This document shows, piece after piece, positions 1-64,000 of a stretch of 64,000 nucleotides of DNA. Made by a program: the position numbers and the translations under genes. This stretch comes from Bacteroidota bacterium. GTDB lineage: Bacteria > Bacteroidota > Ignavibacteria > UBA10030. Location of the stretch: positions 1 through 64,000 of the forward strand of contig JALONQ010000009.1 of the NCBI GenBank assembly GCA_025454835.1, written 5' to 3'. Every line of letters begins with the position of its first letter. The stretch's first letter is position 1. The notes beneath the pieces were generated by a model. The model was not told where the DNA came from. It ran no database searches and saw only the letters and a program-made list of their open reading frames with translations.

Positions 1-2
1 CT

Positions 3-95
3 CCGCCGGCGCGTGGCGCCGCGCCGTATCCACAGCACTACGATAAGCGCCACAAAAGGCCGAAGTCGCTGCTTGGCGAGATCTTCGACTTCTGA
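3..95 (+). CDS. C-terminal fragment of a probable zinc-ribbon (zf-TFIIB-like) protein
   Basis: The window opens inside a reading frame that runs in phase from base 3 to the TGA at 93-95 and ends in the peptide KRPKSLLGEIFDF. The start lies outside the window. A basic stretch followed by a short helix ending in an acidic/aromatic FDF tail resembles the C-terminus of small zf-TFIIB-type zinc-ribbon proteins, which often end in a similar K-rich/LLxEIFDF tail. The zinc-binding cysteines are not visible, so the family name is inference. The other two forward frames look less protein-like here. Confidence 0.45.
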   Translation, partial: PPARGAAPYPQHYDKRHKRPKSLLGEIFDF

Positions 96-114
96 GCGCC
101 ACGTTCGATCCGTT

Positions 115-163
115 ATCTTACATCTTACATCTTACATCTTACATCTTGTATCTTTCATCTTGC
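115..163. repeat. Heptanucleotide tandem array (7 units, consensus ATCTTAC)
   Basis: Four perfect ATCTTAC units (115-142) are followed by three diverged ones (ATCTTGT, ATCTTTC, ATCTTGC). The array lies in the 188-bp gap between the zinc-ribbon fragment and the cation exchanger. The rest of the gap holds a short perfect hairpin (CCGGGT-GCG-ACCCGG near 228) without a T tail and no other recognisable signal. This is the first of many 7-nt-period arrays in the window. Confidence 0.9.
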
Positions 164-283
164 TTCACACCGATCGTTCCGGGAAGCGCCTGGCGGGTGG
201 GTGGTGATGGGGATGGAGCCGGGTGCGACCCGGATCGCGGTCGTTGAAGAACATACGCCAACATTGAACCTGAAACACACTGC

Positions 284-1372
284 GTGGAACCGTTGACCAT
301 CGTCATGACCCTTGCCGGCTTTGGCCTCCTCGTCATCGGGGCCGAGTGGCTCGTGCGCGGCGCTTCTCGCCTGGCTTCGATGGCCGGCATCTCGTCGCTG
401 GTCATCGGCCTGACGGTGGTGGCGTTCGGCACCAGCGCCCCCGAGGTGGCGGTGACGGTTCAATCGGCGATCGACGGCCAGCCGGACCTAGGCGTCGGCA
501 ACGTGATCGGCAGCAACATCTTTAACGTTCTCTTCATCTTGGGAGTCTCGGCCCTCATCGTTCCGTTGGTCGTCTCGCGTCAGCTGGTTCGGTGGGACGT
601 TCCTGTAATGATCGCGACCTCTGTCGCAGCCCTGGTTCTTTCGCTCGACGGAGCGATCTCGGCGATGGATGGCGCCATATTGGTCGTGGCGCTGGGGGCG
701 TACGTCATATGGTCGATCCGCCTGGGTCGGCGCGAGGTACGTGCCGAAGGCGGAGATGCAACCGTCGTTGACCGGTCCATACGGTCGATCGCCATCAGCG
801 CGGGTCTCATTGGGGTGGGCTTGGCCGTCCTAGTCCTGGGGGCGAATTGGCTGGTGGACGGCGCGACGGCGATCGCACGCACTCTGGGCGTCAGTGAGCT
901 TGTCATCGGCCTGACGATCGTGGCGGCAGGTACGTCGCTCCCGGAGGTGGCCACGTCGATCATCGCCAGCATTCGGGGCCAGCGCGACATTGCCGTCGGC
1001 AATGTCGTCGGCAGCAACATTTTCAACGTGCTGGGGGTGCTGGGGTTCTCGTCGATCCTGGCCCCCACGGGCGGCATTCCGATCGCCTCGTCGGTGCTGA
1101 CGTTCGATTTCCCCGTGATGATCGCCGTCGCGGTCGCATGCCTGCCGGTCTTCTTCCATCAGGGCAAGATCGATCGGTGGGAGGGAGCGGTGTTTGTGGT
1201 CTACTACATTCTCTACACGGTCTACTTGATCCTCGATGCTGCGGGGCATGATGCGTTGCCGATGTACAGCGACATTATGATGGAATTCGTCATTCCGATC
1301 ACGGTCTTAACGCTGGCGGTCGTGGTCCTTCGTTACATCCGTTCGGACAGGACGGCCGTGAAGGCGGCGTGA
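284..1372 (+). CDS. CaCA-family sodium/calcium (cation) exchanger, YrbG-like
   Basis: This is a 362-residue polytopic inner-membrane protein with the two inverted alpha repeats of the CaCA superfamily. The first carries GTSAPEV at residues 49-55 and GNVIGSNIFN from residue 72. The second carries GTSLPEV from residue 216 and GNVVGSNIFN from residue 239. These form the cation-binding site that exchanges Ca2+ against Na+ or H+. The chosen start is GTG at 284; the next in-frame ATG is at 305. The protein is slightly longer than E. coli YrbG because of extra hydrophobic C-terminal sequence. No Shine-Dalgarno is evident. The substrate ion is inferred from the family. Confidence 0.9.
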   Translation: MEPLTIVMTLAGFGLLVIGAEWLVRGASRLASMAGISSLVIGLTVVAFGTSAPEVAVTVQSAIDGQPDLGVGNVIGSNIFNVLFILGVSALIVPLVVSRQLVRWDVPVMIATSVAALVLSLDGAISAMDGAILVVALGAYVIWSIRLGRREVRAEGGDATVVDRSIRSIAISAGLIGVGLAVLVLGANWLVDGATAIARTLGVSELVIGLTIVAAGTSLPEVATSIIASIRGQRDIAVGNVVGSNIFNVLGVLGFSSILAPTGGIPIASSVLTFDFPVMIAVAVACLPVFFHQGKIDRWEGAVFVVYYILYTVYLILDAAGHDALPMYSDIMMEFVIPITVLTLAVVVLRYIRSDRTAVKAA

Positions 1373-1445
1373 GGCTGCGTCCCGAGAGACATTGATGCAT
1401 CGTAACCCCACTGACAAACACATGGAGGCGTGAATCGGAGGCACT

Positions 1446-2309
1446 ATGAACACCCTGAAGACCACCCTGTTGATGACCGTGCTCACGGTCCTGTTCGTGA
1501 TGGTCGGCAATTGGCTAGGCGGACAGAGCGGCATGATGATGGCCTTTGCATTCGCCATTCTCATGAACGTCGGCACCTACTGGTTCAGCGACAAGATGGT
1601 CCTGCGGATGTACGGGGCAGAGGAGCTCGACCGCTCGCAGTACGGCCATATCTATCGCATGACGGAAGAACTGACGCACCGGGCCGGCATTCCGATGCCC
1701 CGACTTTACCTGATCCGCGGCGACCAGCCGAACGCGTTCGCGACCGGCCGGAACCCGCAGAACGCGGCCGTGGCCGTTACGGAGAGCATCGTCCGGCTGC
1801 TGACGAAGGATGAGCTGCGCGGCGTCGTGGCGCACGAGCTGGCGCACATCAAGAACCGGGACATCCTCGTCGCCACCATCGCAGCCACGTTCGCCGGGGC
1901 CATCAGCATGATCGCCAACATGGCGCAGTGGGCCATGATCTTCGGCGGCCGCTCGAACGACGAAGAGGGTGGCGGCAACCCGATCGTCGCCATTGTGATG
2001 ATGATCGTGGCCCCGCTGGCGGCCATGATGATCCAGATGGCCATCTCTCGGCAGCGCGAGTTCCTGGCCGACGCCGGCGGCGCGCAGATGAGCGGCAACC
2101 CGATCTCGCTGGCCAACGCTCTGAAGCGTTTGCACAGCGCTTCGCAACAGGTCCCGATGCAGGCCACGCCCGCCACGGCGCATCTGTTCATCGTCAATCC
2201 GTTCAGCGGCGGCGCCATGATGAAGCTGTTCAGCACCCACCCGCCGATGGAAGAGCGCGTGGCGCGGCTGGAGGAGATGGCGTATGGGAGGTCGATCTCA
2301 GTTCGATGA
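1446..2309 (+). CDS. htpX: HtpX membrane zinc metalloprotease
   Basis: A 287-residue M48B peptidase that degrades misfolded inner-membrane proteins together with FtsH. Two N-terminal membrane segments (about residues 5-22 and 27-45) precede the zinc site HELAH at residues 130-134; the third ligand is probably E205 in REFLAD. Two more hydrophobic segments (about 145-195) flank the site, as usual in HtpX. The length is standard. The start ATG is preceded by CGGAGGC, a good ribosome-binding site. The gene follows the exchanger by 73 bp in the same direction and may be co-transcribed with it. Confidence 0.95.
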
Positions 2310-2317
2310 AGAGCTGA

Positions 2318-2448
2318 GGAAGGTGGAAGGTTGTAGGAGATAGGTGTGAGGAAGGGGTCAGGGGGCGCGCGCGGCGACGCCTCTGGCCCCCCCGAGCCCG
2401 TTTTGCGATTCACTGTTTTCTATTTTCTATTCTCTATTATCTCCCCTC
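2318..2448. repeat. Two heptamer arrays flanking a GC-rich hairpin
   Basis: Directly after the htpX stop, five 7-nt units based on GGAAGGT run from 2318 to 2352. A second array based on TATTTTC (TGTTTTC, TATTTTC, TATTCTC, TATTATC) runs from 2414 to 2448. A GC-rich hairpin lies between them. The right array overlaps the 3' end of the converging S9 peptidase gene and contains its TAA stop (2437-2439). Confidence 0.8.
2354..2404. terminator. Probable bidirectional terminator between htpX and the S9 peptidase
   Basis: An imperfect GC-rich stem (left arm from 2354, right arm ending about 2390) is followed on the plus strand by TTTT at 2401-2404. It sits between two convergent genes, where a shared terminator is expected. 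Confidence 0.45.
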
Positions 2449-4800
2449 AGACCTTCCAAGGTGTTCGTCGAACAACCTAAGAATTCTCCGATATTCATCC
2501 ATCCAACTAGTGGGCTCCGCGAACCCGTGATCTTCGACGGGGTACGACGCCAGCTCCCAGTTATCCTTCCGTAATTCGATCAGCCGCTGCGCGAGGCGCA
2601 CCGCGTCCTGATAGTGCACATTCACGTCGAGCATGCCGTGACAGATGAGCAACGCCCCTTGCAGTCCTTCCGCGTGATAGATGGGGGATGAACGGCGGTA
2701 CGCTGCCGAATCCTCCTGCGGGATATTGAGGATGTCCGACGTGTATCCGTGGTTGTAATGGGCCCAGTCGGTGACCGGTCGCAGCGCCGCCCCCGCCGCA
2801 AAGATCCCCGGCGTGGTGAACATCCCCATCAGCGTGATGAACCCGCCGTACGACCCCCCGTAAATGCCGATCCGCTTCGCGTCGATGCCGTGCTGTTCAA
2901 CGAGCCATCGCGCGCCGTCCACGTTGTCCTCCAGGTCCTTCCCCCCCATGTGCCGGTAGATGGCCGTCCGCCAATCCCGCCCCAGGCCGGCACTGGCACG
3001 ATAGTCCATATCGATGACGGTGTAGCCCTTGTCGGCCAACAGGTTGTGGAACATGTACTCGCGGAAGTAACTGCTCCATCCCTTGTGAGCGTTCTGCAGA
3101 TAGCCGGCGCCATGAACGAAGATCACGGCGGCGCCGTTCGGTCTCTCGGGCTCGTAGAGCCGCACCGGAACGTGCGCGCCGTCGCGAGCTTTGAAGGTCG
3201 TCACCATGGGCGAGCGCCAGTCATACGCCCGGAACTCCGCTGACGGCGAATCAGTGATGCGCGTCGCTTTCGCTCCTGGAGCGTTATCCATCACATACAG
3301 GTCCGGCGGACGATTGCTGAACTCGTGGAGGAACGCGATCCGCTTCTCGTCGGGAGAGAGAACGGCCTCGTTCTGGCCCTCCATGAACGTGATCTTCGTC
3401 CTCGTCCCGCCGCCAAGCGGCATCGTGTAGAAATGCCGTTCCCCGAAATGTTCCTCGTTCGAGGTGAAGTACCATCGTTTCCTGTCTCGCGACAGCCGCA
3501 GATCATACACCTCAAACCTCCCACCGGTCACCTGAACCTTGTTCCTCCCGTCGAGTCCCACCGTATACAGGTGGCTCCATCCGTCCGCTTCCGACTGAAA
3601 CCACACTCCTTTGCGGTCCGGCAGAAATCCCACCGTCTCTCCGAAAGCTCCTATCCCAGGCCCACCGATCCATGCCGTATCGCGCTGATGGTCGAGTACC
3701 GTCGAAATAGTCGCTCGCTCGATATCGAGAAGGACGATCCACCGGTCCTTGTTGTCCTGCGAGAAGACCTGGGTCAGCGCCTGACGCCCGTCGTCGGACC
3801 AGACGACGCCGGAGTAGAAGGCGGAACGCGCCACGGCCTTCTTTCCCTTCGACGTGTCGGCGGGCGGCTTCAGGATGCCGGGCAGCGAGTCGGGCCGCAC
3901 GGCGATGAGCGTGTCGCGGGCGAGGTCGAGCACGAAGAGTTCGAACGTCGATGGTGCATCTCCCACCTTCGTGCGCGTCGGGATCTCTTCGGTGTAGCCT
4001 GATTCGGTGACGTAGTTCGGGATGTTGGCCGTCTTCGTGCCTGAGGGGCGTTCCGTAACGAGGAACGTGACGTAGCGACCGTCTGGAGACAGCCCGAGCT
4101 GCGAGGCGGTCCGCTGGCCGAGGTAGTGTGGCTTCGGATTATTCTCGGCCAACGCATCGCGCAATGCCTTGGCGGACTCCCGATCGTTGCGGCGCTTCTG
4201 CAGAACGGCCGAGAGCCGCAGAGCCTCGCGTTCGAGCATCGCTTGTTGTACGCTCTTTGGCGTTTCCTTCGGGGCCACGCCCGTTCGCAGATCGGTCAGC
4301 TGGGTCTCGAGTCCGGATGTGAGTTTCCGGTGAAACAGGTTCCCGTTGCGGACGAACGTGATAGCGTCGCCTTCGGGCGCGAATCGGGGATCGGATTCGA
4401 TGTCAACAGTCCGGGTCAACGGTTGCGACGAACTTGTGCGAATGTCGTAGAGAAAGATGTCGCCGTTCTTCTGGTAGACCTTGCGCTGACGGTCGATCGT
4501 CCAATGCCCGCCGTGCGACGGCATGGAACGGCATTCGTCCAGTGAGACACGAACGGGAGTGCCGCCGCCCGTTGGAACCTTGTAGAGTGAATCGCCCTTG
4601 TCCTCTCCGCGGCGCCAAGTGAAGTAGATCCAGCGGCTGTCCTCTGACCAGAGGATCTGCTTCGGCGACGTGCCCATCCACACTGGGTCGCGCATGACAG
4701 TGTCGACCGTCAGCCAGCCGCGGGAGGGCTGGGCTCCCAGAAGGACGGGACACAGAAGGCACAGCAGGAGATCAAGACAGGAGAAAGCATTTGTGCGCAT
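2437..4800 (-). CDS. Secreted S9 family peptidase (prolyl oligopeptidase/DPP-like)
   Basis: A 787-residue serine peptidase with an N-terminal signal peptide ending near LLGAQP, a long beta-propeller (WD40-like/PD40) domain, and a C-terminal alpha/beta-hydrolase. The catalytic triad is readable: Ser650 in GGSYGG, Asp725 in GMLDVN and His758 in EDHGF. Family members cleave peptides or acyl-peptides in the periplasm or outside the cell. It stands alone, convergent with htpX and divergent from the GNAT gene. No strong Shine-Dalgarno is present, which is common in Bacteroidota. The exact peptide specificity cannot be told from sequence. Confidence 0.93.
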   Translation of the reverse strand: MRTNAFSCLDLLLCLLCPVLLGAQPSRGWLTVDTVMRDPVWMGTSPKQILWSEDSRWIYFTWRRGEDKGDSLYKVPTGGGTPVRVSLDECRSMPSHGGHWTIDRQRKVYQKNGDIFLYDIRTSSSQPLTRTVDIESDPRFAPEGDAITFVRNGNLFHRKLTSGLETQLTDLRTGVAPKETPKSVQQAMLEREALRLSAVLQKRRNDRESAKALRDALAENNPKPHYLGQRTASQLGLSPDGRYVTFLVTERPSGTKTANIPNYVTESGYTEEIPTRTKVGDAPSTFELFVLDLARDTLIAVRPDSLPGILKPPADTSKGKKAVARSAFYSGVVWSDDGRQALTQVFSQDNKDRWIVLLDIERATISTVLDHQRDTAWIGGPGIGAFGETVGFLPDRKGVWFQSEADGWSHLYTVGLDGRNKVQVTGGRFEVYDLRLSRDRKRWYFTSNEEHFGERHFYTMPLGGGTRTKITFMEGQNEAVLSPDEKRIAFLHEFSNRPPDLYVMDNAPGAKATRITDSPSAEFRAYDWRSPMVTTFKARDGAHVPVRLYEPERPNGAAVIFVHGAGYLQNAHKGWSSYFREYMFHNLLADKGYTVIDMDYRASAGLGRDWRTAIYRHMGGKDLEDNVDGARWLVEQHGIDAKRIGIYGGSYGGFITLMGMFTTPGIFAAGAALRPVTDWAHYNHGYTSDILNIPQEDSAAYRRSSPIYHAEGLQGALLICHGMLDVNVHYQDAVRLAQRLIELRKDNWELASYPVEDHGFAEPTSWMDEYRRILRLFDEHLGRSEGR

Positions 4801-4924
4801 GGAGGTTCCGAATGAAAAACTTTCAATGAAGGTACGCCCAGGTAATTCAAGAATCTAAAGAGAATCATCAATATCTTATTTATGAGAATCACCCAACCTG
4901 CCAAAAGATGCGAAGGATTTCTGA

Positions 4925-5752
4925 GTGAACATCACCACCCTGTGCGAGATCTGTGAGCGTGCTGATGCGGAAGCATGGGCGGAAATGTTGAATGCTGTGC
5001 CGGACGATCAGGGTCGGCAATTCGACGTGCATCTGAAGCGCTACGGTCATGCTGTGGTGGGAGTGGTCGGCGCATTCGACGTGCTGGCCATGAACCGGGT
5101 TGTGGGCGTGACGTCGCACGAGGGCATCGCGTCAAAGGACCTCGACGAGATCGTCGAGATGTACCAGACGGCCCACAGCCGCCGCTTCGCCGTGCAGGTC
5201 TGTCCGACGGCGCAATCTCCGCAGTTTGTCCAGAACCTGAAGGACCGCGAGTTCGTCCTGTTCAATCATTGGTCCAAGTTGCATCGTCCTGCCCATCGCG
5301 AGATCCCGCATCCGGAGCGTCCGCTGCAGGTGGAGCGCATCGGCCCCGACCGCGCAGATGAGTTTGCCGCCATCTGCGTTCCGGCGTTCGCCTGGCCCAC
5401 GCCGTTGAAGCGCTGGGTTGCCGCCCTCGTCGGACGCCCGGGGTGGCACCACTATCTGGCGTACGAAGATGGTCTCGCCGTCGCCACCGGCGCGCTGCAT
5501 GTCAAGGACGGCATTGGATGGATGGGGTTTGCCGCCACCGATCCCGGCCACCGGAAACATGGCGCCCAGACCTCGCTCATTGCGAAACGCCTGCATGATG
5601 CGATCGACCTTGGTTGTAAGCAGATCGTCGTCGAAACGGCGCAGGACCGGCCCGAACAGCCCAACCCGTCGACGCACAATCTCCTTCGGTTCGGCTTCGA
5701 GGTCGCGTACGAGCGGCCCAACTACGTGTGGGTTCGCATGGACAAGGACTGA
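4925..5752 (+). CDS. GNAT-family acetyltransferase
   Basis: A 275-residue protein whose C-terminal half has the GNAT acetyl-CoA fold. A strand ending in GWMGFAATDP leads into the cofactor loop GHRKHGA near residue 208, then the helix SLIAKRLHDA and the strand KQIVVETAQD. The N-terminal half is less conserved and could be a diverged second GNAT domain or a substrate module. The GTG start at 4925 follows AAGGA. It is divergent from the S9 peptidase; the 124-bp AT-richer gap between them must hold both promoters, but I see no clear one. The acceptor substrate is unknown. Confidence 0.8.
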   Translation: MNITTLCEICERADAEAWAEMLNAVPDDQGRQFDVHLKRYGHAVVGVVGAFDVLAMNRVVGVTSHEGIASKDLDEIVEMYQTAHSRRFAVQVCPTAQSPQFVQNLKDREFVLFNHWSKLHRPAHREIPHPERPLQVERIGPDRADEFAAICVPAFAWPTPLKRWVAALVGRPGWHHYLAYEDGLAVATGALHVKDGIGWMGFAATDPGHRKHGAQTSLIAKRLHDAIDLGCKQIVVETAQDRPEQPNPSTHNLLRFGFEVAYERPNYVWVRMDKD

Positions 5753-5808
5753 AGGCCGTCAAGAACGGCATCTCCACGATCCCCTTGCTTCACTGAAGAG
5801 AGGGCCCA

Positions 5809-6456
5809 ATGTTCCTCGGCCACTACGCCACCGGTTTTGCCGCCAAGAAGATCTCGCCCCGTACGCCGCTGCCGCTGCTTCTGCTCGCATCGCAATTCAT
5901 CGACCACCTCTGGCCCATCTTCATCCTGTTCGGAATCGAACGGGTGGCGATCGTTCCCGGCATCACCGTGTTCACTCCGCTCGATTTCATCTACTACCCA
6001 TGGACGCACAGTCTCCTGATGTCCGTCGCATGGGGCGTGGGGCTTGGCGCGTTGGTGTATGCGTTCCGCAAAGAGATCCGCGAAGCGGTTGTGATCGCGG
6101 CTTTGGTCCCGGGGCACTGGTTGCTCGATCTCCTCGCGCATCGTCCCGATCTGCCGCTGGCTCCGGGGACGACAACGATGTTCGGGTTGGGCCTCTGGAA
6201 CTCTGTTCCCGCGACGATCGCGGTTGAGTTGACCCTCTTTGCGGGCGGCATCGTCCTCTATTGGCGCGCCACCCCTGGGGCTTCCCGCCGTTCCCGGGTT
6301 GTTTTCGGTTCGCTCGTGACATTCCTCCTGCTGATCTACGCCAGCAACACGTTCGGTCCTCCTCCGCCAAGCGTGGAGATGATCGGCGTCGCGGGCAACG
6401 CTCTGTGGATCGTGATCCTCTGGGCGTGGTGGGTGGAGAAAAGAAGCAGGCAGTAA
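5809..6456 (+). CDS. Polytopic membrane protein, predicted membrane-bound metal-dependent hydrolase-like
   Basis: A 215-residue hydrophobic protein with about five to six membrane segments. Conserved-looking His/Asp residues sit at membrane borders: H5 near the N-terminus, FIDHLWP near residue 30 and PWTHSLL near residue 65. This pattern recalls the YdjM/DUF457 group of predicted membrane hydrolases, but the match is only by eye. It follows the GNAT gene by 56 bp, and GAGAGGG precedes the ATG. Its last codons and TAA stop lie inside a dispersed repeat that begins near 6446. Confidence 0.6.
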   Translation: MFLGHYATGFAAKKISPRTPLPLLLLASQFIDHLWPIFILFGIERVAIVPGITVFTPLDFIYYPWTHSLLMSVAWGVGLGALVYAFRKEIREAVVIAALVPGHWLLDLLAHRPDLPLAPGTTTMFGLGLWNSVPATIAVELTLFAGGIVLYWRATPGASRRSRVVFGSLVTFLLLIYASNTFGPPPPSVEMIGVAGNALWIVILWAWWVEKRSRQ

Positions 6457-6592
6457 GCACGACTCCGTCAGGTCCAGTCAGTCGGAGGTCGATGAGCAAG
6501 ATCATTGATTCTTGTCCCATGTTTTCCGCCTGCAATGAACCTGAACGGTCCTGCCTACTGCCTACTGCTCTACGCCTTCCTCTGGCTTCCTC
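6446..6592 (+). repeat. Dispersed ~140-bp element, copy 1 (arms with CTGCCTA heptamers)
   Basis: The left arm (GCAGGCAGTAAGCA, then TCAGGTCC) and the right arm (ACCTGAACGGTCCTG, then CTGCCTA units) are inverted repeats around a centre containing CAAGATC and TTGTCCC...CGCCTGC. The same arms and centre recur, in inverted orientation, at 36450-36592. The left arm overlaps the end of the upstream CDS and supplies its stop codon. The element fills the gap before the Lon-like gene. Confidence 0.8.
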
Positions 6593-6641
6593 TCATTCTT
6601 TTCCGTACCCTGCCTCGATTCTTTCCCGCAAGTGAGCCCCC

Positions 6642-9122
6642 ATGAAACGCCCCCGCGCCACTCGACCGAAGGCCCCTACGCTGCAATCCGCCCGCACGTA
6701 TCGCTCACTGACGGCCGACCAACTGCGGTGGCAATGCGACCCGAAGACGCTCCGCTCTCTGGCCGCCTTCAAGGCGAAGCTCCCGGCCCGACGCGAGATC
6801 ATCGGCCAGGAACGCGCCCTCCGCGCCTTGCGCGTCGGGCTCGAAATGGCCCACCCGGGCTTCAATATCTTCGTCACGGGCCTCAGCGGCACTGGCCGGA
6901 CCACCACGATCAAGCGCATGCTGCAGGAGTTCGAGGGCAAGAAAGCCTCTCTCCGCGATCACTGCTACGTCCATTCCTTCAAACAGCCCGATATGCCCGT
7001 CGCCTTGTCGCTACCGGCGGGTCAAGGTCGAGGCCTCCGAATGGATATGGAGGGATTGCTGCGCGACCTCCTCAAGGACATCCCTTCCGTCTACGAAAGC
7101 CAGCGGTATCAGCGCCAGCGCCGCATGGTCGTCCAGCATTTTCAGGACCGGCAAAAGTCGGTCCTGCAAGCGTTCGAGCGCCGCGTCAAAGAGGAGGGTT
7201 TCGATCTCGTCCAGGTTCAGGTGGGGTCGATGATGCGTCCGGAGGTCGTGCCGGTGGTCAACGGATCGCCCTCGAGCCTCGAGCAGGTCGAGGAGCTCGT
7301 CCGAAAGGAAGAAGTGACGCGCGAGGCTTTCGCGCAGATGCGTGACAAGTTGGCCGAGCTCGAAAAGCAGATGGCCCTCGTTTTCCGAGAGCTCCGGAAC
7401 ATCGAAAAACGCTTGCAGGAATCGCTTGGCGAGCTGGAAGAGAAGATGGTCATGCCGGCCGTAGACAGCCTCGTCGAGACCGTCAAGGCGGCATACGACG
7501 ACACGAAGGTGCGCGACTATCTGGAAGAGGTCCGGACGTACGTTCGCGAGAATCTCGATCGCTTCCGTCAGCAGCAGCTCCAGGCGACACCGTCGAACAA
7601 AACTGACGAGGAGGAGGCGGAGGACGATTTCCGCGAGTTTACGGTCAACGTTCTCGTCGACAACTCCGAGACAAAGCGCGTACCCATCGTTGTGGAGACG
7701 AATCCGCGTTACAAGAACCTGTTCGGCACCGCCGAACGGGAGCTCGAACGGGGAGGCGTCTGGCGCACCGACTTCACGAAGATCAAGCCGGGAGCGCTCC
7801 TGCGCGCCGACGGAGGCTATCTGGTTCTCAACGCGCTGGACGCACTGGTCGAGCCCGGCGTGTGGCAGGACCTCAAGCGCACGCTCCGCACCGGCAAGCT
7901 CGACGTTCAGTCGGGCGAACCGGCCCTGGGCGTCGCAACGACGGGCATGAAGCCCGAACCGTTCGACATCTCTCTCAAAGTCATCATCATCGGCGATACG
8001 GACCTGTACCATCTGCTCTGGCACCGCGACGACGACTTCAAGAAGATCTTCAAGATCCGGGCCGACTTCGACTTTGAGATGCCGCGCACGAACGATGCGC
8101 TCGCAAAATACGTATCGTTCGTCAGGATGGTGGGCGAGGACGAGAAGCTCCGCGCCTTCGACGCATCGGCTTTGGCCCAGATCGTCGAGTTCGGCGTCCG
8201 TCTCGCCGGCAGCCGCAAAAAGATCTCGACGAGGTTCAACATCGTTGCCGACGTCGTTCGCGAGGCGCACTACTGGTCCGGCAAGGACCATGCTCACACG
8301 GTGACCGGCGAGCATGTGGAACAGGCCATTGCCGAGCGCATCTATCGCGTTCGGCTCGTCGAGCAGAAGATCCACGACCTCATCAACAAGGGGGTCATCC
8401 TCATCGATACCGAAGGCCACGCGCTGGGACAGGTGAACGGACTGTCGGTCTACGACACGGGCGAGCATGCGTTCGGCAAACCGTCGCGTATCACGGCCAA
8501 GACGTCGCTCGGCCGTTCGGGCGTCATCAATATCGAACGCGAGGCGGACCTGAGCGGACCGTCGCATACAAAAGGGGTCGCGATCCTGTCGGGCTTCTTC
8601 CGCGACCGATTCGCGCAGGACAAGCCGCTCGTCATGGACGCGAGCATCACGTTCGAACAATCGTACGGCGGTGTCGACGGCGACAGCGCGTCGTCGACCG
8701 AGATCTACGCCATCCTGTCGGCGCTTTCAGGCGTTCCCATCCGTCAGGAGATCGCCGTGACCGGGTCGGTCAACCAGAACGGCGAAGTTCAGCCGATCGG
8801 CGGGGTGAACGAGAAGATCGAGGGGTTCTTCGATACGTGCCGCCTGCGTGGCCTGACGGGCACCCAGGGCGTGATCATTCCGATCCAGAACATCGACGAA
8901 TTGATGCTGCGGGAAGACGCCTACACGGCCGTGCGTCGGAAGCAGTTCCATATCTTCGCCGTCTCGACCGTCGACGAAGGGATCGAGATCTTGACCGGCG
9001 TCAAGGCCGGAAGACGCCGGCCCGACGGATCGTTCGAACCGCGCACGATCAATGCACTGGCCGACGATCGTCTGCGGCGCTATGCCGAGACATGGCGCAG
9101 TTTTGAAGGAGGAAGGCGCTGA
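6642..9122 (+). CDS. Lon-like ATP-dependent protease (AAA_32/S16, LonB type)
   Basis: An 826-residue protein of the Lon-related AAA_32 family. The N-terminal part holds a P-loop of the form GLSGTGRTT, with Arg in place of the usual Lys; this is my recollection of the normal form for the family. A coiled-coil-rich insertion follows at about residues 150-330, then the AAA core, then an S16 protease domain. The Ser/Lys dyad is Ser682 in GDSAS and Lys725 in GGVNEK, matching archaeal LonB rather than classical Lon. It has no membrane anchor and is probably cytosolic. The stop codon abuts the ATG of the K+ channel gene with no gap, so the two are surely co-transcribed. Confidence 0.92.
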   Translation: MKRPRATRPKAPTLQSARTYRSLTADQLRWQCDPKTLRSLAAFKAKLPARREIIGQERALRALRVGLEMAHPGFNIFVTGLSGTGRTTTIKRMLQEFEGKKASLRDHCYVHSFKQPDMPVALSLPAGQGRGLRMDMEGLLRDLLKDIPSVYESQRYQRQRRMVVQHFQDRQKSVLQAFERRVKEEGFDLVQVQVGSMMRPEVVPVVNGSPSSLEQVEELVRKEEVTREAFAQMRDKLAELEKQMALVFRELRNIEKRLQESLGELEEKMVMPAVDSLVETVKAAYDDTKVRDYLEEVRTYVRENLDRFRQQQLQATPSNKTDEEEAEDDFREFTVNVLVDNSETKRVPIVVETNPRYKNLFGTAERELERGGVWRTDFTKIKPGALLRADGGYLVLNALDALVEPGVWQDLKRTLRTGKLDVQSGEPALGVATTGMKPEPFDISLKVIIIGDTDLYHLLWHRDDDFKKIFKIRADFDFEMPRTNDALAKYVSFVRMVGEDEKLRAFDASALAQIVEFGVRLAGSRKKISTRFNIVADVVREAHYWSGKDHAHTVTGEHVEQAIAERIYRVRLVEQKIHDLINKGVILIDTEGHALGQVNGLSVYDTGEHAFGKPSRITAKTSLGRSGVINIEREADLSGPSHTKGVAILSGFFRDRFAQDKPLVMDASITFEQSYGGVDGDSASSTEIYAILSALSGVPIRQEIAVTGSVNQNGEVQPIGGVNEKIEGFFDTCRLRGLTGTQGVIIPIQNIDELMLREDAYTAVRRKQFHIFAVSTVDEGIEILTGVKAGRRRPDGSFEPRTINALADDRLRRYAETWRSFEGGRR

Positions 9123-10145
9123 ATGGAAGGCGCACGCACCTCGTCGGTCTATGCGCCGGAATCGCCGCTCACGAAGGCGCTCAAGATCGTCCTGATGCTC
9201 GTGGGCATCCTGTTCGTCGGAGCGTTCGGCTACATCCTCATCGAGGGGTGGACGTTCTTCGATGCGCTCTACATGACCGTCATTACGCTCGCGACGGTCG
9301 GATTTGGCGAGACCCATCCATTGTCGAACGCCGGACGGGCGTTCACCATCTTCCTCATCCTCGGCGGCATCGGCATCATCACGTACGGCGTGACGACCGT
9401 GACCGCTTTTCTGGTGGAGGGGGAGATGAACGGCTATCTGAGGAGACGACGCATGCAACGCGCGATCGGCAAGTTGAAGGAACACTACATCGTGTGCGGC
9501 GGAGGGAAGAACGGCCGCTACGTCATTGAGGAGTTGCGCCGGACGAAGCGCGACGTCGTCGTCGTCGAACGCCACCGCGATCGTGTGCAGAGCCTTCTCG
9601 AGGACGGCGTTCTGGCACTGGAGGGAGACGCCACATCGGACAATACGCTGCTGACGGCCGGCATCGAACGCGCGACCGGACTGGTGGCCACGCTCCCGGA
9701 GGACCGGGACAATCTCTTCGTCGTCATCACGGCCCGCGGTCTCAATTCCCACTTGCGCATCGTGGCAAAGATCGACGACGTGAACGTGAGGGACAAATTC
9801 ATCCGCAGCGGTGCGAATTCGGCCGTATCGGCCAGCTCGATCGGCGGTATGCGCATGGCGTCAGAACTGATACGCCCGGACACCGTGACCTTCCTCGATA
9901 CCATGCTCCGCGACAGCGCAAACTTCCGGGTGGAGGATATTCCCGTCGGTCCGTCCCACGTCGGCAAGACCATCCAAGAGTGTCACATTCTGGCGTCCGC
10001 CGGCATCCTCGTCGTGGCGCTCAAGGACGAGGGGAAGTATTCGTTCAACCCGAAGCCCACCTTGAAACTCCGCGCCGGCGATACATTGATCGTCATCGGC
10101 GATCCGGACCATGTGCACCAGGCGGCGGAATCGATAGGCCGGTAG
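9123..10145 (+). CDS. RCK-gated two-TM potassium channel (TrkA-N domain)
   Basis: A 340-residue protein. Two membrane helices (about residues 17-40 and 75-98) flank a pore loop with selectivity filter TVGFGE at residues 58-63. A cytoplasmic RCK domain follows, with a nucleotide-binding GGGKNG loop near residue 122, then a TrkA-C domain at about 255-340. The architecture is that of MthK-type ligand-gated K+ channels. TVGFGE rather than TVGYGD is a variant I recall from other prokaryotic channels, so K+ selectivity is still expected. It is translationally adjacent to the Lon-like protease and followed by a clear terminator. Confidence 0.92.
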   Translation: MEGARTSSVYAPESPLTKALKIVLMLVGILFVGAFGYILIEGWTFFDALYMTVITLATVGFGETHPLSNAGRAFTIFLILGGIGIITYGVTTVTAFLVEGEMNGYLRRRRMQRAIGKLKEHYIVCGGGKNGRYVIEELRRTKRDVVVVERHRDRVQSLLEDGVLALEGDATSDNTLLTAGIERATGLVATLPEDRDNLFVVITARGLNSHLRIVAKIDDVNVRDKFIRSGANSAVSASSIGGMRMASELIRPDTVTFLDTMLRDSANFRVEDIPVGPSHVGKTIQECHILASAGILVVALKDEGKYSFNPKPTLKLRAGDTLIVIGDPDHVHQAAESIGR

Positions 10146-10173
10146 CCGCGCCCGGAGGCACTCGAAAACACAG

Positions 10174-10210
10174 AACCCCGGATGAACTCTCCGGGGTTTC
10201 TCTTTTTCTG
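10174..10210 (+). terminator. Rho-independent terminator of the Lon/K+ channel operon
   Basis: A perfect 9-bp stem AACCCCGGA/TCCGGGGTT (10174-10182 and 10190-10198) with a 7-nt loop is followed by TCTCTTTTTCTG on the plus strand. Confidence 0.85.
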
Positions 10211-10260
10211 TCTTCTGCTCTCCGACCCCTGACCTCTGATTTCTGCCCTCTCCATCTCAC
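10206..10260. repeat. Heptamer array (consensus CTCTGAC), overlapping the kefB-like stop
   Basis: About eight 7-nt units (TTCTGTC, TTCTGCT, CTCCGAC, CCCTGAC, CTCTGAT, TTCTGCC and so on) begin in the T tail of the terminator and run into the TGA stop of the convergent antiporter gene (10257-10259). The same consensus recurs at 16249-16281. Confidence 0.7.
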
Positions 10261-11939
10261 TTCAGCACCTCGTCCCTTCTCCGCAATTCCTCCATTTCGA
10301 CCTGTCGCCGTTGTTCACGGATCGATTCGCCGCACCCAAGCCACGTCGTCACATCGAGCGCCTCGGCCGAAGAAGGCAAAATCACGTGGTCAGCCCCTTC
10401 TTCATACAGGTCCAGCGCGTGCTCGGCGGAGTCGGCGATCACTACCACAGCCGCTGAAACGTTCCGTGCCTTCAGATATCGCAGCAAGGCCATATTGGAA
10501 GTGCCGCGCAACATATCGTCTGGTACGGAGCTGATGATGACCGCGGCCTCTTCCAGACCGGCAGCCTCGATCGCGTCGAGATTGCTGATGTCGACATAGA
10601 CCGCCGAGATGTCCCGCACTCGGAGACGGTCCAACACCACCGGATTGAAGTCGAACACACGGAGCGGCCGGGCCGTCTTCGAGAGCTCGTGCACCAAGGC
10701 GCTTCCCAGTCGGTGACACCCGAGGAGAATGATCTCACCCCGCTGACCAGGGCCAGACGGAGGCTCGACCTCGGCAGCGACGCCGGTCCTGCCCATCCAC
10801 CGGGTCAGGCCCGATGCGATCTGGTGCGCGATGCGCGCGGCATAGGTCGTCAGCGTCGACGTTACCACAAGCGTAATGGCGATGAGCGACACGACGTCCG
10901 GTGCGATGTGTCCCAGACCCACACCGATCGTGGCGATGACAAGAGAGAACTCGCTCGACTGCGACAGGTACAGGGACGACAGGACCCCCACCCGGCCTCC
11001 CAATCGAAGCGACGCTGCCGCCGGCAGAATGGTCGCGACGCGGGTCACGATGATCACCGCCGAGAGAACGAGTCCGACGACAATGGTATCGATCGACGTC
11101 ACGATGATCTGCATCCCCAACGCGACGAAGAAGAGCGTCACGAAGAAGTCCCGCAACGACCGGATCTTGACGATGACCTCGTGGCTGTACGGATAGGTGG
11201 AGATGCTCACGCCGGCGATGAGGGCTCCCATGGCCAGGGAGAATCCGGCCTCCATCGCAAGCCAGCACAGGAAGAAGCACCACGCGATCGACAGGACGAG
11301 CATGAGTTCCGCGTCCTGTGCCACGAGTCGGAAAAGGCGCGGAAGCAGGAACTTCGCGGCCCCGAAGGCGACCGCGACCAGCCCGACGCCGTAGAGGAGC
11401 GACATCACTATCGGCAGAAAGGAGGGGTCGTCGATATTTCCCTGCATGGCAAGGACGACGATCGCGAGCACATCCTGGACCAAGAGGATGCCGAGGGTGA
11501 TGCGCCCCGGCAGCGTGTCGAGCTCGTTCCGGTCCGACAGCAGTTTGACGACCACCATGGTACTGCTGAAGGCCAGCGTGATGCCGAGGTAGGTCGCCGT
11601 GAGGCCTTCGAAGCCGAGCGCTCGGGCCGCGGCCCACAGGAGCACCGCGCTTACGACCACCTGTACCGTTCCGATGATGGCGGAGGAGCGTCCGGAGCGG
11701 GCGAACTTCTTGAGGTCGATCTCGAGGCCGACGATGAAAAGAAGGAACGCGAGGCCGAGTTCTGAGAGGAGGGCGATCTCTTCCTGGTTCGTGATCAGCC
11801 CGAAGCCGGTGGGACCGAGGAGGATACCGGCGCCGATGTAGCCGAGGATCAGCGGCTGGCGAACGATGCGCGCCACCACGGCGAGGGCCGATGCGGCGAC
11901 GATCGAAATGCCGATGGCGAAGAGCAGTTCAGAGTGCAT
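10257..11939 (-). CDS. CPA2 cation:proton antiporter with TrkA-N domain (KefB-like)
   Basis: A 560-residue protein. About residues 1-380 form 12-13 membrane segments of the Na+/H+ exchanger (CPA2) type, including GYIGAGILLGPTGFG near residue 35 and SSTMVVVKLL near 136. The C-terminal part from about residue 405 is a RCK/TrkA-N domain beginning IILLGCHRLG, the regulatory module of KefB/KefC K+ efflux systems. It is a lone minus-strand gene downstream of typA. Whether it moves K+ or Na+ is not decided by the sequence. The start ATG at 11939 keeps the full first membrane helix. Confidence 0.9.
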   Translation of the reverse strand: MHSELLFAIGISIVAASALAVVARIVRQPLILGYIGAGILLGPTGFGLITNQEEIALLSELGLAFLLFIVGLEIDLKKFARSGRSSAIIGTVQVVVSAVLLWAAARALGFEGLTATYLGITLAFSSTMVVVKLLSDRNELDTLPGRITLGILLVQDVLAIVVLAMQGNIDDPSFLPIVMSLLYGVGLVAVAFGAAKFLLPRLFRLVAQDAELMLVLSIAWCFFLCWLAMEAGFSLAMGALIAGVSISTYPYSHEVIVKIRSLRDFFVTLFFVALGMQIIVTSIDTIVVGLVLSAVIIVTRVATILPAAASLRLGGRVGVLSSLYLSQSSEFSLVIATIGVGLGHIAPDVVSLIAITLVVTSTLTTYAARIAHQIASGLTRWMGRTGVAAEVEPPSGPGQRGEIILLGCHRLGSALVHELSKTARPLRVFDFNPVVLDRLRVRDISAVYVDISNLDAIEAAGLEEAAVIISSVPDDMLRGTSNMALLRYLKARNVSAAVVVIADSAEHALDLYEEGADHVILPSSAEALDVTTWLGCGESIREQRRQVEMEELRRRDEVLK

Positions 11940-11973
11940 GAAGGGCCAGGCAGGGCTCGATCACGACAGAAGA

Positions 11974-12056
11974 GAATGAGTCACAAAAGTACACGAAATG
12001 ACACGAATCGGAAATGGGTAACACGTTCCACCTCATTCGTGTCCCTTCGTGGATTG
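11974..12056. repeat. Inverted repeat with ~9-nt arm periodicity (element A)
   Basis: The left arm contains TACACGAAA and GACACGAAT; the right arm is the inverse of CCACGAAGG and GACACGAATG. The element fills most of the 154-bp gap between typA and the antiporter gene, both on the minus strand. It belongs to a set of similar elements at 13985, 26464, 53260, 59636 and 63810. Confidence 0.7.
11984..12014 (-). promoter_or_regulatory. Possible promoter of the KefB-like gene
   Basis: On the minus strand TACTTTTG (11984-11991) matches the Bacteroidota -7 box TAnnTTTG exactly. TTT, one base off TTG, lies 20 nt upstream. The 5' leader would be about 40 nt. The -7 box is part of a repeat arm, so a chance match is possible. 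Confidence 0.35.
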
Positions 12057-12093
12057 ATTCCTTTGCTGTGGCAAGCGCGGTTGTGAGCCTACC

Positions 12094-13944
<1,851 letters not shown>

Positions 13945-13984
13945 GTGGTACTCTCTTCGTAATCTCTTGATGTTGCGCTAAGCA

Positions 13985-14095
13985 AAGAGGTATCACGCAG
14001 AGGCGCAGAGGTCGCTGAGGCCGCAGGGGGAGGGATACATACCCTTCCTTCCTCTGCGCTCTCCGCGTTCTCTGCGACTCTGCGCGCACATCTTC
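13985..14095. repeat. Inverted repeat with 9-nt arm periodicity (element B), typA leader
   Basis: The left arm is a run of near-9-mers (ACGCAGAGG, CGCAGAGG, TCGCTGAGG, CCGCAGGGG). The right arm is the inverse of the same theme (CCTCTGCG, CTCTCCGCG, TTCTCTGCG, ACTCTGCGC). The element starts about 40 nt upstream of the typA ATG. Confidence 0.75.
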
Positions 14096-14105
14096 TCTTC
14101 TTAAC

Positions 14106-14140
14106 AAAAAATGCCTCAGCGGGAGCAGAACGCTGAGGCA
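14106..14140 (-). terminator. Terminator-like hairpin upstream of typA
   Basis: A perfect 10-bp stem TGCCTCAGCG/CGCTGAGGCA (14112-14121 and 14131-14140) is followed on the minus strand by six T residues. It could be a second terminator for the DUF6588 gene or an attenuator in a long typA leader. The interval 14141-14270 holds a GC-rich imperfect inverted repeat (GCCTGCCG ... CCGGCAGGC, about 14207-14245) and no gene. Confidence 0.75.
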
Positions 14141-14270
14141 CTCATAAGATACGCAAATTCGAGACGGTTTCAAAGGCGATCTGACCTGTCTGCCTGGCGT
14201 CTCCCCGTCCCCGCCTGCCGCTGACAGCACTTTGAACCGGCAGGCAGGTCTGCGGTTCATTCTTCAAAGA

Positions 14271-14302
14271 AAACACAAAGGGCCGGCATGTTCTGCCGGC
14301 CC
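14271..14302 (-). terminator. Rho-independent terminator of the DUF6588 gene
   Basis: A perfect 9-bp stem GGGCCGGCA/TGCCGGCCC (14280-14288 and 14294-14302) with a 5-nt loop is followed on the minus strand by TTTGTGTTT, about 30 nt after the stop codon. Confidence 0.85.
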
Positions 14303-14331
14303 CTGTGTGAACCTGAGTGGTTCGAACGGGC

Positions 14332-15357
14332 TTAACGGAACGTGATACCGACGCCGGCGCCCAGCATGGGCGTCTCGGCAATGCTGTACTCGGCATGGAC
14401 GTTGACGATCAACAGCAGAAGCCGGGCGCCGACCGTGAACCGCGACTTGTTGGTCCCCTCGACTGAGAATCCCGGGATCGTGAACGGAGCTCCGGCGAAG
14501 TTCGCTCCCTTGATGGCCGCAACGTCGATGGTGCTGCTCTCGAGCTGGAAGCCGCCATACACCGTCAGGAACAGCAGGCTCTTGCTGACCTCGACGCCGT
14601 ACGCGGTGGCACTGGCGCTCAGCACATCTGCATCAGCCTTGTCCTTCAACGTGAGCTTCTGGGTCGCGAAGTGCACTGCGATGTCGATCGGGAAGAGGGG
14701 GAGCCATTGGTCAACATCATACCGGACTCCGAAACCCGTCATGCCCACCTTTCCACCGTCGAATTCCTGTGTCGGGAGGAAGCGCCCCATCACTTCCAGC
14801 CCGAAGGGCAATCCGATCGATGCCTGCGGAGCGATCGCACCGACGACTGGCAGCTTGGTTCCACCGGGGAGCTCGAAAAGCTTCGTGCCCGCCGGAATGG
14901 AGCCGAGCGAGCCACCGACCGGAATGGCGCGCTTCGTGGTGATGGCTGTGACCTTATCCTCTCCGGCAGCCGATTGGGCTGTGATCTTTGCATCATAGTC
15001 GCCGGCGGCAACGCTCAGGTTCACCGTCTGGGTGATCGCGCCGATCGTCACCGGCAAGCTGATCGTCGGAGGCATGTCGAAGGTGAAGGTCTTCTGATCA
15101 TCAGGAACACGGCTGATGCCGACCTTGACCTGGACGTCAAAGCCCAGGATGCTGTGGAGATCCGCCGAGTGATAGAGCGCGGTGTTCAACCCGTTGCCAA
15201 GGCCGCTGGCCAGAGGCGTGACGTATCCCTTCGCGACTCCAGAGCCGAGCTTCGCGAATTCGGCCAGCTGGGCGCCGAGATCCTGCGCGGCGACGATATT
15301 CGTCGCCAGAAGGCCGGCGATGAGGAGAAGGCTCAGCCGACGCGTAAGTGACTTCAT
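14332..15357 (-). CDS. DUF6588 family secreted/outer-membrane protein
   Basis: A 341-residue protein beginning MKSLTRRLSLLLIAGLLA with signal cleavage near VAAQ. The body resembles DUF6588 proteins of Bacteroidota: a helical start LAEFAKLGSGVAKGYVTPLA, then the conserved GLNTALYH...LGFDV region, then beta-rich sequence that probably forms an outer-membrane barrel and ends in the aromatic residues typical of such barrels (GITFR). The start at 15357 was chosen because AAGGAG lies just upstream and a signal peptide follows; the frame stays open 54 codons further up, but that part is not protein-like. It is a single-gene unit with a promoter candidate and a terminator. Function unknown. Confidence 0.8.
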   Translation of the reverse strand: MKSLTRRLSLLLIAGLLATNIVAAQDLGAQLAEFAKLGSGVAKGYVTPLASGLGNGLNTALYHSADLHSILGFDVQVKVGISRVPDDQKTFTFDMPPTISLPVTIGAITQTVNLSVAAGDYDAKITAQSAAGEDKVTAITTKRAIPVGGSLGSIPAGTKLFELPGGTKLPVVGAIAPQASIGLPFGLEVMGRFLPTQEFDGGKVGMTGFGVRYDVDQWLPLFPIDIAVHFATQKLTLKDKADADVLSASATAYGVEVSKSLLFLTVYGGFQLESSTIDVAAIKGANFAGAPFTIPGFSVEGTNKSRFTVGARLLLLIVNVHAEYSIAETPMLGAGVGITFR

Positions 15358-15411
15358 GGAGAACTCCTTAAGAAGTGGAAGTGGGGTGGTGGTGCGATTC
15401 TCAGGTGTGCC

Positions 15412-15440
15412 AATATCGATAACGGCGGGTCGAGAGTCAA
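15412..15440 (-). promoter_or_regulatory. Promoter candidate for the DUF6588 gene
   Basis: On the minus strand TTGACT (15435-15440), a 17-nt spacer and GATATT (15412-15417) match a sigma-70 layout. Read as a Bacteroidota promoter, TTG-N20-GATATTGG is a partial match. It sits 55 nt upstream of the ATG. Confidence 0.4.
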
Positions 15441-15519
15441 CGGTTGTGTGACCGCAAGCACGCGCACGACAAGAAGTTAGAGGCCATGGGATTACAGAAG
15501 GGTAATCATTGGAGTCCAT

Positions 15520-16233
15520 TCAAGCTCTGTCGTCAGCACCAAACAGTGGCGCGAGATCGTCCAGCCCCTTCTTCAACGAGAATCGCAAAGCGTCGCCGAA
15601 GGTGTTCAACACGATGACGGCGTTCACGTTCGCGTCAAACGCCGAGGCCTTCGAAAGGCGATTCCACAATCCCTTGTTCACGCGGCCGATCTCTCGGTAG
15701 AGCTCGTTCAGCTTCTCCAAGGTCCAATCGGGTTGCTCGCCATGCTTCATCCGGAACAACTGGCCGACGAGATACATCGAGACCGTACGGTAGACGCTCT
15801 CGAGCGCCGTCGCGAACGGCAGATGGAACCGTACCATCGGACGCAGGTGGTCAAGGATCGGACAGCCGCTCGTGACCATGAAAATGCCCATGATCGAAGC
15901 GAGACCGTTCTGCACCGAGGTTTCCTGCGCGTACGTACGCTCGGGCCCCTCGACGACCACCCAGGTCTTGTCGTACGAGGTGGAGTACTTGAATTCCTCC
16001 ACGAGATGCGCCAGGTTCATCGCCACGGGACATCGTTCGTGCGTCGAAGCAAGAGGACAATTCTCGCATTGCTGAAAGCCGAGCTTCGTCCATTCGGGCG
16101 GAGAAGGGTAGGGTGGCGACAGCGCATGCAGCGTCCGGGAATCCAGGAGAACGGAGAATTCCTTCTCCTTCCCGTCCTCGAACTGGAATTTGTAACCAAA
16201 GCGAAGCGTGTTGGTGATGTCTGCGGGTTGCAT
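15520..16233 (-). CDS. Conserved hypothetical protein with cysteine-rich N-terminal site (DUF6901-like)
   Basis: A 237-residue soluble protein. The N-terminal 90 residues are beta-rich and carry four cysteines in the pattern CxxCPLASTHERCPVA; the fourth is less certain as a ligand. This suggests a metal or iron-sulfur site. The middle is helical and hydrophobic in places but has no clear membrane helix. The layout 'PPEWTKLGFQQCENCPL' recalls a small family I know as DUF6901, but I cannot confirm it. AGGATCC precedes the ATG. It is upstream of the DUF6588 gene, and the gap between stop and next start (162 bp) argues for separate promoters. Function unknown. Confidence 0.65.
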   Translation of the reverse strand: MQPADITNTLRFGYKFQFEDGKEKEFSVLLDSRTLHALSPPYPSPPEWTKLGFQQCENCPLASTHERCPVAMNLAHLVEEFKYSTSYDKTWVVVEGPERTYAQETSVQNGLASIMGIFMVTSGCPILDHLRPMVRFHLPFATALESVYRTVSMYLVGQLFRMKHGEQPDWTLEKLNELYREIGRVNKGLWNRLSKASAFDANVNAVIVLNTFGDALRFSLKKGLDDLAPLFGADDRA

Positions 16234-16248
16234 TGGATCCTACGACGT

Positions 16249-16281
16249 TTCCTGACCTCTGACCTCTTCGCTTCTCTACCG
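16249..16281. repeat. Short heptamer array (CCTCTGA-type)
   Basis: Units TTCCTGA, CCTCTGA, CCTCTTC, GCTTCTC and TACCGCC span the gap between the nitrilase gene and the downstream hypothetical gene and include the nitrilase stop codon. The theme matches the array at 10206-10260. Confidence 0.55.
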
Positions 16282-17190
16282 CCCTTTCCTCTCCCTGACG
16301 ATCTCCAGCTTAAAAACATCCGGCCGGCTGTAGTGCCCGCCCACATCCAACGTCAGCGACTCCTCGATGGCGAGCCGAGTATCGATATCGGCCGTGATGA
16401 GGGCTTCCGTACCGGTGACAGGAGGGACGATGTACTCGCCATTCGGACCGATGATCGCGCTCCCGCCATCGATCAGCACTTCCGGAGCATTCCGCAATTC
16501 ATCTTGCAACTCGTAGTCCTTCGGGAAATGCTTCCGGTGCAGCACCATGGCTGCCGCAAGCACGAACGCACGCCCTTCAAACGCGTAATGGCGGCTGGCG
16601 ATCTGATGCCGCTCTTTTCCGTGCGGCCACGCGGCGATGTGGATGACCTCCCCCTCCTCGTGCAAGACCTGCCGGGCCGGGGGCATCCAGTGCTCCCAGC
16701 AGATCAATCCTCCGATCTTGCCGAACGGCGTCTCGATCGCGCGCAGGTCGACGCCGTCGCCGTACGACCAGACAAGACGCTCGCCAAAGGTCGGTACGAG
16801 CTTGCGACGATGTCCGACGAGCTCACCCCGATCGTTGAAAAAGAAGAGAGCGTTATAGATCGACTTGCCCGCCCGTTCGTTCGCTCCAAGGACCGTCCAG
16901 ACGCGCGCCTTACGCACGGCGGCCGAGATCTTCGCAAATTCCCCTGAACCGACCTCGAGAGAATTCGAATGCAACCGGGCATGCAGCCGCTTGGCGTCGG
17001 GATGGTCCCACTGGCCGAACGTTCCCATGTCGGCCCACACCGGATAGACCGGGATCCAGGTCTCCGGGAACGCGAGCAGTCGGACCTTCTTCTTTCCGGC
17101 ATCCGCGATGAGCTGACATGCCTTGGCAACCGAGCCCTTCAGGTCAAGAACGACGGGAGCAAACTGGGCAATGGCGACGCGGACCTTCAT
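16276..17190 (-). CDS. Carbon-nitrogen hydrolase, nitrilase branch
   Basis: A 304-residue enzyme with the nitrilase triad: Glu43 in LLAFPETW, Lys130 in GHRRKLVPT and Cys164 in GGLICWEHW. The WEHWMP context after the cysteine is characteristic of true aliphatic/aryl nitrilases rather than amidases, which supports hydrolysis of a nitrile to the acid plus ammonia. It is cytosolic. The start MKVRVAIAQ at 17190 was preferred to an upstream TTG because it begins exactly at the family's first beta strand. It is transcribed with the nitroreductase upstream (91-bp gap). Natural substrate unknown. Confidence 0.88.
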   Translation of the reverse strand: MKVRVAIAQFAPVVLDLKGSVAKACQLIADAGKKKVRLLAFPETWIPVYPVWADMGTFGQWDHPDAKRLHARLHSNSLEVGSGEFAKISAAVRKARVWTVLGANERAGKSIYNALFFFNDRGELVGHRRKLVPTFGERLVWSYGDGVDLRAIETPFGKIGGLICWEHWMPPARQVLHEEGEVIHIAAWPHGKERHQIASRHYAFEGRAFVLAAAMVLHRKHFPKDYELQDELRNAPEVLIDGGSAIIGPNGEYIVPPVTGTEALITADIDTRLAIEESLTLDVGGHYSRPDVFKLEIVRERKGR

Positions 17191-17281
17191 GAGATCATCT
17201 TCGAGATTTCGCAATTGACAATCTTAACCCGAGCGTCGTCCAGGGTTCGCAATTCGAAATGCCACCTGTCGTTTCCTCGCC

Positions 17282-17941
17282 CTACCGCCATTCTGAGATC
17301 TCTTCCAGCCCCTTCCGCCGAATGTCCGGAACCGTGGCACCCTCTGCGGGGTAGCCGACCGGCAGCAGGAGGAACGGCTTCTCGTTCTCGGGCCGGCCGA
17401 GGATGCGCCCCAGAAAATCCATCGGACTGGGCGTGTGCGTCAGCGTGACGAGCCCAGCCATGTGGATGGCGGCGATGAGGAACCCACAGGCGATGCCGAC
17501 CGATTCTTTCACGTAGTAATTCTTACGATGCTCGCCGTCGGCGAGATCATATGACTTTGCAAACACGGCAATGAGGGCCGGAGCGATGTCGAGGAACGGC
17601 TTGTGCCAGTCGGTGCCGAGCGGCGCCAGGTCGGACTTCCAGGCGTCAGACATCCGGCGCTCGTAGTTCTCTCGCTCTTCACGCTCCGCCGCTTCGCGGA
17701 TCTGCCGCTTGAGCACCGGATCGGTCACGACCACGAAGTGCCACGGCTGCTTGTTGGCTCCCGAGGGAGCGCTGCCGGCGATGCGGAGGATCTGTTCGAT
17801 CACCTCACGACGGACTGGACGGTCGGAGAATTCCCGGACCGACCGTCGTCGGCGAAGCGTCTCATACGTGTCGTGAAGGTGCTGCAGCTGCTCGTCGTCG
17901 GTGAGTCGGAGGGGATCGTACGGAATGAAACCGGAGGTCAT
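17282..17941 (-). CDS. Nitroreductase family FMN-dependent oxidoreductase
   Basis: A 219-residue protein with the N-terminal FMN/phosphate-binding signature [14 protein letters not shown] and the conserved [15 protein letters not shown] segment near residue 55. The C-terminal part contains [19 protein letters not shown], which usually closes the flavin site. Such enzymes act as dimers reducing nitroaromatics, quinones or halogenated substrates with NAD(P)H. The length and the GxPxxEKPF-type segment also fit the iodotyrosine deiodinase/BluB-like subgroup, so the substrate is open. The start codon overlaps the stop of the small membrane protein upstream by 4 bp (ATGA). Confidence 0.88.
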
Positions 17942-18297
17942 GAATGCGGTCCGGTGGTCGAACGTGGATCGCCGCTCGATGATCCGGCCCTTTGGCGGAT
18001 CCGGACGATGGCGGCACCGAGCACGGCGCCGAGAGCGAGTCCGACGGCCACGCCGTTCGGTATGTCGCTCATCGCCGCACCGACAGCGATCCCAAGGATC
18101 AATCCGGCGGCGATGGAGCGGGCCATGATCGGCCGGACGGCCAGCCAGTGAAATCCGCTCACCGTTAGCAGTGCCCCGGCAACGAAGACGGCCGAGACGC
18201 CGACGATCTCATAGAAGTGCCTCGGATCCTCGGCGATACAGATGTATCCGAGGGAGCCGAGAAGAAGGAATGTGATCCCGAAAATGCGGTCGGTCAT
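17938..18297 (-). CDS. Small membrane protein, unknown
   Basis: A 119-residue protein with three to four hydrophobic segments (about residues 5-22, 27-48, 58-75 and 80-100) and glycine/alanine-rich helices such as [14 protein letters not shown]. The start at 18297 was chosen because AGGAGGAGACCTCC lies directly upstream and the hydrophobic region starts there; the open frame further upstream is low-quality sequence. It overlaps the nitroreductase gene by 4 bp, so the order is membrane protein, nitroreductase, nitrilase. It is divergent from mfd; the 190-bp gap shows no promoter I trust. No family recognised. Confidence 0.65.
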
Positions 18298-18487
18298 GGA
18301 GGTCTCCTCCTGTGTCGGAGAAGGCGGATGCCTGACATTAATCGAATTCTTGCCGAACAGCAAGCCGTCGGAGCGTCGGAGAAGGAGTTTCGGTATATTG
18401 ACCGCTCCTTTGGCCCGTCCCCCCGACGGGTCGTGGGATTTGTGTCTGTACAACCGCCGATTGCGCGAGAAGACCTGTCCCGGCCCC

Positions 18488-21400
18488 ATGCACACCCTTG
18501 CCCATCTTGAGAAGCTTGTAGCAGTCTCGGATCCCGTTGCTCGCCTTCTGCGGGCGGGTGATCCCGTGGTTCACCTGCGGGGCATCGCCGGGTCGCTCCT
18601 CTCCTTGGTGGCCGTTCAGTTGTTCCGCCGCGACCACGGCACGCTGCTGATCGTCGTTCCCGACGACGACCTGGCTGCCCGTACGCGGGACGACTGCGCC
18701 CTGATCGCAGGCGACCAGGTGGTTCGGCTCTTTGGCTCTGCGAGCGGACACAAAGCTTCACTCCTTGACCTGTCGGGTCCCATCGCCCGCATCGAGACGC
18801 TCCAGGCCTTGGCCGATTCCCAACCCTCGATCGTCGTGGCATCCGCCGCAGCCCTCGCCATGTCGGTTCCGCCGCCCCAGGCGTTTCGTCGCCGAAGAGT
18901 GGAGGTGGTGACGGGAGCCGAAACGCCGTTCGAGCCGCTGCTGGCGACACTTGCCGACCTCGGATTCGAGCGGAAGGATTTTGTCGAGGAAGTAGGGGAC
19001 GTTGCCGTGCGTGGCGGCATCATGGACGTCTTCCCGTTCGTCGGAGAGAACCCCATCCGGATCGAGTTCTGGGGCGACGCGGTCGAGTCGATCCGCGAAT
19101 TCGACGTGCTGTCGCAACGCTCGATCCGTTCGCTCGATCGTGCATCGATGATCGCGTCGCTCGAACCCGTCGGCGACGCTGCTCCGACCCGCGATGAGAG
19201 CACAACGCTGCTGGCATATCTTCCGTCGACCGCCCGTATCGTTATACAGGAACCGGCGTTGTGCGAAAGTGAGTGGGAGGAGATCAAGAAGGAAGGTGTG
19301 GCTGGATTGCTGGAATGGCGTGACGTGACCGCTGCGATGGAAGGCTTCGTCCGGGTCATTCACTCCTCTATCAATGTTCCCGCCGGGGCGATCGACTTCG
19401 ACAGCAAACCGGCCCCATCGGTGCGCGGAGTTGTCCGCCGTTTGCTGGAGATCATCGCGCGCATGCCGGAAGGCACCACCGTCATCATCGGTGCGGACAC
19501 CCGTTCGGAGGTTGAGCGACTGCAGGAACTGATCGACGAAGAGCTCACGGGGCCGGAACCTGCGCCGGGGAACGAAGGGCGCCTGGAGGAGGAGAACGAA
19601 GAGAATGATGAAGCGCTCAGGCCTGAGACTGCATCGGAAGGTGATCAGGAGCGATCGGATCGGACGCTGAGGGCTAACCGCCTGAAAGGCTTCCGTCTGC
19701 CCAGCTTCATGTCCTCCACATTGCACGCCGGCTTTCATTTCCCTCCGGCAGATATCGTCCTCTTCACCGAGCACGAGATCTTCGGCCGCCAGCGGCGTCG
19801 CAGCACGCCCCGGCGTACGAAATTCAAGGGCCTGTCGTCGAAAGAAGTGGCCCAGCTTCGGCGCGGGGACCATGTCGTGCACGTCGACTACGGCATCGGC
19901 CGGTTCGCAGGACTGCAGAAGCTGAAGGTGCGCGGCGTCGAGCAGGAAGTGATGAAGGTGCTCTACGAGGGAGACGAGGCGGTCTACGTGCATCTGGCCT
20001 ATGTCAACCGGGTCCAGAAGTACTCCTCGGCGGAGGGACATGTTCCGACCCTCTCGAAGCTAGGCTCGGCGGAGTGGGACCGCCTGAAGTCGAAGGCGCG
20101 TCGGCGCGTCAAGGATATCGCCCGGGACCTCATCAAGCTGTATGCCCGGCGCAAGACGGAACAGGGTTTCGCCTTTGCCGGCGATACGCACTGGCAGAAG
20201 GAAATGGAAGCGTCGTTCCTGTTCGAAGATACGCCGGACCAGGCGAAGGCCTCGCGCGACGTGAAGACCGACATGGAATCGGCGGCGCCGATGGACCGGC
20301 TGGTGTGCGGCGACGTCGGGTTTGGCAAGACCGAGGTGGCCGTCCGGGCCGCCTTCAAATCGGTCATGAACGGCAAGCAGGTGGCGGTGCTCGTTCCGAC
20401 GACGATCCTCGCCGAGCAGCACTTCAACACTTTCTCCGATCGCATGGGCCGGTATGGCGTGCGGATCGCGGTCCTGTCGCGGTTCCGGAGCAGCGGTGAA
20501 CAGAAGAAGATCCTGGCCGGCCTCAGGAGCGGCGGGTGTGACGTCGTGGTGGGCACGCACCGACTGCTGTCGAAGGACGTGGAATTCAAGGATCTGGGTC
20601 TGCTCGTCATCGACGAGGAACACCGGTTCGGCGTTACGGCCAAGGAGAAACTTCGGCAGCTCCGCGCGTCGGTCGACACGCTGACGCTGACGGCGACGCC
20701 CATTCCGCGGACGCTGCAGTTCTCGCTCTTGGGAGCGCGCGACCTTTCACTGATCAACACCCCCCCGCGCAACCGGATGCCGATCGTCACCGAGATCGTG
20801 CCCGAGGACCTGCGCCTCATCCGGGAGTCCGTGTTGCGCGAGATGCATCGCGGAGGGCAGGCCTTCGTCATCCATGACCGCATTCACGACATCGACCTGT
20901 TCGCGGCACGCCTCAAGGAGCAGATCCCCGAGGCCCGGTTCCAGACGGCCCACGGGCAGATGAAGGCGCACGAGCTGGAAAACGTCATGATGGCGTTCCT
21001 CGAAAAGAAGTTCGACGTGCTCGTCTGCACGAAGATCATCGAGAGCGGCATCGACATGCCGAGCGTCAACACGATCGTCATCCATCGCGCCGACCGGTTC
21101 GGGTTGGCGGAGCTCTACCAGCTTCGCGGTCGTGTCGGCCGATCGAACGTCCAGGCGTACGCATATCTGATGACTCCGCCGATCTCCATCTTGCCGCGGC
21201 AGACGCTTCGGCGTCTGCAGGCCATCCAGGAGTTCACGGAGCTTGGCAGCGGTTTCAATCTGGCGATGCGCGATCTCGAGATCCGCGGCGCTGGCAATCT
21301 CCTGGGCGCAGAGCAAAGCGGGTTCATTCTCGAGATGGGCTTCGAGATGTACATGAAGATCGTGGAGGAGGCGGTCGGTGAGTTGAAGCAGGAAGAGGGG

Positions 21401-21982
21401 GTCGCCCCTGCCGCCGGGGTGATGGAAGCGGCGACGGCGGGCATGGAGCGAATTGGCGCCATCGTCGAGATCGATCTCCCAGCGCTGATACCGGACATCT
21501 ACGTCGCCTCCGATGCGGAGCGGCTCGACCTGTACCGGCGACTGGCAGCGGTGGGATCGGACGACGAAATCTTCCGCTTGCGCGACGAGTTGCGCGACCG
21601 GTTCGGTGAATACCCGGAGGAGGTGGAGAGCCTCTTCGAAGTCGCACGATGTCGTCTGGCGGCAGCGCGCGCAGGTTTCGTCCGGGTCGAGGTGGAGCAG
21701 GACGCGCTGACGTTGACGCTCCCTCCGCAGGAGGCAGCATGGTTCTACGGAGAACAGGATGGATCGCCGTCGCGCTTTCAGCGGTTGATGGAGACCGTGT
21801 CGGCGATACGTACGGGGCGGCCGCACTTGCGGCAAACGGGGTCAACGCTGCGGATCGAGCTGAAGCTCGCGTCGGAGCCGGACGACGAGGCGCGTTTCCG
21901 TTCCGTCCGCGATTGGCTCACAAAGCTATCCACCGAGCCGACAAGAACGATGGATGAACACGATGCCGCCGTCCGTTCGTGA
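18488..21982 (+). CDS. mfd: Transcription-repair coupling factor Mfd
   Basis: A 1164-residue superfamily-2 DNA translocase that removes stalled RNA polymerase and recruits UvrA. Domains in order: UvrB-like module (about 1-350), an acidic low-complexity stretch (354-397, many E/D/N/P), the TEHEIFGR motif, the RNA-polymerase-interacting CarD-like domain from about 458 (DHVVHVDYGIGRF), the helicase with Walker A GDVGFGKT (Lys614) and DEEH box (709-712), then the TRG and C-terminal regulatory domains. The start at 18488 (MHTLAHLEKL) begins the folded domain; upstream in-frame sequence is not conserved-looking. It is single-gene or co-transcribed with the barrel gene 40 bp downstream. Confidence 0.96.
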   Translation: MHTLAHLEKLVAVSDPVARLLRAGDPVVHLRGIAGSLLSLVAVQLFRRDHGTLLIVVPDDDLAARTRDDCALIAGDQVVRLFGSASGHKASLLDLSGPIARIETLQALADSQPSIVVASAAALAMSVPPPQAFRRRRVEVVTGAETPFEPLLATLADLGFERKDFVEEVGDVAVRGGIMDVFPFVGENPIRIEFWGDAVESIREFDVLSQRSIRSLDRASMIASLEPVGDAAPTRDESTTLLAYLPSTARIVIQEPALCESEWEEIKKEGVAGLLEWRDVTAAMEGFVRVIHSSINVPAGAIDFDSKPAPSVRGVVRRLLEIIARMPEGTTVIIGADTRSEVERLQELIDEELTGPEPAPGNEGRLEEENEENDEALRPETASEGDQERSDRTLRANRLKGFRLPSFMSSTLHAGFHFPPADIVLFTEHEIFGRQRRRSTPRRTKFKGLSSKEVAQLRRGDHVVHVDYGIGRFAGLQKLKVRGVEQEVMKVLYEGDEAVYVHLAYVNRVQKYSSAEGHVPTLSKLGSAEWDRLKSKARRRVKDIARDLIKLYARRKTEQGFAFAGDTHWQKEMEASFLFEDTPDQAKASRDVKTDMESAAPMDRLVCGDVGFGKTEVAVRAAFKSVMNGKQVAVLVPTTILAEQHFNTFSDRMGRYGVRIAVLSRFRSSGEQKKILAGLRSGGCDVVVGTHRLLSKDVEFKDLGLLVIDEEHRFGVTAKEKLRQLRASVDTLTLTATPIPRTLQFSLLGARDLSLINTPPRNRMPIVTEIVPEDLRLIRESVLREMHRGGQAFVIHDRIHDIDLFAARLKEQIPEARFQTAHGQMKAHELENVMMAFLEKKFDVLVCTKIIESGIDMPSVNTIVIHRADRFGLAELYQLRGRVGRSNVQAYAYLMTPPISILPRQTLRRLQAIQEFTELGSGFNLAMRDLEIRGAGNLLGAEQSGFILEMGFEMYMKIVEEAVGELKQEEGVAPAAGVMEAATAGMERIGAIVEIDLPALIPDIYVASDAERLDLYRRLAAVGSDDEIFRLRDELRDRFGEYPEEVESLFEVARCRLAAARAGFVRVEVEQDALTLTLPPQEAAWFYGEQDGSPSRFQRLMETVSAIRTGRPHLRQTGSTLRIELKLASEPDDEARFRSVRDWLTKLSTEPTRTMDEHDAAVRS

Positions 21983-22022
21983 CCCGATCTCGAAACGACG
22001 TGATACTCTCGATGGAGACGTT

Positions 22023-23555
22023 GTGAGGATACGAACCGTGGTACTTGGCGCCCTGTTGCTGATGTCCGCCGTCGAGGGGCTGTCGCAGCCGGGATATGTC
22101 GTCGTGGCGACGTCGGATGTGCCCAACCCGATCCCCATCATCGCACCACCGACCATGTTGACACTGGTTCCGGCGCGAGAAGATATCCGATCGCTCGGCC
22201 GGGGCGGCGCGATGACGGCGCTGGGAACATCTTTCAATCCTCTGCAGGCGAACCCGGCGCTCCTGGGAATGGGGGCCGGTTCGGTGGAGGTCGTCGGCAT
22301 CGCCGGCGGAATTTCACCGAGCACCGTTCGAGCCCTGGCCTTCATTTCCGATCATCTCGGCGATTTCGAGAACGGCGACTTTCTCGTGCTGATCGGGGAG
22401 GGGTATGAAGAGTACCGGACGGGGCTGACGGCAACGGCTCGGCAAGGGGGATTGGACAAGATGCGGCGAGGTCTGGCGTTCCCAAGCGATGTCATCCGGG
22501 AGGTGACGGGACCGGGCGGACAGCTGCGGGCGCACGGGGCAAGCATCGTTCCGTATGTGTCCGCGGAGTTGGGCGCGTGGGGATTCTCGGTCCACAACAC
22601 CCTGCAGCTGGGCTTCCAGGTATCGCCCGGCACGACGATCGAAGACCTTGCCACGATCCGGCTCTCGGAAGCCACGGCTCTTGTCGGAGCGTCGGTCTTG
22701 CTGCAGCTTGCGCGCTCTCTCAGCGAGGCGTTCGACCTGGCGGGGAATCTGCGTGCAGAGGCCTTACCGCGAGCGTTTGCCGTCTCGACGAATGACCTTG
22801 TGGCGACGGCAGGGCGCAGTTTCAGCATGGGGGAACGCCTTTGCGTCGGGGCGAGCGTGCGGCTCGTGAACCGGCGCTTCTCGTCGAAGCTCATCGACCC
22901 TGAGAACATGTCGTCGGTACTGAGCGAAGTACAACGAGAGTTCACGGGGTCACGCACCGGCCTGACGGGCGACCTGGGAGCGGCGTACCGGGCGCCGTTC
23001 GGCTCGACCTTCGGCGTAACGTTGCAGAATATCGTGCCGATGACGACCCTCTCTTCTACGGCACAGCTCAACTACCGGGCGGCGCAGACCTTCTATCTGA
23101 ACAGTTCCGGCCAGCCCACGTTCAACCGGAACGAGGCTCTCGTCGGGTACTACAATATGCGGACCGGTGCATTCATTCCGAACGCGGCCGGCGACACGCT
23201 CCTCTATGCCTTGGGGGTCACCTTGGACCTCCGATTGCCGTTCGAGCTCAGGGCGCCGATGGTGGCCACGATCGGAGCGGCGCATCCGATCTCGGAACAC
23301 TGGGACATCATGTGCGACTTCGTCGACGTCACGGGCAACCTCGAGGGGGTGACGGGCTTCGGTCAACGGGTCAGGCTCGGGTCGGAGTACCGACTCTGGT
23401 CTGGCGTGCTTTCTTTGCGGGCCGGGCTCGTGAACGACCATCTGTCCGCGGGCGCAGGACTGGACCTCGGATGGGTGGGGTTCGACGGAGCCACGGCGGT
23501 CGACGGATTTACGAAAACGCGGGCATGGTACGGCCAGCTTCGCTTTGGCTGGTGA
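22023..23555 (+). CDS. Predicted outer-membrane beta-barrel protein (PorV/UPF0164-like)
   Basis: A 510-residue exported protein. The GTG start at 22023 is preceded by GGAG and opens a signal peptide (VRIRTVVLGALLLMSAVEG) cleaved near LSQ. The mature N-terminus has the phrase SLGRGGAMTAL...NPALLGM, which resembles the opening of PorV/UPF0164-type FadL-fold barrels. The rest alternates polar and hydrophobic residues in strands and ends in an aromatic strand with final Trp (QLRFGW), a standard barrel signal. An ATG at 21954 is in frame but would bury the signal peptide. It follows mfd closely. A role in T9SS (PorV is a T9SS component) is only a possibility. Confidence 0.65.
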   Translation: MRIRTVVLGALLLMSAVEGLSQPGYVVVATSDVPNPIPIIAPPTMLTLVPAREDIRSLGRGGAMTALGTSFNPLQANPALLGMGAGSVEVVGIAGGISPSTVRALAFISDHLGDFENGDFLVLIGEGYEEYRTGLTATARQGGLDKMRRGLAFPSDVIREVTGPGGQLRAHGASIVPYVSAELGAWGFSVHNTLQLGFQVSPGTTIEDLATIRLSEATALVGASVLLQLARSLSEAFDLAGNLRAEALPRAFAVSTNDLVATAGRSFSMGERLCVGASVRLVNRRFSSKLIDPENMSSVLSEVQREFTGSRTGLTGDLGAAYRAPFGSTFGVTLQNIVPMTTLSSTAQLNYRAAQTFYLNSSGQPTFNRNEALVGYYNMRTGAFIPNAAGDTLLYALGVTLDLRLPFELRAPMVATIGAAHPISEHWDIMCDFVDVTGNLEGVTGFGQRVRLGSEYRLWSGVLSLRAGLVNDHLSAGAGLDLGWVGFDGATAVDGFTKTRAWYGQLRFGW

Positions 23556-23560
23556 ACGAC

Positions 23561-23591
23561 TTGACATCGTCGGAATATTATATTAAATTTG
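23561..23591 (+). promoter_or_regulatory. Bacteroidota-type promoter of the marR gene
   Basis: TTG at 23561-23563, a 20-nt spacer and TAAATTTG at 23584-23591 match the Bacteroidota consensus TTG-N19-21-TAnnTTTG exactly. It gives a leader of only about 7-10 nt before the ATG at 23605. The same sequence also offers TTGACA with a 17-nt spacer to TAAATT. Confidence 0.75.
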
Positions 23592-23598
23592 AAATAAT
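23577..23598. promoter_or_regulatory. Candidate MarR operator overlapping its own promoter
   Basis: A 22-bp imperfect dyad (left half ATTATATTAAA, right half the inverse of ATTATTTCAAA, 9 of 11 paired) spans the -7 box. A MarR dimer bound here would block transcription of its own gene. The AATTTGAAA core recurs at 24092-24107. Confidence 0.5.
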
Positions 23599-23604
23599 CG
23601 ACGT

Positions 23605-24069
23605 ATGAAGACGACGAAGCAATACGGCCGGAAGGCGGACACCGCCCTCACCATGTGGGTGAAACTGGCGCGCGCCTATTCTGTGCTGGGCCACAGTTCG
23701 GCGGAGAATATCCGGTCGTTCGGACTGACGGAGCCGCAATTTGGCGTCCTGGAAACGCTCGGACATTTGGGGCCGATGTTGACGGGAGAACTGAGCAGAA
23801 AGCGACTTGTCAGCGGGGGCAATGTAACGGTGGTCGTCGACAACCTCCTGAAACTGGGGCTTGTCGAGCGGAGGGTCTGCGCGGAAGATCGACGGCAGAT
23901 CTATGTGCAGTTAAGCGCAAAAGGGCGTCGGCTGTTCGAAAAGATCTTCCCAAAACACGCAGAATTCATTGTTTCTCTTGTCGCTGTTCTGACCGAAGAA
24001 GAACAACAGGACCTGGGACGCCTTCTGAAAAAGCTCGGCCTTGGCGTCCAAACCTCGACATCGACCTGA
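23605..24069 (+). CDS. MarR family transcriptional regulator
   Basis: A 154-residue winged-helix regulator. The recognition region runs from LTEPQFGVLETLGHLG (about residue 41) through the helix-turn-helix TGELSRKRLVSGGNVTVVVDNL to the wing GLVERRVCAEDRRQIYV. One cysteine (near residue 92) sits in the wing, where oxidation or quinone alkylation could signal, although MhqR-type sensors need not use cysteine. The next genes (FMN reductase, DoxX remnant, ring-cleaving VOC, MhqD-like esterase, CatE-like VOC) match the targets of MarR regulators MhqR and CatR/YodB in Bacillus, so it probably represses that cluster. It is AT-rich at its promoter compared with its surroundings. Confidence 0.88.
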   Translation: MKTTKQYGRKADTALTMWVKLARAYSVLGHSSAENIRSFGLTEPQFGVLETLGHLGPMLTGELSRKRLVSGGNVTVVVDNLLKLGLVERRVCAEDRRQIYVQLSAKGRRLFEKIFPKHAEFIVSLVAVLTEEEQQDLGRLLKKLGLGVQTSTST

Positions 24070-24091
24070 TTTGGCCTTTTTTTGAACTATT

Positions 24092-24107
24092 GTTTTGAAT
24101 TTGAAAC
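24092..24107. promoter_or_regulatory. Second candidate MarR operator
   Basis: GTTTTGAATTTGAAAC is a 16-bp imperfect palindrome (6 of 8 pairs) sharing AATTTGAAA with the dyad over the marR promoter. It lies just after the marR stop, about 120 nt before the FMN reductase start. Confidence 0.4.
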
Positions 24108-24167
24108 TCTTTCGGCCGCACTCGTGTTCACACAGAGCCAGATCGCATTTAGTGGTTCACTCGGCTC

Positions 24168-24216
24168 CGACACCCGACACCCGACACCCGACACCCGACA
24201 CCTGATACCCAATACC
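24168..24216. repeat. Heptamer array (CGACACC x5, plus two diverged units)
   Basis: Five perfect CGACACC units are followed by TGATACC and CAATACC. The array ends 13 nt before the ATG of the FMN reductase gene, occupying the place of a ribosome-binding site. Confidence 0.9.
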
Positions 24217-24229
24217 CCGGCTCCCCCAC

Positions 24230-24778
24230 ATGACCCTTCTAGGCATCTCTGGTTCACTCCGAGCCGACTCGCTGAACACAAAACTGCTCCGCGTCGCCCT
24301 CCGCCACGCTGAAGCACACGGCGCTTCTGTGTCCATCGCCGACATTGGCGATCTCCCGCTGTATGACGGTGACCTGGAGGACAAGGGATTGCCAGAGCCG
24401 GTCAAGCGCCTGAAAGCGCAGATCGAACACGCAGACCTCCTGATGATCGCTTCGCCCGAATACAATGCCTCGGTTCCCGGCGTGCTGAAGAATGCGATCG
24501 ACTGGGCGTCCAGGCGGAATTCGTTCGACGGCAAGATGGCGGTCATCATGGGCGCTTCTCCAGGCCCGTATGGCACCGTGCGCATGCAGCCGCACCTTCG
24601 CCAGATCCTCGCCACACTCAATGTGCTCATGCTCCCGCAACCGCAGATCCTGGTTCGCAACGCCGCTGATGCCTTCGACGCAGACGGCCAGTTGCGTGAT
24701 GCAAAAACCCAGGAGCTCCTCAATACTTTGGTCGATCGATCCATCAAATTGGCTCAAGCGGTGTCCACAGCGGCATGA
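24230..24778 (+). CDS. NADPH-dependent FMN reductase
   Basis: A 182-residue flavodoxin-fold enzyme. The FMN phosphate loop is GISGSLRADSLNTKLL at residues 5-20, and the conserved SPEYNASVPGVLKNAIDW segment (about residues 81-98) closes the flavin site. Such proteins reduce FMN, quinones, azo dyes or chromate with NADPH. Its placement after a MarR gene and before a dioxygenase/esterase set supports quinone detoxification. No Shine-Dalgarno; the leader is a heptamer array. Confidence 0.9.
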   Translation: MTLLGISGSLRADSLNTKLLRVALRHAEAHGASVSIADIGDLPLYDGDLEDKGLPEPVKRLKAQIEHADLLMIASPEYNASVPGVLKNAIDWASRRNSFDGKMAVIMGASPGPYGTVRMQPHLRQILATLNVLMLPQPQILVRNAADAFDADGQLRDAKTQELLNTLVDRSIKLAQAVSTAA

Positions 24779-24803
24779 ACGCCTTCATCATGGCGATCTC
24801 TGA

Positions 24804-25019
24804 CCATCCCGATCACCTTTCACGATCCATCATCCACCATTCGAGGAGGCTTTCCATCTCGTTCCCGACCAACACCGGAGGATGTATCACGTTTGGCATT
24901 CCGTTCACGTTCCCGGGATGTCCGATCCCGAGACACAACAAATGGTCATGTCGGGCTTGCTAAAGGACCTGGCTCTTCTGGGAGGCGCACTGTTCGTCGC
25001 CGGCAGAAGATCCGCCTGA
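24804..25019 (+). pseudogene. Remnant of a DoxX-family membrane protein (C-terminal part)
   Basis: No intact gene fits here, but one forward frame open from 24804 to a TGA at 25017-25019 ends in ETQQMVMSGLLKDLALLGG and then ALFVAGRRSA. That is the typical last membrane helix of DoxX proteins. The N-terminal three helices are gone, and upstream the frame is closed by a TGA at 24801. A different frame (24775-24963) overlaps the FMN reductase stop but has no recognisable content. CatD of the Bacillus catDE quinone operon is a DoxX protein, so a decayed member of the same pathway is plausible. Confidence 0.6.
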
Positions 25020-25060
25020 TCGATCAACTTCTCCGCAGCAGGACTCAAAGGAGCCGTTCC

Positions 25061-25384
25061 ATGTCTGACGAACCGATACCCCTGCCCGTCATGCGACCTT
25101 GGATGGTCGAATTCGACCTTCCGGAGATCACGATGGAGTTCGCAGCCCTCATTCCGGAGCAGCGAGCGTCCGTCGGCCTCTTGATGAGCTCCGGAACGAT
25201 CACGTCGTACACGTTGTCGGCGGACCGATCACGGCTGTGGGTCACGCTCGTAGCTCCGTCACAGGAGGCGGCTACGGCAATCCTGCGCAAGCTTCCCATT
25301 CTCCCGTACACCCGCTGGCGTATCATCGAAGCCATGTTCAGCGAAGTGACCCAGGTGGGCATTCCACGGATGTCGCTCAATTGA
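25061..25384 (+). CDS. Small YciI/muconolactone-isomerase-like protein, unknown
   Basis: A 107-residue protein with alternating strands and helices (MVEFDLPE ... LWVTLVAPSQEAATAILRKLPI) that fits a ferredoxin-like alpha/beta barrel of the YciI/muconolactone-isomerase kind. The start at 25061 has AAAGGAG 6 nt upstream; the longer frame from 24893 runs through the DoxX remnant. It sits between the FMN reductase/DoxX remnant and the ring-cleaving VOC gene and is probably part of that unit. The biochemical role is unknown. Confidence 0.65.
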   Translation: MSDEPIPLPVMRPWMVEFDLPEITMEFAALIPEQRASVGLLMSSGTITSYTLSADRSRLWVTLVAPSQEAATAILRKLPILPYTRWRIIEAMFSEVTQVGIPRMSLN

Positions 25385-25424
25385 GAGTGGCTACATTCGC
25401 CGATGACGTTACTCGAGCTTCCGA

Positions 25425-25494
25425 AATCGTCAATCGTCAATCGTCAATCGTCAATCGACAATCGACAATCGTCAATCGTCAATCGTCAATCCTC
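25425..25494. repeat. Heptamer array (AATCGTC, 10 units)
   Basis: Ten consecutive 7-nt units: seven AATCGTC, two AATCGAC and one AATCCTC. It is the longest clean array in the window. It ends 7 nt before the ATG of the VOC dioxygenase gene and replaces a ribosome-binding site. A related theme (CGTCAAT, CGACAAT) forms the array at 29882-29916. Confidence 0.95.
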
Positions 25495-25501
25495 TATCCC
25501 C

Positions 25502-26431
25502 ATGCTTCTCTCAGGAATTCATCATCTCACCGTCCTCGCTTCGGACCCGAAGCGCAATGCAGCATTCTACACTGACGTCCTCGGACTCCGGATGGTCAAG
25601 CGCACCGTCAATTTCGATGCGCCGGACGTCTATCATCTGTACTACGCCGATGCGCAAGGAACACCCGGGACTCTCATGACCGTCTTCCCGTTCCCGCAAG
25701 CCGCTCGTGGCAAGCGTGGATCAGGCGAAGTCAGCGCGATCGCTTGGCATGTGCCGGCCTCGAGCCGCGACTACTGGATCAGACGGCTGGCAGAGAAGGG
25801 GGTAGGGTTTGACGGACCCGCGACAAGGTTCGGTCAAGAGGTCGTCACGCTCCTCGACCCGGATGGATTGAAGCTCGAGCTGGTCTTCTCCGCCGATCCG
25901 CCAAAGGTCGTCACGTGGAACCCGAGCGTCGTCCCGGCCGAGCATCAGTTGAGGACGTTCCACGGCGTGACATTCTCGTTGCAGAACGCCGATCCCAGCC
26001 TGGCCCTGTTGTCCACTATCATGGGCGCTCGTTCAGTCGGTACGGAAGGCGTACGTCATCGCTACGCGCTCGGTGAAGGGACTGAGGCGGCAATGATCGA
26101 CCTGATCGTCGATGCGAACCTTCCCTGGGCACGCCAGTCGGCGGGTTCGGTTCATCACATTGCATGGCGAGTGAAAACCGATGAGGAGCACGGAGCGTGG
26201 AGGGAGAGACTACTTGCCGCCGACGTGCGTGTGACGGAGATCGTGGACCGAAAGTACTTCCACAGCATCTACTTCCGCGAGCCGGGAGGCATTCTCTGCG
26301 AGATCGCCACCGACCCCCCGGGCATGAACGTCGATGAGGACTGGTCGGAACTCGGTTCGAAGCTCCAGCTGCCGCCGTGGTACGAATCCGACCGAAAGCG
26401 CATCGAATCCGTTCTTCCGGTACTGGACTGA
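25502..26431 (+). CDS. Ring-cleaving dioxygenase of the VOC/glyoxalase superfamily (MhqO/MhqA-like)
   Basis: A 309-residue protein with two VOC modules. The first begins MLLSGIHHLTVLASDP with the metal His in GIHHLT; a second metal site is GSVHHIAWRV (about residue 217) and the C-terminal acidic ligand lies in GGILCEIATDPPG (about 262-274). The order and the DPPG ending match MhqO/MhqA and LinE-like hydroquinone dioxygenases, which open hydroquinone rings using Fe(II). The ATG at 25502 is used because it starts the first VOC strand; the upstream frame is the translated heptamer array. Followed by an MhqD-like esterase. Confidence 0.85.
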   Translation: MLLSGIHHLTVLASDPKRNAAFYTDVLGLRMVKRTVNFDAPDVYHLYYADAQGTPGTLMTVFPFPQAARGKRGSGEVSAIAWHVPASSRDYWIRRLAEKGVGFDGPATRFGQEVVTLLDPDGLKLELVFSADPPKVVTWNPSVVPAEHQLRTFHGVTFSLQNADPSLALLSTIMGARSVGTEGVRHRYALGEGTEAAMIDLIVDANLPWARQSAGSVHHIAWRVKTDEEHGAWRERLLAADVRVTEIVDRKYFHSIYFREPGGILCEIATDPPGMNVDEDWSELGSKLQLPPWYESDRKRIESVLPVLD

Positions 26432-26463
26432 ACGCATGGAGCGGACGAAACTGGGGGAAATTG

Positions 26464-26553
26464 TTGCCACAAAGATCACAGAGAGCTCAAAGGCAGCCTT
26501 AGGTGCTGCACCTGCATCTTCTTCTCTGAGGTCTTTGTGTTCTTTGTGGTCAT
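26464..26553. repeat. Inverted repeat (element C), CACAAAG theme
   Basis: The left arm CCACAAAGATCACAGAG and the right arm, the inverse of CCACAAAGAACACAAAG, enclose a small hairpin-rich centre. It fills the gap between the dioxygenase and the esterase genes, which run in the same direction. Confidence 0.65.
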
Positions 26554-26574
26554 GCTTCTGATCCGATAACGACC

Positions 26575-27255
26575 ATGCCACAGCACCTCCATCAAGGCGA
26601 CTCCTGGTTGTCCGTTGCGGGCGGAATGCCCCCCCACGCTGGACAGCCAGTTCTCACCGAGGGTCCATCGATCGCAGAAGCGCGCGCCCTTGGTATTCTG
26701 ATCCATGGTCGGGGCGCAGGAGCCGACGATATCCTCGGCCTCGCGGGAGCCTTCGGCCGCCGGGACGTCCTCTGGGCCGCTCCGCAGGCGTCGGGAAGCG
26801 TCTGGTATCCATTCAGCTTCCTCTCTCCGCTGCAATTGAACGAGCCCGGGCTGAGCTCAGCTTTGAGCGTGATCGACGCCGTCGTTCGCGAGGCAGGCCG
26901 AAACGGCATCGGCTCGGAGAGGATCATCCTGATGGGGTTCTCGCAAGGTGCGTGCCTGGCGTTGGAGTTCGCCGCCCGATCGGCTCGACGTTTCGGCGCC
27001 GTCATTGGCTTCAGCGGAGGGTTGATCGGTCCCGAGGGTACTCCGCGCGACTACGCGGGTGATTTCAACGGGACGCCGGTCTTCCTGGGCTGCAGCGACC
27101 GCGACCCCCATATTCCCGCGACGCGCGTCATGGAAACAGCCAGAGTCTTCGAGCGCATGGGCGCCAACGTGGACCTACAGTTGTACGAAAGCATGCCGCA
27201 CACCATCATCGAGGAAGAGATCGATAGAGTGAGCGCGATGTTGGGCGAGATCTGA
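26575..27255 (+). CDS. Alpha/beta-hydrolase, phospholipase/carboxylesterase family (MhqD-like)
   Basis: A 226-residue hydrolase with GILIHGRGAGADD (oxyanion loop, about residues 40-52), the nucleophile elbow GFSQGA near residue 122, an Asp in SDRDPHIP (about 180) and the catalytic His in SMPHTI (about 211). The HGRGA loop and overall length match MhqD of Bacillus, which is induced with MhqE/MhqO by hydroquinones. It directly follows the ring-cleaving enzyme and precedes a CatE/MhqE-like gene, reproducing the Bacillus pathway set. The substrate is uncertain. Confidence 0.85.
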   Translation: MPQHLHQGDSWLSVAGGMPPHAGQPVLTEGPSIAEARALGILIHGRGAGADDILGLAGAFGRRDVLWAAPQASGSVWYPFSFLSPLQLNEPGLSSALSVIDAVVREAGRNGIGSERIILMGFSQGACLALEFAARSARRFGAVIGFSGGLIGPEGTPRDYAGDFNGTPVFLGCSDRDPHIPATRVMETARVFERMGANVDLQLYESMPHTIIEEEIDRVSAMLGEI

Positions 27256-27267
27256 GGATCACTTCGA

Positions 27268-27984
27268 ATGCTCCCCGCGGCAACCACCATTCGATCCGTC
27301 ACGCTTACGGTCAAAGACCTAGGTCGCGTCCTCGATTTCTACGAATGAGTGCTCGGGTTTGTCCGTCAAAGGGATGAAGGGTCGTTGGTCACGCTGGGGG
27401 CCTCGGAGAGCGGTCCGGCATTCCTGACGCTGGACGAGCAACGGGATGCCCTGCCGCGACCCGTGCAGGCGCCGGGACTGTTCCACACCGCATTCCTGTA
27501 TCCGAGCCGGAGAGAGTTGGCGCGTGTGCTCCGACGCGTCGTCCAACATGGGATACTTTTTCAGGGATTCGCCGACCACCTTGTCAGCGAGGCGTTGTAT
27601 CTCGCCGACCCGGAAGGGAACGGCGTGGAGCTCTGCGCCGACCGTCCCCGAGAGAAATGGACCTGGATCGGTTCGAGCGTGCAGATGGCGACAGACCCGC
27701 TGGACCTGGAGAGCCTGATGGCCGAACTGGACAAGGCCGATGCACATTGGGAGGGCACGCCCCCTGATGTTCGCGCCGGGCACATTCATTTGCAGGTGTC
27801 TGATCTCGCCAAGACCGAGGAATTGTGGTCAAAAAGGGCTGGATTCGAGGTTGTGACGAGGGACTATCCCGGGGCGCTGTTCGTTTCAGCCGGAGGGTAT
27901 CATCACCACCTCGGATTGAATGTTTGGAAGAGCCGCGGAAAGTCGATTCCGCAGGGAATTCTCACCGGCCTGTCGGTGTTCTAA
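27268..27984 (+). pseudogene. Disrupted catechol-2,3-dioxygenase-like VOC gene (CatE/MhqE-like)
   Basis: The frame begins MLPAATTIRSVTLTVKDLG at 27268 and reaches the conserved FYE, then hits TGA at 27346-27348 (codon 27). It continues in the same frame as VLGFVRQRDEG and so on for another 211 codons. Relatives read FYExVLGF, so a CGA-to-TGA nonsense change is the simplest explanation. The downstream part keeps the metal motif AGHIHLQV and GGYHHHLGLNVW but stops at TGLSVF, short of the usual C-terminal VOC strands, so both ends are damaged. Restart from the GTG at 27349 would lack the first strand. A sequencing error could explain the TGA but not the short C-terminus. Confidence 0.7.
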
Positions 27985-28021
27985 GTCTCACTGCCGTAGT
28001 GACCTTTGGGATCAACGAGCC

Positions 28022-28067
28022 GCAACCCCCCTCGACTTCGGCCCTCCGGGCCTTCGCTCGGGGTTGC
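28022..28067 (+). terminator. Large GC-rich hairpin after the broken VOC gene
   Basis: An outer stem GCAACCCC/GGGGTTGC (28022-28029, 28060-28067) encloses an inner GGCCC/GGGCC hairpin. There is no T run, so it may be a terminator or simply a palindromic element. Confidence 0.4.
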
Positions 28068-28077
28068 TAGCGCAACG

Positions 28078-28185
28078 TGAAACCTGAAACCTGAAACCTG
28101 AAACCTGAAACCTGACACCTGAAACTCGGAACGCGCAACCCGCAACTCACATTCATTCATCCTCATCATTCACTCATTCATCCCC
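28078..28185. repeat. Heptamer array (TGAAACC x5 and diverged units) upstream of yceI
   Basis: Five perfect TGAAACC units, TGACACC and TGAAACT (28078-28126) grade into diverged 7-nt units (CGCAACC, CGCAACT, CACATTC, ATTCATC, TTCACTC, ATTCATC) that keep the phase until about 9 nt before the yceI ATG. Confidence 0.85.
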
Positions 28186-28193
28186 CACACATC

Positions 28194-28772
28194 ATGATCC
28201 GTTCAATCTTCGCATTCGTTCTTGCCGTCGGACTGACGGCCACCGCGGCGGCCCAGTCGGCCTGGACGCTGGACAAGTCGCACAGCGGCGTCAAGTTCTC
28301 CGTGCGCCACATGGTCATCTCCGACGTCGAGGGCTCCTTCAAAGACTACGATGTGACGTTCAAGTCCGAGAAGGAGGACTTCTCCGATGCCGTCATCGAG
28401 GCGACGATCAAGTCGGCCAGCATCAACACCGACAACGAGAGCCGCGACGGACATCTGAAGAGCGATGACTTCTTCAATGCCGAGAAATACCCCACGATCA
28501 CCTTCAAGAGCAACAAGGTGGAGAAGACCGGCGCGACGACATACAAGTTTTACGGCGATCTGACGATCCGGGATGTGACCAAGCCGGTCGTGTTCGAGGC
28601 CGTCAACGGCGGCACGGTCAAGACGCAGCGGGGCACGGTGTCGGGCTGGAAGGCCACGACGACGATCAACCGCTTCGATTACAACCTGAAGTGGACGCGC
28701 GCCATCGAGACCGGCGGACTGGTGGTGGGTTCTGACGTCACCATCACGGTGAACGCGCAAGTGAAGAAGTAG
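28194..28772 (+). CDS. yceI: YceI family periplasmic lipid-binding protein
   Basis: A 192-residue protein with a signal peptide (MIRSIFAFVLAVGLTATAAA, cleavage before QSAW) and the YceI lipocalin-like barrel. It opens with WTLDKSHSGVKFSVRH, contains SINTDNESRDGHLKSDDFF, and GDLTIRDVTKPV near the middle. Family members bind isoprenoids or long polyisoprenoid quinones in the periplasm. Standing after a quinone-related cluster, it may handle quinone-like lipids, but that is inference. It has its own strong terminator. Confidence 0.93.
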   Translation: MIRSIFAFVLAVGLTATAAAQSAWTLDKSHSGVKFSVRHMVISDVEGSFKDYDVTFKSEKEDFSDAVIEATIKSASINTDNESRDGHLKSDDFFNAEKYPTITFKSNKVEKTGATTYKFYGDLTIRDVTKPVVFEAVNGGTVKTQRGTVSGWKATTTINRFDYNLKWTRAIETGGLVVGSDVTITVNAQVKK

Positions 28773-28796
28773 CGGCAGTCTCACCCCGGTAACATG

Positions 28797-28841
28797 AAGG
28801 GCCGGAAGGCGCATGAAGCGCTCTCCGGCCCTTTTCGTTTT
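28797..28841 (+). terminator. Rho-independent terminator of yceI
   Basis: A 10-bp stem AAGGGCCGGA/TCCGGCCCTT (28797-28806, 28824-28833) is followed by TTCGTTTTG. Confidence 0.85.
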
Positions 28842-28945
28842 GACTCGTTCAGCCCTCGACCTGAACTCCTCCTCTTTCCCTCCCTTGCTCCATCACTCCT
28901 GCTTCATCGCTCTGTTCTTTTGTCCTTCCTCCTCTATCCTCAATC

Positions 28946-29881
28946 CTATTCCTTCGAATCCTTGAGGGCCCGGTGTGTTCTGTCATGCCCGTCTTGCGGT
29001 TCCAGGTGGGTCGTGATGGTCGTCTGCACCGGAAACGCGGCCTTGATCACGGCCTCAACCTCGGTGGCCTGCCAATGGGCTTCGTCAATGTTGGTCGTGT
29101 TGGGGAACAGAAGGTGGAAGTCGACCCAAAGCGACGCTCCGCTGTTCCGATGACGAAGTTCGTGATAGGCAAGCCCTCGCGCCTTCGTCTCCTTGTCGAG
29201 AAGGGCCACGAGAGCGGCACGGATCGACTCATCCCCCTCGTCCATCAATCCACCCACCGACTGGCGGATAAGCTTTCCACCGGACCACAGGATGTTGATG
29301 GCCACCAGAATGGCGAGGATGGGGTCGAACGGGAGCCAGTCCGTGACCATGACCAGGACAAGCCCGACAATGACGCCGAGGCTCGTCCACGAATCGGTCA
29401 GCACATGCTTCCCGTTGGCGACAAGGATGAGCGAATTGTGCCGCTTCCCCTGCCAGACGAGATAGGCGCCAAGCCCCGCGTTGATGATCGCCGCTCCGGC
29501 GACGAAGTACGTGCCGACGTCCAGATTCTCGATCTGCAGTCCGGCGATCCACTTCTTGATAGATTCGTAGATGATGAAGAACGCGGCGAACACGATCATC
29601 GCCCCCTCGAAGCCGGCGCTGAAGAACGAGATCTTGTCGTGCCCGTAGGGGTGGGAGGGGTCGGCGGGCTTGAAGCTCAACCAGAGGCTGAATGAAGCAA
29701 AGGCGACGGCGAGAACGTGAACGACCGACTCAGCTGCATCGGACAGGATCGCCGCCGAGCCGGTGATGAGGTACGCATACATCTTTCCGGCCAGCATCAG
29801 GAAACCGACGCTGAGCGAAAGCGTCATGGCGAGCTTCTGTTGCTGCACGGCGATGGTGTTCGTGGGAAGAGGCGCATCCAT
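28946..29881 (-). CDS. Cation diffusion facilitator (CDF) metal transporter
   Basis: A 311-residue protein with six membrane helices (about residues 15-210) and a cytoplasmic C-terminal domain. Metal-site features are SDAAESVVH near residue 42 and the HPYGHDKISFFS loop near residue 77, typical of Zn/Fe/Co/Cd efflux CDF proteins. The C-terminal domain (WVDFHLLFPN...IDEAHWQATEVE) is the usual dimerising ferredoxin-like module. It is separated from the upstream acyltransferase gene by 43 bp made of heptamers that run to the ATG. Confidence 0.9.
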   Translation of the reverse strand: MDAPLPTNTIAVQQQKLAMTLSLSVGFLMLAGKMYAYLITGSAAILSDAAESVVHVLAVAFASFSLWLSFKPADPSHPYGHDKISFFSAGFEGAMIVFAAFFIIYESIKKWIAGLQIENLDVGTYFVAGAAIINAGLGAYLVWQGKRHNSLILVANGKHVLTDSWTSLGVIVGLVLVMVTDWLPFDPILAILVAINILWSGGKLIRQSVGGLMDEGDESIRAALVALLDKETKARGLAYHELRHRNSGASLWVDFHLLFPNTTNIDEAHWQATEVEAVIKAAFPVQTTITTHLEPQDGHDRTHRALKDSKE

Positions 29882-29923
29882 AGAGAATCGTCAATGGTCA
29901 CTCGAAAATCGACAATACCCGCC
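29882..29923. repeat. Heptamer array filling the whole gap between two minus-strand genes
   Basis: Units AGAGAAT, CGTCAAT, GGTCACT, CGAAAAT, CGACAAT and ACCCGCC occupy the 43-bp space between the stop of the acyltransferase gene (29925) and the start of the CDF gene (29881). The array touches the start codon directly. Confidence 0.6.
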
Positions 29924-29924
29924 A

Positions 29925-31214
29925 TCACACCTTGATGATCCAATTCCTCTTGTGCATCACCCAGGCGATCGCGAACAGGAACATCATGAAAGCGATCGAA
30001 TGGGCGAACGATGCAAGGTAGGGGTCGGTCAGCCAGGACTGAAACAGGGTGGGATAGTACCACCCCTTGAACGACGTCTCGAACCCGAACAGCTTCATCG
30101 AGAACAATCGTCCGAACACGCCTGAGAGGACGAACATCGTGATGGCGTTCTGGCCGTAGATCTCGAAGAACTTCGAACCTCTTCGCCATCCCTGCACATC
30201 GAGCACCCAATAGCAGCATGCAAAGACCACCAGCGCCAGTCCAGCCATGAAGACGGCATACGTGCTGCTCCAAACCGGTTTGTTGATCGGCATCCAGTTG
30301 TCCATGATGAGGCCGGCCAGGATCAACAGACTGCCGGCGAAGAACATCCATGCGGTCTTCTCTTCCCGCGTGCGCTGGCTCCGAAGGAAGAGACCCGTGA
30401 AAGCCCCGAACATCAGGGTCGCAATGGCCGGAATGGTGCTGAAGATCCCCTCAGGGTCGAAGCCCTTCACGGGAGCCCCTCGCCAGGTATGTCCGGCCAG
30501 CAGGTTCGAGTCGATGTACCAGGCCAAATGTCCGGGAGCGGTCCAGACGCCAGCCCCATATCCGGGCACCGGCACGAACGCGACTGCCAGCCAATAGCCG
30601 ACGAGCAGGAAGATGGTGATGACCATCTGCGCTAGGGTGGAGGTGTAGAGCATGAGCAGTCCGCCGATGAGGTAGCAGACGGCGATGCGCTGCAGGACGC
30701 CCGGAATGCGGATCGTGTTCAAACCGGTGAGGGTGAGCAGGTCGGGGGCCATGAGCGGTATGGCGGCCAGAAAGATGCCGATAGCGCCATAGACCCACAC
30801 CATCGTCCGCGCCGGGGGGATGGCGACCCACTTCCGGATCTGCAGGATCGTATAGACAAGCCCCGCCACCCAGAACATGAACAGGCTCAGATGCGGCACG
30901 CCGGCGAGAAACAGACCCAGAAAGAAAATGACCCCGGCGCGCCAGACGACATGGCCGGCGAGTTCACGAGGGGTTCCTCCTTTCTCGATGCGCTTGGCAA
31001 ACGAAAGCATCATGGCCACGCCGACGATCCAAAGGAAAAAGGGGAAGACGGTGTCGGTGTAGGTCCAGCCGTCCCACGCTTTGTGCTTCCACGGAGCGTA
31101 GATGTGCCCCCAATCTCCCGGATTGTTCACGAGCATCATCCCGGCGATGGTCGCGCCGCGAAAGACGTCGAGGGAGAGCAATCGGCCGGAGGGTGCGCTC
31201 ATGACGAGCCTCAT
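29925..31214 (-). CDS. Membrane acyltransferase, heparan-alpha-glucosaminide N-acetyltransferase/DUF5009 type
   Basis: A 429-residue polytopic protein with about ten to eleven membrane helices. The N-terminal motif LLSLDVFRGATIAGMMLVNN is the hallmark of the HGSNAT/NagX/DUF5009 group that moves acetyl groups from cytosolic acetyl-CoA across the membrane onto sugars such as glucosamine. FFLWIVGVAMMLSF and the following loop with basic residues fit as well. The start overlaps the stop of the upstream T9SS cargo gene by 4 bp (ATGA), so the two are co-translated. The sugar acceptor (peptidoglycan, polysaccharide) is not indicated. Confidence 0.85.
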   Translation of the reverse strand: MRLVMSAPSGRLLSLDVFRGATIAGMMLVNNPGDWGHIYAPWKHKAWDGWTYTDTVFPFFLWIVGVAMMLSFAKRIEKGGTPRELAGHVVWRAGVIFFLGLFLAGVPHLSLFMFWVAGLVYTILQIRKWVAIPPARTMVWVYGAIGIFLAAIPLMAPDLLTLTGLNTIRIPGVLQRIAVCYLIGGLLMLYTSTLAQMVITIFLLVGYWLAVAFVPVPGYGAGVWTAPGHLAWYIDSNLLAGHTWRGAPVKGFDPEGIFSTIPAIATLMFGAFTGLFLRSQRTREEKTAWMFFAGSLLILAGLIMDNWMPINKPVWSSTYAVFMAGLALVVFACCYWVLDVQGWRRGSKFFEIYGQNAITMFVLSGVFGRLFSMKLFGFETSFKGWYYPTLFQSWLTDPYLASFAHSIAFMMFLFAIAWVMHKRNWIIKV

Positions 31215-33904
31215 TTGAGAAGGAGCATCTTCTGCAGGGCGCGGTCGGTTCCAGCCGCGACCGACACAATATACACACCGCTTGGCAGACGGTCAGCATC
31301 AAATCGAACGCGATGCAGACCGGCGGTTTGCGGGCCTTCCACGAGCGTTGCTACGACGCGTCCTAGAAGATCGGTCACTCGAACGGTCGCGTGTGCCTCC
31401 TTCGGCAACGCATACTCGATTGTCGTCGAGGGATTGAAGGGATTCGGATAGTTGTGGCGTAGCGAAAAGACGGACGGGATCTCAGAGGCCGGATCGTCTT
31501 TCACGCCAACCGGGATGGTTGGATTCGCCTTACCAGTACGGCGTGCGTTGGCCATGTACATCGGCCATGGCGTGGCGTTGGGATTGTAGGAGCCGGGGGG
31601 GAATTCGACGTTGACAAAGGTGGAACGTTGGGGCTGTTCCTGATAGACCCGGTAGAGCAAGTCGAGAGCGCCGTCGTCGTCGAAGTCGCCAAGCACTGGC
31701 GTATCGTAGGTGCGATTTCCAAGGAATACCGGATACCCGTCAACGATATCGCCGTCCGATCGGAAGATCGTTAACATCCCATTCGCGCCGAAGACCAACA
31801 ACTCGACCGAATTGTCGCCATCGATCGATGCCGCGAGAATAGATGGCGTGGGTTCGAACAGAAGATCATCGACGACGGGTGGGTTGGAGTTCGACTGGCG
31901 TCGAACTTGGATCCGGTAGTTCTCGGGGAGGATCCGTGGCCAGCCCGGGATCGTCTGGCCTTGTCGATTCACGGCATTGATCCGTATCACCGAAGACGTA
32001 ACCTCCCGCTGAGCGTAGATCATGTCTTCTCTGCCATCGCCGTCAAGGTCGGCGACGATGGGAGGCCGGTTGATGGTACCTGATGTCAGTCTCGGGAACC
32101 CCGGAATGACCTTCGCTGAATCGTCGACGACGTACAGATGCGAATTTCCCAGAACGAGGAACTCTGACAGAGGGTCGTCGTCGATCTGGATGGGTAGAAC
32201 CCACCGCAGCGATGTTGTTGCCAGCACCATGGGGTATCCGGTCGTCGCCTGACCGACAGTATTGAAGACCGTGATAGTATTGGTGCTGGCGCTGACCACC
32301 TCGGGGCGTTCGTCTCCGGAGGTGTTCATAGGTAGCGCCGCGTGGACTTGCGGGAGTTGAAAGAGCGACGTCAACATCATCCGGTGATCCCGCACGACTC
32401 CGGAAGAAGTCTGTGCGAATCCCCAGATGTCCAACGTGTCATCACCGTTCATGTCGAAGAGCGACATCTCCTCTACCGAGAGCGATCCACCGAGGATCTC
32501 TGGAGGACCCATCTCAGGTCGGGTGATGACACCAGAGCTGAGTACGAGTTCGGTAGAGCCGTCACCATCGAGGTCCGCGGCCGCCGATCGACTGGCTCCT
32601 CCGCTCGGCATGCCATACCCCGAGAGCGTATCCAGGCTTGCCGAAGCAACCAAACCGTCGACAAGAGGGAGAAGCGCTGCTCCTGACATGCTCCGATAGG
32701 TCAGCAGGTCCAATGGCCATGCGGTGACGCTGCTCCATGGATCGCTCTGCCTCAGGAGGGTGTGCCGCAGAGCAGTGCCCGACGGAAGACTGGCGGTCTG
32801 GATCGGCAAGCGGCTTCTGGATGTCGTCATCACGATCGTGTCCTCGACGACGGCCAACCGCAGGAATCCATACCGTGCGCCCGCAGACAACAGCGAAGCC
32901 GGGATCCGGGTCATTTGTGTGTCTGCCGGCAACAGGTCCAAGACGCGCACCCAACTCCGGCCGCTGTCGGGAGACCAGTCAATGCGTCTTGAGAACGTTC
33001 GGCCGTGTCGAGACGTGGCCCGTGAAAGAAATGAGATCGAATCATTGCTGGCTGGAAAAGCGAGGGGCGGATAGGTTGAAACGTGTTCGCCCCCACCTGG
33101 AGTTACGAGATCGGCGAAGCGGTTGACAAAGTTGCTGACGACGCCAGCCGCCGCACCGGAAAGACCAACGGTGTCCGGCGCGATCCGGACTGTGTACGTT
33201 CCGTCGGGAAGATCTGCCGTGCGCCACCGATATGTGCCATTGTTGGGTGCACCCGCGGCAATGCTGATCGAACCGCCCGACGGAGTCTCGGCGCTGATGC
33301 TGACCGTCTTCGACGCATCCCACAGGGCCGTGGTCCAGGTGATTGTCTGAAACTGCGATGTGTCCACAGGAGGAGCGCTTACGGCGGCGGTCAAGACCAT
33401 GGGCCGGGTTGTCTGGGCGATCAACTGGATCTCCATTAACGCCGTCGAGAACAACTGATCCATAGCCGTAAGGGTGAATTCAAACCATCGAAATGTCCTA
33501 ACCGAAGTGGGATAATCGACGATGGCCGTATCATTCTGTGGGATCTGGAACCACGGAGTCCATGCGACGGCATCATTACTCGTCCTAACGACGAAGGCTC
33601 TTGGTCTGAAATCCTTGGCGAAGGTGTGGATCTTCACGCGCTCGATTGCAGTTGTATCGCCAAGGTCGATGATGATCCGCGTGTCGGCATTACCGGGCAA
33701 GATCTCGAAAAGACTCGAGACGCTAATAATGTTGTCAACGAGCTTGGAGGGATTGGAGTAGTTGTTGGAAATGAGGGCTGGATCAGGATTGCCGTACACC
33801 ACCGTGACCGGCCTCCCAAGCGCGGCGTTATACGTCACCTGGGCAAAGCCGACGGAGAAGAGCAGGAAGAGAGAAACGAGGAGAGGTCGAATGAAATATG
33901 GCAT
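31211..33904 (-). CDS. Large secreted T9SS cargo with discoidin-like and FG-GAP/VCBS repeats
   Basis: An 897-residue exported protein with a signal peptide ending near VGFAQ. Residues about 30-160 look like an F5/8 type C (discoidin) carbohydrate-binding domain (RIIIDLGDTTAIERVKI). Five calcium-binding FG-GAP/VCBS blades follow, with DLDGDGSTE, DMNGDDTLD, DLDGDGRED, SIDGDNSVE and DFDDDGALD. The C-terminus is a type-A T9SS sorting domain: NYPNPFNPSTTIEYALP, DLLGRVVATL, SGVYIVSV and a lysine-ended last strand. It should be exported by T9SS and attached to or released from the cell surface, probably as an adhesin or polysaccharide binder. It overlaps the acyltransferase start. Confidence 0.9.
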   Translation of the reverse strand: MPYFIRPLLVSLFLLFSVGFAQVTYNAALGRPVTVVYGNPDPALISNNYSNPSKLVDNIISVSSLFEILPGNADTRIIIDLGDTTAIERVKIHTFAKDFRPRAFVVRTSNDAVAWTPWFQIPQNDTAIVDYPTSVRTFRWFEFTLTAMDQLFSTALMEIQLIAQTTRPMVLTAAVSAPPVDTSQFQTITWTTALWDASKTVSISAETPSGGSISIAAGAPNNGTYRWRTADLPDGTYTVRIAPDTVGLSGAAAGVVSNFVNRFADLVTPGGGEHVSTYPPLAFPASNDSISFLSRATSRHGRTFSRRIDWSPDSGRSWVRVLDLLPADTQMTRIPASLLSAGARYGFLRLAVVEDTIVMTTSRSRLPIQTASLPSGTALRHTLLRQSDPWSSVTAWPLDLLTYRSMSGAALLPLVDGLVASASLDTLSGYGMPSGGASRSAAADLDGDGSTELVLSSGVITRPEMGPPEILGGSLSVEEMSLFDMNGDDTLDIWGFAQTSSGVVRDHRMMLTSLFQLPQVHAALPMNTSGDERPEVVSASTNTITVFNTVGQATTGYPMVLATTSLRWVLPIQIDDDPLSEFLVLGNSHLYVVDDSAKVIPGFPRLTSGTINRPPIVADLDGDGREDMIYAQREVTSSVIRINAVNRQGQTIPGWPRILPENYRIQVRRQSNSNPPVVDDLLFEPTPSILAASIDGDNSVELLVFGANGMLTIFRSDGDIVDGYPVFLGNRTYDTPVLGDFDDDGALDLLYRVYQEQPQRSTFVNVEFPPGSYNPNATPWPMYMANARRTGKANPTIPVGVKDDPASEIPSVFSLRHNYPNPFNPSTTIEYALPKEAHATVRVTDLLGRVVATLVEGPQTAGLHRVRFDADRLPSGVYIVSVAAGTDRALQKMLLLK

Positions 33905-33960
33905 ACGGATACTCCGGCGTGGACATACTACAACCTTGAAGACGTGTGCGGCACGTCCCG

Positions 33961-33988
33961 CAAACCGCCCGCGCTGACCTGCGGGCGG
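33961..33988 (-). terminator. Hairpin after the His-heptad lipoprotein gene
   Basis: A perfect 8-bp stem CCGCCCGC/GCGGGCGG (33965-33972, 33981-33988) is followed on the minus strand by TTTG. It is a weak terminator candidate about 60 nt downstream of the lipoprotein stop. Confidence 0.45.
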
Positions 33989-34045
33989 CCGAAGGCCGAA
34001 CGTCGTGTCCAGCGCGTTGTCAGGCCGTACGGCAGCCGATTGCGG

Positions 34046-34537
34046 CTACTTGGCCTTCGCCTTCTTGTGCTCCGCCATGATTCGGGCGTGCTCCTCACTC
34101 ATCACCTTGTGGTCGGTTTCCAACTGCTGATGCTCCTTGAGCATCGCCTCGTGATCCGCTTTCATCCGCTCGTGGTCGGCGCGGATCTGATCGGCGGACG
34201 CCGTGCCGTCATCGTGCTTCTTCTCGAGCTCCGCGTGGGCGGCTACGAGGTCGGCGTGCTTCTTCACCAGCGCCTGGTGGGCCGTGGTGATCTGCTCATG
34301 CTTCTGCACCACCTCGGCGTGACCGGGCAACGCTTTGCGGAGCAGCACGTCGTGTTCGGCTTTCAAGCGGGCGTGCTCGGCCTGCATGGCGTCGTGCGCC
34401 TTCTGGAGCGTCTCGTGCTCTGCCGTCATGCGGGCGTGCTCGGCGTCGAGCTGGGCGTCGAGCTCCTTGCGGCCATCGGAGCAGGCGAGGCACATGCTCG
34501 TGAGCAGCACCAGGGCGATCAGGTGAAGGGTCTTCAT
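34046..34537 (-). CDS. Probable lipoprotein forming a histidine-heptad coiled coil
   Basis: A 163-residue protein with an export signal (MKTLHLIALVLLTSMCLAC) whose Cys19 is a plausible but imperfect lipobox cysteine. The mature part is a continuous helix of heptads HxxPhi in which the first core position is histidine: H34, 41, 48, 55 and 62, then after a 4-residue stutter H73, 80, 87, 94, 101 and 108, then H122, 129, 136, 143, 150 and 157. The residue three after nearly every His is L, M, I or V. Seventeen histidines in the a-layer would destabilise the coil on protonation or bind metal ions, so a periplasmic pH or metal sensor or sink is possible. GGAGG precedes the ATG. No known family recognised. 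Confidence 0.8.
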   Translation of the reverse strand: MKTLHLIALVLLTSMCLACSDGRKELDAQLDAEHARMTAEHETLQKAHDAMQAEHARLKAEHDVLLRKALPGHAEVVQKHEQITTAHQALVKKHADLVAAHAELEKKHDDGTASADQIRADHERMKADHEAMLKEHQQLETDHKVMSEEHARIMAEHKKAKAK

Positions 34538-34955
34538 GGGGTCCTCCGTCAGTGTATAGGGAATCAACAACAGCGGATGAGGTAATCCTATCGTCGTTGT
34601 GGAGGTGCGGCGAGGTTCTGTGCGCTCTCCGGGCCTAACAGGGGGTTGGGCGGAACGGACCGGCGAATGTTGCCCCCGGGGCTGACGGCACTCGAGGAAG
34701 CACAACGCCCTCTGCGTCACGTGAGACAGATCAGCGTACGCGCAATTTTCTGCGATGTCAACGGAGGAACGCTGCGTTCAGCAACATGTTCCCAAGAACG
34801 GGAAGAGCGAAGAAGCTGTGGTGGGAATTGTCTTGAAGAGGCCGATAAGATCTGACTCAACGCAAGGACATTGCGGTCGTTGCTCTCGCCGCGCCTGCCC
34901 GCCGCTCCCGAGACCTTCAGCGGTCAGGCGGGCGCGAAACGATCATCGTCTGGCG
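34538..34955. other. 418-bp region without a convincing gene
   Basis: It contains the lipoprotein leader and, near 34890-34935, a GC-rich imperfect inverted repeat (GCCTGCCCGCCGCT ... AGCGGTCAGGCGGGC) reminiscent of the one at 14207-14245. Short open frames here lack protein-like composition. No RNA gene recognised. Confidence 0.5.
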
Positions 34956-35051
34956 TTACCAGGCGGTGCCAGATCGCAAGAAGACGACAGCGAACCAGCC
35001 CAAGAGCAGGACGATGGCGATGCCGATGCGGTATCTCTGGTTTTCAGTCAT
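34956..35051 (-). CDS. Possible 31-residue single-span membrane peptide
   Basis: A short frame starts at an ATG (35051), reads MTENQRYRIGIAIVLLL and continues through one hydrophobic helix to a basic/aromatic end (RSGTAW). A polar N-terminus, one membrane helix and a short tail make it believable as a small membrane protein. It has no Shine-Dalgarno, and the frame also extends upstream in low-quality sequence, so it is uncertain. It would be expressed ahead of the His-heptad lipoprotein gene on the same strand. Confidence 0.35.
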   Translation of the reverse strand: MTENQRYRIGIAIVLLLGWFAVVFLRSGTAW

Positions 35052-35146
35052 GAGTCTGGCGTCTAAGGCCCAAACAAGATAGAGACAAATTCGGGGAACG
35101 GCAAAGCAGAGTCCCATCTTGCTCCCGCGCAGGTCACCCCGCCGAA

Positions 35147-35182
35147 ACCTTCCCCATCCTTCCACCTCCCACCTTCAACCTT
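35147..35182. repeat. Heptamer array (ACCTTCC-type) next to the anion transporter stop
   Basis: Units ACCTTCC, CCATCCT, TCCACCT, CCCACCT and TCAACCT keep a 7-nt phase and end 10 nt from the transporter stop codon (35192). In the other direction they read GGAAGGT-like, as in the array after htpX. Confidence 0.6.
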
Positions 35183-35191
35183 ACCCCGGCC

Positions 35192-36433
35192 CTACCAGAG
35201 ACCCATCCACCCCCAATACACCGCCGTCTGCGCGATCGTCAGCGGCACGCCGATCTTTGCGAATTCCCAAAATGTTACCGTCGCATGCGAGCGTCGTTCG
35301 GCATTCTGAATGACGATGATATTGCTCGCCGCGCCGAGGATGAACACGTTGCCGGCAATGGTGCTTCCGGCCGCGAGCGCCATGAGTTCACGCTCGCCTC
35401 CTCCGGCGCTCAACAACAGCGGCTGCACCAGCGCGACCAGCGGAACATTCGAGATCGCCTGGCTCAGCAACACGCTCACGCTCAGCACGCTCTCAACAGC
35501 AACCAGCCGTACATCCCACCGCCGCATCAGATCCTGGAAGAACCCGGTCTCCCACACGCTTTCCATCAACATGAACATCGCGGCGAAGAACGCCAGCGTC
35601 GGCCAATCGATGCGCCGCAGGATCTGCCAGCGTTGACGCGTACCGAGCAGAACGGGAAGAGCCGAAGCCAGCGCGATCACCGTCAACGGCAACTCGAACG
35701 ACCATCCGAATGCCACGCCCAGCACTTTAATGGCCACGAGGGCCACGATCATCTGCAGCGAAAGCCGGGAGAGCAACGCCAGGTGGTGGTCGTGGATCGG
35801 CTCCTGAGAGTGCTTCAACTCGGCCGCATGGAAATCGTCAGGGTAGTAGCGTCGCAACATCCAGAAGGCGAGCAGGAGGTTGAGTACCGTCGGAACGAAC
35901 AGCCACTGAAAGAACGTCACGAACGGATCGACGATGCCGCCATGGAGGGCGATGAGGAGGTTCTGTGGATTGCCGATCGGGCTGAGGACGCTTCCGGTGG
36001 TCACGGCGATGCACAACGCGAGCAGGAGCATCGTGGGCCGCATCTCGTGCTTTTTCGCAAGCAGCAGCACGACGGGCGTTCCGATGATCGCCAGTGTGTC
36101 GTTCATCAGGAACGCCGAAGCAAACCCTGCGCCGAACAGAATGAGGAGAAGAAGTCCGTTCCGGGTCGTGGAGCGGCGGAAGTAGTGGTAGGAAAGATGG
36201 GAAAGATAGCCGCTGGCCTCGAGCGCGCGTCCGACGACGAACATCCCGAACAAAAAGAACATCACGTCGGCGTCGATCGACGCGAGGGCGTCTCCCGGGG
36301 AGATCGAACCAGCCGCCAGCACAGCCACGGCACCGCCGGTCATGATCTGCCAGATCTCCAGCCGCACGCTTCCCACCTGCCGGATGGCGATGAGGGCGAA
36401 GACAGAGGCGAGGATGAGGACGGGGAAAGGCAT
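35192..36433 (-). CDS. SLC13/ArsB-type (ion transporter superfamily) anion or cation permease
   Basis: A 413-residue protein with about eleven membrane helices. The motifs FLFGMFVVGRALEASG (residue about 62), ASAFLMNDTLAIIGTPVV (about 112) and TGSVLSPIGNPQNLLIA (about 150) are the duplicated helical-hairpin signatures of the ArsB/CitMHS/NhaD/SLC13 transporters; SPIGNPQN and AASNIIVI are the substrate-binding tips. The substrate could be dicarboxylate, sulfate, arsenite or Na+/H+; no neighbour decides it. It lies downstream of the VanX-like gene on the minus strand, separated by the second copy of the 140-bp repeat. Confidence 0.85.
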   Translation of the reverse strand: MPFPVLILASVFALIAIRQVGSVRLEIWQIMTGGAVAVLAAGSISPGDALASIDADVMFFLFGMFVVGRALEASGYLSHLSYHYFRRSTTRNGLLLLILFGAGFASAFLMNDTLAIIGTPVVLLLAKKHEMRPTMLLLALCIAVTTGSVLSPIGNPQNLLIALHGGIVDPFVTFFQWLFVPTVLNLLLAFWMLRRYYPDDFHAAELKHSQEPIHDHHLALLSRLSLQMIVALVAIKVLGVAFGWSFELPLTVIALASALPVLLGTRQRWQILRRIDWPTLAFFAAMFMLMESVWETGFFQDLMRRWDVRLVAVESVLSVSVLLSQAISNVPLVALVQPLLLSAGGGERELMALAAGSTIAGNVFILGAASNIIVIQNAERRSHATVTFWEFAKIGVPLTIAQTAVYWGWMGLW

Positions 36434-36449
36434 GGTCAGACGGAGGGCA

Positions 36450-36592
36450 ATGGAAGTAAGCAGTAGGCAGGTACAATCAGGTCCGGGGCAGGCGAAAGAC
36501 CCGGGACAAAGATCTCGGGATCTTGATCAGGGCTTTCCACCTGACACGACCTGAACGAATCCTGCTTACTGCCTACTCGTTCTCAAGTTCCT
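36450..36592 (-). repeat. Dispersed ~140-bp element, copy 2
   Basis: Read on the minus strand it begins GAGTAGGCAGTAAGCAGGA, continues with TTCAGGTC, GATCAAGATC and TTGTCCC...CGCCTGC, and ends CCTGCCTACTGC. It matches copy 1 at 6446-6592 throughout. As in copy 1, the first arm overlaps the end of the upstream gene and contains its stop (TAG of the VanX-like gene, 36573-36575). Confidence 0.8.
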
Positions 36593-37631
36593 CAAAGGAC
36601 ACCACTCCGATCATCCACCGATCCCATCCCGCAAAGTCAAAATGCCACCATTCCCACTCGTATTGCGTGAATCCTTCCCGCTCAAGGGCGGCCTTCAGCA
36701 GCTCGCGATGCCAGCGCTGGAGAGACGTCCCGCCGGGGTAGTGGGGAAACGCGCGTTCGGAGAATTCATCATACCCGCCGACCATGTCGGCCGGAACGCC
36801 GGTGCCCAAATGGTAGAGCGTGGCATCGATGGCGCATCCGCGATTGTGACGCGAACCCTTCGACGGGTTGGCCACGAACACTTCCTTCATGGCATCCGGC
36901 GTGGCGTCCCAGAACATCTTCGTCACCGACCAGGGACGGTAGGCGTCATGCACGAGCAGTCCGTAACCATATGCGCGGAGCCATGCGTGCGCCCTCACTG
37001 CCGCCTCGGCCGCGGGGCGCTGCAGGTATGCGCGGGACAGCGAATAGAACTGTTGTCCCATGAAGTTGTTCGTCGAGGCGTATCGGATATCGTAGCGGAT
37101 GGTCGAGTCGAGGGAATGCAGCTCGACGAGATCGGTGGGCCTGAAGGTGCCCTGTTCCACGGGTGGTTTGGCCGCCTTCGCGCGATGGATCAACTCCTCT
37201 CCGGAAAAGAGCGGATCGATGCGGAATGTCACGCCGTCCTCCTCTGCAAGCGGCCGGCGACGAAAGGCCTGTCCATCGATAAGGATCGAATCCGGGCGAC
37301 CGACGGAGGACCCGTGGACCGTCACTCTGCGGGCACCGGAAAACGATGTCGAGGTCCACTCCCATTCGCGGTCCTGAGCTTTGTGAAGTGCACCCATCGT
37401 GCCGGAGAGAGGACCCAGTTGAAGCGTTCCATTCTTCTCACCGAGCACCAGCGTGTCCGACGCAACGTACTGTCCCAGCCAGAGCTTCTGGGCTGGTGTG
37501 GCATCCGAGGGTCTGGAAGGAATCTTCTGCGCTAGGATCACCACCGGCAACATCATCGACAGAATCATGATTCCGAATGTCCAGGATGGCCCTGTCCACC
37601 ATCGCTGCGTTCGCCCAACCATGTCTGCCAT
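36573..37631 (-). CDS. Secreted D-alanyl-D-alanine dipeptidase (VanX/DdpX family)
   Basis: A 352-residue protein with a signal anchor or signal peptide (FGIMILSMMLPVVILAQ). Residues about 30-165 form an extra N-terminal beta-rich domain, and the C-terminal 190 residues are the M15D peptidase. Zinc-site motifs: SRHNRGCAIDATL (about residue 258-270, the SxHxxGxAxD signature) and EWEWWHFDF near the end (catalytic Glu and last His). The catalytic Arg region is HDAYRPWSV. It should cleave D-Ala-D-Ala from peptidoglycan turnover in the periplasm. No van resistance genes are nearby, so it is a recycling enzyme rather than a resistance determinant. Confidence 0.92.
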   Translation of the reverse strand: MADMVGRTQRWWTGPSWTFGIMILSMMLPVVILAQKIPSRPSDATPAQKLWLGQYVASDTLVLGEKNGTLQLGPLSGTMGALHKAQDREWEWTSTSFSGARRVTVHGSSVGRPDSILIDGQAFRRRPLAEEDGVTFRIDPLFSGEELIHRAKAAKPPVEQGTFRPTDLVELHSLDSTIRYDIRYASTNNFMGQQFYSLSRAYLQRPAAEAAVRAHAWLRAYGYGLLVHDAYRPWSVTKMFWDATPDAMKEVFVANPSKGSRHNRGCAIDATLYHLGTGVPADMVGGYDEFSERAFPHYPGGTSLQRWHRELLKAALEREGFTQYEWEWWHFDFAGWDRWMIGVVSFEELENE

Positions 37632-37653
37632 CCTTCCTCAATACTCGTTGTCA

Positions 37654-37695
37654 ACCACCCAAGACCCACTACCCGATACCCATGACTTGCCACCC
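37654..37695. repeat. Heptamer array (GGGTxxx on the minus strand) in the VanX-like gene leader
   Basis: Plus-strand units ACCACCC, AAGACCC, ACTACCC, GATACCC, ATGACTT and GCCACCC keep exact 7-nt spacing. The phase continues with weaker units to the start codon at 37631. Confidence 0.7.
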
Positions 37696-37732
37696 AATAT
37701 CGACTCCGCCTTCTCCGCCAACATTCTTTTCC

Positions 37733-38572
37733 CTAAAATCCCAACACTTCCCGCATCCTCTCGATCAGCGGCTTGATCTCCCGTCCCCAGTATCTCCACG
37801 AGTGTCCGCCCTGAGTCTCATGGTACTCGTATCGAACGCCGCCTGCCCGAAGGGCGTCGGCAAACACCCGGTGAGCCGGCAGAAACCCTCTGAAGCCGTC
37901 CTGAATGCCTGTGACAAAATAGACGTATGGGGCCCTGCCCGTATCGGCTTCGGCAACAAGAGCAAAGAGATCGTTCCGGCGTCGGTGCTCGCTCGGCTCC
38001 GGGCCGAACGCACGGCGCAAGGTCTGGCCCAACGACGCGCTGCGATTCTGACGCACCGTGTCCTCAATGAAGCTCACGAGCGGGAACGCTCCGCTCAGGC
38101 TTCCCGCGAACCGGAACAGGTGCGGATGCTTGAACCCGTAGAGAAGCGCTCCGTAGCCCCCCATCGAAAGCCCGGCGATAGCGCGACGTGTGGTGTCGAC
38201 GCGGTAGCGCGATTCAACCGCCCGCCGCAGATCGGTCACGAGGTACGATTCATATCGCTTCTGCTTTTCGGAGAAGGAATCGACGTACCACGAATTGTCG
38301 GCGTCTGGCAAGACGACAATGAGCGGAAGATCGCGCACATACGAAGCGATCGAGGTGCGATCGGCCCAATCGCGAAACGACCCGTCGTGGCCGTGCAGGA
38401 GATAGAGGATGGGATAGCGACGGGAGCCGTCGTATTCACGCGGCAACAGAACGCCAAACCGTTTTATGGCGCCGATGGAAGGTGAGAACACGCTGTCGAC
38501 GGTCATGACATCCTGAGCCTGATTGAGCACGGAGAGGGCGAGCAGGGCGGCACACAGACGAAGCAGCCTCAT
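37733..38572 (-). CDS. Secreted alpha/beta-hydrolase esterase (esterase D/S-formylglutathione hydrolase-like)
   Basis: A 280-residue exported esterase. The start at 38572 overlaps the stop of the vWA gene by 4 bp and opens a signal peptide (MRLLRLCAALLALSVLNQAQ). The fold is of the esterase D/antigen-85 type: LLHGHDGSFRDW (oxyanion loop), nucleophile elbow GLSMGGYGA near residue 138, and the C-terminal His in GGHSWRYW near 260. It is the last gene of the seven-gene minus-strand operon that begins at 47931. The substrate is unknown; feruloyl or acetyl esters of polysaccharides are common for relatives. Confidence 0.88.
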   Translation of the reverse strand: MRLLRLCAALLALSVLNQAQDVMTVDSVFSPSIGAIKRFGVLLPREYDGSRRYPILYLLHGHDGSFRDWADRTSIASYVRDLPLIVVLPDADNSWYVDSFSEKQKRYESYLVTDLRRAVESRYRVDTTRRAIAGLSMGGYGALLYGFKHPHLFRFAGSLSGAFPLVSFIEDTVRQNRSASLGQTLRRAFGPEPSEHRRRNDLFALVAEADTGRAPYVYFVTGIQDGFRGFLPAHRVFADALRAGGVRYEYHETQGGHSWRYWGREIKPLIERMREVLGF

Positions 38573-40725
38573 AGCATACCCGACCGTTTGCGAAAGAACC
38601 ACTCGAGCGAGAGCAACAATACGACAATGACGAGCGTCCACGGATGGCTCCAGAGATCCAGGTCCGAGCGGCGAACAAGCTCGGTCTCGCGAAAGGCCGG
38701 CGCAGCTCTGACGCGCTCTGCAAGTCCGGAGAGATCACCAGCGGGAAAGTACGCTCCACCCGTCCGAGCCGCGAGGCCCTCAAGCAGGGTACGATTGAGG
38801 CTCGTTTCGACGAATTCGACGTTGATGCCCCCGACAGAGAAGCGCCCTCGGTCCTCTCCCAACACGGCTCCACCAGCCCGAACCACGGCTGTCGTCACAT
38901 AGTCGCCGGGCGCGAGACTCGGCAGCGATCCCACGTACTGTCCGCTCCCGAGGGGCGATAGGATCGTCGAAACGACGCCGTCGCTGCCGCGGGCGGTGAC
39001 CTCGATGTCGGCATCGCTCACCGGTTGCAGACTCTCATCATAGACCTGGGCCGTGAACGAAGGTGGCTCGACGGACGAAAAGACCTCGCGGTCGGGTTGT
39101 ACACGGACCCGGCGCTCGTCCTCAGCGGCGGTCAGCCATCTGACCATCCGGTTGACGAAATCGTCGGCCAGATCCGCCGATCCCGATCCTGCCGGGGCCA
39201 GCAGCTTCCATCTCCATAATCCGTAGCCTGCCAGCATGGCGCTCCTGCGCCCTTCATCACGCCGAACGATCAGCAGCGGATCGGTCAGATCCTTGTTTCC
39301 CAAACGCACATAGGCCAGGACCTCCGCACCCGGTCGGGGAAGGAAACTTCCGGCCGGTCGGAACATCGGCGGCAAGGAAAGCCACGGGTCAGCGCCGTTC
39401 GCAGACCGAAGGATCGGATGAAGTCGCCGCGAGGCCGGGACCGAAAAGAACGCCGAAAGCTCCGTGTTCGCGACCGCTTCGATGGACACCGGCAGACGTT
39501 GAGCCAGCGGCCCAAGCCGGGCGAGATCGGTCGTGCGCTGCAGCAGATACCAGAGAGGTGTAGGGGCAAACTCGTCCCGCGCGATCAGGCGTATGACGTC
39601 GTCCGACGTGCGCGCGTCCGGAATGCCGACGAGGATCACTAGGTCGGCGCGCCGGAGATCCTCCGGAGAGAGCGGGCCTTCGAGAAAGCCGCCGCCGGGG
39701 GCTCCGGTCCGCAACACGACCGTCAGCGAGGAGTCTGTGGACAGGGAGCGGCGGATGAATGCGGCGTCTTGATTGGGCGAAGCTGACACGATGAGGATGC
39801 GACGCTTGTCGCTCAGCACGTTCGTCAGGAAGCTCGCGGAGTTGTTCAACGTCGTGATCTCCCCGCGGAGGCTCGACACTCGAACGATGGATCGGTGCCA
39901 GCCGGCGCTGTCGGGCATGAAACGCAGCGTGAGGCGGCGGTCTCGGGCGCCGGCGTCGAGCACTACGGTCGTACGATCAGCCACGCGTCCACGGTGCTCG
40001 AGCGTAACGTCCACGGTCTCTTCACCGGCTCCGCTGCTATGGAGGGAGACATGCACCGGAACGCTGGTGCCGGCATACGCGGTGGCGTTCGACACGACCT
40101 GGCTGACACGCAGGTCGCGCGGTTCGTTCGTGTCACCGATCCCGATCGCGAACACCGGCGCGCCTAACGCCTGCGCCTCGTAGACCGGGTTCTCGTTTGT
40201 CGTTGAGTTGCCGTCGGTGAGGAGGATCACCGCCGCCGGTCGCCGGACAGGGTCGGTCGTGCGCAGGTCCCCGAACGCACCGGCCAGGTCGGTCCGCTCT
40301 CCTCGGAACGTGAGTGAATCGGGAGACCATCGCTCGATCGGGCGGCGGCGCTCGGCGAAAGTCGACCATCGAACTTCAGCGTCCGAGTCGAAGGCGACGA
40401 AGGCGCGATCTCCGAGCGTTCGCTTCAGGATCACCCGTCGGTCTCCCTGCGCATCCGCGAGGGTCAGTGATTGCGAGTCATCCACCAACACTTCAACAAG
40501 CGGTGGCACGACCGAACGGTCGATCCGCGAGAGGACCGGTTGTCCGATCAGGAGGATGATGAGCCACAGTGCGATGGCGCGAAGGCCGATGAAAGTTCGC
40601 TTCCAGGCGGGCGGCTGAGGCGGGACGGGGAAGCGATACGACCACCAGGCGATGGCGAAGGCCACGACGAGGCCGAGGAAGGCGAACAGCGTGTGATACG
40701 AGAGGGCGAGGTCGACGCTGGACAT
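38569..40725 (-). CDS. Membrane protein with vWA-like domain (BatA-like companion of MoxR)
   Basis: A 718-residue protein. Two membrane helices at about residues 11-29 and 48-62 precede a von Willebrand A-like domain with MIDAS motif D82-x-S84-x-S86 (VDDSQS) and LLTDGNST near residue 163. A long beta-sandwich and glutamine-amidotransferase-like region and a final membrane helix (about 697-712) follow. This is the usual form of large BatA-type proteins encoded near MoxR and DUF58. The stop overlaps the esterase start by 4 bp, and a 7-bp gap separates it from the subtilase gene. It probably works with the MoxR ATPase in envelope protein maturation; the exact role is unknown. Confidence 0.78.
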   Translation of the reverse strand: MSSVDLALSYHTLFAFLGLVVAFAIAWWSYRFPVPPQPPAWKRTFIGLRAIALWLIILLIGQPVLSRIDRSVVPPLVEVLVDDSQSLTLADAQGDRRVILKRTLGDRAFVAFDSDAEVRWSTFAERRRPIERWSPDSLTFRGERTDLAGAFGDLRTTDPVRRPAAVILLTDGNSTTNENPVYEAQALGAPVFAIGIGDTNEPRDLRVSQVVSNATAYAGTSVPVHVSLHSSGAGEETVDVTLEHRGRVADRTTVVLDAGARDRRLTLRFMPDSAGWHRSIVRVSSLRGEITTLNNSASFLTNVLSDKRRILIVSASPNQDAAFIRRSLSTDSSLTVVLRTGAPGGGFLEGPLSPEDLRRADLVILVGIPDARTSDDVIRLIARDEFAPTPLWYLLQRTTDLARLGPLAQRLPVSIEAVANTELSAFFSVPASRRLHPILRSANGADPWLSLPPMFRPAGSFLPRPGAEVLAYVRLGNKDLTDPLLIVRRDEGRRSAMLAGYGLWRWKLLAPAGSGSADLADDFVNRMVRWLTAAEDERRVRVQPDREVFSSVEPPSFTAQVYDESLQPVSDADIEVTARGSDGVVSTILSPLGSGQYVGSLPSLAPGDYVTTAVVRAGGAVLGEDRGRFSVGGINVEFVETSLNRTLLEGLAARTGGAYFPAGDLSGLAERVRAAPAFRETELVRRSDLDLWSHPWTLVIVVLLLSLEWFFRKRSGML

Positions 40726-40732
40726 GCGGCGA

Positions 40733-42784
40733 CTACTTCAGGAACAGCATCGTTCCCGACAGCGTGGATTGCGGCGATGAAAGCCGATAGAGATAGGCTC
40801 CGCTGGCGAGAGGACGGCCAGCCTCGTCCCGAATGTCAGACCAAGGGACAAGGTTGTCGCCGGCGGCACTGAGTCCTTCGTAGACCGTCCGCACATGCCG
40901 GCCGAGAAGGTCGTACACATCCAACCGAACCCGTTCCGCGCGGGGTGCTCGGAAGAGGAAGTTCGTTCCGGCGTTGAACGGATTCGGATAGTTCGCGGCC
41001 AGATAATACCCGCCCGGGACCGGCGGCGTCGCGCCCGGCGGGAAGAGAGAGGTGAGACTGTCGGTCGTCGGCCGCAGGTCGAACCGCGCCACGCCGACCG
41101 GACGTCGAAGCACAGAGCCGCCGGAGACGCCGTAGGTGATGTAGCCCACATAAGCCGTGTCGGCCGGCCCCGTCACCGGGAATGACGCTGCGTAGAGGCC
41201 GGGCGTTGCCGTCGGCGCGAAGAGAACGCGTGTGTCGACAGAATCGGAACGTCGGCGATAGTGTAGCGCGAACTGATCCGGAGCCAGCGGCGCGTTCGAC
41301 AGCGCACGCACCGACACGAGCAAGGTTGGCGATCCGTTCAGCACGTAGTACTGGACGATCGGTAGATTCGAGATAACGGGTCCCAGGGACAGAGCTGCCG
41401 CTCGCGCGTCGATCCTGCCGGAACCATAGTACGGGTTCGGCCACGATGTGGTCTTGGAGCTTCCGTCGCTTCTCCGGTCTGCCGTCGTCATGAGCGCGGC
41501 ACGGATCTGCATCGGCGTGGCGTCGGGATGCGCCGAGAGGATGAGCGCGGCCGCTGCAGCCGTCAGCGGGGTGGAGAACGACGTTCCCTGCCAGGTTGAA
41601 AATCCGGTCGGGGAGGTTCCAGGCGGAGCAATGACCCCGGTTCCCTGCGCTACCACCTCAGGTTTCATGCGGCCGTCGTAGGTCGGCCCGGTCGAACTGA
41701 ATCCGGCGAGAATGCCGTCGGAGAACGTGGCTCCGACGGAGATGATGCTATCGGCGTCCGCCGGGGCGATGAGCGTGCCCGTCGATGCCGTATCGCGTCG
41801 GGTGTGCCCCTCGTTCCCCATGGCGGTCACGAGCAGTACGCCCCGGCCCGCAAGGTGTCGCGCCGCCTTGGTCGTGGTGGCCGACTTTCCGTCGAAGTAG
41901 AAATACGAAGGATACCAATCGACGTATCCCAGCGAGGTCGAGATGATGTCGACACCGAGCGCCTCGAGCCACTCGAGCCCCTCGACGTAGTAATCTTCTT
42001 CGATGGCGGTCTCGGTCGGCCCGACCTCGGTCTTGCCGAGCGCGAGCGTAGCACCGAATGCCGGGCCGATGAGCGACCCTGGCAGATATCCCGCGAGCGT
42101 ACCAAGCGTTGCCGAGCCGTGATACCCCTGCGTCGCCGGCTCAGGAGATTGGACCGACGTATTGGAGTCGCGTTGGATAAAGTCGTACTCGGCCACGACG
42201 CGGATCGGACTCAGGGCCGGATGCTCCCGGTGGTAGTTGAACCCGTCGTCGAGCATGCCGACAAACACTCCGGCACCGATGACCCCCGCTTCGTGCAGCG
42301 CGACGGCATTGATGCTCCGGTTCTGCGTGAACGACGAACCGTAAGACAACGTCGTGCCGGTCTGCGACTTCTGGAAGGGCGAAGCGGGCGGAGGGGCGCC
42401 AATGGGGAGCGGCTCGCGTTTCATCGTTCGCACAGGTTCGATGCGGGCCACGAACGGAAGCCGCTCGATCGTCGTCGGGACGCCGTTCTCCAACGAAACG
42501 GAGGCCGCATTCAGCCATCGCGACACCGCATGCACGGTCGCACCGGAGGCGCGAAGGCCGTCAAGGTATGCGGCGGGAACCGGACGATCGCTCTCGTCCG
42601 TCAGCCGGTCGACAGGCATGACCTTCGCACGGCGTTCCAGTGCGCGCTGGCTGAGGTGCGAGACCTCCGACGGCGTGGAGACGGGCTTCGCGTGGAAATA
42701 GACCCACCACCTCCCGGAGGTCTGGGCGACGGCATCCACGCACAGACAAACGAGAAAGGCCACGACGACGAAGTGACGGAGCAT
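40733..42784 (-). CDS. Subtilisin-like serine protease secreted by T9SS
   Basis: A 683-residue S8 peptidase with a signal peptide ending near DAVAQ. The triad is Asp179 (MLDDGF), His222 (YHGSAT) and Ser402 (GTSFSTP). A propeptide-like segment (about 24-125) precedes the catalytic domain. The C-terminal 80 residues are a T9SS sorting domain (NYPNPFNAGTNFLF, DLLGRHVRTV, SGAYLYRL). It sits between the moxR and vWA genes, where a DUF58 gene is often found in other bacteria. With three parvulins in the same operon, it is likely an exported protease whose folding or export they assist. Confidence 0.92.
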   Translation of the reverse strand: MLRHFVVVAFLVCLCVDAVAQTSGRWWVYFHAKPVSTPSEVSHLSQRALERRAKVMPVDRLTDESDRPVPAAYLDGLRASGATVHAVSRWLNAASVSLENGVPTTIERLPFVARIEPVRTMKREPLPIGAPPPASPFQKSQTGTTLSYGSSFTQNRSINAVALHEAGVIGAGVFVGMLDDGFNYHREHPALSPIRVVAEYDFIQRDSNTSVQSPEPATQGYHGSATLGTLAGYLPGSLIGPAFGATLALGKTEVGPTETAIEEDYYVEGLEWLEALGVDIISTSLGYVDWYPSYFYFDGKSATTTKAARHLAGRGVLLVTAMGNEGHTRRDTASTGTLIAPADADSIISVGATFSDGILAGFSSTGPTYDGRMKPEVVAQGTGVIAPPGTSPTGFSTWQGTSFSTPLTAAAAALILSAHPDATPMQIRAALMTTADRRSDGSSKTTSWPNPYYGSGRIDARAAALSLGPVISNLPIVQYYVLNGSPTLLVSVRALSNAPLAPDQFALHYRRRSDSVDTRVLFAPTATPGLYAASFPVTGPADTAYVGYITYGVSGGSVLRRPVGVARFDLRPTTDSLTSLFPPGATPPVPGGYYLAANYPNPFNAGTNFLFRAPRAERVRLDVYDLLGRHVRTVYEGLSAAGDNLVPWSDIRDEAGRPLASGAYLYRLSSPQSTLSGTMLFLK

Positions 42785-42792
42785 TGGATGTC

Positions 42793-43803
<1,011 letters not shown>

Positions 43804-43821
43804 GGTGGCGTTCAGAGTTGG

Positions 43822-45096
43822 TCAGAGACGGATGTCGAGATGGATCGTGCGCTTCAGCTCTTCCACCCACTCGGCGTTGAGGCGATTGCGCTTGACGTAG
43901 AGCGCCACCTGGGCCACGCGGTCGTAGTCGGTCTCGACCGTCATCGCATGCGCCGGGGTCCGTTTCTGCAGCCACACGATGTGCCACCCGACGCTCGTGC
44001 CGAAGTTGGCTCGGGACGGCTGACTGATCGTGCCTGCCTGTAGCGACATGACGGTGCTGGCGAATTCCGGCACGAACTGGTCGGCCGTGAGCGTTCCGAG
44101 GTCACCCCCTTGCGCTCGGGTCTCTTCGTCCTGTGAATGCCGCCGGGCCAGGTCGGCGAAGGGAGTTCCGGCGACGGCAGAATCGCGCAGCGCGACCAGG
44201 AAGCGCACGGCGGCGGAATCCGATTCGGCGCCCCGTTCGACACGCAGCAAGATATGCCGCGCGCGCACCTGCTCGCCGCGACGTTCCACGAGCTGCACCA
44301 CATGGAACCCGTACTGCGTCTTGATGACCGGCGAGGTCTGTCCGGGTTGCAGGCCGAAGACCGCCTCCTCGAACTCGCGCACGTAGTCTCCGCGACGCGC
44401 CCAGCCCAGGTCGCCTCCCCCGGCGGCTGTGCCGTCGATGGAATACCGCCGGGCGAAGTCGGCGAAGTCACCGCCCGCCATGATGCTGTCACGGATCAAG
44501 GTCAAACGCTCCCGCGTGGCCCGCTCGATGTTCGAGTCGGGCTGAGGCACGACAAAGAGATGACTGACCGTGAATTCTTCCGGCACTTGCGGCAGACTGT
44601 CACGGTAAGCGGCGTAGAACTCTTCGGCCTCGCGCCGTGTGACCTGGAGGCCCGCTTCACGTTGCTGCCGCACCTTCTGGACGAGCAGTTGCTGACGGAT
44701 CTCGTCGCGGTACTCGCGCTTGATGCGACTGATGGGCTTGCCGTAGATCTGTTCGACCCGTTCTTCGGAACCGACCTGGCGAATGAAATTCTGCACCTGC
44801 TGGTCCAGCGCCCGATTCACCTCTTCGTCGGTGACCTCGACGCTGTCGATGATCGCCTGAGCGAGAACGAGCTTCTCCGTCACCATCCCATCCAGCACCT
44901 GCTTTCGCAATTCGGGCGAGGTGGCGTCGAGGCGATTCTGGATCGCCAGGAACGAGACACGCTCGTTCAGCTCGCTTTCGGTGATGATCTCCTTGTCAAC
45001 GACCGCGATGATCCGGTCAAGCATGGTCTGCGCGGAGATGTTCAGACAAGCGCCGGAGAGGACGGCGATCAGCAGCAATGTTCGCGTTCGGTTCAT
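43822..45096 (-). CDS. SurA-like periplasmic chaperone/peptidyl-prolyl isomerase
   Basis: A 424-residue exported protein. The start at 45096 overlaps the preceding gene's stop by 4 bp and opens a signal peptide cleaved near ISAQ. Residues 26-165 form the SurA-type N-terminal chaperone domain (IIAVVDKEIITESELNERV is diagnostic). Two parvulin domains follow at about 175-272 and 278-380 (SHLFVVP..., ARHILLRV..., GGGDLGW and GGDLGTL turns). It carries outer-membrane proteins through the periplasm. The upstream frame beyond 45096 overlaps the next gene and is not used. Confidence 0.92.
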   Translation of the reverse strand: MNRTRTLLLIAVLSGACLNISAQTMLDRIIAVVDKEIITESELNERVSFLAIQNRLDATSPELRKQVLDGMVTEKLVLAQAIIDSVEVTDEEVNRALDQQVQNFIRQVGSEERVEQIYGKPISRIKREYRDEIRQQLLVQKVRQQREAGLQVTRREAEEFYAAYRDSLPQVPEEFTVSHLFVVPQPDSNIERATRERLTLIRDSIMAGGDFADFARRYSIDGTAAGGGDLGWARRGDYVREFEEAVFGLQPGQTSPVIKTQYGFHVVQLVERRGEQVRARHILLRVERGAESDSAAVRFLVALRDSAVAGTPFADLARRHSQDEETRAQGGDLGTLTADQFVPEFASTVMSLQAGTISQPSRANFGTSVGWHIVWLQKRTPAHAMTVETDYDRVAQVALYVKRNRLNAEWVEELKRTIHLDIRL

Positions 45097-45953
45097 GGCA
45101 TGCGGGTAATGGCCGTCGTGTCGCCGAACGACGGGCTGAGATAGATGTCGACAGCATACCGTGCGCGCAGATCTTCGACGAGCGACCGGTACGCCCGCTG
45201 CCGCCGTTCGACGGTCAGTCGGTTGACGATCTCTTCGCGGACATACGGCAGGTCGGCAGCACCGCCGGCGCGCTGTGTGCTCCACACCTGGACGACGGTG
45301 AAGCCGTCGTCGGTCGAGATCGGAAAGGACGGACTACCCGGCGCGAGCGTCGAGGCGACCCTCCAAAGCTCACGGGGAAGCATACGAGCTTCCGTGAAAT
45401 AGACCGAATCGGTGCGGGCCCTGATCGCCGCGGCGTGCGCTTCAGACCGGACGGCCGCCGACCACGAGGTGCCCCGGAGAACGTCGTTCCGGAACTCGGT
45501 GGCCTTCGTTCGGTCTTCGAAGACGGCGAGGCTCGTCAGAAGGACCGGCTCGGAAAGCTCGAAGGAGCCGCGATATTGCTCGTAGTATCGCCGCACCTCG
45601 TCGTCCGTCGGGACGATCGTCGACGCACGATAGATCTCGTCGTCGAGAAGTTCCTGGATGATGATGGTCCGTTGCTGCTCTTCCAGTCTTCGCTGAACGG
45701 ATGGCGACTGGTCGATACCGCGGCGGACCGCTTCGCGATACAACAGCTCATCGGCGACCCATCGCCGGAGGTACTGCTGGATCTGTGCCTCCGTCGGGGG
45801 ACGCGTCGAATCGAACTGCATCCGGATCTCCTGCATCGTCAGCGAGCGGCCTTCGATGCGGGCGACGGCCGTCTCATCCGAGGGCCCCTGCTGGCAGGCG
45901 CCCAGCGAAAGTGCAGACAAGGCGATCAGGCCGATCCTATTCCGTCGGTTCAT
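45093..45953 (-). CDS. PpiC-like periplasmic lipoprotein
   Basis: A 286-residue protein starting MNRRNRIGLIALSALSLGAC with a clear lipobox LGAC. It has a SurA/PpiC-like helical N-terminal region (LTMQEIRMQFD; PTEAQIQQYLRRWVADELLYREAV) and a parvulin-like C-terminal part that lacks an obvious active-site motif, so it may be a chaperone without isomerase activity. It overlaps the upstream parvulin gene by 17 bp and the surA-like gene by 4 bp. I recall similar middle genes in triple-parvulin loci of Bacteroidota. Confidence 0.8.
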   Translation of the reverse strand: MNRRNRIGLIALSALSLGACQQGPSDETAVARIEGRSLTMQEIRMQFDSTRPPTEAQIQQYLRRWVADELLYREAVRRGIDQSPSVQRRLEEQQRTIIIQELLDDEIYRASTIVPTDDEVRRYYEQYRGSFELSEPVLLTSLAVFEDRTKATEFRNDVLRGTSWSAAVRSEAHAAAIRARTDSVYFTEARMLPRELWRVASTLAPGSPSFPISTDDGFTVVQVWSTQRAGGAADLPYVREEIVNRLTVERRQRAYRSLVEDLRARYAVDIYLSPSFGDTTAITRMP

Positions 45954-47931
45954 GCTCGGCGCTGAAAGCGCTCTTAAGAGCATCGAGATTCAGGGTGAGG
46001 CCGTAGCGGTTGCGCAGCGACGCGATCCACTCCTGCTCGCGCTGTTTCGAAGCTTGCTCCTGGTACGCGCTCATCAACTCCGGACCGGCTTCCTCGAAGG
46101 TCTTCATCCGCGCGCCTTCCTTGCCGAGGACCTTCATGATCGAGAATCCGTTGCCGTTGCGGAACGGGCCTGTCACGCTGTCAACCGCCATCTGCATCGC
46201 CTGGGCCGAGAGATTGTTGTGCGTCGCCGCCTGGAGACCCCAGATGCCGCGCCGCTCCCGATAGCCGGCTCGCATGGTCATCGCTTCCGCCACATCGAGG
46301 AACTCTTCGCCAGCGTTGAGTCGCTTCAGAGCCACCTGCACAAGACTGTCGCCGGTGACGAAGATCTCCGCGAAGTTCACGCGGTCGGGCCATCGGAACC
46401 GTTCTTGAATTTCTCCGTGAAAGGCGCGCAGAAGCGTGTCATTCACGACGACCTTCTGCCACACCTCGTCCTGTTCGATGCGGTACAGCAGAATGCCGTC
46501 GCGGTATTCCTTCATCAGCTCCGAGAAGACCGGATGTCGGCTGGCGGCCGTGTTCGCATGTTCCTGCAACACGACCGACTCGCCGATCCGTTCGAGCATC
46601 TGGTCGATGTTGACCGGCGTCAAGCGCATCGAACGGAACTCCGCAGCCTTCTCGATCCGAAGGAGGACCGTGTCCACCGTCAATCGCTGCGCACCGGCTG
46701 AGATCAGCAGCTCGGATGCCAGCGTCGGCTCGATCGCGGTCCGCCACAGCGAATCACTCGGGGTCAGCGTGCTGTCCAGTTGAGCGTGCAGCTTGAACAC
46801 GACGGGCAGGTGCAAGGTGTACTGATACTGCTTCTTCAATCTGTGCGTGTAGTTGGCATAGTCGGAGGCATATCGCAGCTGTTGATAGACCTGCTTCAGT
46901 TCACGTTCCAACTCGCTGAACGCCGGGATCCCCGTGAAGCCGTTCACCCGGAAGACGTGAGCGCCGTAGGGCGCGAAATACGGCGGCGCGATGGAATCCT
47001 TCGGGGTGGCGTACAGAAGGTCGCCAAGGTCCTGCGGAAGACGGTCCCGTTCATAAGCCCCGATGTCGCCGCCGCGCATGACACTGTTCTCGTCGGTCGA
47101 GTACTCGGCGACAAGCGTATTGAACGGTACCCCCGCCCTTAGCTTCGCCATGATCACGCTCACCGTATCGCGGATCCAAGCGGTGTCGGCCGGATTCTCA
47201 CCCCGAACAAGAATGTGGCTGATCTGGACGGCGCCGCGGTTCGCCTGACGATCGAGCAGCTTGATGAGATGATATCCGAACGGCGAGCGGACAGGCGTTT
47301 GAGTCATCTGGCCTGGCTCCAACGCATAGCACGCATCTTCGAAAGCGGGGACCATCCTGCCGACGCTGAAGAACCCGAGGTTGCCCCGGTTGAACGACAC
47401 GCTCTGGTCTTCGGAGGCGGTCATGGCAAGCGTATCGAACGATTTCTTCGCGGCGATGCCGATCAGTTCCATGGCCCGGTTCCACACGCGGAGCGTATCC
47501 TGCGGCGACGCGTTCTCGGGGAGGCGCAGCAGGATATGGCTGGCTCGCAGCATGAACTGCTTCCGGTCATAGAGTCGGCGCACGCCCGGCTCGACAAGCT
47601 CCTTGTCGAGCATGTACGACTGCGCCAGCGATTGTTCGTATCCGCTGATCTCAGCCACGACTTCCGGGTCCTTGTCGAGCCCGATCCGACGGGCTTCCTT
47701 GACCTTCAGCCGAAACTTGACGAGCAGGTCCAAAAAACGCTGACGCTCCTCAAGCGATGCGGCTTTTCCTTTCTCCCAACCGCCATTGTTCTTGGCGTAG
47801 GAGCTCTCGAACTCCTTCAAGGAAATGACTTCGTCGCCCATTGCGGCAACGGTCGGATTACTGGTCCCGCAGCCGGTGAGCCAGAAGGCAGCCACGGCGG
47901 TCAGGAAAGCGATCGTAAGGCGATTGATCAT
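45937..47931 (-). CDS. Multi-domain parvulin-type peptidyl-prolyl isomerase lipoprotein
   Basis: A 664-residue exported protein with lipobox LTGC (Cys21). A SurA-like N-terminal helical domain is followed by parvulin domains at about residues 128-230 (RASHILLRLP, GNLGFFSVGRMVPAFE) and 235-335 (VQISHILVRG, GGDIGAYERD) and a third diverged one at about 510-610 (FAEIFVTGDS, GIWGLQAATH). It is the first gene of the 10-kb operon ending at 37733. It probably guards folding of outer-membrane and T9SS cargo proteins. Confidence 0.88.
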   Translation of the reverse strand: MINRLTIAFLTAVAAFWLTGCGTSNPTVAAMGDEVISLKEFESSYAKNNGGWEKGKAASLEERQRFLDLLVKFRLKVKEARRIGLDKDPEVVAEISGYEQSLAQSYMLDKELVEPGVRRLYDRKQFMLRASHILLRLPENASPQDTLRVWNRAMELIGIAAKKSFDTLAMTASEDQSVSFNRGNLGFFSVGRMVPAFEDACYALEPGQMTQTPVRSPFGYHLIKLLDRQANRGAVQISHILVRGENPADTAWIRDTVSVIMAKLRAGVPFNTLVAEYSTDENSVMRGGDIGAYERDRLPQDLGDLLYATPKDSIAPPYFAPYGAHVFRVNGFTGIPAFSELERELKQVYQQLRYASDYANYTHRLKKQYQYTLHLPVVFKLHAQLDSTLTPSDSLWRTAIEPTLASELLISAGAQRLTVDTVLLRIEKAAEFRSMRLTPVNIDQMLERIGESVVLQEHANTAASRHPVFSELMKEYRDGILLYRIEQDEVWQKVVVNDTLLRAFHGEIQERFRWPDRVNFAEIFVTGDSLVQVALKRLNAGEEFLDVAEAMTMRAGYRERRGIWGLQAATHNNLSAQAMQMAVDSVTGPFRNGNGFSIMKVLGKEGARMKTFEEAGPELMSAYQEQASKQREQEWIASLRNRYGLTLNLDALKSAFSAEHEPTE

Positions 47932-48042
47932 CGTGAAAACCCCGTAAGTCCTTGGAAAATCAAATGATTGTGAACATTCAAGTTACCACAAATTGGACCC
48001 CCACGCAACCAAAGCGAGGCCGCAAGAGACGGTCCGAAGACC

Positions 48043-48076
48043 GAAAAAACCGCCCTTCTACCAAAGGAGAAGGGCG
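48043..48076 (-). terminator. Rho-independent terminator of the Gld-like transporter operon
   Basis: A perfect 9-bp stem CGCCCTTCT/AGAAGGGCG (48051-48059, 48068-48076) is followed on the minus strand by TTTTTT, 20 nt after the DUF4340 stop. It insulates the parvulin operon that starts at 47931. The remaining gap (47932-48042) is AT-richer and must hold that operon's promoter; the best match, TTG-N20-TAACTTGA, is weak. Confidence 0.85.
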
Positions 48077-48095
48077 TTGATCGATGCGGAGGAGA

Positions 48096-48974
48096 TCAGA
48101 GAAGGTCCCTCTTCCGCTTCAGGATCTGGTCGGCCCTCCACGACTCCAATACATACCATTGAGGACCCGCGGACGATTGGACCCACCACCGCGTTCCCTT
48201 CGGCTCACGGGAGAGGCGCAGCTGTTGCCCTGCCACCGTGATCGAAGCGGCCACCTTCGTTCCGGAGGGTGCGTCGATGAAATCGTCGCAGGTGAGATTC
48301 GACAGCGTGCCGATTACTCCTTCAACGGCCGACGCATTGGCTGGTCGTCCGTCAACGTACCAGACGCTATCTTGAAAGGTCATGGCGAATGTCGTGTCGC
48401 CGTACTGGAACAAGACCTCTCGTACTTCTTCACGAGGCATTGCCAGGATCGTCCTGTCACGCCAATCGCGCAACGTGCGATTGAACGTCCATCCGAACGA
48501 TCCCGCAACGAGTGCGACGTCATCCGACGCTTCCTTGCGAACATAGGTGTCGGCAAATCCATCCGACGGCTTGCCAATGACGAAGGCGGCCTGCAGCGCG
48601 CCGGCCGCGAACATCCGTACCGTGGTCCCGGTGGCGCTGTCCACCTGAAAAAGGCCGTGCTTTTCGCGCTTCGCTGAGGCGATACCCTTCACCCTGAGCG
48701 ATCCTGCCTGCCCGATCGCTCCGGCGATCGTCGACGCATTGGCCCGCGCCTCGATCGGACGCGTCACAAACCACTCCATCCCACGCCGCTCGAGCCGCAC
48801 CGTTCCCTCCGAGCCTCTGACCTCGAGCGCATCGACGGCGGCCGAGTCAACCTCCACCAGTCGGTCGCCTGAGGCGGTCGAGAGACTTCGCTCTCCAGGA
48901 CGCTGCATCACCCAGACGGCGAGCGCGGCGAGCACCACGAACAGGGCGATCAGAATGGTCGTCGACCGTTTCAT
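48096..48974 (-). CDS. DUF4340 domain protein, auxiliary to a Gld-type ABC transporter
   Basis: A 292-residue protein with one N-terminal membrane helix (TTILIALFVVLAALAVWVM) and a periplasmic beta-rich domain of the DUF4340 type (RLVEVDSAAVDALEV, FVIGKPSDGFADTYVR, WVVQSS-like repeats). It overlaps the GldG-like gene by 4 bp (ATGA), so it belongs to the same complex, as is usual for DUF4340 genes. The start at 48974 was chosen for this overlap and the signal anchor. The molecular role is unknown. Confidence 0.85.
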   Translation of the reverse strand: MKRSTTILIALFVVLAALAVWVMQRPGERSLSTASGDRLVEVDSAAVDALEVRGSEGTVRLERRGMEWFVTRPIEARANASTIAGAIGQAGSLRVKGIASAKREKHGLFQVDSATGTTVRMFAAGALQAAFVIGKPSDGFADTYVRKEASDDVALVAGSFGWTFNRTLRDWRDRTILAMPREEVREVLFQYGDTTFAMTFQDSVWYVDGRPANASAVEGVIGTLSNLTCDDFIDAPSGTKVAASITVAGQQLRLSREPKGTRWWVQSSAGPQWYVLESWRADQILKRKRDLL

Positions 48975-50539
48975 CGCACACCTCCCGCCTCGAGCGCTCG
49001 TTTGAGCGCCGTCCGACGCCGCCAACGAAGGAGGCCGTACCCCACGACGAGCAGCGGCGGCAGGAGGAGGTTGGAGTATTTCATCGCCTGTTTCGTGCCG
49101 TCGTCGACGACATCGAGCGGCGGCTGGGCCAGGTTCTTCGAGCGGATAGTGATCAGACCGGCGTCGTCGGCCAGGTAGTCGACGATGTTGCTGAAGAACG
49201 TGGCGTTGCCCCGCGACCCGGCGAGCTCATCCTTCATGAAGTCGCCGTCGCCCACGACCACCATACGCGTGGCGGGGCTCCGGAGCGTCGATGGCGCGAG
49301 CGGTGTCCCTTCGAACGCTGAAGTGAACGAGCCTGTCACGGCGGCGGCGAGGGGGAGCGATCGCTCGTTCCAGTCGGTCGGTTGGTATTGCGCAAAGGGA
49401 TCGACGAGCGTCATGCCGGTCGCGCGGCCGCTCTGTTCGGACGAGCGCACCAGCACTTCCGCGGTGAGTCCCCGCGACGAGGCGAAACTCGTGTCGACCG
49501 ACGAAGCAAAGAAGAAGATGATGCTGCGCAGATCTTTGACGACCGGATTCTCGCTGAACGACGAGGCATTCGGGAGGTAGGGGAAGGGGACCTGACTCTG
49601 GATCTGGAAGAACCCCTGCTGACGCATGACGGTGATATTGGCGCACTGCTGGTCGCGAATGAGGTCGGCGTTCACGCGTACGCCATAGGACTCGAGGAGA
49701 TTGTCCAGGCCCACGTCGGTTGGCTGCGCGAACCGGTACTGCGAATTGAGGTCCACGCTCATTCGATTCAGCAGAAAGGCCGCTGTCCCGCCGCGCATGA
49801 TATAGCGGTCGATGACGGCGGAAGCGCTGTCGGAAAGCTTCTGTGTCGGCGCGATCACGAGCAATGCCGCCAGGTCGGCCGGCACGTCGGCGGATGCGGC
49901 CAGGTCCACAGGTATCACGTCATAGTTCCTCGCCAGTTCCTGATACGCTCGCTGCCATTGGTTGACCGGCGTCTCACCATGTCCCTGCGCGTAGCCGACC
50001 CGTTTCTTCGTGCGGGTCGTGAGGCGCTTGATGGCTGCGCTCAGATCGTACTCGAGCGAGCCAAGGTTCTGCACCACCGGGATCGCCTCCTTGCGGTCCT
50101 CGTATTGAAGCACGAGGCCCAAATAGGCCCGCTTCACCTGGAACTTGTCCTGTTCCACGACCTGTACCTCGACCGGCGGAACGCCCTGCTGCTGGGCCTC
50201 CTGCTCGGCCGTCTCGGTCGACGGATCGACGAAGGTGTACTGTAGACCGGCGCCGGCATAGGCCCGGTATTCGTTCAACATATCGAGCACGGAACGACGC
50301 GTATTGTTGTAGGGCGCGGGGAGGTCCTCCGTGAAATAGGCCGTCACGGTCACGCGGTCGTCGAGCTGTTCGACCAGGCGGCGCGAAGCGTCGCTGAGCG
50401 TGAACACTTTCTGGTCGGTCAGGTCCACTCGGGTGAACAAACGTACGGAGACGAAGTTGATGAGAATGAGAATGGCCAGCACCAGCGCCACCCGCAGGGC
50501 AGCGTGCAGCCGTTTACCGGATGCGGTTCGTTGATTCAT
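48971..50539 (-). CDS. GldG-like periplasmic component of ABC transporter
   Basis: A 522-residue protein with an N-terminal membrane helix (VALVLAILILINFVSVRLF), the signature VDLTDQKVFTLSDASRRLVEQL, a substrate-binding-like domain with GYAQGHGE near residue 192, and a C-terminal membrane helix before a basic tail. This is the architecture of GldG/intraflagellar-transport-like ABC proteins. In gliding Bacteroidota GldA-F-G is needed for motility, but related sets occur in non-gliding species. It lies between the permease (16-bp gap) and the DUF4340 gene. Confidence 0.9.
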   Translation of the reverse strand: MNQRTASGKRLHAALRVALVLAILILINFVSVRLFTRVDLTDQKVFTLSDASRRLVEQLDDRVTVTAYFTEDLPAPYNNTRRSVLDMLNEYRAYAGAGLQYTFVDPSTETAEQEAQQQGVPPVEVQVVEQDKFQVKRAYLGLVLQYEDRKEAIPVVQNLGSLEYDLSAAIKRLTTRTKKRVGYAQGHGETPVNQWQRAYQELARNYDVIPVDLAASADVPADLAALLVIAPTQKLSDSASAVIDRYIMRGGTAAFLLNRMSVDLNSQYRFAQPTDVGLDNLLESYGVRVNADLIRDQQCANITVMRQQGFFQIQSQVPFPYLPNASSFSENPVVKDLRSIIFFFASSVDTSFASSRGLTAEVLVRSSEQSGRATGMTLVDPFAQYQPTDWNERSLPLAAAVTGSFTSAFEGTPLAPSTLRSPATRMVVVGDGDFMKDELAGSRGNATFFSNIVDYLADDAGLITIRSKNLAQPPLDVVDDGTKQAMKYSNLLLPPLLVVGYGLLRWRRRTALKRALEAGGVR

Positions 50540-50555
50540 GGTCGGTCTCCTTCGG

Positions 50556-51284
50556 TCACCAGGTGCGTCGCTGCAACGACAGCACGGTGAGATAGATCGC
50601 GAATCCGGCCACGGACGCGAAGTAGATCAGGTCGCGCGTATCGACGACGCCCCGCGCGATGCTCTGGTAATGGAAGTCGGTTCCCAGGAACTCGACGGTG
50701 CCGGTCACAAACGAGGGCAAATACATGAGCACCTTGTCGAGCATGAAGAAGATGAAGCAAAGCAAGAAGCCCAGGATGAACGCGATGATCTGGTTGTCGG
50801 TGAGGCTCGATGCGAACAGGCCAAGACTGATGTAGACGGCGGCCATCAACACCAGGCCCAGGTAGCCTCCGATGATCGGTCCTGCGTCAACGTCGCCCAG
50901 CGAAGCGATCGTCGCCGCATAGATCAACGTCGGCACGAGCGCCAGCCCGATAAGGGCCCAGGCGGCGAGGAACTTGCCGAGAACGACCTCGGCGTCGCGG
51001 AGCGGCTTCGTCGTGAGCAGCTCGATCGTTCCCGTCTTCATCTCTTCTGCGATGAGACGCATCGTGATGGCAGGGATGATGAACAGAAAGGCGAGCGGCG
51101 CGAATTCGAACGTCATCCGCATCGACGCGATGTTGAGCAAGAACAGATTGCTGCTGTGGAAGTAACCGATGATGGCCAGGAACACTACGATGACGACATA
51201 GGCCACCGGAGAGTTGAACGAAGAACGGAGCTCTCGTCCGGCGATGATCGCGGTGTGGCGTGTGCGCTGGAGCAGGGCATTCAT
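50556..51284 (-). CDS. ABC transporter permease (GldF-like, ABC-2 type)
   Basis: A 242-residue membrane protein with six helices. It starts MNALLQRTRHTAIIAGRELR and contains FIIPAITMRLIAEEMKTGTIELLTTKPL, the conserved cytoplasmic loop that couples ABC-2 permeases to the ATPase. The length matches GldF and NosY-like permeases. The start overlaps the ATPase stop by 4 bp, so translation is coupled. Confidence 0.92.
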   Translation of the reverse strand: MNALLQRTRHTAIIAGRELRSSFNSPVAYVVIVVFLAIIGYFHSSNLFLLNIASMRMTFEFAPLAFLFIIPAITMRLIAEEMKTGTIELLTTKPLRDAEVVLGKFLAAWALIGLALVPTLIYAATIASLGDVDAGPIIGGYLGLVLMAAVYISLGLFASSLTDNQIIAFILGFLLCFIFFMLDKVLMYLPSFVTGTVEFLGTDFHYQSIARGVVDTRDLIYFASVAGFAIYLTVLSLQRRTW

Positions 51285-52240
51285 GCGGTCACCTCGTCGG
51301 TACGGGTCAGGCGGTGGAACACTTCTTCGAGGCTCGTGGCTTTGCGCGACAGCTCGAGCATCACCCAGCCGTTCCGGACGGCGAGCTGGAAGAGGTCCTC
51401 GCGGACGTCGCTCCCCTTGGCGGCATGGAGGACGAAACGATGGGCCGGTCCGTCGGAGGGGACGTAGGTCACGCTCTCGACATGCGGGAGCGCGGCGAGC
51501 GCCGGATGCAGATCGGCCATGGCGTTCGTTGTGTTGGAGCGCAGCTCGACCGAAATGATCTCGGACCCGCGGAACTGCGATTGCAGTTGCGCCGGCGTGC
51601 CGTCGGCCACGATGCGTCCGTCATTGATGATGACGACGCGGTCGCAGGTCGCCTGCACTTCGGAGAGGATGTGGGTCGAGAAGATAACGGTCTTCTGACG
51701 GCCAAGCTGCCTGATGAGCGACCGGATCTCCACGATTTGATTCGGGTCGAGGCCGCTGGTCGGCTCGTCGAGGATCAGCACCTGCGGGTCGTGGATCATC
51801 GCTTGCGCGAGACCCACACGCTGGCGGTATCCCTTCGAAAGCTCCCCGATGTCCTTGTGACGGACATCGCCAAGACCGCAGAGATCCACCATCTCCTTCA
51901 ACCGCGAGCGAATCAGGACTGGTGCCATGGTGTGCAGTTCGCCGGCATATGTCAGGTACTCGAGGACGTTCATTTCAAGATAGAGCGGATTATGCTCGGG
52001 CAGATACCCGATCTTTCGCCGCACGGCCAGCGAGTGTTCAGCGATGCTCAGGCCGTCGACCATCACTTCGCCGCTGGTCGGAGGTAAGTAACAGGTGATG
52101 ACCTTCATCGTGGTGGTCTTACCGGCACCGTTGGGACCCAGGAAGCCCAGAATCTCTCCGGTCTGAACATCGAAGGAGATGCTGTCGACAGCCTTCTCCG
52201 AACCGTAGAACTTGGTTAGATCACGGACAGTTATGGCCAT
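51281..52240 (-). CDS. ABC transporter ATPase (GldA-like)
   Basis: A 319-residue ATPase with Walker A GPNGAGKTTT near residue 36, Q-loop GYLPEHNPLY near 83, signature LSKGYRQRVGLAQA near 134, Walker B LILDEPTSGLDP near 155 and H-loop STHIL near 190. A C-terminal extension (about 225-319) of the type seen in gliding and multidrug ABC-2 exporters follows. It is the first gene of the four-gene operon ATPase-permease-GldG-DUF4340. Confidence 0.93.
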   Translation of the reverse strand: MAITVRDLTKFYGSEKAVDSISFDVQTGEILGFLGPNGAGKTTTMKVITCYLPPTSGEVMVDGLSIAEHSLAVRRKIGYLPEHNPLYLEMNVLEYLTYAGELHTMAPVLIRSRLKEMVDLCGLGDVRHKDIGELSKGYRQRVGLAQAMIHDPQVLILDEPTSGLDPNQIVEIRSLIRQLGRQKTVIFSTHILSEVQATCDRVVIINDGRIVADGTPAQLQSQFRGSEIISVELRSNTTNAMADLHPALAALPHVESVTYVPSDGPAHRFVLHAAKGSDVREDLFQLAVRNGWVMLELSRKATSLEEVFHRLTRTDEVTA

Positions 52241-52313
52241 AAGTGGTTGTAATGATTGAGGTTACTAAGAGGCCGGACGATCTTCAGGGAGTCCGTACCT
52301 TTCAGAATAGCTG

Positions 52314-52345
52314 AAAATATACAAAAAAGAGCACAATGGAGTCAA
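52314..52345 (-). promoter_or_regulatory. Candidate promoter of the Gld-like operon
   Basis: On the minus strand TTG (52343-52345), 21 nt and TATATTTT (52314-52321) match the Bacteroidota form TTG-N19-21-TAnnTTTG with one change. The leader to the ATG at 52240 would be about 65 nt. The rest of the gap to the cold-shock gene (52346-52666) is a divergent regulatory region and a long cold-shock leader; I see no further gene. Confidence 0.5.
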
Positions 52346-52666
52346 TGGGGAATACCGTTTGACGGCTCGACAGTCATCGCGGTTCCATGGCCTGACTGGC
52401 CCTGACCACATTGATTTGTATTCTTGGCGAAAAGAGCGTATCATCAGTGCGACAACGACATACCCGCCTGCTGACCGAACAGGGCCCCTTGTTGGGGACC
52501 CCCGCTCCGACCGCAGAAGCTGCAGTAGCACGTCTCAGTACCCCTTTCGTTGGAATCCGCACCCCGGGTCTGCCATCGTAGGATGAACGCTGCACGGCAC
52601 AGCTTGCCTGGGAGAGCACGTCACGGACGGATTCACCATCACCATCTTCAACGAAAGGATGTACCC

Positions 52667-52867
52667 ATGGCACAGGGCACTGTGAAATGGTTCAATGCGG
52701 CGAAGGGCTTCGGTTTCATCTCCCGTCCGGGCGATGAAGACGTCTTTGTCCACTACAAAGCGATCGCAGGCGACGGCTACAAGACCCTGAACGAAGGCGA
52801 CAAGGTCGAGTTTGAGGTCGTCAAGGGCCCGAAGGGCCTTCAGGCCGCGAACGTCGTCAAGGTCTGA
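52667..52867 (+). CDS. Cold-shock protein (CspA family), first of two
   Basis: A 66-residue OB-fold protein with RNP1 [10 protein letters not shown] and RNP2 DVFVHY, opening [11 protein letters not shown]. It binds single-stranded RNA and DNA as an RNA chaperone. The ATG is preceded by AAAGGATGTACCC. A leader of at least 150 nt upstream would suit the long structured leaders of cold-shock genes. Confidence 0.95.
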
Positions 52868-52977
52868 CGATCGTTCGATCGTAGCCGCCCTGGCGGTGTT
52901 GTCCGCTGGGGCGATCCTATTGTTGGCGGCCGTGACCCTTGCGTCCGCCCGTTCCTCCCACCGTAGAAAGGCTGAGC

Positions 52978-53181
52978 ATGGAACGAGGAACCGTCAAGTT
53001 CTTCAATTCGACCAAGGGATTCGGCTTCATCACGATGGACAACAACGAAGAGGTCTTCTTCCACGAGTCCAACGTCAAGAACACCGGATTCCGGTCCACA
53101 CTAGGTCAGGGTGACCTGGTGGAGTTCGAGATCAAGAATGAACAGAAAGGAAAGCGCGCGTATAACATCTCGCGCGTCTGA
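52978..53181 (+). CDS. Cold-shock protein (CspA family), second of two
   Basis: A 67-residue CspA-fold protein: MERGTVKFFNS, RNP1 KGFGFITMDN, and EVFFHE in place of the more usual VFVHY at RNP2. It is about half identical to its neighbour and shows clear divergence, so the pair is an old duplication. AGAAAGG lies upstream of the ATG. The 110-bp gap after the first gene shows no terminator, so both may share a transcript. Confidence 0.94.
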   Translation: MERGTVKFFNSTKGFGFITMDNNEEVFFHESNVKNTGFRSTLGQGDLVEFEIKNEQKGKRAYNISRV

Positions 53182-53193
53182 CCCCGAAACGAG

Positions 53194-53228
53194 CAACGGG
53201 AGCCGAGAGGCTCCCGTTGTGCTTTCTG
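53194..53228 (+). terminator. Terminator after the cold-shock pair
   Basis: A perfect 11-bp stem CAACGGGAGCC/GGCTCCCGTTG (53194-53204, 53209-53219) is capped by a GAGA (GNRA) tetraloop and followed by TGCTTTC. The T tail is poor, so it may also stabilise the 3' end. Confidence 0.75.
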
Positions 53229-53259
53229 ACATCGCCGATGTTCCTCTGAAGATCTCAAA

Positions 53260-53350
53260 GCGAACACAGATCAACACTGAAAAATCGGATGACCATAACA
53301 CACTTTCGATCTGTGCAGATCCCTCTCTCCCGTGTCGATCAGTGTTCCCG
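53260..53350. repeat. Inverted repeat (element D)
   Basis: The left arm GCGAACACAGATCAACACTGA and the inverse of the right arm, which reads GCGGGAACACTGATCGACACG, are near copies. The arms match those of elements E and F (59636, 63810) with A/G changes. It lies between the convergent cold-shock and DUF4175 genes. Confidence 0.7.
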
Positions 53351-53356
53351 CCGTTC

Positions 53357-56300
53357 TCAAGGTCTTTCCGTCTGCTCCCGCTCCAACGCCTCGAAGTACC
53401 GCCTGATCAATTCCTGATAATCCCGCGCGAAGCCCTGTTCGAGCGCCCGGTCAAGCTCCTCACGCAGACGTGAGCGTCCCTGCGGCTCGACGGCGGTCGG
53501 TCCCGGACGCACGATCGTACGACCCGTCGTGGCCCGGCGCCGACGTTCGAAGTCACGCTCTTGCATCGAACGCGAGGCGTCGAGCAAACGCGACAAGATG
53601 CGCTCCTGCCGGCGGATCGTTTCGGGGCTGGCGTTGTTCCGTTCGAGCTGACGGATGACCTCGCGCATTTCCTCGGCAACCTGCTGAAGGTCCCCCAACG
53701 CCCGCTCTCCGGTCGTGCTCGCGCGCGCTTCCCGCTCGAGTTGCTCCAGAGACTTGCGCACCGCATCCTGCTCGCGCGCCAGCCGAGCCGCTTCCGCCGC
53801 GCGCTGCATCATCTCCATGTTCCCCATCTGCTGGGTCTGAAGATTGATCGATTGCTGCTGGCCCGCCATCATCTGCAGCTGCTGCATGAGGCCCATGCCG
53901 CCGGGACTTCCGTCGGAGCCCTGCATCATCTGCTGCAGCGCATCCTGCACCTGCTGCGCCGCGCTGTTGAGCGAACTCATCGCGCTGGTCTGGTCCTGCG
54001 ACGCCATCGTACCGTTACGCCCCTCGAGGTCCCGCATGGCGCTCTGCATCTGTGTCATGGCTTGGCCGAGGGCCTTCGCGACGCCCGGGGTGACAGCGAA
54101 GGATCGCTGAGCCTCTTCGCCGAGGCTGCTGATCACGTTCCCCAGGTCCTGCATCGCTCGCTGTTGGCCTTGCGCATTCTGTCGCAGCTGCGGCGAGTTC
54201 GACGGGGCAGAGCGCGCCTGATTGCGCAATGCCTCCTGGTCCTCGGAGACCTGCAAAAGATCGGCCGTGGCCCTTCGCAGGGCGTTCATCGTCTGTGCCG
54301 CCTGCTTCTGCAGCATCTGCCGTTGCAACGCGTTCATCTGCTGCGCGAACTGCTCCAACGACCGCTGCGCGTTCTGTTGCTTCTGCCGGGCGGCATTCAT
54401 GTTGCCCTGGCGCATGTCCTGTGCGGCCTGTCGCATCATCTCGCCGAGTTGTTGCGCCTCGAGCGACTCGTTGAGCTTCATCATCTGCTCGGCGGGCATC
54501 TCCGTGAAGAATTCCTCCATCCGGCGCTGCAGGTCCTGTGCTGCGGCTTCCATCTCCCGTTGCGCTTCGGCGAACTCCTCCTGGCGCTTCGCCAGCTCCT
54601 CCGTCGATCGGCCCAGCGAATCGGCTTTGCGACCCTCCTCCGCCTGCTGCTTGGCGAGATCGTCGGCCCGCTTCACCACCTCGTCCATCTTCTGCTCGAC
54701 CTGGATCCGCTTCAATAAATTGATCGTCCGCTCGAGGTTCTGCCGGAACCGTTCTTCGGAGAACTGCGCTTGCTCGAGCGCCTGACGCAGTTGCTCCCGA
54801 TCGATGTTCTGCATTGATTGCTGCATCTGCCGCAGGGCGTCCTGAAGGGCCTTGGTGTCCATCTCCTGAAAGAGGGACTGCAGCTCCATGTACTTCTCCA
54901 TCGTCTCCGGCGAGAGGACCTGTTGCTGTTCCATCTGGGCCGTCATCTCGTCCATCTTCTTCGCGGTCTCGTCAACCTTCTTCTGCAGATCGTCGAGCCG
55001 CTTCGCCATTTCCTTCGTCTGTTGCTCCTTCGCCCAGTCGGTCTCTTTGTTCTGTTTCAGGTCTCGCGAGAGCTTCTGAAGCTCATCGCGAAGCTTCTTC
55101 GAATCTTCGAGCGCTTCCTTCATCTCCTCGATCGCCGTCTCCTGCCCCCGATCAAGGTCGGTGAAGACCTCCTCCAGGGACGGAAGCCTGAGCGTGAACA
55201 GCGGACTCCGCGCTGATGTGGGGCCGTTGATGTTATCGTTGTCGAACACTTCGACGCAGTATTCGACGACGTCCTCAGGCACCAGATGGAGCGCCGAGAC
55301 GTCCCACTGGTCGATCGTCTGGAGGCGGGTCCGGTCGCCGGGCGGGAGCGTGAGCGGACGGTAGGTGAAGGTCTCGCGCACCTCTTCGAACTTGGAGTGG
55401 CTCAGCCGATACGCCAGCCGCATAGAGCTGATGCCGTAGTCGTCGCCAGCCTCGATCAAGAGACCGATCGGAAGGTCGCCGGCGATGTCGAGGTTTCGCC
55501 CCGGATCGACCACGCGTACCGTGGGCGGCGCATCCGGAAGGAGGGTGATCGGGTACCGAACGGGCGAAGCGTTCGCGAGAGAAGCTTCATCGAAGACCTC
55601 GACGCGATAATGCCCCTCTGAGCGCACGGTGAAGGAACCCGTGAAGGACGCGCCGCGGATCGTCAGCGGCACGACCGTCGAGTCTCCGAAAACCAACCGT
55701 CCCTGAATGAGGTCTTTGCTGGCCGCGCCAGTGATCGTTGCGACGGTCCCCGGAAGAACACGGATGTCGCCGGTGAAGTCCGGCTGCTGTCGTCGCGAGA
55801 GCCGCGAGTAGGCCGGCGGATCGAGTCGGACGCCGAAGGCGGTGATCACCGGACGGTCGACGACCTCGACGCGGTACACCACGCTCGAATGCTCTCCGAC
55901 CATGGCAACGTACTCTGAGCTGAAACGCAGGTCGGTGAGCGAGGCACGGTACGTGCCGGACGAATCGCGGACCATGCCAGCGCGGTCGTAGGTCGTCTGC
56001 CCTCCGATCCTTCGGCCGAGCGTGACGGGAAGCGAGCGATGGAGCAACTCGCCCGCAGCATTTCGCACGATGACACGGACGCCCACGGTACCACCCTTGA
56101 CAACTTCCGTGTTGCCTGGTTCGACCTCGAAGACGTACATCGGCGGAGGCGTGAACGGCGTCGCAAAGAGCGCCAGCCGGTACCAGGCGCTCCCGATGGA
56201 CCCGGGGAAGAGGAGGGTGAGGAACGCGATGGACGCCGCCGCCACCAAGCCTCGCAAGCGCCACCGCCGGGACGGTTGCCGGTCGACCGCCGTCGTCAGA

Positions 56301-56758
56301 TCGATCGCCTCGACTTCGGCATACAATAGGCGTATCGCCTCGGTGGCAAGGTCGGATGATACCCACCCGGCGTCCACGCGCGTTGGGCCAAGCTGCAGGG
56401 CGTTCACCAGCCGGTCGCGGATCGTCGGAAAAGAAGCTCCGACCCGGTCCGCGACAGCAAGTAAAGTATCGCCTCTGAGGATGCCGGCGGAACGAAGCCA
56501 TGGAACAAGAGCGTATACGCCGGCGCACAACAGGGAGCCGAGGAACACGACGGCGATGAATGTGCGCAGGCCGACCTCGCCGTGGAGCCCCCATTCGGTC
56601 AGCACGGCCACGCCGGCGAAGGCCGAGGCGCCGGCAAGTGCTTGCCAACCGCGCCGCGCGGCTTCGCTGCGCAGTTCGAGCCGATGGACCGCTTCGACCC
56701 GATCGTGCAACTGCGCGATCAATTCCTGGTATGAAGGAAGGGAGGATATCACGGTCAC
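53357..56758 (-). CDS. DUF4175 family membrane protein with very long Gln/Met-rich coiled coil
   Basis: An 1133-residue protein. Three membrane helices lie in the first 190 residues (about 38-58, 66-86, 172-190); a beta-sandwich region (about 200-530) resembles the periplasmic part of DUF4175 proteins. From about 545 to 1100 it is a continuous coiled coil, first charged (KKLRDELQKLSRDL), then rich in Q and M (MQQSMQNIDREQLRQALEQA; QQNAQRSLEQFAQQMNALQ). The GTG start at 56758 overlaps the DUF4159 stop (GTGA). DUF4159, DUF4175, MoxR and vWA genes usually cluster, and here the other half is 10-15 kb away. The long helix could span or organise the periplasm. Function unknown. Confidence 0.85.
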   Translation of the reverse strand: MTVISSLPSYQELIAQLHDRVEAVHRLELRSEAARRGWQALAGASAFAGVAVLTEWGLHGEVGLRTFIAVVFLGSLLCAGVYALVPWLRSAGILRGDTLLAVADRVGASFPTIRDRLVNALQLGPTRVDAGWVSSDLATEAIRLLYAEVEAIDLTTAVDRQPSRRWRLRGLVAAASIAFLTLLFPGSIGSAWYRLALFATPFTPPPMYVFEVEPGNTEVVKGGTVGVRVIVRNAAGELLHRSLPVTLGRRIGGQTTYDRAGMVRDSSGTYRASLTDLRFSSEYVAMVGEHSSVVYRVEVVDRPVITAFGVRLDPPAYSRLSRRQQPDFTGDIRVLPGTVATITGAASKDLIQGRLVFGDSTVVPLTIRGASFTGSFTVRSEGHYRVEVFDEASLANASPVRYPITLLPDAPPTVRVVDPGRNLDIAGDLPIGLLIEAGDDYGISSMRLAYRLSHSKFEEVRETFTYRPLTLPPGDRTRLQTIDQWDVSALHLVPEDVVEYCVEVFDNDNINGPTSARSPLFTLRLPSLEEVFTDLDRGQETAIEEMKEALEDSKKLRDELQKLSRDLKQNKETDWAKEQQTKEMAKRLDDLQKKVDETAKKMDEMTAQMEQQQVLSPETMEKYMELQSLFQEMDTKALQDALRQMQQSMQNIDREQLRQALEQAQFSEERFRQNLERTINLLKRIQVEQKMDEVVKRADDLAKQQAEEGRKADSLGRSTEELAKRQEEFAEAQREMEAAAQDLQRRMEEFFTEMPAEQMMKLNESLEAQQLGEMMRQAAQDMRQGNMNAARQKQQNAQRSLEQFAQQMNALQRQMLQKQAAQTMNALRRATADLLQVSEDQEALRNQARSAPSNSPQLRQNAQGQQRAMQDLGNVISSLGEEAQRSFAVTPGVAKALGQAMTQMQSAMRDLEGRNGTMASQDQTSAMSSLNSAAQQVQDALQQMMQGSDGSPGGMGLMQQLQMMAGQQQSINLQTQQMGNMEMMQRAAEAARLAREQDAVRKSLEQLEREARASTTGERALGDLQQVAEEMREVIRQLERNNASPETIRRQERILSRLLDASRSMQERDFERRRRATTGRTIVRPGPTAVEPQGRSRLREELDRALEQGFARDYQELIRRYFEALEREQTERP

Positions 56759-57423
56759 CGGGTCAGAGCCCAGACGATGAGGTTAGTGCCGAATCGGAGC
56801 GCTTCCAGCCGCACCGCTTCGGGGTCGCCGTGGATCTCGGCATCCACCCAGCCGTCGCTCGGGTTCGATTCCACGGAATAGAAGAGCGACAAACGACCGT
56901 CGACGAACAGCCCGTAGCCGCGCGAGGGCTTGTTGTCATGTTCATGCGTCTTCGGGACGCCGTTGGGGAAACTGAATGGAATACGGTAGATCGGATGGTC
57001 GAACGGGATCTCGACCAGCGGGGCTCCGGGCATCACCTTCGCCAACTCACGCCGAAAGGCCTTGTCTAATCCATAGTCATCATCGACGTACAGAAATCCG
57101 CCCCGCTCCAAGTAGAGCCTCAGTCGGTCGGCTTCGGCCTGACTGAAGACCACATTTCCGTGACCGGTCATGAACAGGAAGGAGTAGGTGAACAGCCGGT
57201 CGCTGGAGAGCTCAACGAACTCGTAGCGCGGGTCGGAGTCCACGCCGGCCTGCTGCTTCGCGAACCGCAGGAGGTTCACTTCGGCCGACGGGTCGTTATA
57301 CCAATCCCCGCCGCCGGAATACTTCAGCCGGCCAATGCGGAACTGCGACTCCATGCGGGCCTGCGCATCGACGGAACCGACCAACCACACCAGCAAAAGG
57401 GGCAAGAGCGACAGTCGCTTCAT
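56755..57423 (-). CDS. DUF4159 domain periplasmic protein
   Basis: A 222-residue exported protein (signal MKRLSLLPLLLVWLVGSVDA; the ATG at 57429, two codons earlier, is equally possible). The core FVELSSDRLFTYSFLFMTGHGN and the hinge EADRLRLYLERGGFLYVDDDYG are diagnostic of DUF4159, a glutamine-amidotransferase-like fold of unknown activity. The C-terminus contains a buried Trp strand. It overlaps the DUF4175 gene and is transcribed first. Confidence 0.9.
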   Translation of the reverse strand: MKRLSLLPLLLVWLVGSVDAQARMESQFRIGRLKYSGGGDWYNDPSAEVNLLRFAKQQAGVDSDPRYEFVELSSDRLFTYSFLFMTGHGNVVFSQAEADRLRLYLERGGFLYVDDDYGLDKAFRRELAKVMPGAPLVEIPFDHPIYRIPFSFPNGVPKTHEHDNKPSRGYGLFVDGRLSLFYSVESNPSDGWVDAEIHGDPEAVRLEALRFGTNLIVWALTR

Positions 57424-57548
57424 GAACATAAGGTAGCCACAAGAGCCTGGAACTACAATACAGCCGTTTGCTTCTTGGATGGAGATGGATGTATCATGTA
57501 GACACCTGTCGGACCCTTCGGTATCCCATCGTCCAAAGCCATCTCCAC

Positions 57549-57597
57549 ACTTCCCACTTCCTCCTTCCAACTTCCAACTTCTAACTTCTTACTTGCC
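57549..57597. repeat. Heptamer array (ACTTCCA-type) abutting the SRAP start codon
   Basis: Seven units (ACTTCCC, ACTTCCT, CCTTCCA, ACTTCCA, ACTTCTA, ACTTCTT, ACTTGCC) end at 57597, and the ATG of the SRAP gene is 57598. The 168-bp gap between the divergent DUF4159 and SRAP genes is otherwise featureless. Confidence 0.9.
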
Positions 57598-58332
57598 ATG
57601 TGTGGCCGCTACGCCGTCCTCCGCTCCGTCCGCGATTGGGAATCCGAAGCGATGTTCCACGACCTCGCCAATGCAGACCTCGCCTTTGCCGGACTCCCGA
57701 AGTACAACGCCTCCCCCATGCAGTCGCTGCCCGTGATCGAGGTGCGCGACGGAGTTCTGCGGGCTGACGCCATGCAATGGTGGCTGGTCCCTCACGGATC
57801 CAAGGACGGCAAGCCGATGGTGGGCAAGGACGGAACGCCCCTCAAGACATTCAACGCCAAGGCAGTGACGCTTGCGACGTCCCGGCTGTATGCTCCGTAC
57901 TTCCGGTCGGCTCGATGTCTTGTCCCGGCGGACGCCTTCTACGAATGGAAAGCGCTGAGCGATCAGCCGCCCCTTCCTTCTGGCAAGCCGCCGAAACAGC
58001 CGATGGCGATCCGCCTGAAAGAAGGACGACCGATGATGTTCGCGGGACTGTTCTCGGTGTGGAAGGGCGACGAAGGGAAGGAGGTGGGCTCGTTCTCGAT
58101 CGTCACGACGTCGGCGAACGAGTTGATGGCGAAGATCCACCAGCGGATGCCGGTGATCCTGCCGCGCGATGCCTACGAGCGGTGGCTCGACCGGTCGTAT
58201 AAGGACACGAACGAACTGCAGAAACTCCTCCGGCCGTATCACGAGGAGGAAATGGAGTTCTGGCCGGTCTCGAAGACGGTCAATAATTCGAAGAACGACG
58301 GACCGGACTGCCTGGAGCCGGTGCGTGTGTAA
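57598..58332 (+). CDS. SRAP-domain protein (YedK/HMCES type), abasic-site crosslinker
   Basis: A 244-residue protein beginning MCGRYAV: Cys2 is exposed after removal of Met1 and forms the thiazolidine link to abasic sites in single-stranded DNA. Other active-site parts are present: Asn in KYNASP near 38, Glu in AFYEWK near 118 and His in KIHQRMPVIL near 180. The length is normal. No ribosome-binding site, only the heptamer leader. Its 3' end overlaps the convergent DUF72 gene by 53 bp. Confidence 0.95.
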   Translation: MCGRYAVLRSVRDWESEAMFHDLANADLAFAGLPKYNASPMQSLPVIEVRDGVLRADAMQWWLVPHGSKDGKPMVGKDGTPLKTFNAKAVTLATSRLYAPYFRSARCLVPADAFYEWKALSDQPPLPSGKPPKQPMAIRLKEGRPMMFAGLFSVWKGDEGKEVGSFSIVTTSANELMAKIHQRMPVILPRDAYERWLDRSYKDTNELQKLLRPYHEEEMEFWPVSKTVNNSKNDGPDCLEPVRV

Positions 58333-59251
58333 GCGGTCCCGTCGCGAAGAGCGGATGACCGACGTTGACGGAGACGCTGAGCGGTGCTAATCCGGGGAAC
58401 TTGCGCAGCAACCGGTCGGGGACGAGCACCCTGCGGCGCGTCATGAGGTGTCGGAATTGGAATCCGTTGAGGAGCGACTGCGCCTCGGGATCATTGTGGA
58501 ACACGACGAACGTTTCATTGCCCCGAGATCGCAGTGAGCGCACGGTCTCGGCGATCGACATCAACTCAGCCGCTGAATACAGGTAGAAGTACCTCTCCTG
58601 GGTCTCCACCGGAACGGCGGTCGACCGCCGTCCTGGATGCTCCCACGCGATCGCATTCCGACCCATCAAGCGCACGTAGGCCGCTCCACCCCAGGCTTCC
58701 GACGTGAATGGCATGTGCCGGCGGATCTGCGGCAGGTCGACGTTCACGAGATGGAGTCCCGCCTCTTGGAAGAAGTTGAGCATCAGCGGGCTGTACCAGG
58801 AATTGTGACGCACCTCGGCGAAGACGCGCACGGCTGAGAATGCCTTGCCAAGGTCCGATAGATAACGCCGCTCCTCCGGCCCGTTCAGAAACGACGCCGG
58901 GAACTGCATCACCAATCCCCCCAAGCGCCCCGCTTTCCGGATCAGGTCGAGCGTGCGCAGAACGGCAAGATAGTCCTCGCGACGGACATCGTATGAATGC
59001 GTAAATCCGCGGAACAGCTTAACCGTGAAGACGAATCTCGGATTGTCGGAGACGTCGTCCAGCCAGCGGTTCACCTGCTCGGGCGAGAAGCCGCAGTTGT
59101 AGAAGGTTGAGTTGACCTCGACGCTGTCGAAGAACTGGGCGTAGTAGCGCAACTTGCGAAAGCCGCGCTCGGTCGGCGGGTAGAAGACCTTCTCGAAGGG
59201 GGGCAGGTCCCAGCCCCCCATCCCTACGTGTAGGTTGGGCAGTTGCTCCAT
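58280..59251 (-). CDS. DUF72 family protein (TIM-barrel, YecE-like)
   Basis: A 323-residue protein with the DUF72 signatures: VGMGGWDLPPFEKVFYP at the start, LRYYAQFFDSVEVNSTFYN near 40, FTVKLFRGFTHS near 78, GLVMQFPASF near 113 and FAEVRHNSWY near 142. The last 20-25 residues are rich in P, S and R and overlap the 3' end of the SRAP gene, and may be a read-on beyond the folded domain. DUF72 proteins are often linked to iron-sulfur or DNA-damage loci, and co-location with SRAP is consistent with but not proof of a link. Confidence 0.9.
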   Translation of the reverse strand: MEQLPNLHVGMGGWDLPPFEKVFYPPTERGFRKLRYYAQFFDSVEVNSTFYNCGFSPEQVNRWLDDVSDNPRFVFTVKLFRGFTHSYDVRREDYLAVLRTLDLIRKAGRLGGLVMQFPASFLNGPEERRYLSDLGKAFSAVRVFAEVRHNSWYSPLMLNFFQEAGLHLVNVDLPQIRRHMPFTSEAWGGAAYVRLMGRNAIAWEHPGRRSTAVPVETQERYFYLYSAAELMSIAETVRSLRSRGNETFVVFHNDPEAQSLLNGFQFRHLMTRRRVLVPDRLLRKFPGLAPLSVSVNVGHPLFATGPLTHAPAPGSPVRRSSNY

Positions 59252-59635
59252 GTCATCCTCGCAGTTCGGACACAGGAACCATACGACATTTATGTCGCAC
59301 TAGCAAGAGGCATGCGACAGATTTGTATGTTCGAGGATGGGCGTGAAGCTGGGCAAGCCGTTCGGAGAGTGTGAAACGCAACACGATATGAGGACAATGA
59401 TACCTCGACCTCAAAGCCCGGCCGTAGGCGCCTCAAATGCCCCCCTGCACTCAAGACGCCCGGGCCGTGGCAACTGCATCTGCAGCCCCGGAAGAAGAGC
59501 GAGTCGGTTCCCCCCTCGCGAGTTGCGATTCTGCCGCCCGCCCTCCCCTCCGGTAGACTGCGGCGGCAATATAGGAGGGAGAGACGGGGATCCGCAATTG
59601 GTAATACTAACAGTTTTCTGGGGGGCAACGAAGAA
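59252..59635. other. Gene-free interval upstream of the DUF72 gene
   Basis: No reading frame here has protein-like composition. It contains a GC-rich imperfect inverted repeat near 59530-59565 (GCCGC ... GCGGC) and the presumed DUF72 promoter, which I cannot pinpoint. No RNA gene recognised. Confidence 0.5.
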
Positions 59636-59737
59636 AGCAGGAACGCTGATGACGCAGAAGAAGCAGATAATCGCGGATCATAGAATCGATATCTGCGATC
59701 ATCCCATTTTCAGCGTTGATCTGCGTTCCCGCTTTTT
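59636..59737. repeat. Inverted repeat (element E), close relative of element F
   Basis: GAACGCTGATGACGCAGAAG at the left and the inverse of GCGGGAACGCAGATCAACGC at the right enclose a centre with ATAATCGCGGAT and ATCTGCGATCATC. Element F at 63810 matches it along the whole length. It lies immediately downstream of the response-regulator stop. Confidence 0.8.
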
Positions 59738-59739
59738 TA

Positions 59740-60402
59740 CTAGACGAGTCCTTCTCGTATCGCCTTTGCCACTGCCAGACTCCTGCTGTTCACTCCCAAC
59801 TTCTCGTTGATATGCAGGGCGTGTTGATTGATCGTCGAGAGACTGACGAACATCCGTTGCGCGATCTCTTGGAATGGAGAGCCGTCGGCCATATGCCGAA
59901 GCACCTGTATCTCGCGCTCGGTGAGTCCGTAGTCGGATGGCGACCGAAGTTGGGATGGTCGGACATCCCGCACAAGATGCCGCGTGACCATCGGGTCCAA
60001 CGGAAGCCCCCCTTGGACCACGCTCTCGACGGCCCGCGTAACGTCCGTCATGCTTGCGCTCTTCAGGAGATAGCCTGACGCCCCGTTGCGCAGGGCCGTC
60101 ACCACCTTTTCATCCATGTCGAAGACGGTGAGCATGATCACCTGCATTGCGGGCGCCCGTTGTTTGAAGAGTTCGATCGCCGAAAGACCGCCGATGCCCG
60201 GCAGGCCGATGTCCAACAGAAGAACGCGGGGAGGGGTCTCGCCGCGCTCGAGCGCCTCGAGCGCCGGTTCGCAGCGGCTCCAGTGACGACTACAACGAAG
60301 CGTCCCGGAGATCGTGATGGACGAAGCGACGACCTGACGGTAGTCTTCGTTGTCATCGATGAGCCAGACATCGATGGACGTCGGGTGGGTGGCGTGTGTC
60401 AT
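59740..60402 (-). CDS. LuxR/NarL-type response regulator
   Basis: A 220-residue two-component regulator. The receiver domain (about 8-130) begins DVWLIDDNEDYRQVV with the acidic pair DD, the phospho-acceptor Asp lies in VLLLDIGLPG (near 68), Thr in VIMLTVFD (near 97) and Lys in GYLLKSAS (near 118). The C-terminal NarL-type helix-turn-helix (about 160-220) has LTEREIQVLRHMADG and STINQHALHINEKLGV. The start at 60402 has AGGAG upstream. No histidine kinase is adjacent; it follows the CPA1 antiporter gene by 62 bp and is probably co-transcribed with it. Confidence 0.92.
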   Translation of the reverse strand: MTHATHPTSIDVWLIDDNEDYRQVVASSITISGTLRCSRHWSRCEPALEALERGETPPRVLLLDIGLPGIGGLSAIELFKQRAPAMQVIMLTVFDMDEKVVTALRNGASGYLLKSASMTDVTRAVESVVQGGLPLDPMVTRHLVRDVRPSQLRSPSDYGLTEREIQVLRHMADGSPFQEIAQRMFVSLSTINQHALHINEKLGVNSRSLAVAKAIREGLV

Positions 60403-60464
60403 GCTCGCTCCTCGCGAGACGTTCCGAAGGAGTTCCACCAAGGAGACTCCGACGGCACTGCCCC

Positions 60465-61946
60465 TCAATGAGTGTGCGTCGATTCTACAGTCTCAACTTG
60501 GCTGAGGATCTCGCTCACCTGCTTCACGTTACCCTTATTGACCAGGACCATGACCGTATCGCCCGGTTCGAGGGTCGTGCCGCCGCTCGGGACCAGGAAC
60601 TTGTCGTTCCGAATGATGAGCGTGATCAGCGAATCGTCGGGCATGCCGAGTTCGACGATCGGCCTGCCCGTGTGAATGCTCTTGTACGGCACGATGAAGT
60701 CCACGAGATCGGTGTCGGCACCCTTCGGAGCCTCGAACTCGAGCGGCGACGCCGTTCTCCGCTCTAGGGGGGCATCCACTCCCAGCCAGCGGGCCACCAC
60801 GGGGATCGACCATCCCTGGAACAACGCAGACGTCAGGACAATAAAGAAAACGACGTTGAACAACGCCGACGCATTCGGCACACCGGCCAGGAGCGGAAAG
60901 GTGGCCAGGATGATCGGCACCGCGCCGCGGATGCCGACCCATGAAACCAGCGTCTTCTCCCGCCATGTGAGCGAACTGCCGGCCAACGAAATGAAAACGC
61001 TCACGGGACGGGCGGCGAGGATCAGGAAGAACGAGACCGCCATCCCCGTGCCGAGTACGAACGCCACCTGACTGGGATAGACCAGCAGGCCGAGTGTGAC
61101 GAACATCCCGATCTGCGACAGCCACGCGAGCCCGTCAAAGAACCGGAACAAGCTCCGCTTCTGAATGATGTCGCTGTTGCCGACGACGAGCCCGGCAATA
61201 TACACCGCGAGGAATCCGCTGCCGTCGACGAGCACCGTCAGTCCGTAGATGAACGACGCGAAGGCCAGCGCGAAAACGGGGTAGAATCCGTCATACGTGA
61301 AGTTGAGACGGTTCAACAGCATCGCCAGCGCCCGTCCCCCAAGAAAACCGATCGCCGCCCCAAAGCCCATCTGATAGAAGAATCGCGGTACGAGGTCCCA
61401 GATATCCGACCCCGTGCCGGAGAGGATGTCAACCAATCCCAGCGTCAGAAAGATCGCCATCGGGTCGTTGCTGCCCGACTCGAGCTCGATCAACGGCTTC
61501 AAGCGGCCCTTCAGGCTGATATGCTTCGACTGCAGGATCGAAAAGACGGCTGGCGCATCGGTCGACGAGACGACTGCACCGACCAACAACCCCTCAAGAA
61601 ATGAGACCTGCAACAACAGCATCACGAACCAACCGACGGCCACCGCCGTCAGCAAGACCCCCAACGTGGCAAGGCTCAACGCCTGCCATGCTGTCTCGCG
61701 AACGTGCGCCCATCGCGTCGATAGCCCGCCCGAGAACAGAATGAAAACCAGCGCGACCGTGCCGATCGAACGGGCCAGACCGGCGTCGTCAAACGCGATC
61801 CCGCCCGGGCCCTCCGAACCCGCCAGCATGCCGACGCCCAGAAAGAGCAGCAGCGTGGGAATGCCAAGGTTGTCCGTGAGCCTCGCGATCATGAGGCTCA
61901 GCAAGATCAACAAAGACCCGATGAGGAGCAGAGTATCGATTGACAT
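60465..61946 (-). CDS. CPA1 potassium/sodium:proton antiporter with TrkA-C domain (NhaP2/CvrA-like)
   Basis: A 493-residue protein with twelve to thirteen membrane helices (about 1-390). Motifs include FILFSGGLSTRW, VVSSTDAPAVFSIL (ion-binding helix, near 128), ELESGSNDPMAIFLT (near 152) and SWVGIRGAVPIILATFP (near 335). The C-terminal residues (about 400-490) form a TrkA-C/RCK_C ligand domain, as in NhaP2, which exports K+ in exchange for H+. It is co-directional with the response regulator. Together with the KefB-like gene and the K+ channel it makes this window rich in K+ handling. Confidence 0.92.
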   Translation of the reverse strand: MSIDTLLLIGSLLILLSLMIARLTDNLGIPTLLLFLGVGMLAGSEGPGGIAFDDAGLARSIGTVALVFILFSGGLSTRWAHVRETAWQALSLATLGVLLTAVAVGWFVMLLLQVSFLEGLLVGAVVSSTDAPAVFSILQSKHISLKGRLKPLIELESGSNDPMAIFLTLGLVDILSGTGSDIWDLVPRFFYQMGFGAAIGFLGGRALAMLLNRLNFTYDGFYPVFALAFASFIYGLTVLVDGSGFLAVYIAGLVVGNSDIIQKRSLFRFFDGLAWLSQIGMFVTLGLLVYPSQVAFVLGTGMAVSFFLILAARPVSVFISLAGSSLTWREKTLVSWVGIRGAVPIILATFPLLAGVPNASALFNVVFFIVLTSALFQGWSIPVVARWLGVDAPLERRTASPLEFEAPKGADTDLVDFIVPYKSIHTGRPIVELGMPDDSLITLIIRNDKFLVPSGGTTLEPGDTVMVLVNKGNVKQVSEILSQVETVESTHTH

Positions 61947-62014
61947 GGGGGGAACTCAGGAGGAACACACCATGCACGATACATTCCGCACCGGACAGAG
62001 TCAAGAGTACGCTC

Positions 62015-63787
62015 CTAACGACGAGGCCTCGCCTCGCTGACCAGTAACCGCCCGGAAACACCAGACAACCGTATCTCCACGCCGGCCGCCGTCGCCGAGA
62101 AGAGCTCTCCGGTGAGAGCGTCTTTCCATTGACCGCGGAGAGGGAGTTGGGTGGAGATGTCGGCGCCGCGGTTGAGTACAACCACCACCTCGTTCGCTTC
62201 GCCCGCCCGCCCGAAGGCATAGACATCTCCGTCTGCTTTGACCGTTGAATAGCTGCCCCGCCGGAGGGGCTCCAAACGGTTTCGCAGGCCGATGATCGTC
62301 TGATACCAGGCAAACATCTCCCGGTCGAACGTCACCGGATCAGGCGCCTGCGCCGTGCCGTCGAACCGCGTCGCCTCCGGCTCATACGTCAGGTCGTCCC
62401 ACACCATCGGCTTCCGGTCGTCGGGGTCGTCGGCCCCCCACATGCCGGCCTCCGAGCCGTAGTAGACCATCGGCGCGCCGACGTAGGACATCTGAAAGAG
62501 CCGGATCAGCCGCTGCAGGCGGTGGTGGGCAGGCCCCGGCCTTCGCGTGTCATAGGAGGGATTGTTCCGGGGGCCGTTCAGGTTGTCGAAGCGCCGGCCG
62601 GGATTCTTGATCATCGACGCCAACCGGTCGGTGTCGTGGCTGTCGATCAGGTTCTGCAGCACCTCGTTGATCTCGGGCGCATAGTCGGCGCGCACGGCCG
62701 CCAGGACGCTGTCAAACTGAGCCGCGTCGATGTCCCGGTCGATGAAGAAATCGACCGTCGCATATGCGAAGCGGTAGTTCATCACCGCGTCGAACTGGTC
62801 GCCCCCCAGCCAGTGCGAGGCATCGTCCCAGATCTCACCGATGATGATCGCTTCGGGATTGATCGACTTGACGAGCGTCCTCCACTCTCTCCAGAAGACG
62901 CTCGACACTTCGTTCGCCACGTCCAACCGCCAGCCATCGATGCCGTCCGATGGATCGCCGTCGCCGTTCGGGTCCATCCATCGCTTCGTGATGTTGAAGA
63001 AATACTGCCGCACCGGATGGACGAAGCCGAGAGAATCCTCGTGGAACTCGGGCAGCGTCTTGTGGTCCCACCAGCCCTTGTAGTCGAACTCGTTCTCAGT
63101 CGTCGCCGGGTCATCCCATTTCCTCACATCGTACCAGTCCACGTACGGAGAGCTCCGCTGGTTCTTTACGATATCCTGAAAGGCCCAGAACTCCGTTCCG
63201 CTGTGGTTAAAGACCCCGTCAACGACGACCCGCATGCCGCGCGCGTGGGCCCCTTCGATGAGACGCAGGAACGTCCGGTCGGCCGCCGTCCAGGTCCAGC
63301 TGGACGGGTCGTCCGTCTCGCGCTCGATGGCATGTAGGTCGCCATCGCGGTCCGGGCCGAAGTTGTTGTCGATGTGATGATAGCTCGAGGCGTCGTATTT
63401 GTGGAGCGACACCCCCTCAAACACCGGATTGAAGTAGAGTGCGTTGACGCCGAGGTCCTTGAGGTAGTCAAGCTTCTCGATGACGCCGATCAGATCGCCA
63501 CCGTAGCGGCGGTCGAACACGTTCTGATAGAACAGTGCATCGTGCTTCCGCTCCCATGGTTGCAGGCGGTACCAGTCCGACGTCCACGAAGAGACCTGCC
63601 ACGAACGTCCCGGTGGAACGCGCACCTCTTCTGCGGTGGGGTCGTTCTTCGGATCGCCGTTGCGGAATCGTTCCGGGAAGATCTGATACCAGACCGCATC
63701 GCGGGCCCAGGTCGGGACTTTGATCTGCGGAGTGAGGGTGGCGCTGAACAGAATGATGGTGGAGATGAGAAGGAATAGACGGGTCAT
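62015..63787 (-). CDS. Secreted GH13 alpha-amylase/neopullulanase-type glycosidase
   Basis: A 590-residue exported enzyme: signal peptide (MTRLFLLISTIILFSATLT), then AVWYQIFPERFRNGDP opening the GH13 barrel. Conserved regions: GVFNHSG (region I), GWRLDVANEV with nucleophile Asp (region II), IIGEIWDDASHW with catalytic Glu (region III) and IDSHDTDRL (region IV, transition-state Asp). A C-terminal beta domain closes the protein. The FPERF opening and the region II/III spacing fit cyclomaltodextrinase/neopullulanase or maltogenic enzymes. No T9SS tail, so it is likely periplasmic. Starch-utilisation partners (SusC/D) are not in view. Confidence 0.92.
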   Translation of the reverse strand: MTRLFLLISTIILFSATLTPQIKVPTWARDAVWYQIFPERFRNGDPKNDPTAEEVRVPPGRSWQVSSWTSDWYRLQPWERKHDALFYQNVFDRRYGGDLIGVIEKLDYLKDLGVNALYFNPVFEGVSLHKYDASSYHHIDNNFGPDRDGDLHAIERETDDPSSWTWTAADRTFLRLIEGAHARGMRVVVDGVFNHSGTEFWAFQDIVKNQRSSPYVDWYDVRKWDDPATTENEFDYKGWWDHKTLPEFHEDSLGFVHPVRQYFFNITKRWMDPNGDGDPSDGIDGWRLDVANEVSSVFWREWRTLVKSINPEAIIIGEIWDDASHWLGGDQFDAVMNYRFAYATVDFFIDRDIDAAQFDSVLAAVRADYAPEINEVLQNLIDSHDTDRLASMIKNPGRRFDNLNGPRNNPSYDTRRPGPAHHRLQRLIRLFQMSYVGAPMVYYGSEAGMWGADDPDDRKPMVWDDLTYEPEATRFDGTAQAPDPVTFDREMFAWYQTIIGLRNRLEPLRRGSYSTVKADGDVYAFGRAGEANEVVVVLNRGADISTQLPLRGQWKDALTGELFSATAAGVEIRLSGVSGRLLVSEARPRR

Positions 63788-63809
63788 AAGGTGATTGTCG
63801 GATAGAAAA

Positions 63810-63907
63810 GATGAACGCAGATGACGCAGAAAGAAGGGATAATCGCTGATTTGGAGTCTTGATCTGCGACCATCAAATGTTTCAGCGTTATCAGCGTTCT
63901 CGCTTTC
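63810..63907. repeat. Inverted repeat (element F), close relative of element E
   Basis: Begins GAACGCAGATGACGCAGAAA and ends with TTTCAGCG...CAGCGTTCTCGC. The centre GATAATCGCTGAT and TGATCTGCGACCATC aligns with element E at 59636. It fills the gap between the amylase start and the next minus-strand gene. Confidence 0.8.
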
Positions 63908-63908
63908 T

Positions 63909-64000
63909 CTATGTCTCGGTTTCCACCGGCGGAGGGGGGAGGCGCCGAATGCGGACGGTCTCGACGACGTTCTGTTCGACCTTTTCGGCGATGAACTCGG
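63909..64000 (-). CDS. C-terminal fragment of an unidentified gene
   Basis: On the minus strand an open frame enters from the window edge and reads EFIAEKVEQNVVETVRIRRL, then a proline run and VETET before TAG (63909-63911). The mix of beta-strand-like sequence and an acidic/proline tail could be the end of a CorC/HlyC-type transporter-associated domain, but this is a guess. The start is outside the window. Confidence 0.5.
   Translation of the reverse strand, partial: EFIAEKVEQNVVETVRIRRLPPPPVETET

Follow-up and report, generated by a model that had tools for sequence, protein, structure and literature searches.

Heptanucleotide tandem arrays of many different words share one strand polarity at gene borders in an Ignavibacteria genome

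Results

The spacers of this genome carry arrays of tandem heptanucleotides that have their period in common and not their word. They are nearly absent from genes, crowd at gene borders, mostly direct their G-rich strand away from the nearer gene at start and stop codons alike and are little conserved between species.

Arrays in the window

Within the window, the whole stretch of 64,000 nucleotides that was analysed, a sequence-only reading had listed twelve arrays with strict 7-nt phase. Lag 7 was the best of lags 4-11 in all twelve stretches, and in ten of them the lag-7 match exceeded that of dinucleotide shuffles of the same stretch (p<0.05), a lenient test because the stretches had been picked by that reading. 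Tandem Repeats Finder (TRF, score >=40) gave period 7 in six (115, 2416, 24167, 25425, 28074, 57544). Six of the twelve arrays are strong, four are decayed and two are not significant; strict phase could not be confirmed for all of them. The gene borders had been given correctly, with ORF starts at 24230, 57598 and 28194 (plus strand) and 29881 (minus strand) and stops at 2437, 10257 and 16276; for the gene at 25502 the ORF opens at 25403, yet alignments with orthologues start at residue 3 of the protein read from 25502. Position 6551-6568 and the paired words at 36456-36471 and 36561-36576 were absent from the list. No known RNA family was detected in the window at gathering scores. The features are as follows, with the kind of evidence in parentheses.

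115-161: ATCTTAC array, 6.7 copies, upstream of the plus-strand gene 284/305-1372 (Na/Ca exchanger, Pfam) (TRF; lag-7 match 0.88)
2318-2352: GGAAGGT words, two exact copies and then decay; the G-rich strand points away from the plus-strand gene ending at 2309 (lag-7 match 0.68, p=0.004; not reported by TRF)
2416-2442: TTTTCTA array of 3.9 copies that reaches into the stop codon (2437) of the minus-strand gene 2437-4800 (TRF, ORF)
6551-6568: CTGCCTA, 2.6 copies; the word (GCAGGCAGTAAGCA) recurs inverted at the opposite spacer end, at the stop of gene 5809-6456 (sequence)
10206-10260: decayed CTCTGAC-like array that terminates within the stop of the minus-strand gene 10257-11939 (lag-7 match 0.56, p=0.0045)
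16249-16281: CTGACCT, 2.3 copies, beside the stop of the minus-strand gene 16276-17190/17214 (lag-7 match 0.50, p=0.09, not significant alone)
24167-24217: CCGACAC array of 7.3 copies, separated by 12 nt from the downstream ATG at 24230 (FMN reductase, Pfam) (TRF)
25425-25499: AATCGTC/AATCGAC array of 10.7 copies, separated by 2 nt from the downstream ATG at 25502 of a glyoxalase-family gene (Pfam) (TRF)
28074-28146: AACCTGA array, 7.4 regular copies and then decay; decayed CATTCAT-like heptamers continue to the ATG at 28194 (YceI family, Pfam) (TRF)
29882-29923: decayed AATCGTC/AATCGAC-like words occupying the whole spacer between two minus-strand genes (start 29881, stop 29925) (lag-7 match 0.54, p=0.002)
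35147-35182: CCTTCCA-like words beside the stop of the minus-strand gene 35192-36433 (lag-7 match 0.66, p=0.02; TRF gives period 14 only, 2.0 copies)
36456-36471: GTAAGCAGTAGGCAGG, the left one of two words forming an inverted pair, located upstream of the minus-strand gene 35192-36433 (sequence)
36561-36576: CCTGCTTACTGCCTAC, the right one of these two words; the minus-strand gene 36573-37631 has its stop codon within it (sequence)
37654-37695: decayed ACCC-containing heptamers (lag-7 match 0.54, p=0.06, not significant alone)
57548-57594: AACTTCC array of 6.7 copies, separated by 3 nt from the downstream ATG at 57598 (SRAP protein, starting MCGRYA) (TRF)

Period, words and placement

The heptamer arrays of this genome are genuine. 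Runs of periods 4-14 with a score >=12 were counted in the spacers of the window and 40 further stretches (847 kb with 400 spacers, from a genome of 3.23 Mb that its relatives place in Ignavibacteria). Period 7 yielded 29 runs as compared with 0, 1, 1 and 6 for periods 5, 6, 8 and 9; periods 4, 11 and 13 had none, period 10 had one and period 12 two, while the 22 runs of period 14 are the harmonic of period 7. The first 464 kb contained 22 period-7 runs, whereas five simulated sets of these spacers gave 0.0 on average. No such run reached score 12 in 390 kb of coding DNA, and a single one of 42 arrays lay inside a called gene. The sequence-only reading had staked its claim beforehand on period 7 being commoner than its neighbours and on arrays not being equally common inside genes; both hold by these counts, and so does its statement that one period is common to many different words. 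The words themselves do differ between loci but are less diverse than had been implied: 37 arrays represent 27 words up to rotation, or 26 up to rotation and strand, of which 19 were seen once, and grouping with one mismatch gives 12 clusters. Differences between copies are confined to one to three of the seven positions in 15 of the 18 arrays of at least 35 nt (raw count). Enrichment of 6-mer words is at most suggestive, and the flanking genes that were scanned belong to unrelated Pfam families.

The proposed enrichment at gene ends was borne out, 20 of 47 arrays being situated within 15 nt of a gene border where 10.7 would be expected had they been placed at random in these spacers. The weight given to start codons was not, as the nearer end is a start for 23 and a stop for 14 of the 37 sided arrays. 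Array density amounts to 0.54 per kb in tandem, 0.33 in divergent and 0.39 in convergent spacers; the latter two hold 5 and 3 arrays, respectively, numbers too small to compare. Since divergent spacers also carry arrays, a role as terminators only was rejected. The idea that the arrays serve to provide stop codons in every frame received mixed support, a stop codon being present in 19 of 37 outward consensus units.

Strand polarity

Of the 36 arrays with a G/C imbalance, 33 are oriented such that the G-rich strand, read 5' to 3', leaves the closest gene end. The ratio is 20:2 on the start side (matched spacer DNA 0.626, p=0.003) and 13:1 on the stop side (matched spacer DNA 0.493, p=0.0008). 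These figures were obtained with a refined gene caller, as the first had missed genes (coding share of the congener G001, 74%); under the first caller the ratios were 41:4 for the genome itself, 7:8 for G001 and 34:14 for relatives of the class, and the refined figure of 33:3 rests on a higher array cut-off than 41:4. Spacer DNA outside arrays leans weakly in the same direction, and matched non-array windows reject spacer composition as the whole cause, clearly at stops and less so at starts. Divergent spacers keep the polarity in 5 of 5 arrays, or 3 of 3 with refined genes and the higher cut-off. Polarity is a feature that the sequence-only reading had overlooked.

The strand read into the gene contains about 34% C and 11% G and folds weakly, with a mean of -0.059 kcal/mol per nt (shuffled -0.046), as compared with -0.138 (shuffled -0.092) for the outward strand. 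A G-rich outward strand brings to mind G-quadruplexes or i-motifs near genes, as proposed for the GGGAATC repeats of Xanthomonas and the GGGGATT repeats of Nostoc, whose polarity and closeness to genes equal those found here (Rehm et al., 2015, PMC4692102). Four GGG runs are however present in only one of 37 arrays and four GG runs in ten, so that quadruplexes as a general cause are largely excluded by sequence and we regard DNA secondary structure as a very improbable explanation.

The C-rich, G-poor composition of the inward strand would also suit another process. Rho prefers C-rich, G-poor RNA, and transcripts entering a gene in sense or antisense might be made to cross a Rho-loading segment that stops unscheduled read-through. 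Such insulation matches the polarity at starts and stops alike, the inward composition and the occurrence of arrays in all spacer types, but many arrays are shorter than 30 nt, they are little conserved and the sense transcripts that a gene requires would also have to pass through them, which makes it quite unlikely in our judgement. The strand geometry would also fit a dedicated enzyme that extends gene borders outward by 7-base repeats: the G-rich strand, which points 5' to 3' from the nearer gene into the spacer, would grow at its 3' end in the manner of telomere addition at healed breaks. Such an enzyme would agree with a common step and differing words. None was identified in a search confined to PF01797, the units are not copies of one template and polarity is incomplete in relatives; this is the least probable of the explanations considered here, close to dismissible.

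Relatives and turnover

The same polarity occurs in relatives in weaker form (68 of 92 arrays; 39 of 47 near a gene). With the refined caller it amounts to 12:7 in G001 overall and to 10:2 for arrays no more than 40 nt from a gene. Two cyanobacterial plasmids, sampled in stretches, gave 4:4 overall and 3:1 within 40 nt, not counting an array in an end spacer and another that lies for the most part within a gene. Conservation of the arrays between species is low. Depending on which of three score cut-offs is used, 14-17 array-bearing borders have an orthologue in G001, and two of them have an array there as well, both with another unit; one is the border before the 25502 gene, where G001 has a CTTTACC array. 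Orthologues of the 28194 gene and of the SRAP gene at 57598, fetched with their loci from 11 relatives in each case, lack an array at this place, with the exception of one weak 16-base run. G001 spacers contain 22 runs of period 7 and 11 of period 8 (score >=12); period 8 is thus closer to period 7 there, and the step is not strictly 7 within the genus.

Arrays as leaders

The arrays had been proposed to act as leaders that replace a ribosome-binding site. Post-transcriptional leaders of this kind would be C-rich, G-poor sequences that bind ribosomal protein S1, cold-shock or similar proteins instead of offering a Shine-Dalgarno site. Several arrays indeed end 2-13 nt before an ATG, and none of 11 array-abutted starts has a Shine-Dalgarno match (p=0.04), a result that is near automatic because the array itself occupies that stretch. 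A 4-base match was found at 31% of 591 called starts (shuffled leaders, 10%) and at 27% of the 404 starts with a spacer of at least 40 nt; as 69% of called starts have none, its lack is the norm in this genome. Furthermore, 14 of 37 arrays lie nearer a stop, the unit changes from gene to gene and the 28194 and 57598 genes are array-free in nearly all relatives examined. The proposal was therefore not upheld, and we consider the leader explanation rather unlikely; such arrays should not be read as ribosome-binding substitutes. Nor is leader use undescribed, as had been stated: TAACTGA arrays have been reported immediately before starts at which Shine-Dalgarno sites are few, and translational regulation has been suggested for them (MacGregor, 2015, PMC4679880).

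Inverted words at opposite spacer ends

The pair at 36456/36561 and clear pairs at three further loci (L018, L021, L027) raise the possibility that arrays are the periodic ends of small spacer-filling repeat elements with paired inverted arms, similar to REP or MITE elements. Inverted array words at the far spacer end gave 80 hits as compared with 23.0 expected, at least two such hits were present for 9 of 44 arrays, and related words recur between spacers. On the other hand, 35 of 44 arrays have fewer than two inverted far-end hits, and direct sharing is raised too (36 hits versus 16.3, 5 of 44 arrays). A first pairing test was flat (inverted 14 versus direct 13 of 46 arrays) because it included the array's own continuation; its repetition with far ends only gave 9 versus 5 of 44. 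Two genes for Y1 transposases of the RAYT type are likewise not accompanied by heptamer runs of score >=9 in the fetched loci. We take the repeat-element explanation to be unlikely. An origin from RAYT/REP systems was rejected on the basis of these two PF01797 matches, whose loci measure 2.1 and 3.2 kb; the flank of one is partly unseen, as the gene lies 275 bases from a contig end.

Discussion

The explanation that we favour, tentatively and at somewhat less than an even chance, is that heptanucleotide repeats are made by slippage, excluded from genes by frameshift and filtered in polarity by selection on transcripts. A short tandem duplication would arise in a spacer, and the array would then lengthen, shorten and homogenise via replication slippage in 7-base steps. 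Slippage acting on many units could account for different words in different spacers, and with occasional mutation it could give copy differences limited to one to three positions. Arrays would survive almost only between genes because each 7-base step inside a gene shifts the frame. On surviving arrays, a polarity filter would require that the strand read into the gene at either end be G-poor. On the start side, a G-poor strand may prevent the leader from folding and from offering spurious ribosome sites; on the stop side, the filter may act on antisense RNA entering the gene or, equivalently, favour G-rich RNA leaving it. We infer slippage as the source of the arrays and transcript-level selection as the cause of their polarity.

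Several observations stand against this explanation. Polarity does not follow from slippage by itself, and the rationale given for the stop-codon side is weak. Related words recur (12 clusters, raw count), an outcome not obviously expected if units were chosen freely. Period 8 is nearer to period 7 in G001, and polarity is modest in G001 (12:7 overall), evenly split in the cyanobacterial plasmids (4:4 overall) and absent in Microcystis according to counts in PMC4679880.

A wider reading, rather improbable as we see it, is that distant bacteria use a polarity-dependent, word-tolerant 7-base border code in which the G-poor strand leads into the gene on both sides. Such a code would renew itself, sometimes with new words at the same border, and might reflect transcript-entry filters (based on Rho or on RNA-protein contacts) or a polar 7-base extension machine. 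Period-7 repeats are on record from unrelated bacteria, and two earlier accounts each present one favoured word and one idea, namely G-quadruplexes (PMC4692102) or translational leaders (PMC4679880). Here, many words, nearly all without quadruplex potential, share period and polarity at both gene ends. Polarity is thereby decoupled from any single word and from G-quadruplexes, and the questions why 7 and why beside genes become testable through array reversal.

Comparison with known heptanucleotide repeats

With tandem 7-nt copies in excess of neighbouring periods and confinement to non-coding DNA, the arrays agree with intergenic heptanucleotide simple sequence repeats. Period 7 is over-represented in many bacteria according to PMC4692102, which cites a 2007 study, and polymerase contact size is offered as the cause, whereas the survey in PMC4060949 describes longer-unit tandem repeats as generally normally represented and sometimes weakly over-represented; judged by that survey, the excess found here is not the bacterial norm. 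No report on intergenic tandem repeats of Ignavibacteria was found in the open-licence PubMed Central literature.

TAACTGA direct repeats are known from Cand. Maribeggiatoa, Cyanobacteria and Bacteroidetes (MacGregor, 2015, PMC4679880). They resemble the arrays described here as intergenic 7-nt arrays that often lie right before starts with few Shine-Dalgarno sites, and words with a CTGA core recur in this genome as well. In Flexibacter, 12 of 14 TAACTGA sets are forward before starts and one is reversed after a stop, which is the polarity seen here; in Microcystis, for which a range of repeating heptamers is stated, 6 forward and 8 reverse sets relative to the start amount to no polarity (PMC4679880). 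Maribeggiatoa has one favoured word, related heptamers being rarely repeated (PMC4679880), whereas 26 words in 37 arrays leave no single favoured heptamer here. With respect to position before starts, 23 of 37 arrays are nearer a start and 14 nearer a stop, with Shine-Dalgarno matches at 0 of 11 abutted starts.

The GGGAATC repeats of Xanthomonas and the GGGGA(C/T)T repeats of Nostoc also lie near genes and have a polarity (Rehm et al., 2015, PMC4692102), the G-rich strand being the antisense one at starts and the sense one at stops, just as found here (20:2 and 13:1); convergent pairs of repeats are described for Xanthomonas. Oligonucleotides of these repeats form G-quadruplexes in vitro (PMC4692102), whereas 36 of our 37 arrays lack four GGG runs. 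Most repeats of this type are located between the same genes in two species and differ in length and sequence (PMC4692102), unlike the array places of this genome, which are little conserved. The short tandemly repeated repetitive (STRR) heptamers of cyanobacteria, three of which occur in Calothrix, share with the present arrays that several distinct heptamers are tandemly repeated within one genome (PMC4692102). The arrays are of a kind already known from other bacteria, and what is new is that many words share one polarity at both gene ends.

Heptamer arrays between genes

The sequence-only reading had described at least twelve tandem arrays with a 7-nt step between the genes of the window. 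The step itself is upheld in all of them, lag 7 being the best among lags 4-11 in 12/12, while the shuffle test withholds support from two: ten surpassed dinucleotide shuffles at p<0.05, the exceptions being 16249 and 37654. Tandem Repeats Finder called period 7 for six of the twelve. The sample was then the window plus 40 further stretches of the same genome (3.23 Mb, 47 contigs), 847 kb in total. Among 27 public loci that encode a relative of the Mfd protein of this genome, 25 carry the label Ignavibacteria, Bacteroidetes or Bacteroidota and two the label Clostridia, which by its relatives puts the host in Ignavibacteria. In the sample, spacers, that is the DNA between two genes, held 29 period-7 runs with a score of at least 12, as against 0, 0, 1, 1, 6, 1, 0, 2 and 0 runs for periods 4, 5, 6, 8, 9, 10, 11, 12 and 13; periods 14 and 21 are harmonics of period 7. 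Period 7 is thus commoner than periods 5, 6, 8 and 9 (29 versus 0, 1, 1 and 6), contrary to the outcome that was to refute the sequence-only reading. For the first 464 kb, the mean over simulated spacers was 0.0 period-7 runs with a score of at least 12, and coding DNA held none. Improved gene calling recognised 668 genes and 545 spacers, with 87% of the sequence coding; 42 arrays then scored at least 11. Of these, 37 stood in spacers flanked by a called gene on both sides, four in end spacers and only one in a called gene, in agreement with the proposed restriction to intergenic DNA.

The repeat unit is not shared. Up to rotation and strand, 37 arrays represent 26 words, 19 of them single and two found four times; a plain count after one-mismatch grouping gives 12 clusters. 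Within an array the unit is homogeneous: in 15 of the 18 arrays of at least 35 nt, all differences fall on one, two or three of the seven positions. Of 149 genomes of the class, 35 contain a 26-base CTGAYNN pattern (almost four units) and 16 its backwards version (table count), the latter partly the same arrays on the other strand. The congener genome G001 has octamer arrays (GATGGAAT), e.g. at 1243-1290 of locus L065. Since its spacers contain 11 period-8 and 22 period-7 runs, the preferred step length may shift from one species to another.

In 9/44 arrays, words of the array recur in inverted form at least twice at the opposite end of the spacer, and in five of 44 they do so directly. Over all arrays, the inverted hits number 80 versus 23.0 expected and the direct hits 36 versus 16.3; inverted pairing is a minority feature. 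Other spacer repeats were also seen:

Window 11940-12093, 13945-14331 and 26432-26574: a second class of words, stepping by 9-10 nt (CACAGAG, CGCAGAG, CACGAAT)
L013 12755-13071: dispersed repeat GGCTTGCCC
L018 5806-5962: dispersed repeat GGCTTGCCC
L098 19342-19460: dispersed repeat GGCTTGCCC

By eye, the 9-10 nt-step words stand inverted at opposite ends of one spacer; the 6-mers CACAGA and ACAGAG rank second and third in spacer-word enrichment, and both also lean outward, i.e. along the strand running 5'->3' away from the nearest gene end. The dispersed repeat (with its following bases) appears set between CAGTG-type heptamers in three spacers. Two Y1-transposase genes were found, on L105 (G000:C33, first 2 kb) and L106 (G000:C30); the former adjoins short palindromes like REP hairpins, not heptamers.

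Position at gene borders

Among 47 arrays scoring at least 10, 20 are 15 nt or less from the edge of a gene, with 10.7 expected upon random placement in the same spacers. Tandem, divergent and convergent spacers hold 39, 5 and 3 of them (0.54, 0.33 and 0.39 per kb). The array at the SRAP gene stops 3 nt ahead of the start codon at 57598, a start which is secure because the protein opens MCGRYA and Cys2 is the catalytic residue of the family. The frame of the glyoxalase family gene 25502 is open upstream through the AATCGTC array to an ATG at 25403 (25403-25501); homology of the product starts only at 25502, but the array may still be translated as a repeat. Between two convergent genes, a G+C-rich candidate hairpin (by appearance, 2352-2400) has heptamers on either side, the unit differing between sides.

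The proposal that arrays substitute for ribosome-binding sites was not supported: none of 11 array-abutted starts has a Shine-Dalgarno match, yet most genes lack one anyway (matches at 108/393 array-free starts with spacers of at least 40 nt and at 41% of 187 starts with shorter spacers). The array occupies the place of the Shine-Dalgarno site, and most genes manage without one.

Strand polarity

Each array was assigned to the nearer gene, and G and C were counted on the outward strand. G exceeded C in 33 of 37 arrays, C exceeded G in three and one was a tie; the ratio was 20:2 at starts (plus the tie) and 13:1 at stops. Array-free windows chosen to match the arrays in length, distance and type of border gave 0.626 at starts (p=0.003) and 0.493 at stops (p=0.0008). 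Mean outward composition was A 0.305, C 0.113, G 0.342 and T 0.241.

As the polarity was first noticed on part of the data used for its count, relatives matter as replication. Ties omitted, polarity overall and within 40 nt of a gene was 12:7 and 10:2 in G001 (7:8 overall under first, poorer gene calls), 32:10 and 19:2 in three genomes of another family, 17:3 and 5:2 in nine other stretches, 5:3 and 3:1 in 25 public loci, and 2:1 and 2:1 in 17 family stretches. Pooled, this amounts to 68:24 and, near genes, 39:8, with up to two arrays possibly counted twice through overlap of locus L051 with the G001 contig C92; part of these stretches were picked for CTGAYNN arrays, not for orientation.

Turnover between species

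Ahead of gene 25502, AATCGTC is repeated 10.7 times here, whereas G001 has a 104-base CTTTACC array of about 15 copies; where gene 5809-6456 ends, the word is GTAGGCA here and GGAATGC in G001. Array borders with a G001 orthologue carry an array there in 2 of 14-17 cases and other borders in 3 of 132-135 (p=0.07-0.10), a suggestive but not significant preference for borders arrayed here. In 12 other family genomes, 0/25 array borders were arrayed; most of these borders belong to the same two genes. Orthologues of the YceI family gene 28194 and the SRAP gene were matched in 26 and 17 relatives; the loci examined, 11 for each, had no array save one 16-base run with a score of 9. Because their borders mostly lack arrays in relatives, the arrays are little conserved between species.

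Origin and comparison with known heptamers

Slippage in 7-base steps would leave such arrays, as suggested by a shared period with no shared word, by their almost complete confinement to spacers, by uniform units within an array and by turnover between species. A 2007 study, as cited in PMC4692102, links heptamers to polymerase contact. The polarity needs something beyond slippage. A candidate would be selection on RNA entering genes, be it for lack of structure, for lack of false ribosome sites or through Rho, which fits polarity at both ends.

Stretches of two cyanobacterial plasmids yielded ten runs with a polarity of 4:4, and 3:1 within 40 nt, too few to judge; these counts omit one end-spacer run and one mostly intragenic run, and the annotation tables are incomplete. 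A Microcystis sample of MacGregor (PMC4679880) has 6 TAACTGA sets forward and 8 reverse relative to a start, which speaks against a universal polarity rule. A matching polarity is reported for quadruplex heptamers by Rehm et al. (PMC4692102), but quadruplexes cannot be its general cause here. The arrays are real and mostly of a known kind, and their polarity is independent of quadruplexes and of any one word.

Follow-up and report, generated by a model that had tools for sequence, protein, structure and literature searches.

A heptad-spaced histidine protein of Bacteroidota is predicted to form a three-helix bundle and may handle zinc

Histidine zippers, described by Hartmann & Lupas, are coiled coils in which histidines interdigitate between the antiparallel helices of a hairpin, known examples being PDB 5LOS from Serendipita indica and CASP14 T1083, T1084, and T1087 (PMC8616854). 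Several crystal structures are available; metal scavenging has been proposed, with the function left speculative (PMC8616854). Histidine zippers are the closest known kind for P0002, a protein encoded in the window studied here, by which we mean the whole stretch of 64,000 nt that was analysed (positions 1-64,000 of contig JALONQ010000009.1, assembly GCA_025454835.1, Bacteroidota bacterium, UBA10030). An earlier note on this DNA called a coiled-coil core layered with histidine very unusual; unusual it is, but the histidine zippers are a precedent (PMC8616854). Like them, P0002 has histidines repeated regularly along its helices, as judged from their spacing and from the family columns, and antiparallel helices predicted within one chain, as judged from AlphaFold2 models and from the co-loss of histidines in helices 2 and 3. 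Unlike histidine zippers, which are helical hairpins and often antiparallel homodimers, P0002 is predicted to place three helices in one chain, most members of its family are probable lipoproteins, and some have zinc-uptake neighbours. The comparison is one of description, not of sequence: neither 5LOS nor a relative of it was recognised among PDB sequence matches up to E=10 or among the 50 fold matches listed, and a made-up His/Ala probe run against the PDB did not retrieve 5LOS.

The P0002 gene, for which the earlier note gave no strand, lies on the minus strand from 34537 to 34046 (Table 1). Its product contains 18 histidines, H5 in the signal peptide and 17 in the mature part, where heptad spacing groups them into three runs (H34-62, H73-108, and H122-157). 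A spacing of exactly 7 occurs at 14 of the 16 gaps between them; composition-preserving shuffles, 100,000 in all, gave on average 0.9 such gaps and at most 8. The residue at +3 of the histidine is Leu, Met, Ile, or Val in 15 of 17 cases, the exceptions being G111 and A160. Both the heptad spacing of the 17 histidines and the occupancy of the second core position had been claimed from the sequence alone and are borne out; the single stutter claimed with them is instead two breaks, one of 11 residues and one of 14 that stays in phase, each at a predicted loop, which argues for three helices and not for one coiled coil with one stutter. The claim that the protein is a lipoprotein stands as probable only, its own lipobox being weak. 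The lipobox pattern is matched by 18 of the 25 family members (the window protein and 24 homologues), and P0002, an exported protein, is probably lipid-anchored.

Table 1. Features of the P0002 locus, in window coordinates.
Feature	Position	Strand	Details or basis
CDS, His-heptad exported protein, probable lipoprotein (P0002), 163 aa	34046..34537	-	ATG at 34537, stop 34046-34048
Signal peptide, residues 1-18	34484..34537	-	sequence
Candidate lipidated Cys19, weak lipobox CLAC (C16-L17-A18-C19)	34481-34483	-	sequence
Predicted helix 1 of mature part, residues about 24-64, His 34, 41, 48, 55, 62	34346..34468	-	AlphaFold2 model; His spacing
Predicted helix 2, residues 73-110, His 73, 80, 87, 94, 101, 108	34208..34321	-	AlphaFold2 model; His columns; hydrophobic moment
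Predicted helix 3, residues 115-162, His 122, 129, 136, 143, 150, 157	34052..34195	-	AlphaFold2 model; His columns; His co-loss
Ribosome-binding site GGAGG	34543..34547	-	GGAGGACCCC block before ATG identical in both G440 copies
3' flank, about 75 bp, conserved with both G440 copies	33970..34045	-	alignment judged by eye

Comparison of the gene with a 77%-identical homologue from G440, a Gemmatimonadota-labelled MAG, gives a dN/dS of about 0.4, indicative of purifying selection. All 17 histidines are kept between the two proteins, against 27 changes at the 127 other mature positions (Fisher P = 0.04). A recent expansion of a DNA tandem repeat was rejected as the origin of the heptads, the gene having one 12-bp, 2.3-copy array. 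Since the DNA is not a tandem repeat and dN/dS is low with every one of these histidines retained, the pattern is maintained at the level of the protein. Neither a sigma-70 promoter nor a terminator was detected at the gene, and an integron-type attC site considered for the 3' flank was dropped because, by eye, the GTTRRRY core is absent where it is needed. Elsewhere in the window, the predicted frames at 25403-25500 and 29840-29890 run through NRQSSI / NRQWSLENRQ repeats and are probably intergenic DNA repeat, not protein.

AlphaFold2, run on the family alignment, predicts helices at residues 2-64, 73-110, and 115-162 of the window protein (mean pLDDT 91.5, pTM 0.78) and at 26-64, 70-109, and 114-157 of a second homologue (pLDDT 82.6, pTM 0.70). 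Both models superpose at about 2 A on designed single-chain antiparallel three-helix coiled coils; helical bundles commonly give fold-match Z values near 10-13, and the superposition therefore shows only the arrangement. The hydrophobic moment, computed without the histidines, points 3-69 degrees from the histidine position in the helices of the window protein and 6-41 degrees from it for the family, so the histidines would face the core. Position e of helix 2 is also hydrophobic, and helix 2 is therefore probably the central one. Independently of the models, the co-loss of histidines between helices 2 and 3 is highest, out of all 720 one-to-one column pairings, for the antiparallel pairing i+j=230 (73:157, 80:150, 87:143, 94:136, 101:129, and 108:122; mean phi 0.54), which, the 25 sequences being related, is support and not proof. 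The P0002 unit is predicted to be a single-chain antiparallel three-helix bundle, neither a dimer nor a trimer. The earlier proposal of a coiled coil with histidine at a core-facing heptad position is thus upheld by the predicted helices and the moments, but not as a dimer or trimer. Given a single-chain bundle, any effect of metal or pH would be on the folding of that chain or on binding within it, and not necessarily on dimer or trimer assembly.

Judged by sequence searches, the P0002 family is undescribed, patchy, and mainly found in Bacteroidota. Every score of the window protein against Pfam and NCBIfam falls under the curated cut-offs, in agreement with the earlier statement that no family is recognised, and other family members give just scattered matches to coiled-coil and unrelated models. 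A single-sequence search with the window protein retrieved no relatives from 60 related genomes; searches with it did find homologues in G440 (two copies, 77-78%), in two Bacteroidetes MAGs, and on a Persicobacter plasmid, and the wider family was reached through a profile built from these first homologues. Within the phylum, the profile has matches in 21 of 395 genomes, of which at least two owe theirs to repeats or stop-rich frames. It has none in the 31 other members of the taxonomic family to which the window genome belongs, and it matches one of 298 Gemmatimonadota genomes, with further members in two orders. Searches of viral contigs found no relative, and searches of plasmids found only that of Persicobacter. 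The profile matches in G167, G213, and G751 are not homologues, their loci reading as CACTCATCAC-type DNA repeats or stop-rich frames; a fourth, in G174, consists of seven overlapping weak matches and was rejected by analogy. A bare CAY-heptad DNA pattern was unusable across relatives, chance matches being too numerous.

The window protein was aligned with 24 homologues from 23 genomes or records. The histidine-rich members share the architecture run-loop-run-14-run, and about 94% of family histidines occupy the same columns, 315 of 329 lying in a reference histidine column or exactly one heptad ahead of one. The profile search for relatives suggested in the earlier note thus finds the histidines conserved in heptad phase and not scattered. 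H55, H80, H87, H94, and H143 are present in 92-96% of the family, and the outer layers (H34, H108, H122, H129, and H157) are variable, in part through their loss from a divergent subfamily. In the divergent f40 subfamily, Tyr, Phe, or Leu takes the place of some core histidines. Gene order is kept around the members of a divergent subfamily with fewer histidines (L058, L059, L063, L065, and L067): a Bmp/PnrA-type lipoprotein, the histidine protein, a coiled-coil protein, and an NAD-dependent epimerase, with a NADH dehydrogenase chain 6 gene upstream in four of the five.

Window positions 33970-34547, comprising the gene, the GGAGGACCCC leader, and the 3' flank, are conserved with positions 515-1095 and 4440-5020 of the G440 locus (L002). 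Synonymous divergence (dS) is 0.27-0.30 between the window gene and the G440 copies and 0.17 between the two copies themselves. Vertical origin across two phyla was rejected: dS is too low for it and G440 is the only carrier among the Gemmatimonadota, a combination that points to transfer or to a misbinned contig. The conservation suggests that the gene and its flanks were recently transferred and duplicated as a unit, if the contig is not misbinned. In the window the gene is solitary, lying between genes for a type IX-secreted FG-GAP protein and a CitMHS-type transporter, with a CDF transporter gene 4 kb away; its own neighbours give no pointer to metal.

A TonB receptor gene is clustered with the P0002 homologue in G441 (L003), G442 (L004), G842 (L084), and G318 (L085). 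The four receptors are 32-84% identical to one another. Against the ZnuD zinc-piracy model they reach E values of 1e-33 to 1e-40 but score far under its cut-off; no NCBIfam cut-off is reached by the receptors of the homologue loci. A second lipoprotein, C6, is common to all four clusters and matches none of the family models scanned. Upstream of the receptor lies a gene for a small exported histidine-rich protein with a CxxCD-type motif (L003:540-857, L004:4248-4598, L084:5422-5742, and L085:10317-10742), and those of L004, L084, and L085 have no match among the family models used. On another contig of the window genome, a ZnuD-like TonB receptor homologous to those of the relatives' loci is likewise followed by C6 (G000:C1:128148-131381 = L097:7149-10382), which is 40% identical to the C6 of G318; the genome has no ZigA match.

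Other metal-related genes lie near some homologues. In G318, about 45 bp separate the homologue gene from a COG0523/CobW GTPase gene upstream of it, and the homologue gene of G811 follows two such GTPases, one of which scores over the ZigA zinc-metallochaperone cut-off (636.6 vs 600). A DmeF-like CDF cation-efflux gene follows in G441. The neighbour in G440 is a receptor C-terminal remnant only, and in Persicobacter it is a chromate transporter. About four receptor adjacencies in 20 loci have a chance probability of roughly 1e-6 to 1e-4, with the adjacencies treated as independent and relatedness partly removed. Zinc-type neighbours are found in only about 6 of the 23 homologue genomes or records, and many other homologue loci have housekeeping neighbours (dnaJ/grpE, nuoJ, and DNA polymerase delta).

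Because some distant homologues lie in neighbourhoods with ZnuD-like TonB receptors and ZigA/COG0523 proteins, P0002 is best read as a sponge or hand-over protein for a zinc-type metal. We propose, with a probability of about 0.6, that P0002 is an exported, probably lipid-anchored three-helix bundle with several bound divalent ions, zinc foremost, that works beside ZnuD-like TonB import by buffering metal or passing it on. With histidine at heptad position a and Leu, Met, Ile, or Val at position d of each helix, the core would hold several stacked histidine clusters. We infer that these clusters bind several divalent ions, with zinc as the likeliest, the identity of the metal, the binding itself, and the stoichiometry all being part of the proposal. 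The bundle, lipid-anchored in most members, would then buffer metal or hand it on at the outer membrane or in the periplasm, acting alongside the ZnuD-like import. A functional parallel is offered by ZepA of Anabaena, a Zur-regulated exported zinc-binding exoprotein whose gene in some genomes neighbours those of COG0523 chaperones and zinc transporters (PMC10957091). Relatives of P0002 are likewise exported and, in some genomes, encoded near COG0523 genes. ZepA differs in having two domains, one part of which is beta-sandwich-like, with one H-X2-9-H-F/Y-H site and no coiled coil.

It is unlikely that P0002 is instead a soft-metal sponge resembling SilE or PcoE, whose HxxM repeats would bind Cu+/Ag+ through His and Met, fold on binding, and so protect the envelope. 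There is a local likeness in motifs: the repeated HxxM(xxxH) motif of the P0002 family is that of SilE motif 2 (PMC5008109), the 7-11-7 histidine spacing of SilE recurs at the junction of helices 1 and 2, and Met stands at +3 of 119 of 325 family histidines, against a background of 6.6%. Members are exported like SilE and PcoE, carry HxxM/HxxMxxxHxxM motifs, and are of about 160-180 aa to their 143-144. SilE can, in addition, bind as many as five Zn2+ (PMC5008109). Metal-free SilE, however, is disordered, and its motifs are short and separate, whereas the P0002 family has continuous heptads and is confidently predicted by AlphaFold2 to be a folded bundle without metal. The +3 residue in the window protein is more often Leu than Met (7 vs 5), homology is not detectable (hhalign probability 3% to SilE and 2% to PcoE), and no sil, pco, or cop genes occur among the scanned neighbours.

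A coiled coil switched by pH, in which the histidine layers hold the bundle or an oligomer together at neutral pH and open on acidification with metal being incidental, we consider improbable. Designed bundles and filaments do switch sharply with pH when they contain buried histidine networks (PMC11286511), and the histidines of P0002 are predicted to face the core. The fold is, however, predicted as a monomeric bundle, and conservation peaks in a subset of histidines towards one end of it, as in a binding site. The gene context of the homologues, with its metal-uptake neighbours, favours the handling of a divalent metal, zinc, over a pH switch.

More doubtful still is a structural or periplasmic-chaperone lipoprotein in which histidine merely fills a polar core position. 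Such a role would suit the variable, often housekeeping gene neighbourhoods and the loss of core histidines in the f40 subfamily; it sits poorly with the near-invariance of the five best-conserved histidines and with the recurring association with metal-import genes. Least probable of all is a heme-binding bundle whose histidine pairs on antiparallel helices ligate heme from a TonB heme receptor, for although ZnuD-like receptors overlap heme-receptor profiles (that of L003 scores 137.6 to TonB-hemin vs 114.2 to ZnuD) and weak matches by sequence and by fold include designed heme maquettes, the maquette matches are within noise for helical bundles, the histidine count is far above the need of bis-His heme sites, and neighbours of the ZigA/COG0523 and CDF types indicate divalent ions.

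Histidine layers have been built into the three-helix core of designed His3 zinc proteins, namely alpha3DH3 and the TRI peptides. These and the buried-histidine pH-responsive bundles (PMC11286511) contain one to three histidine layers; P0002 is natural and has up to 17 histidines. To the histidine-lined coiled-coil cores already described, the P0002 family adds a larger, three-helix version with conserved histidine columns, and it would be a natural counterpart of the designed His3 zinc bundles. Because some members are encoded next to ZnuD-like receptors and ZigA chaperones, the metal hypothesis can be tested directly. More tentatively, and at somewhat short of even odds, we suggest that this three-helix histidine-zipper family, on the surface or in the periplasm, serves as the multi-site zinc-storage and hand-over partner of ZnuD-like TonB import in Bacteroidota; if so, histidine-zipper coiled coils would gain a bacterial function.
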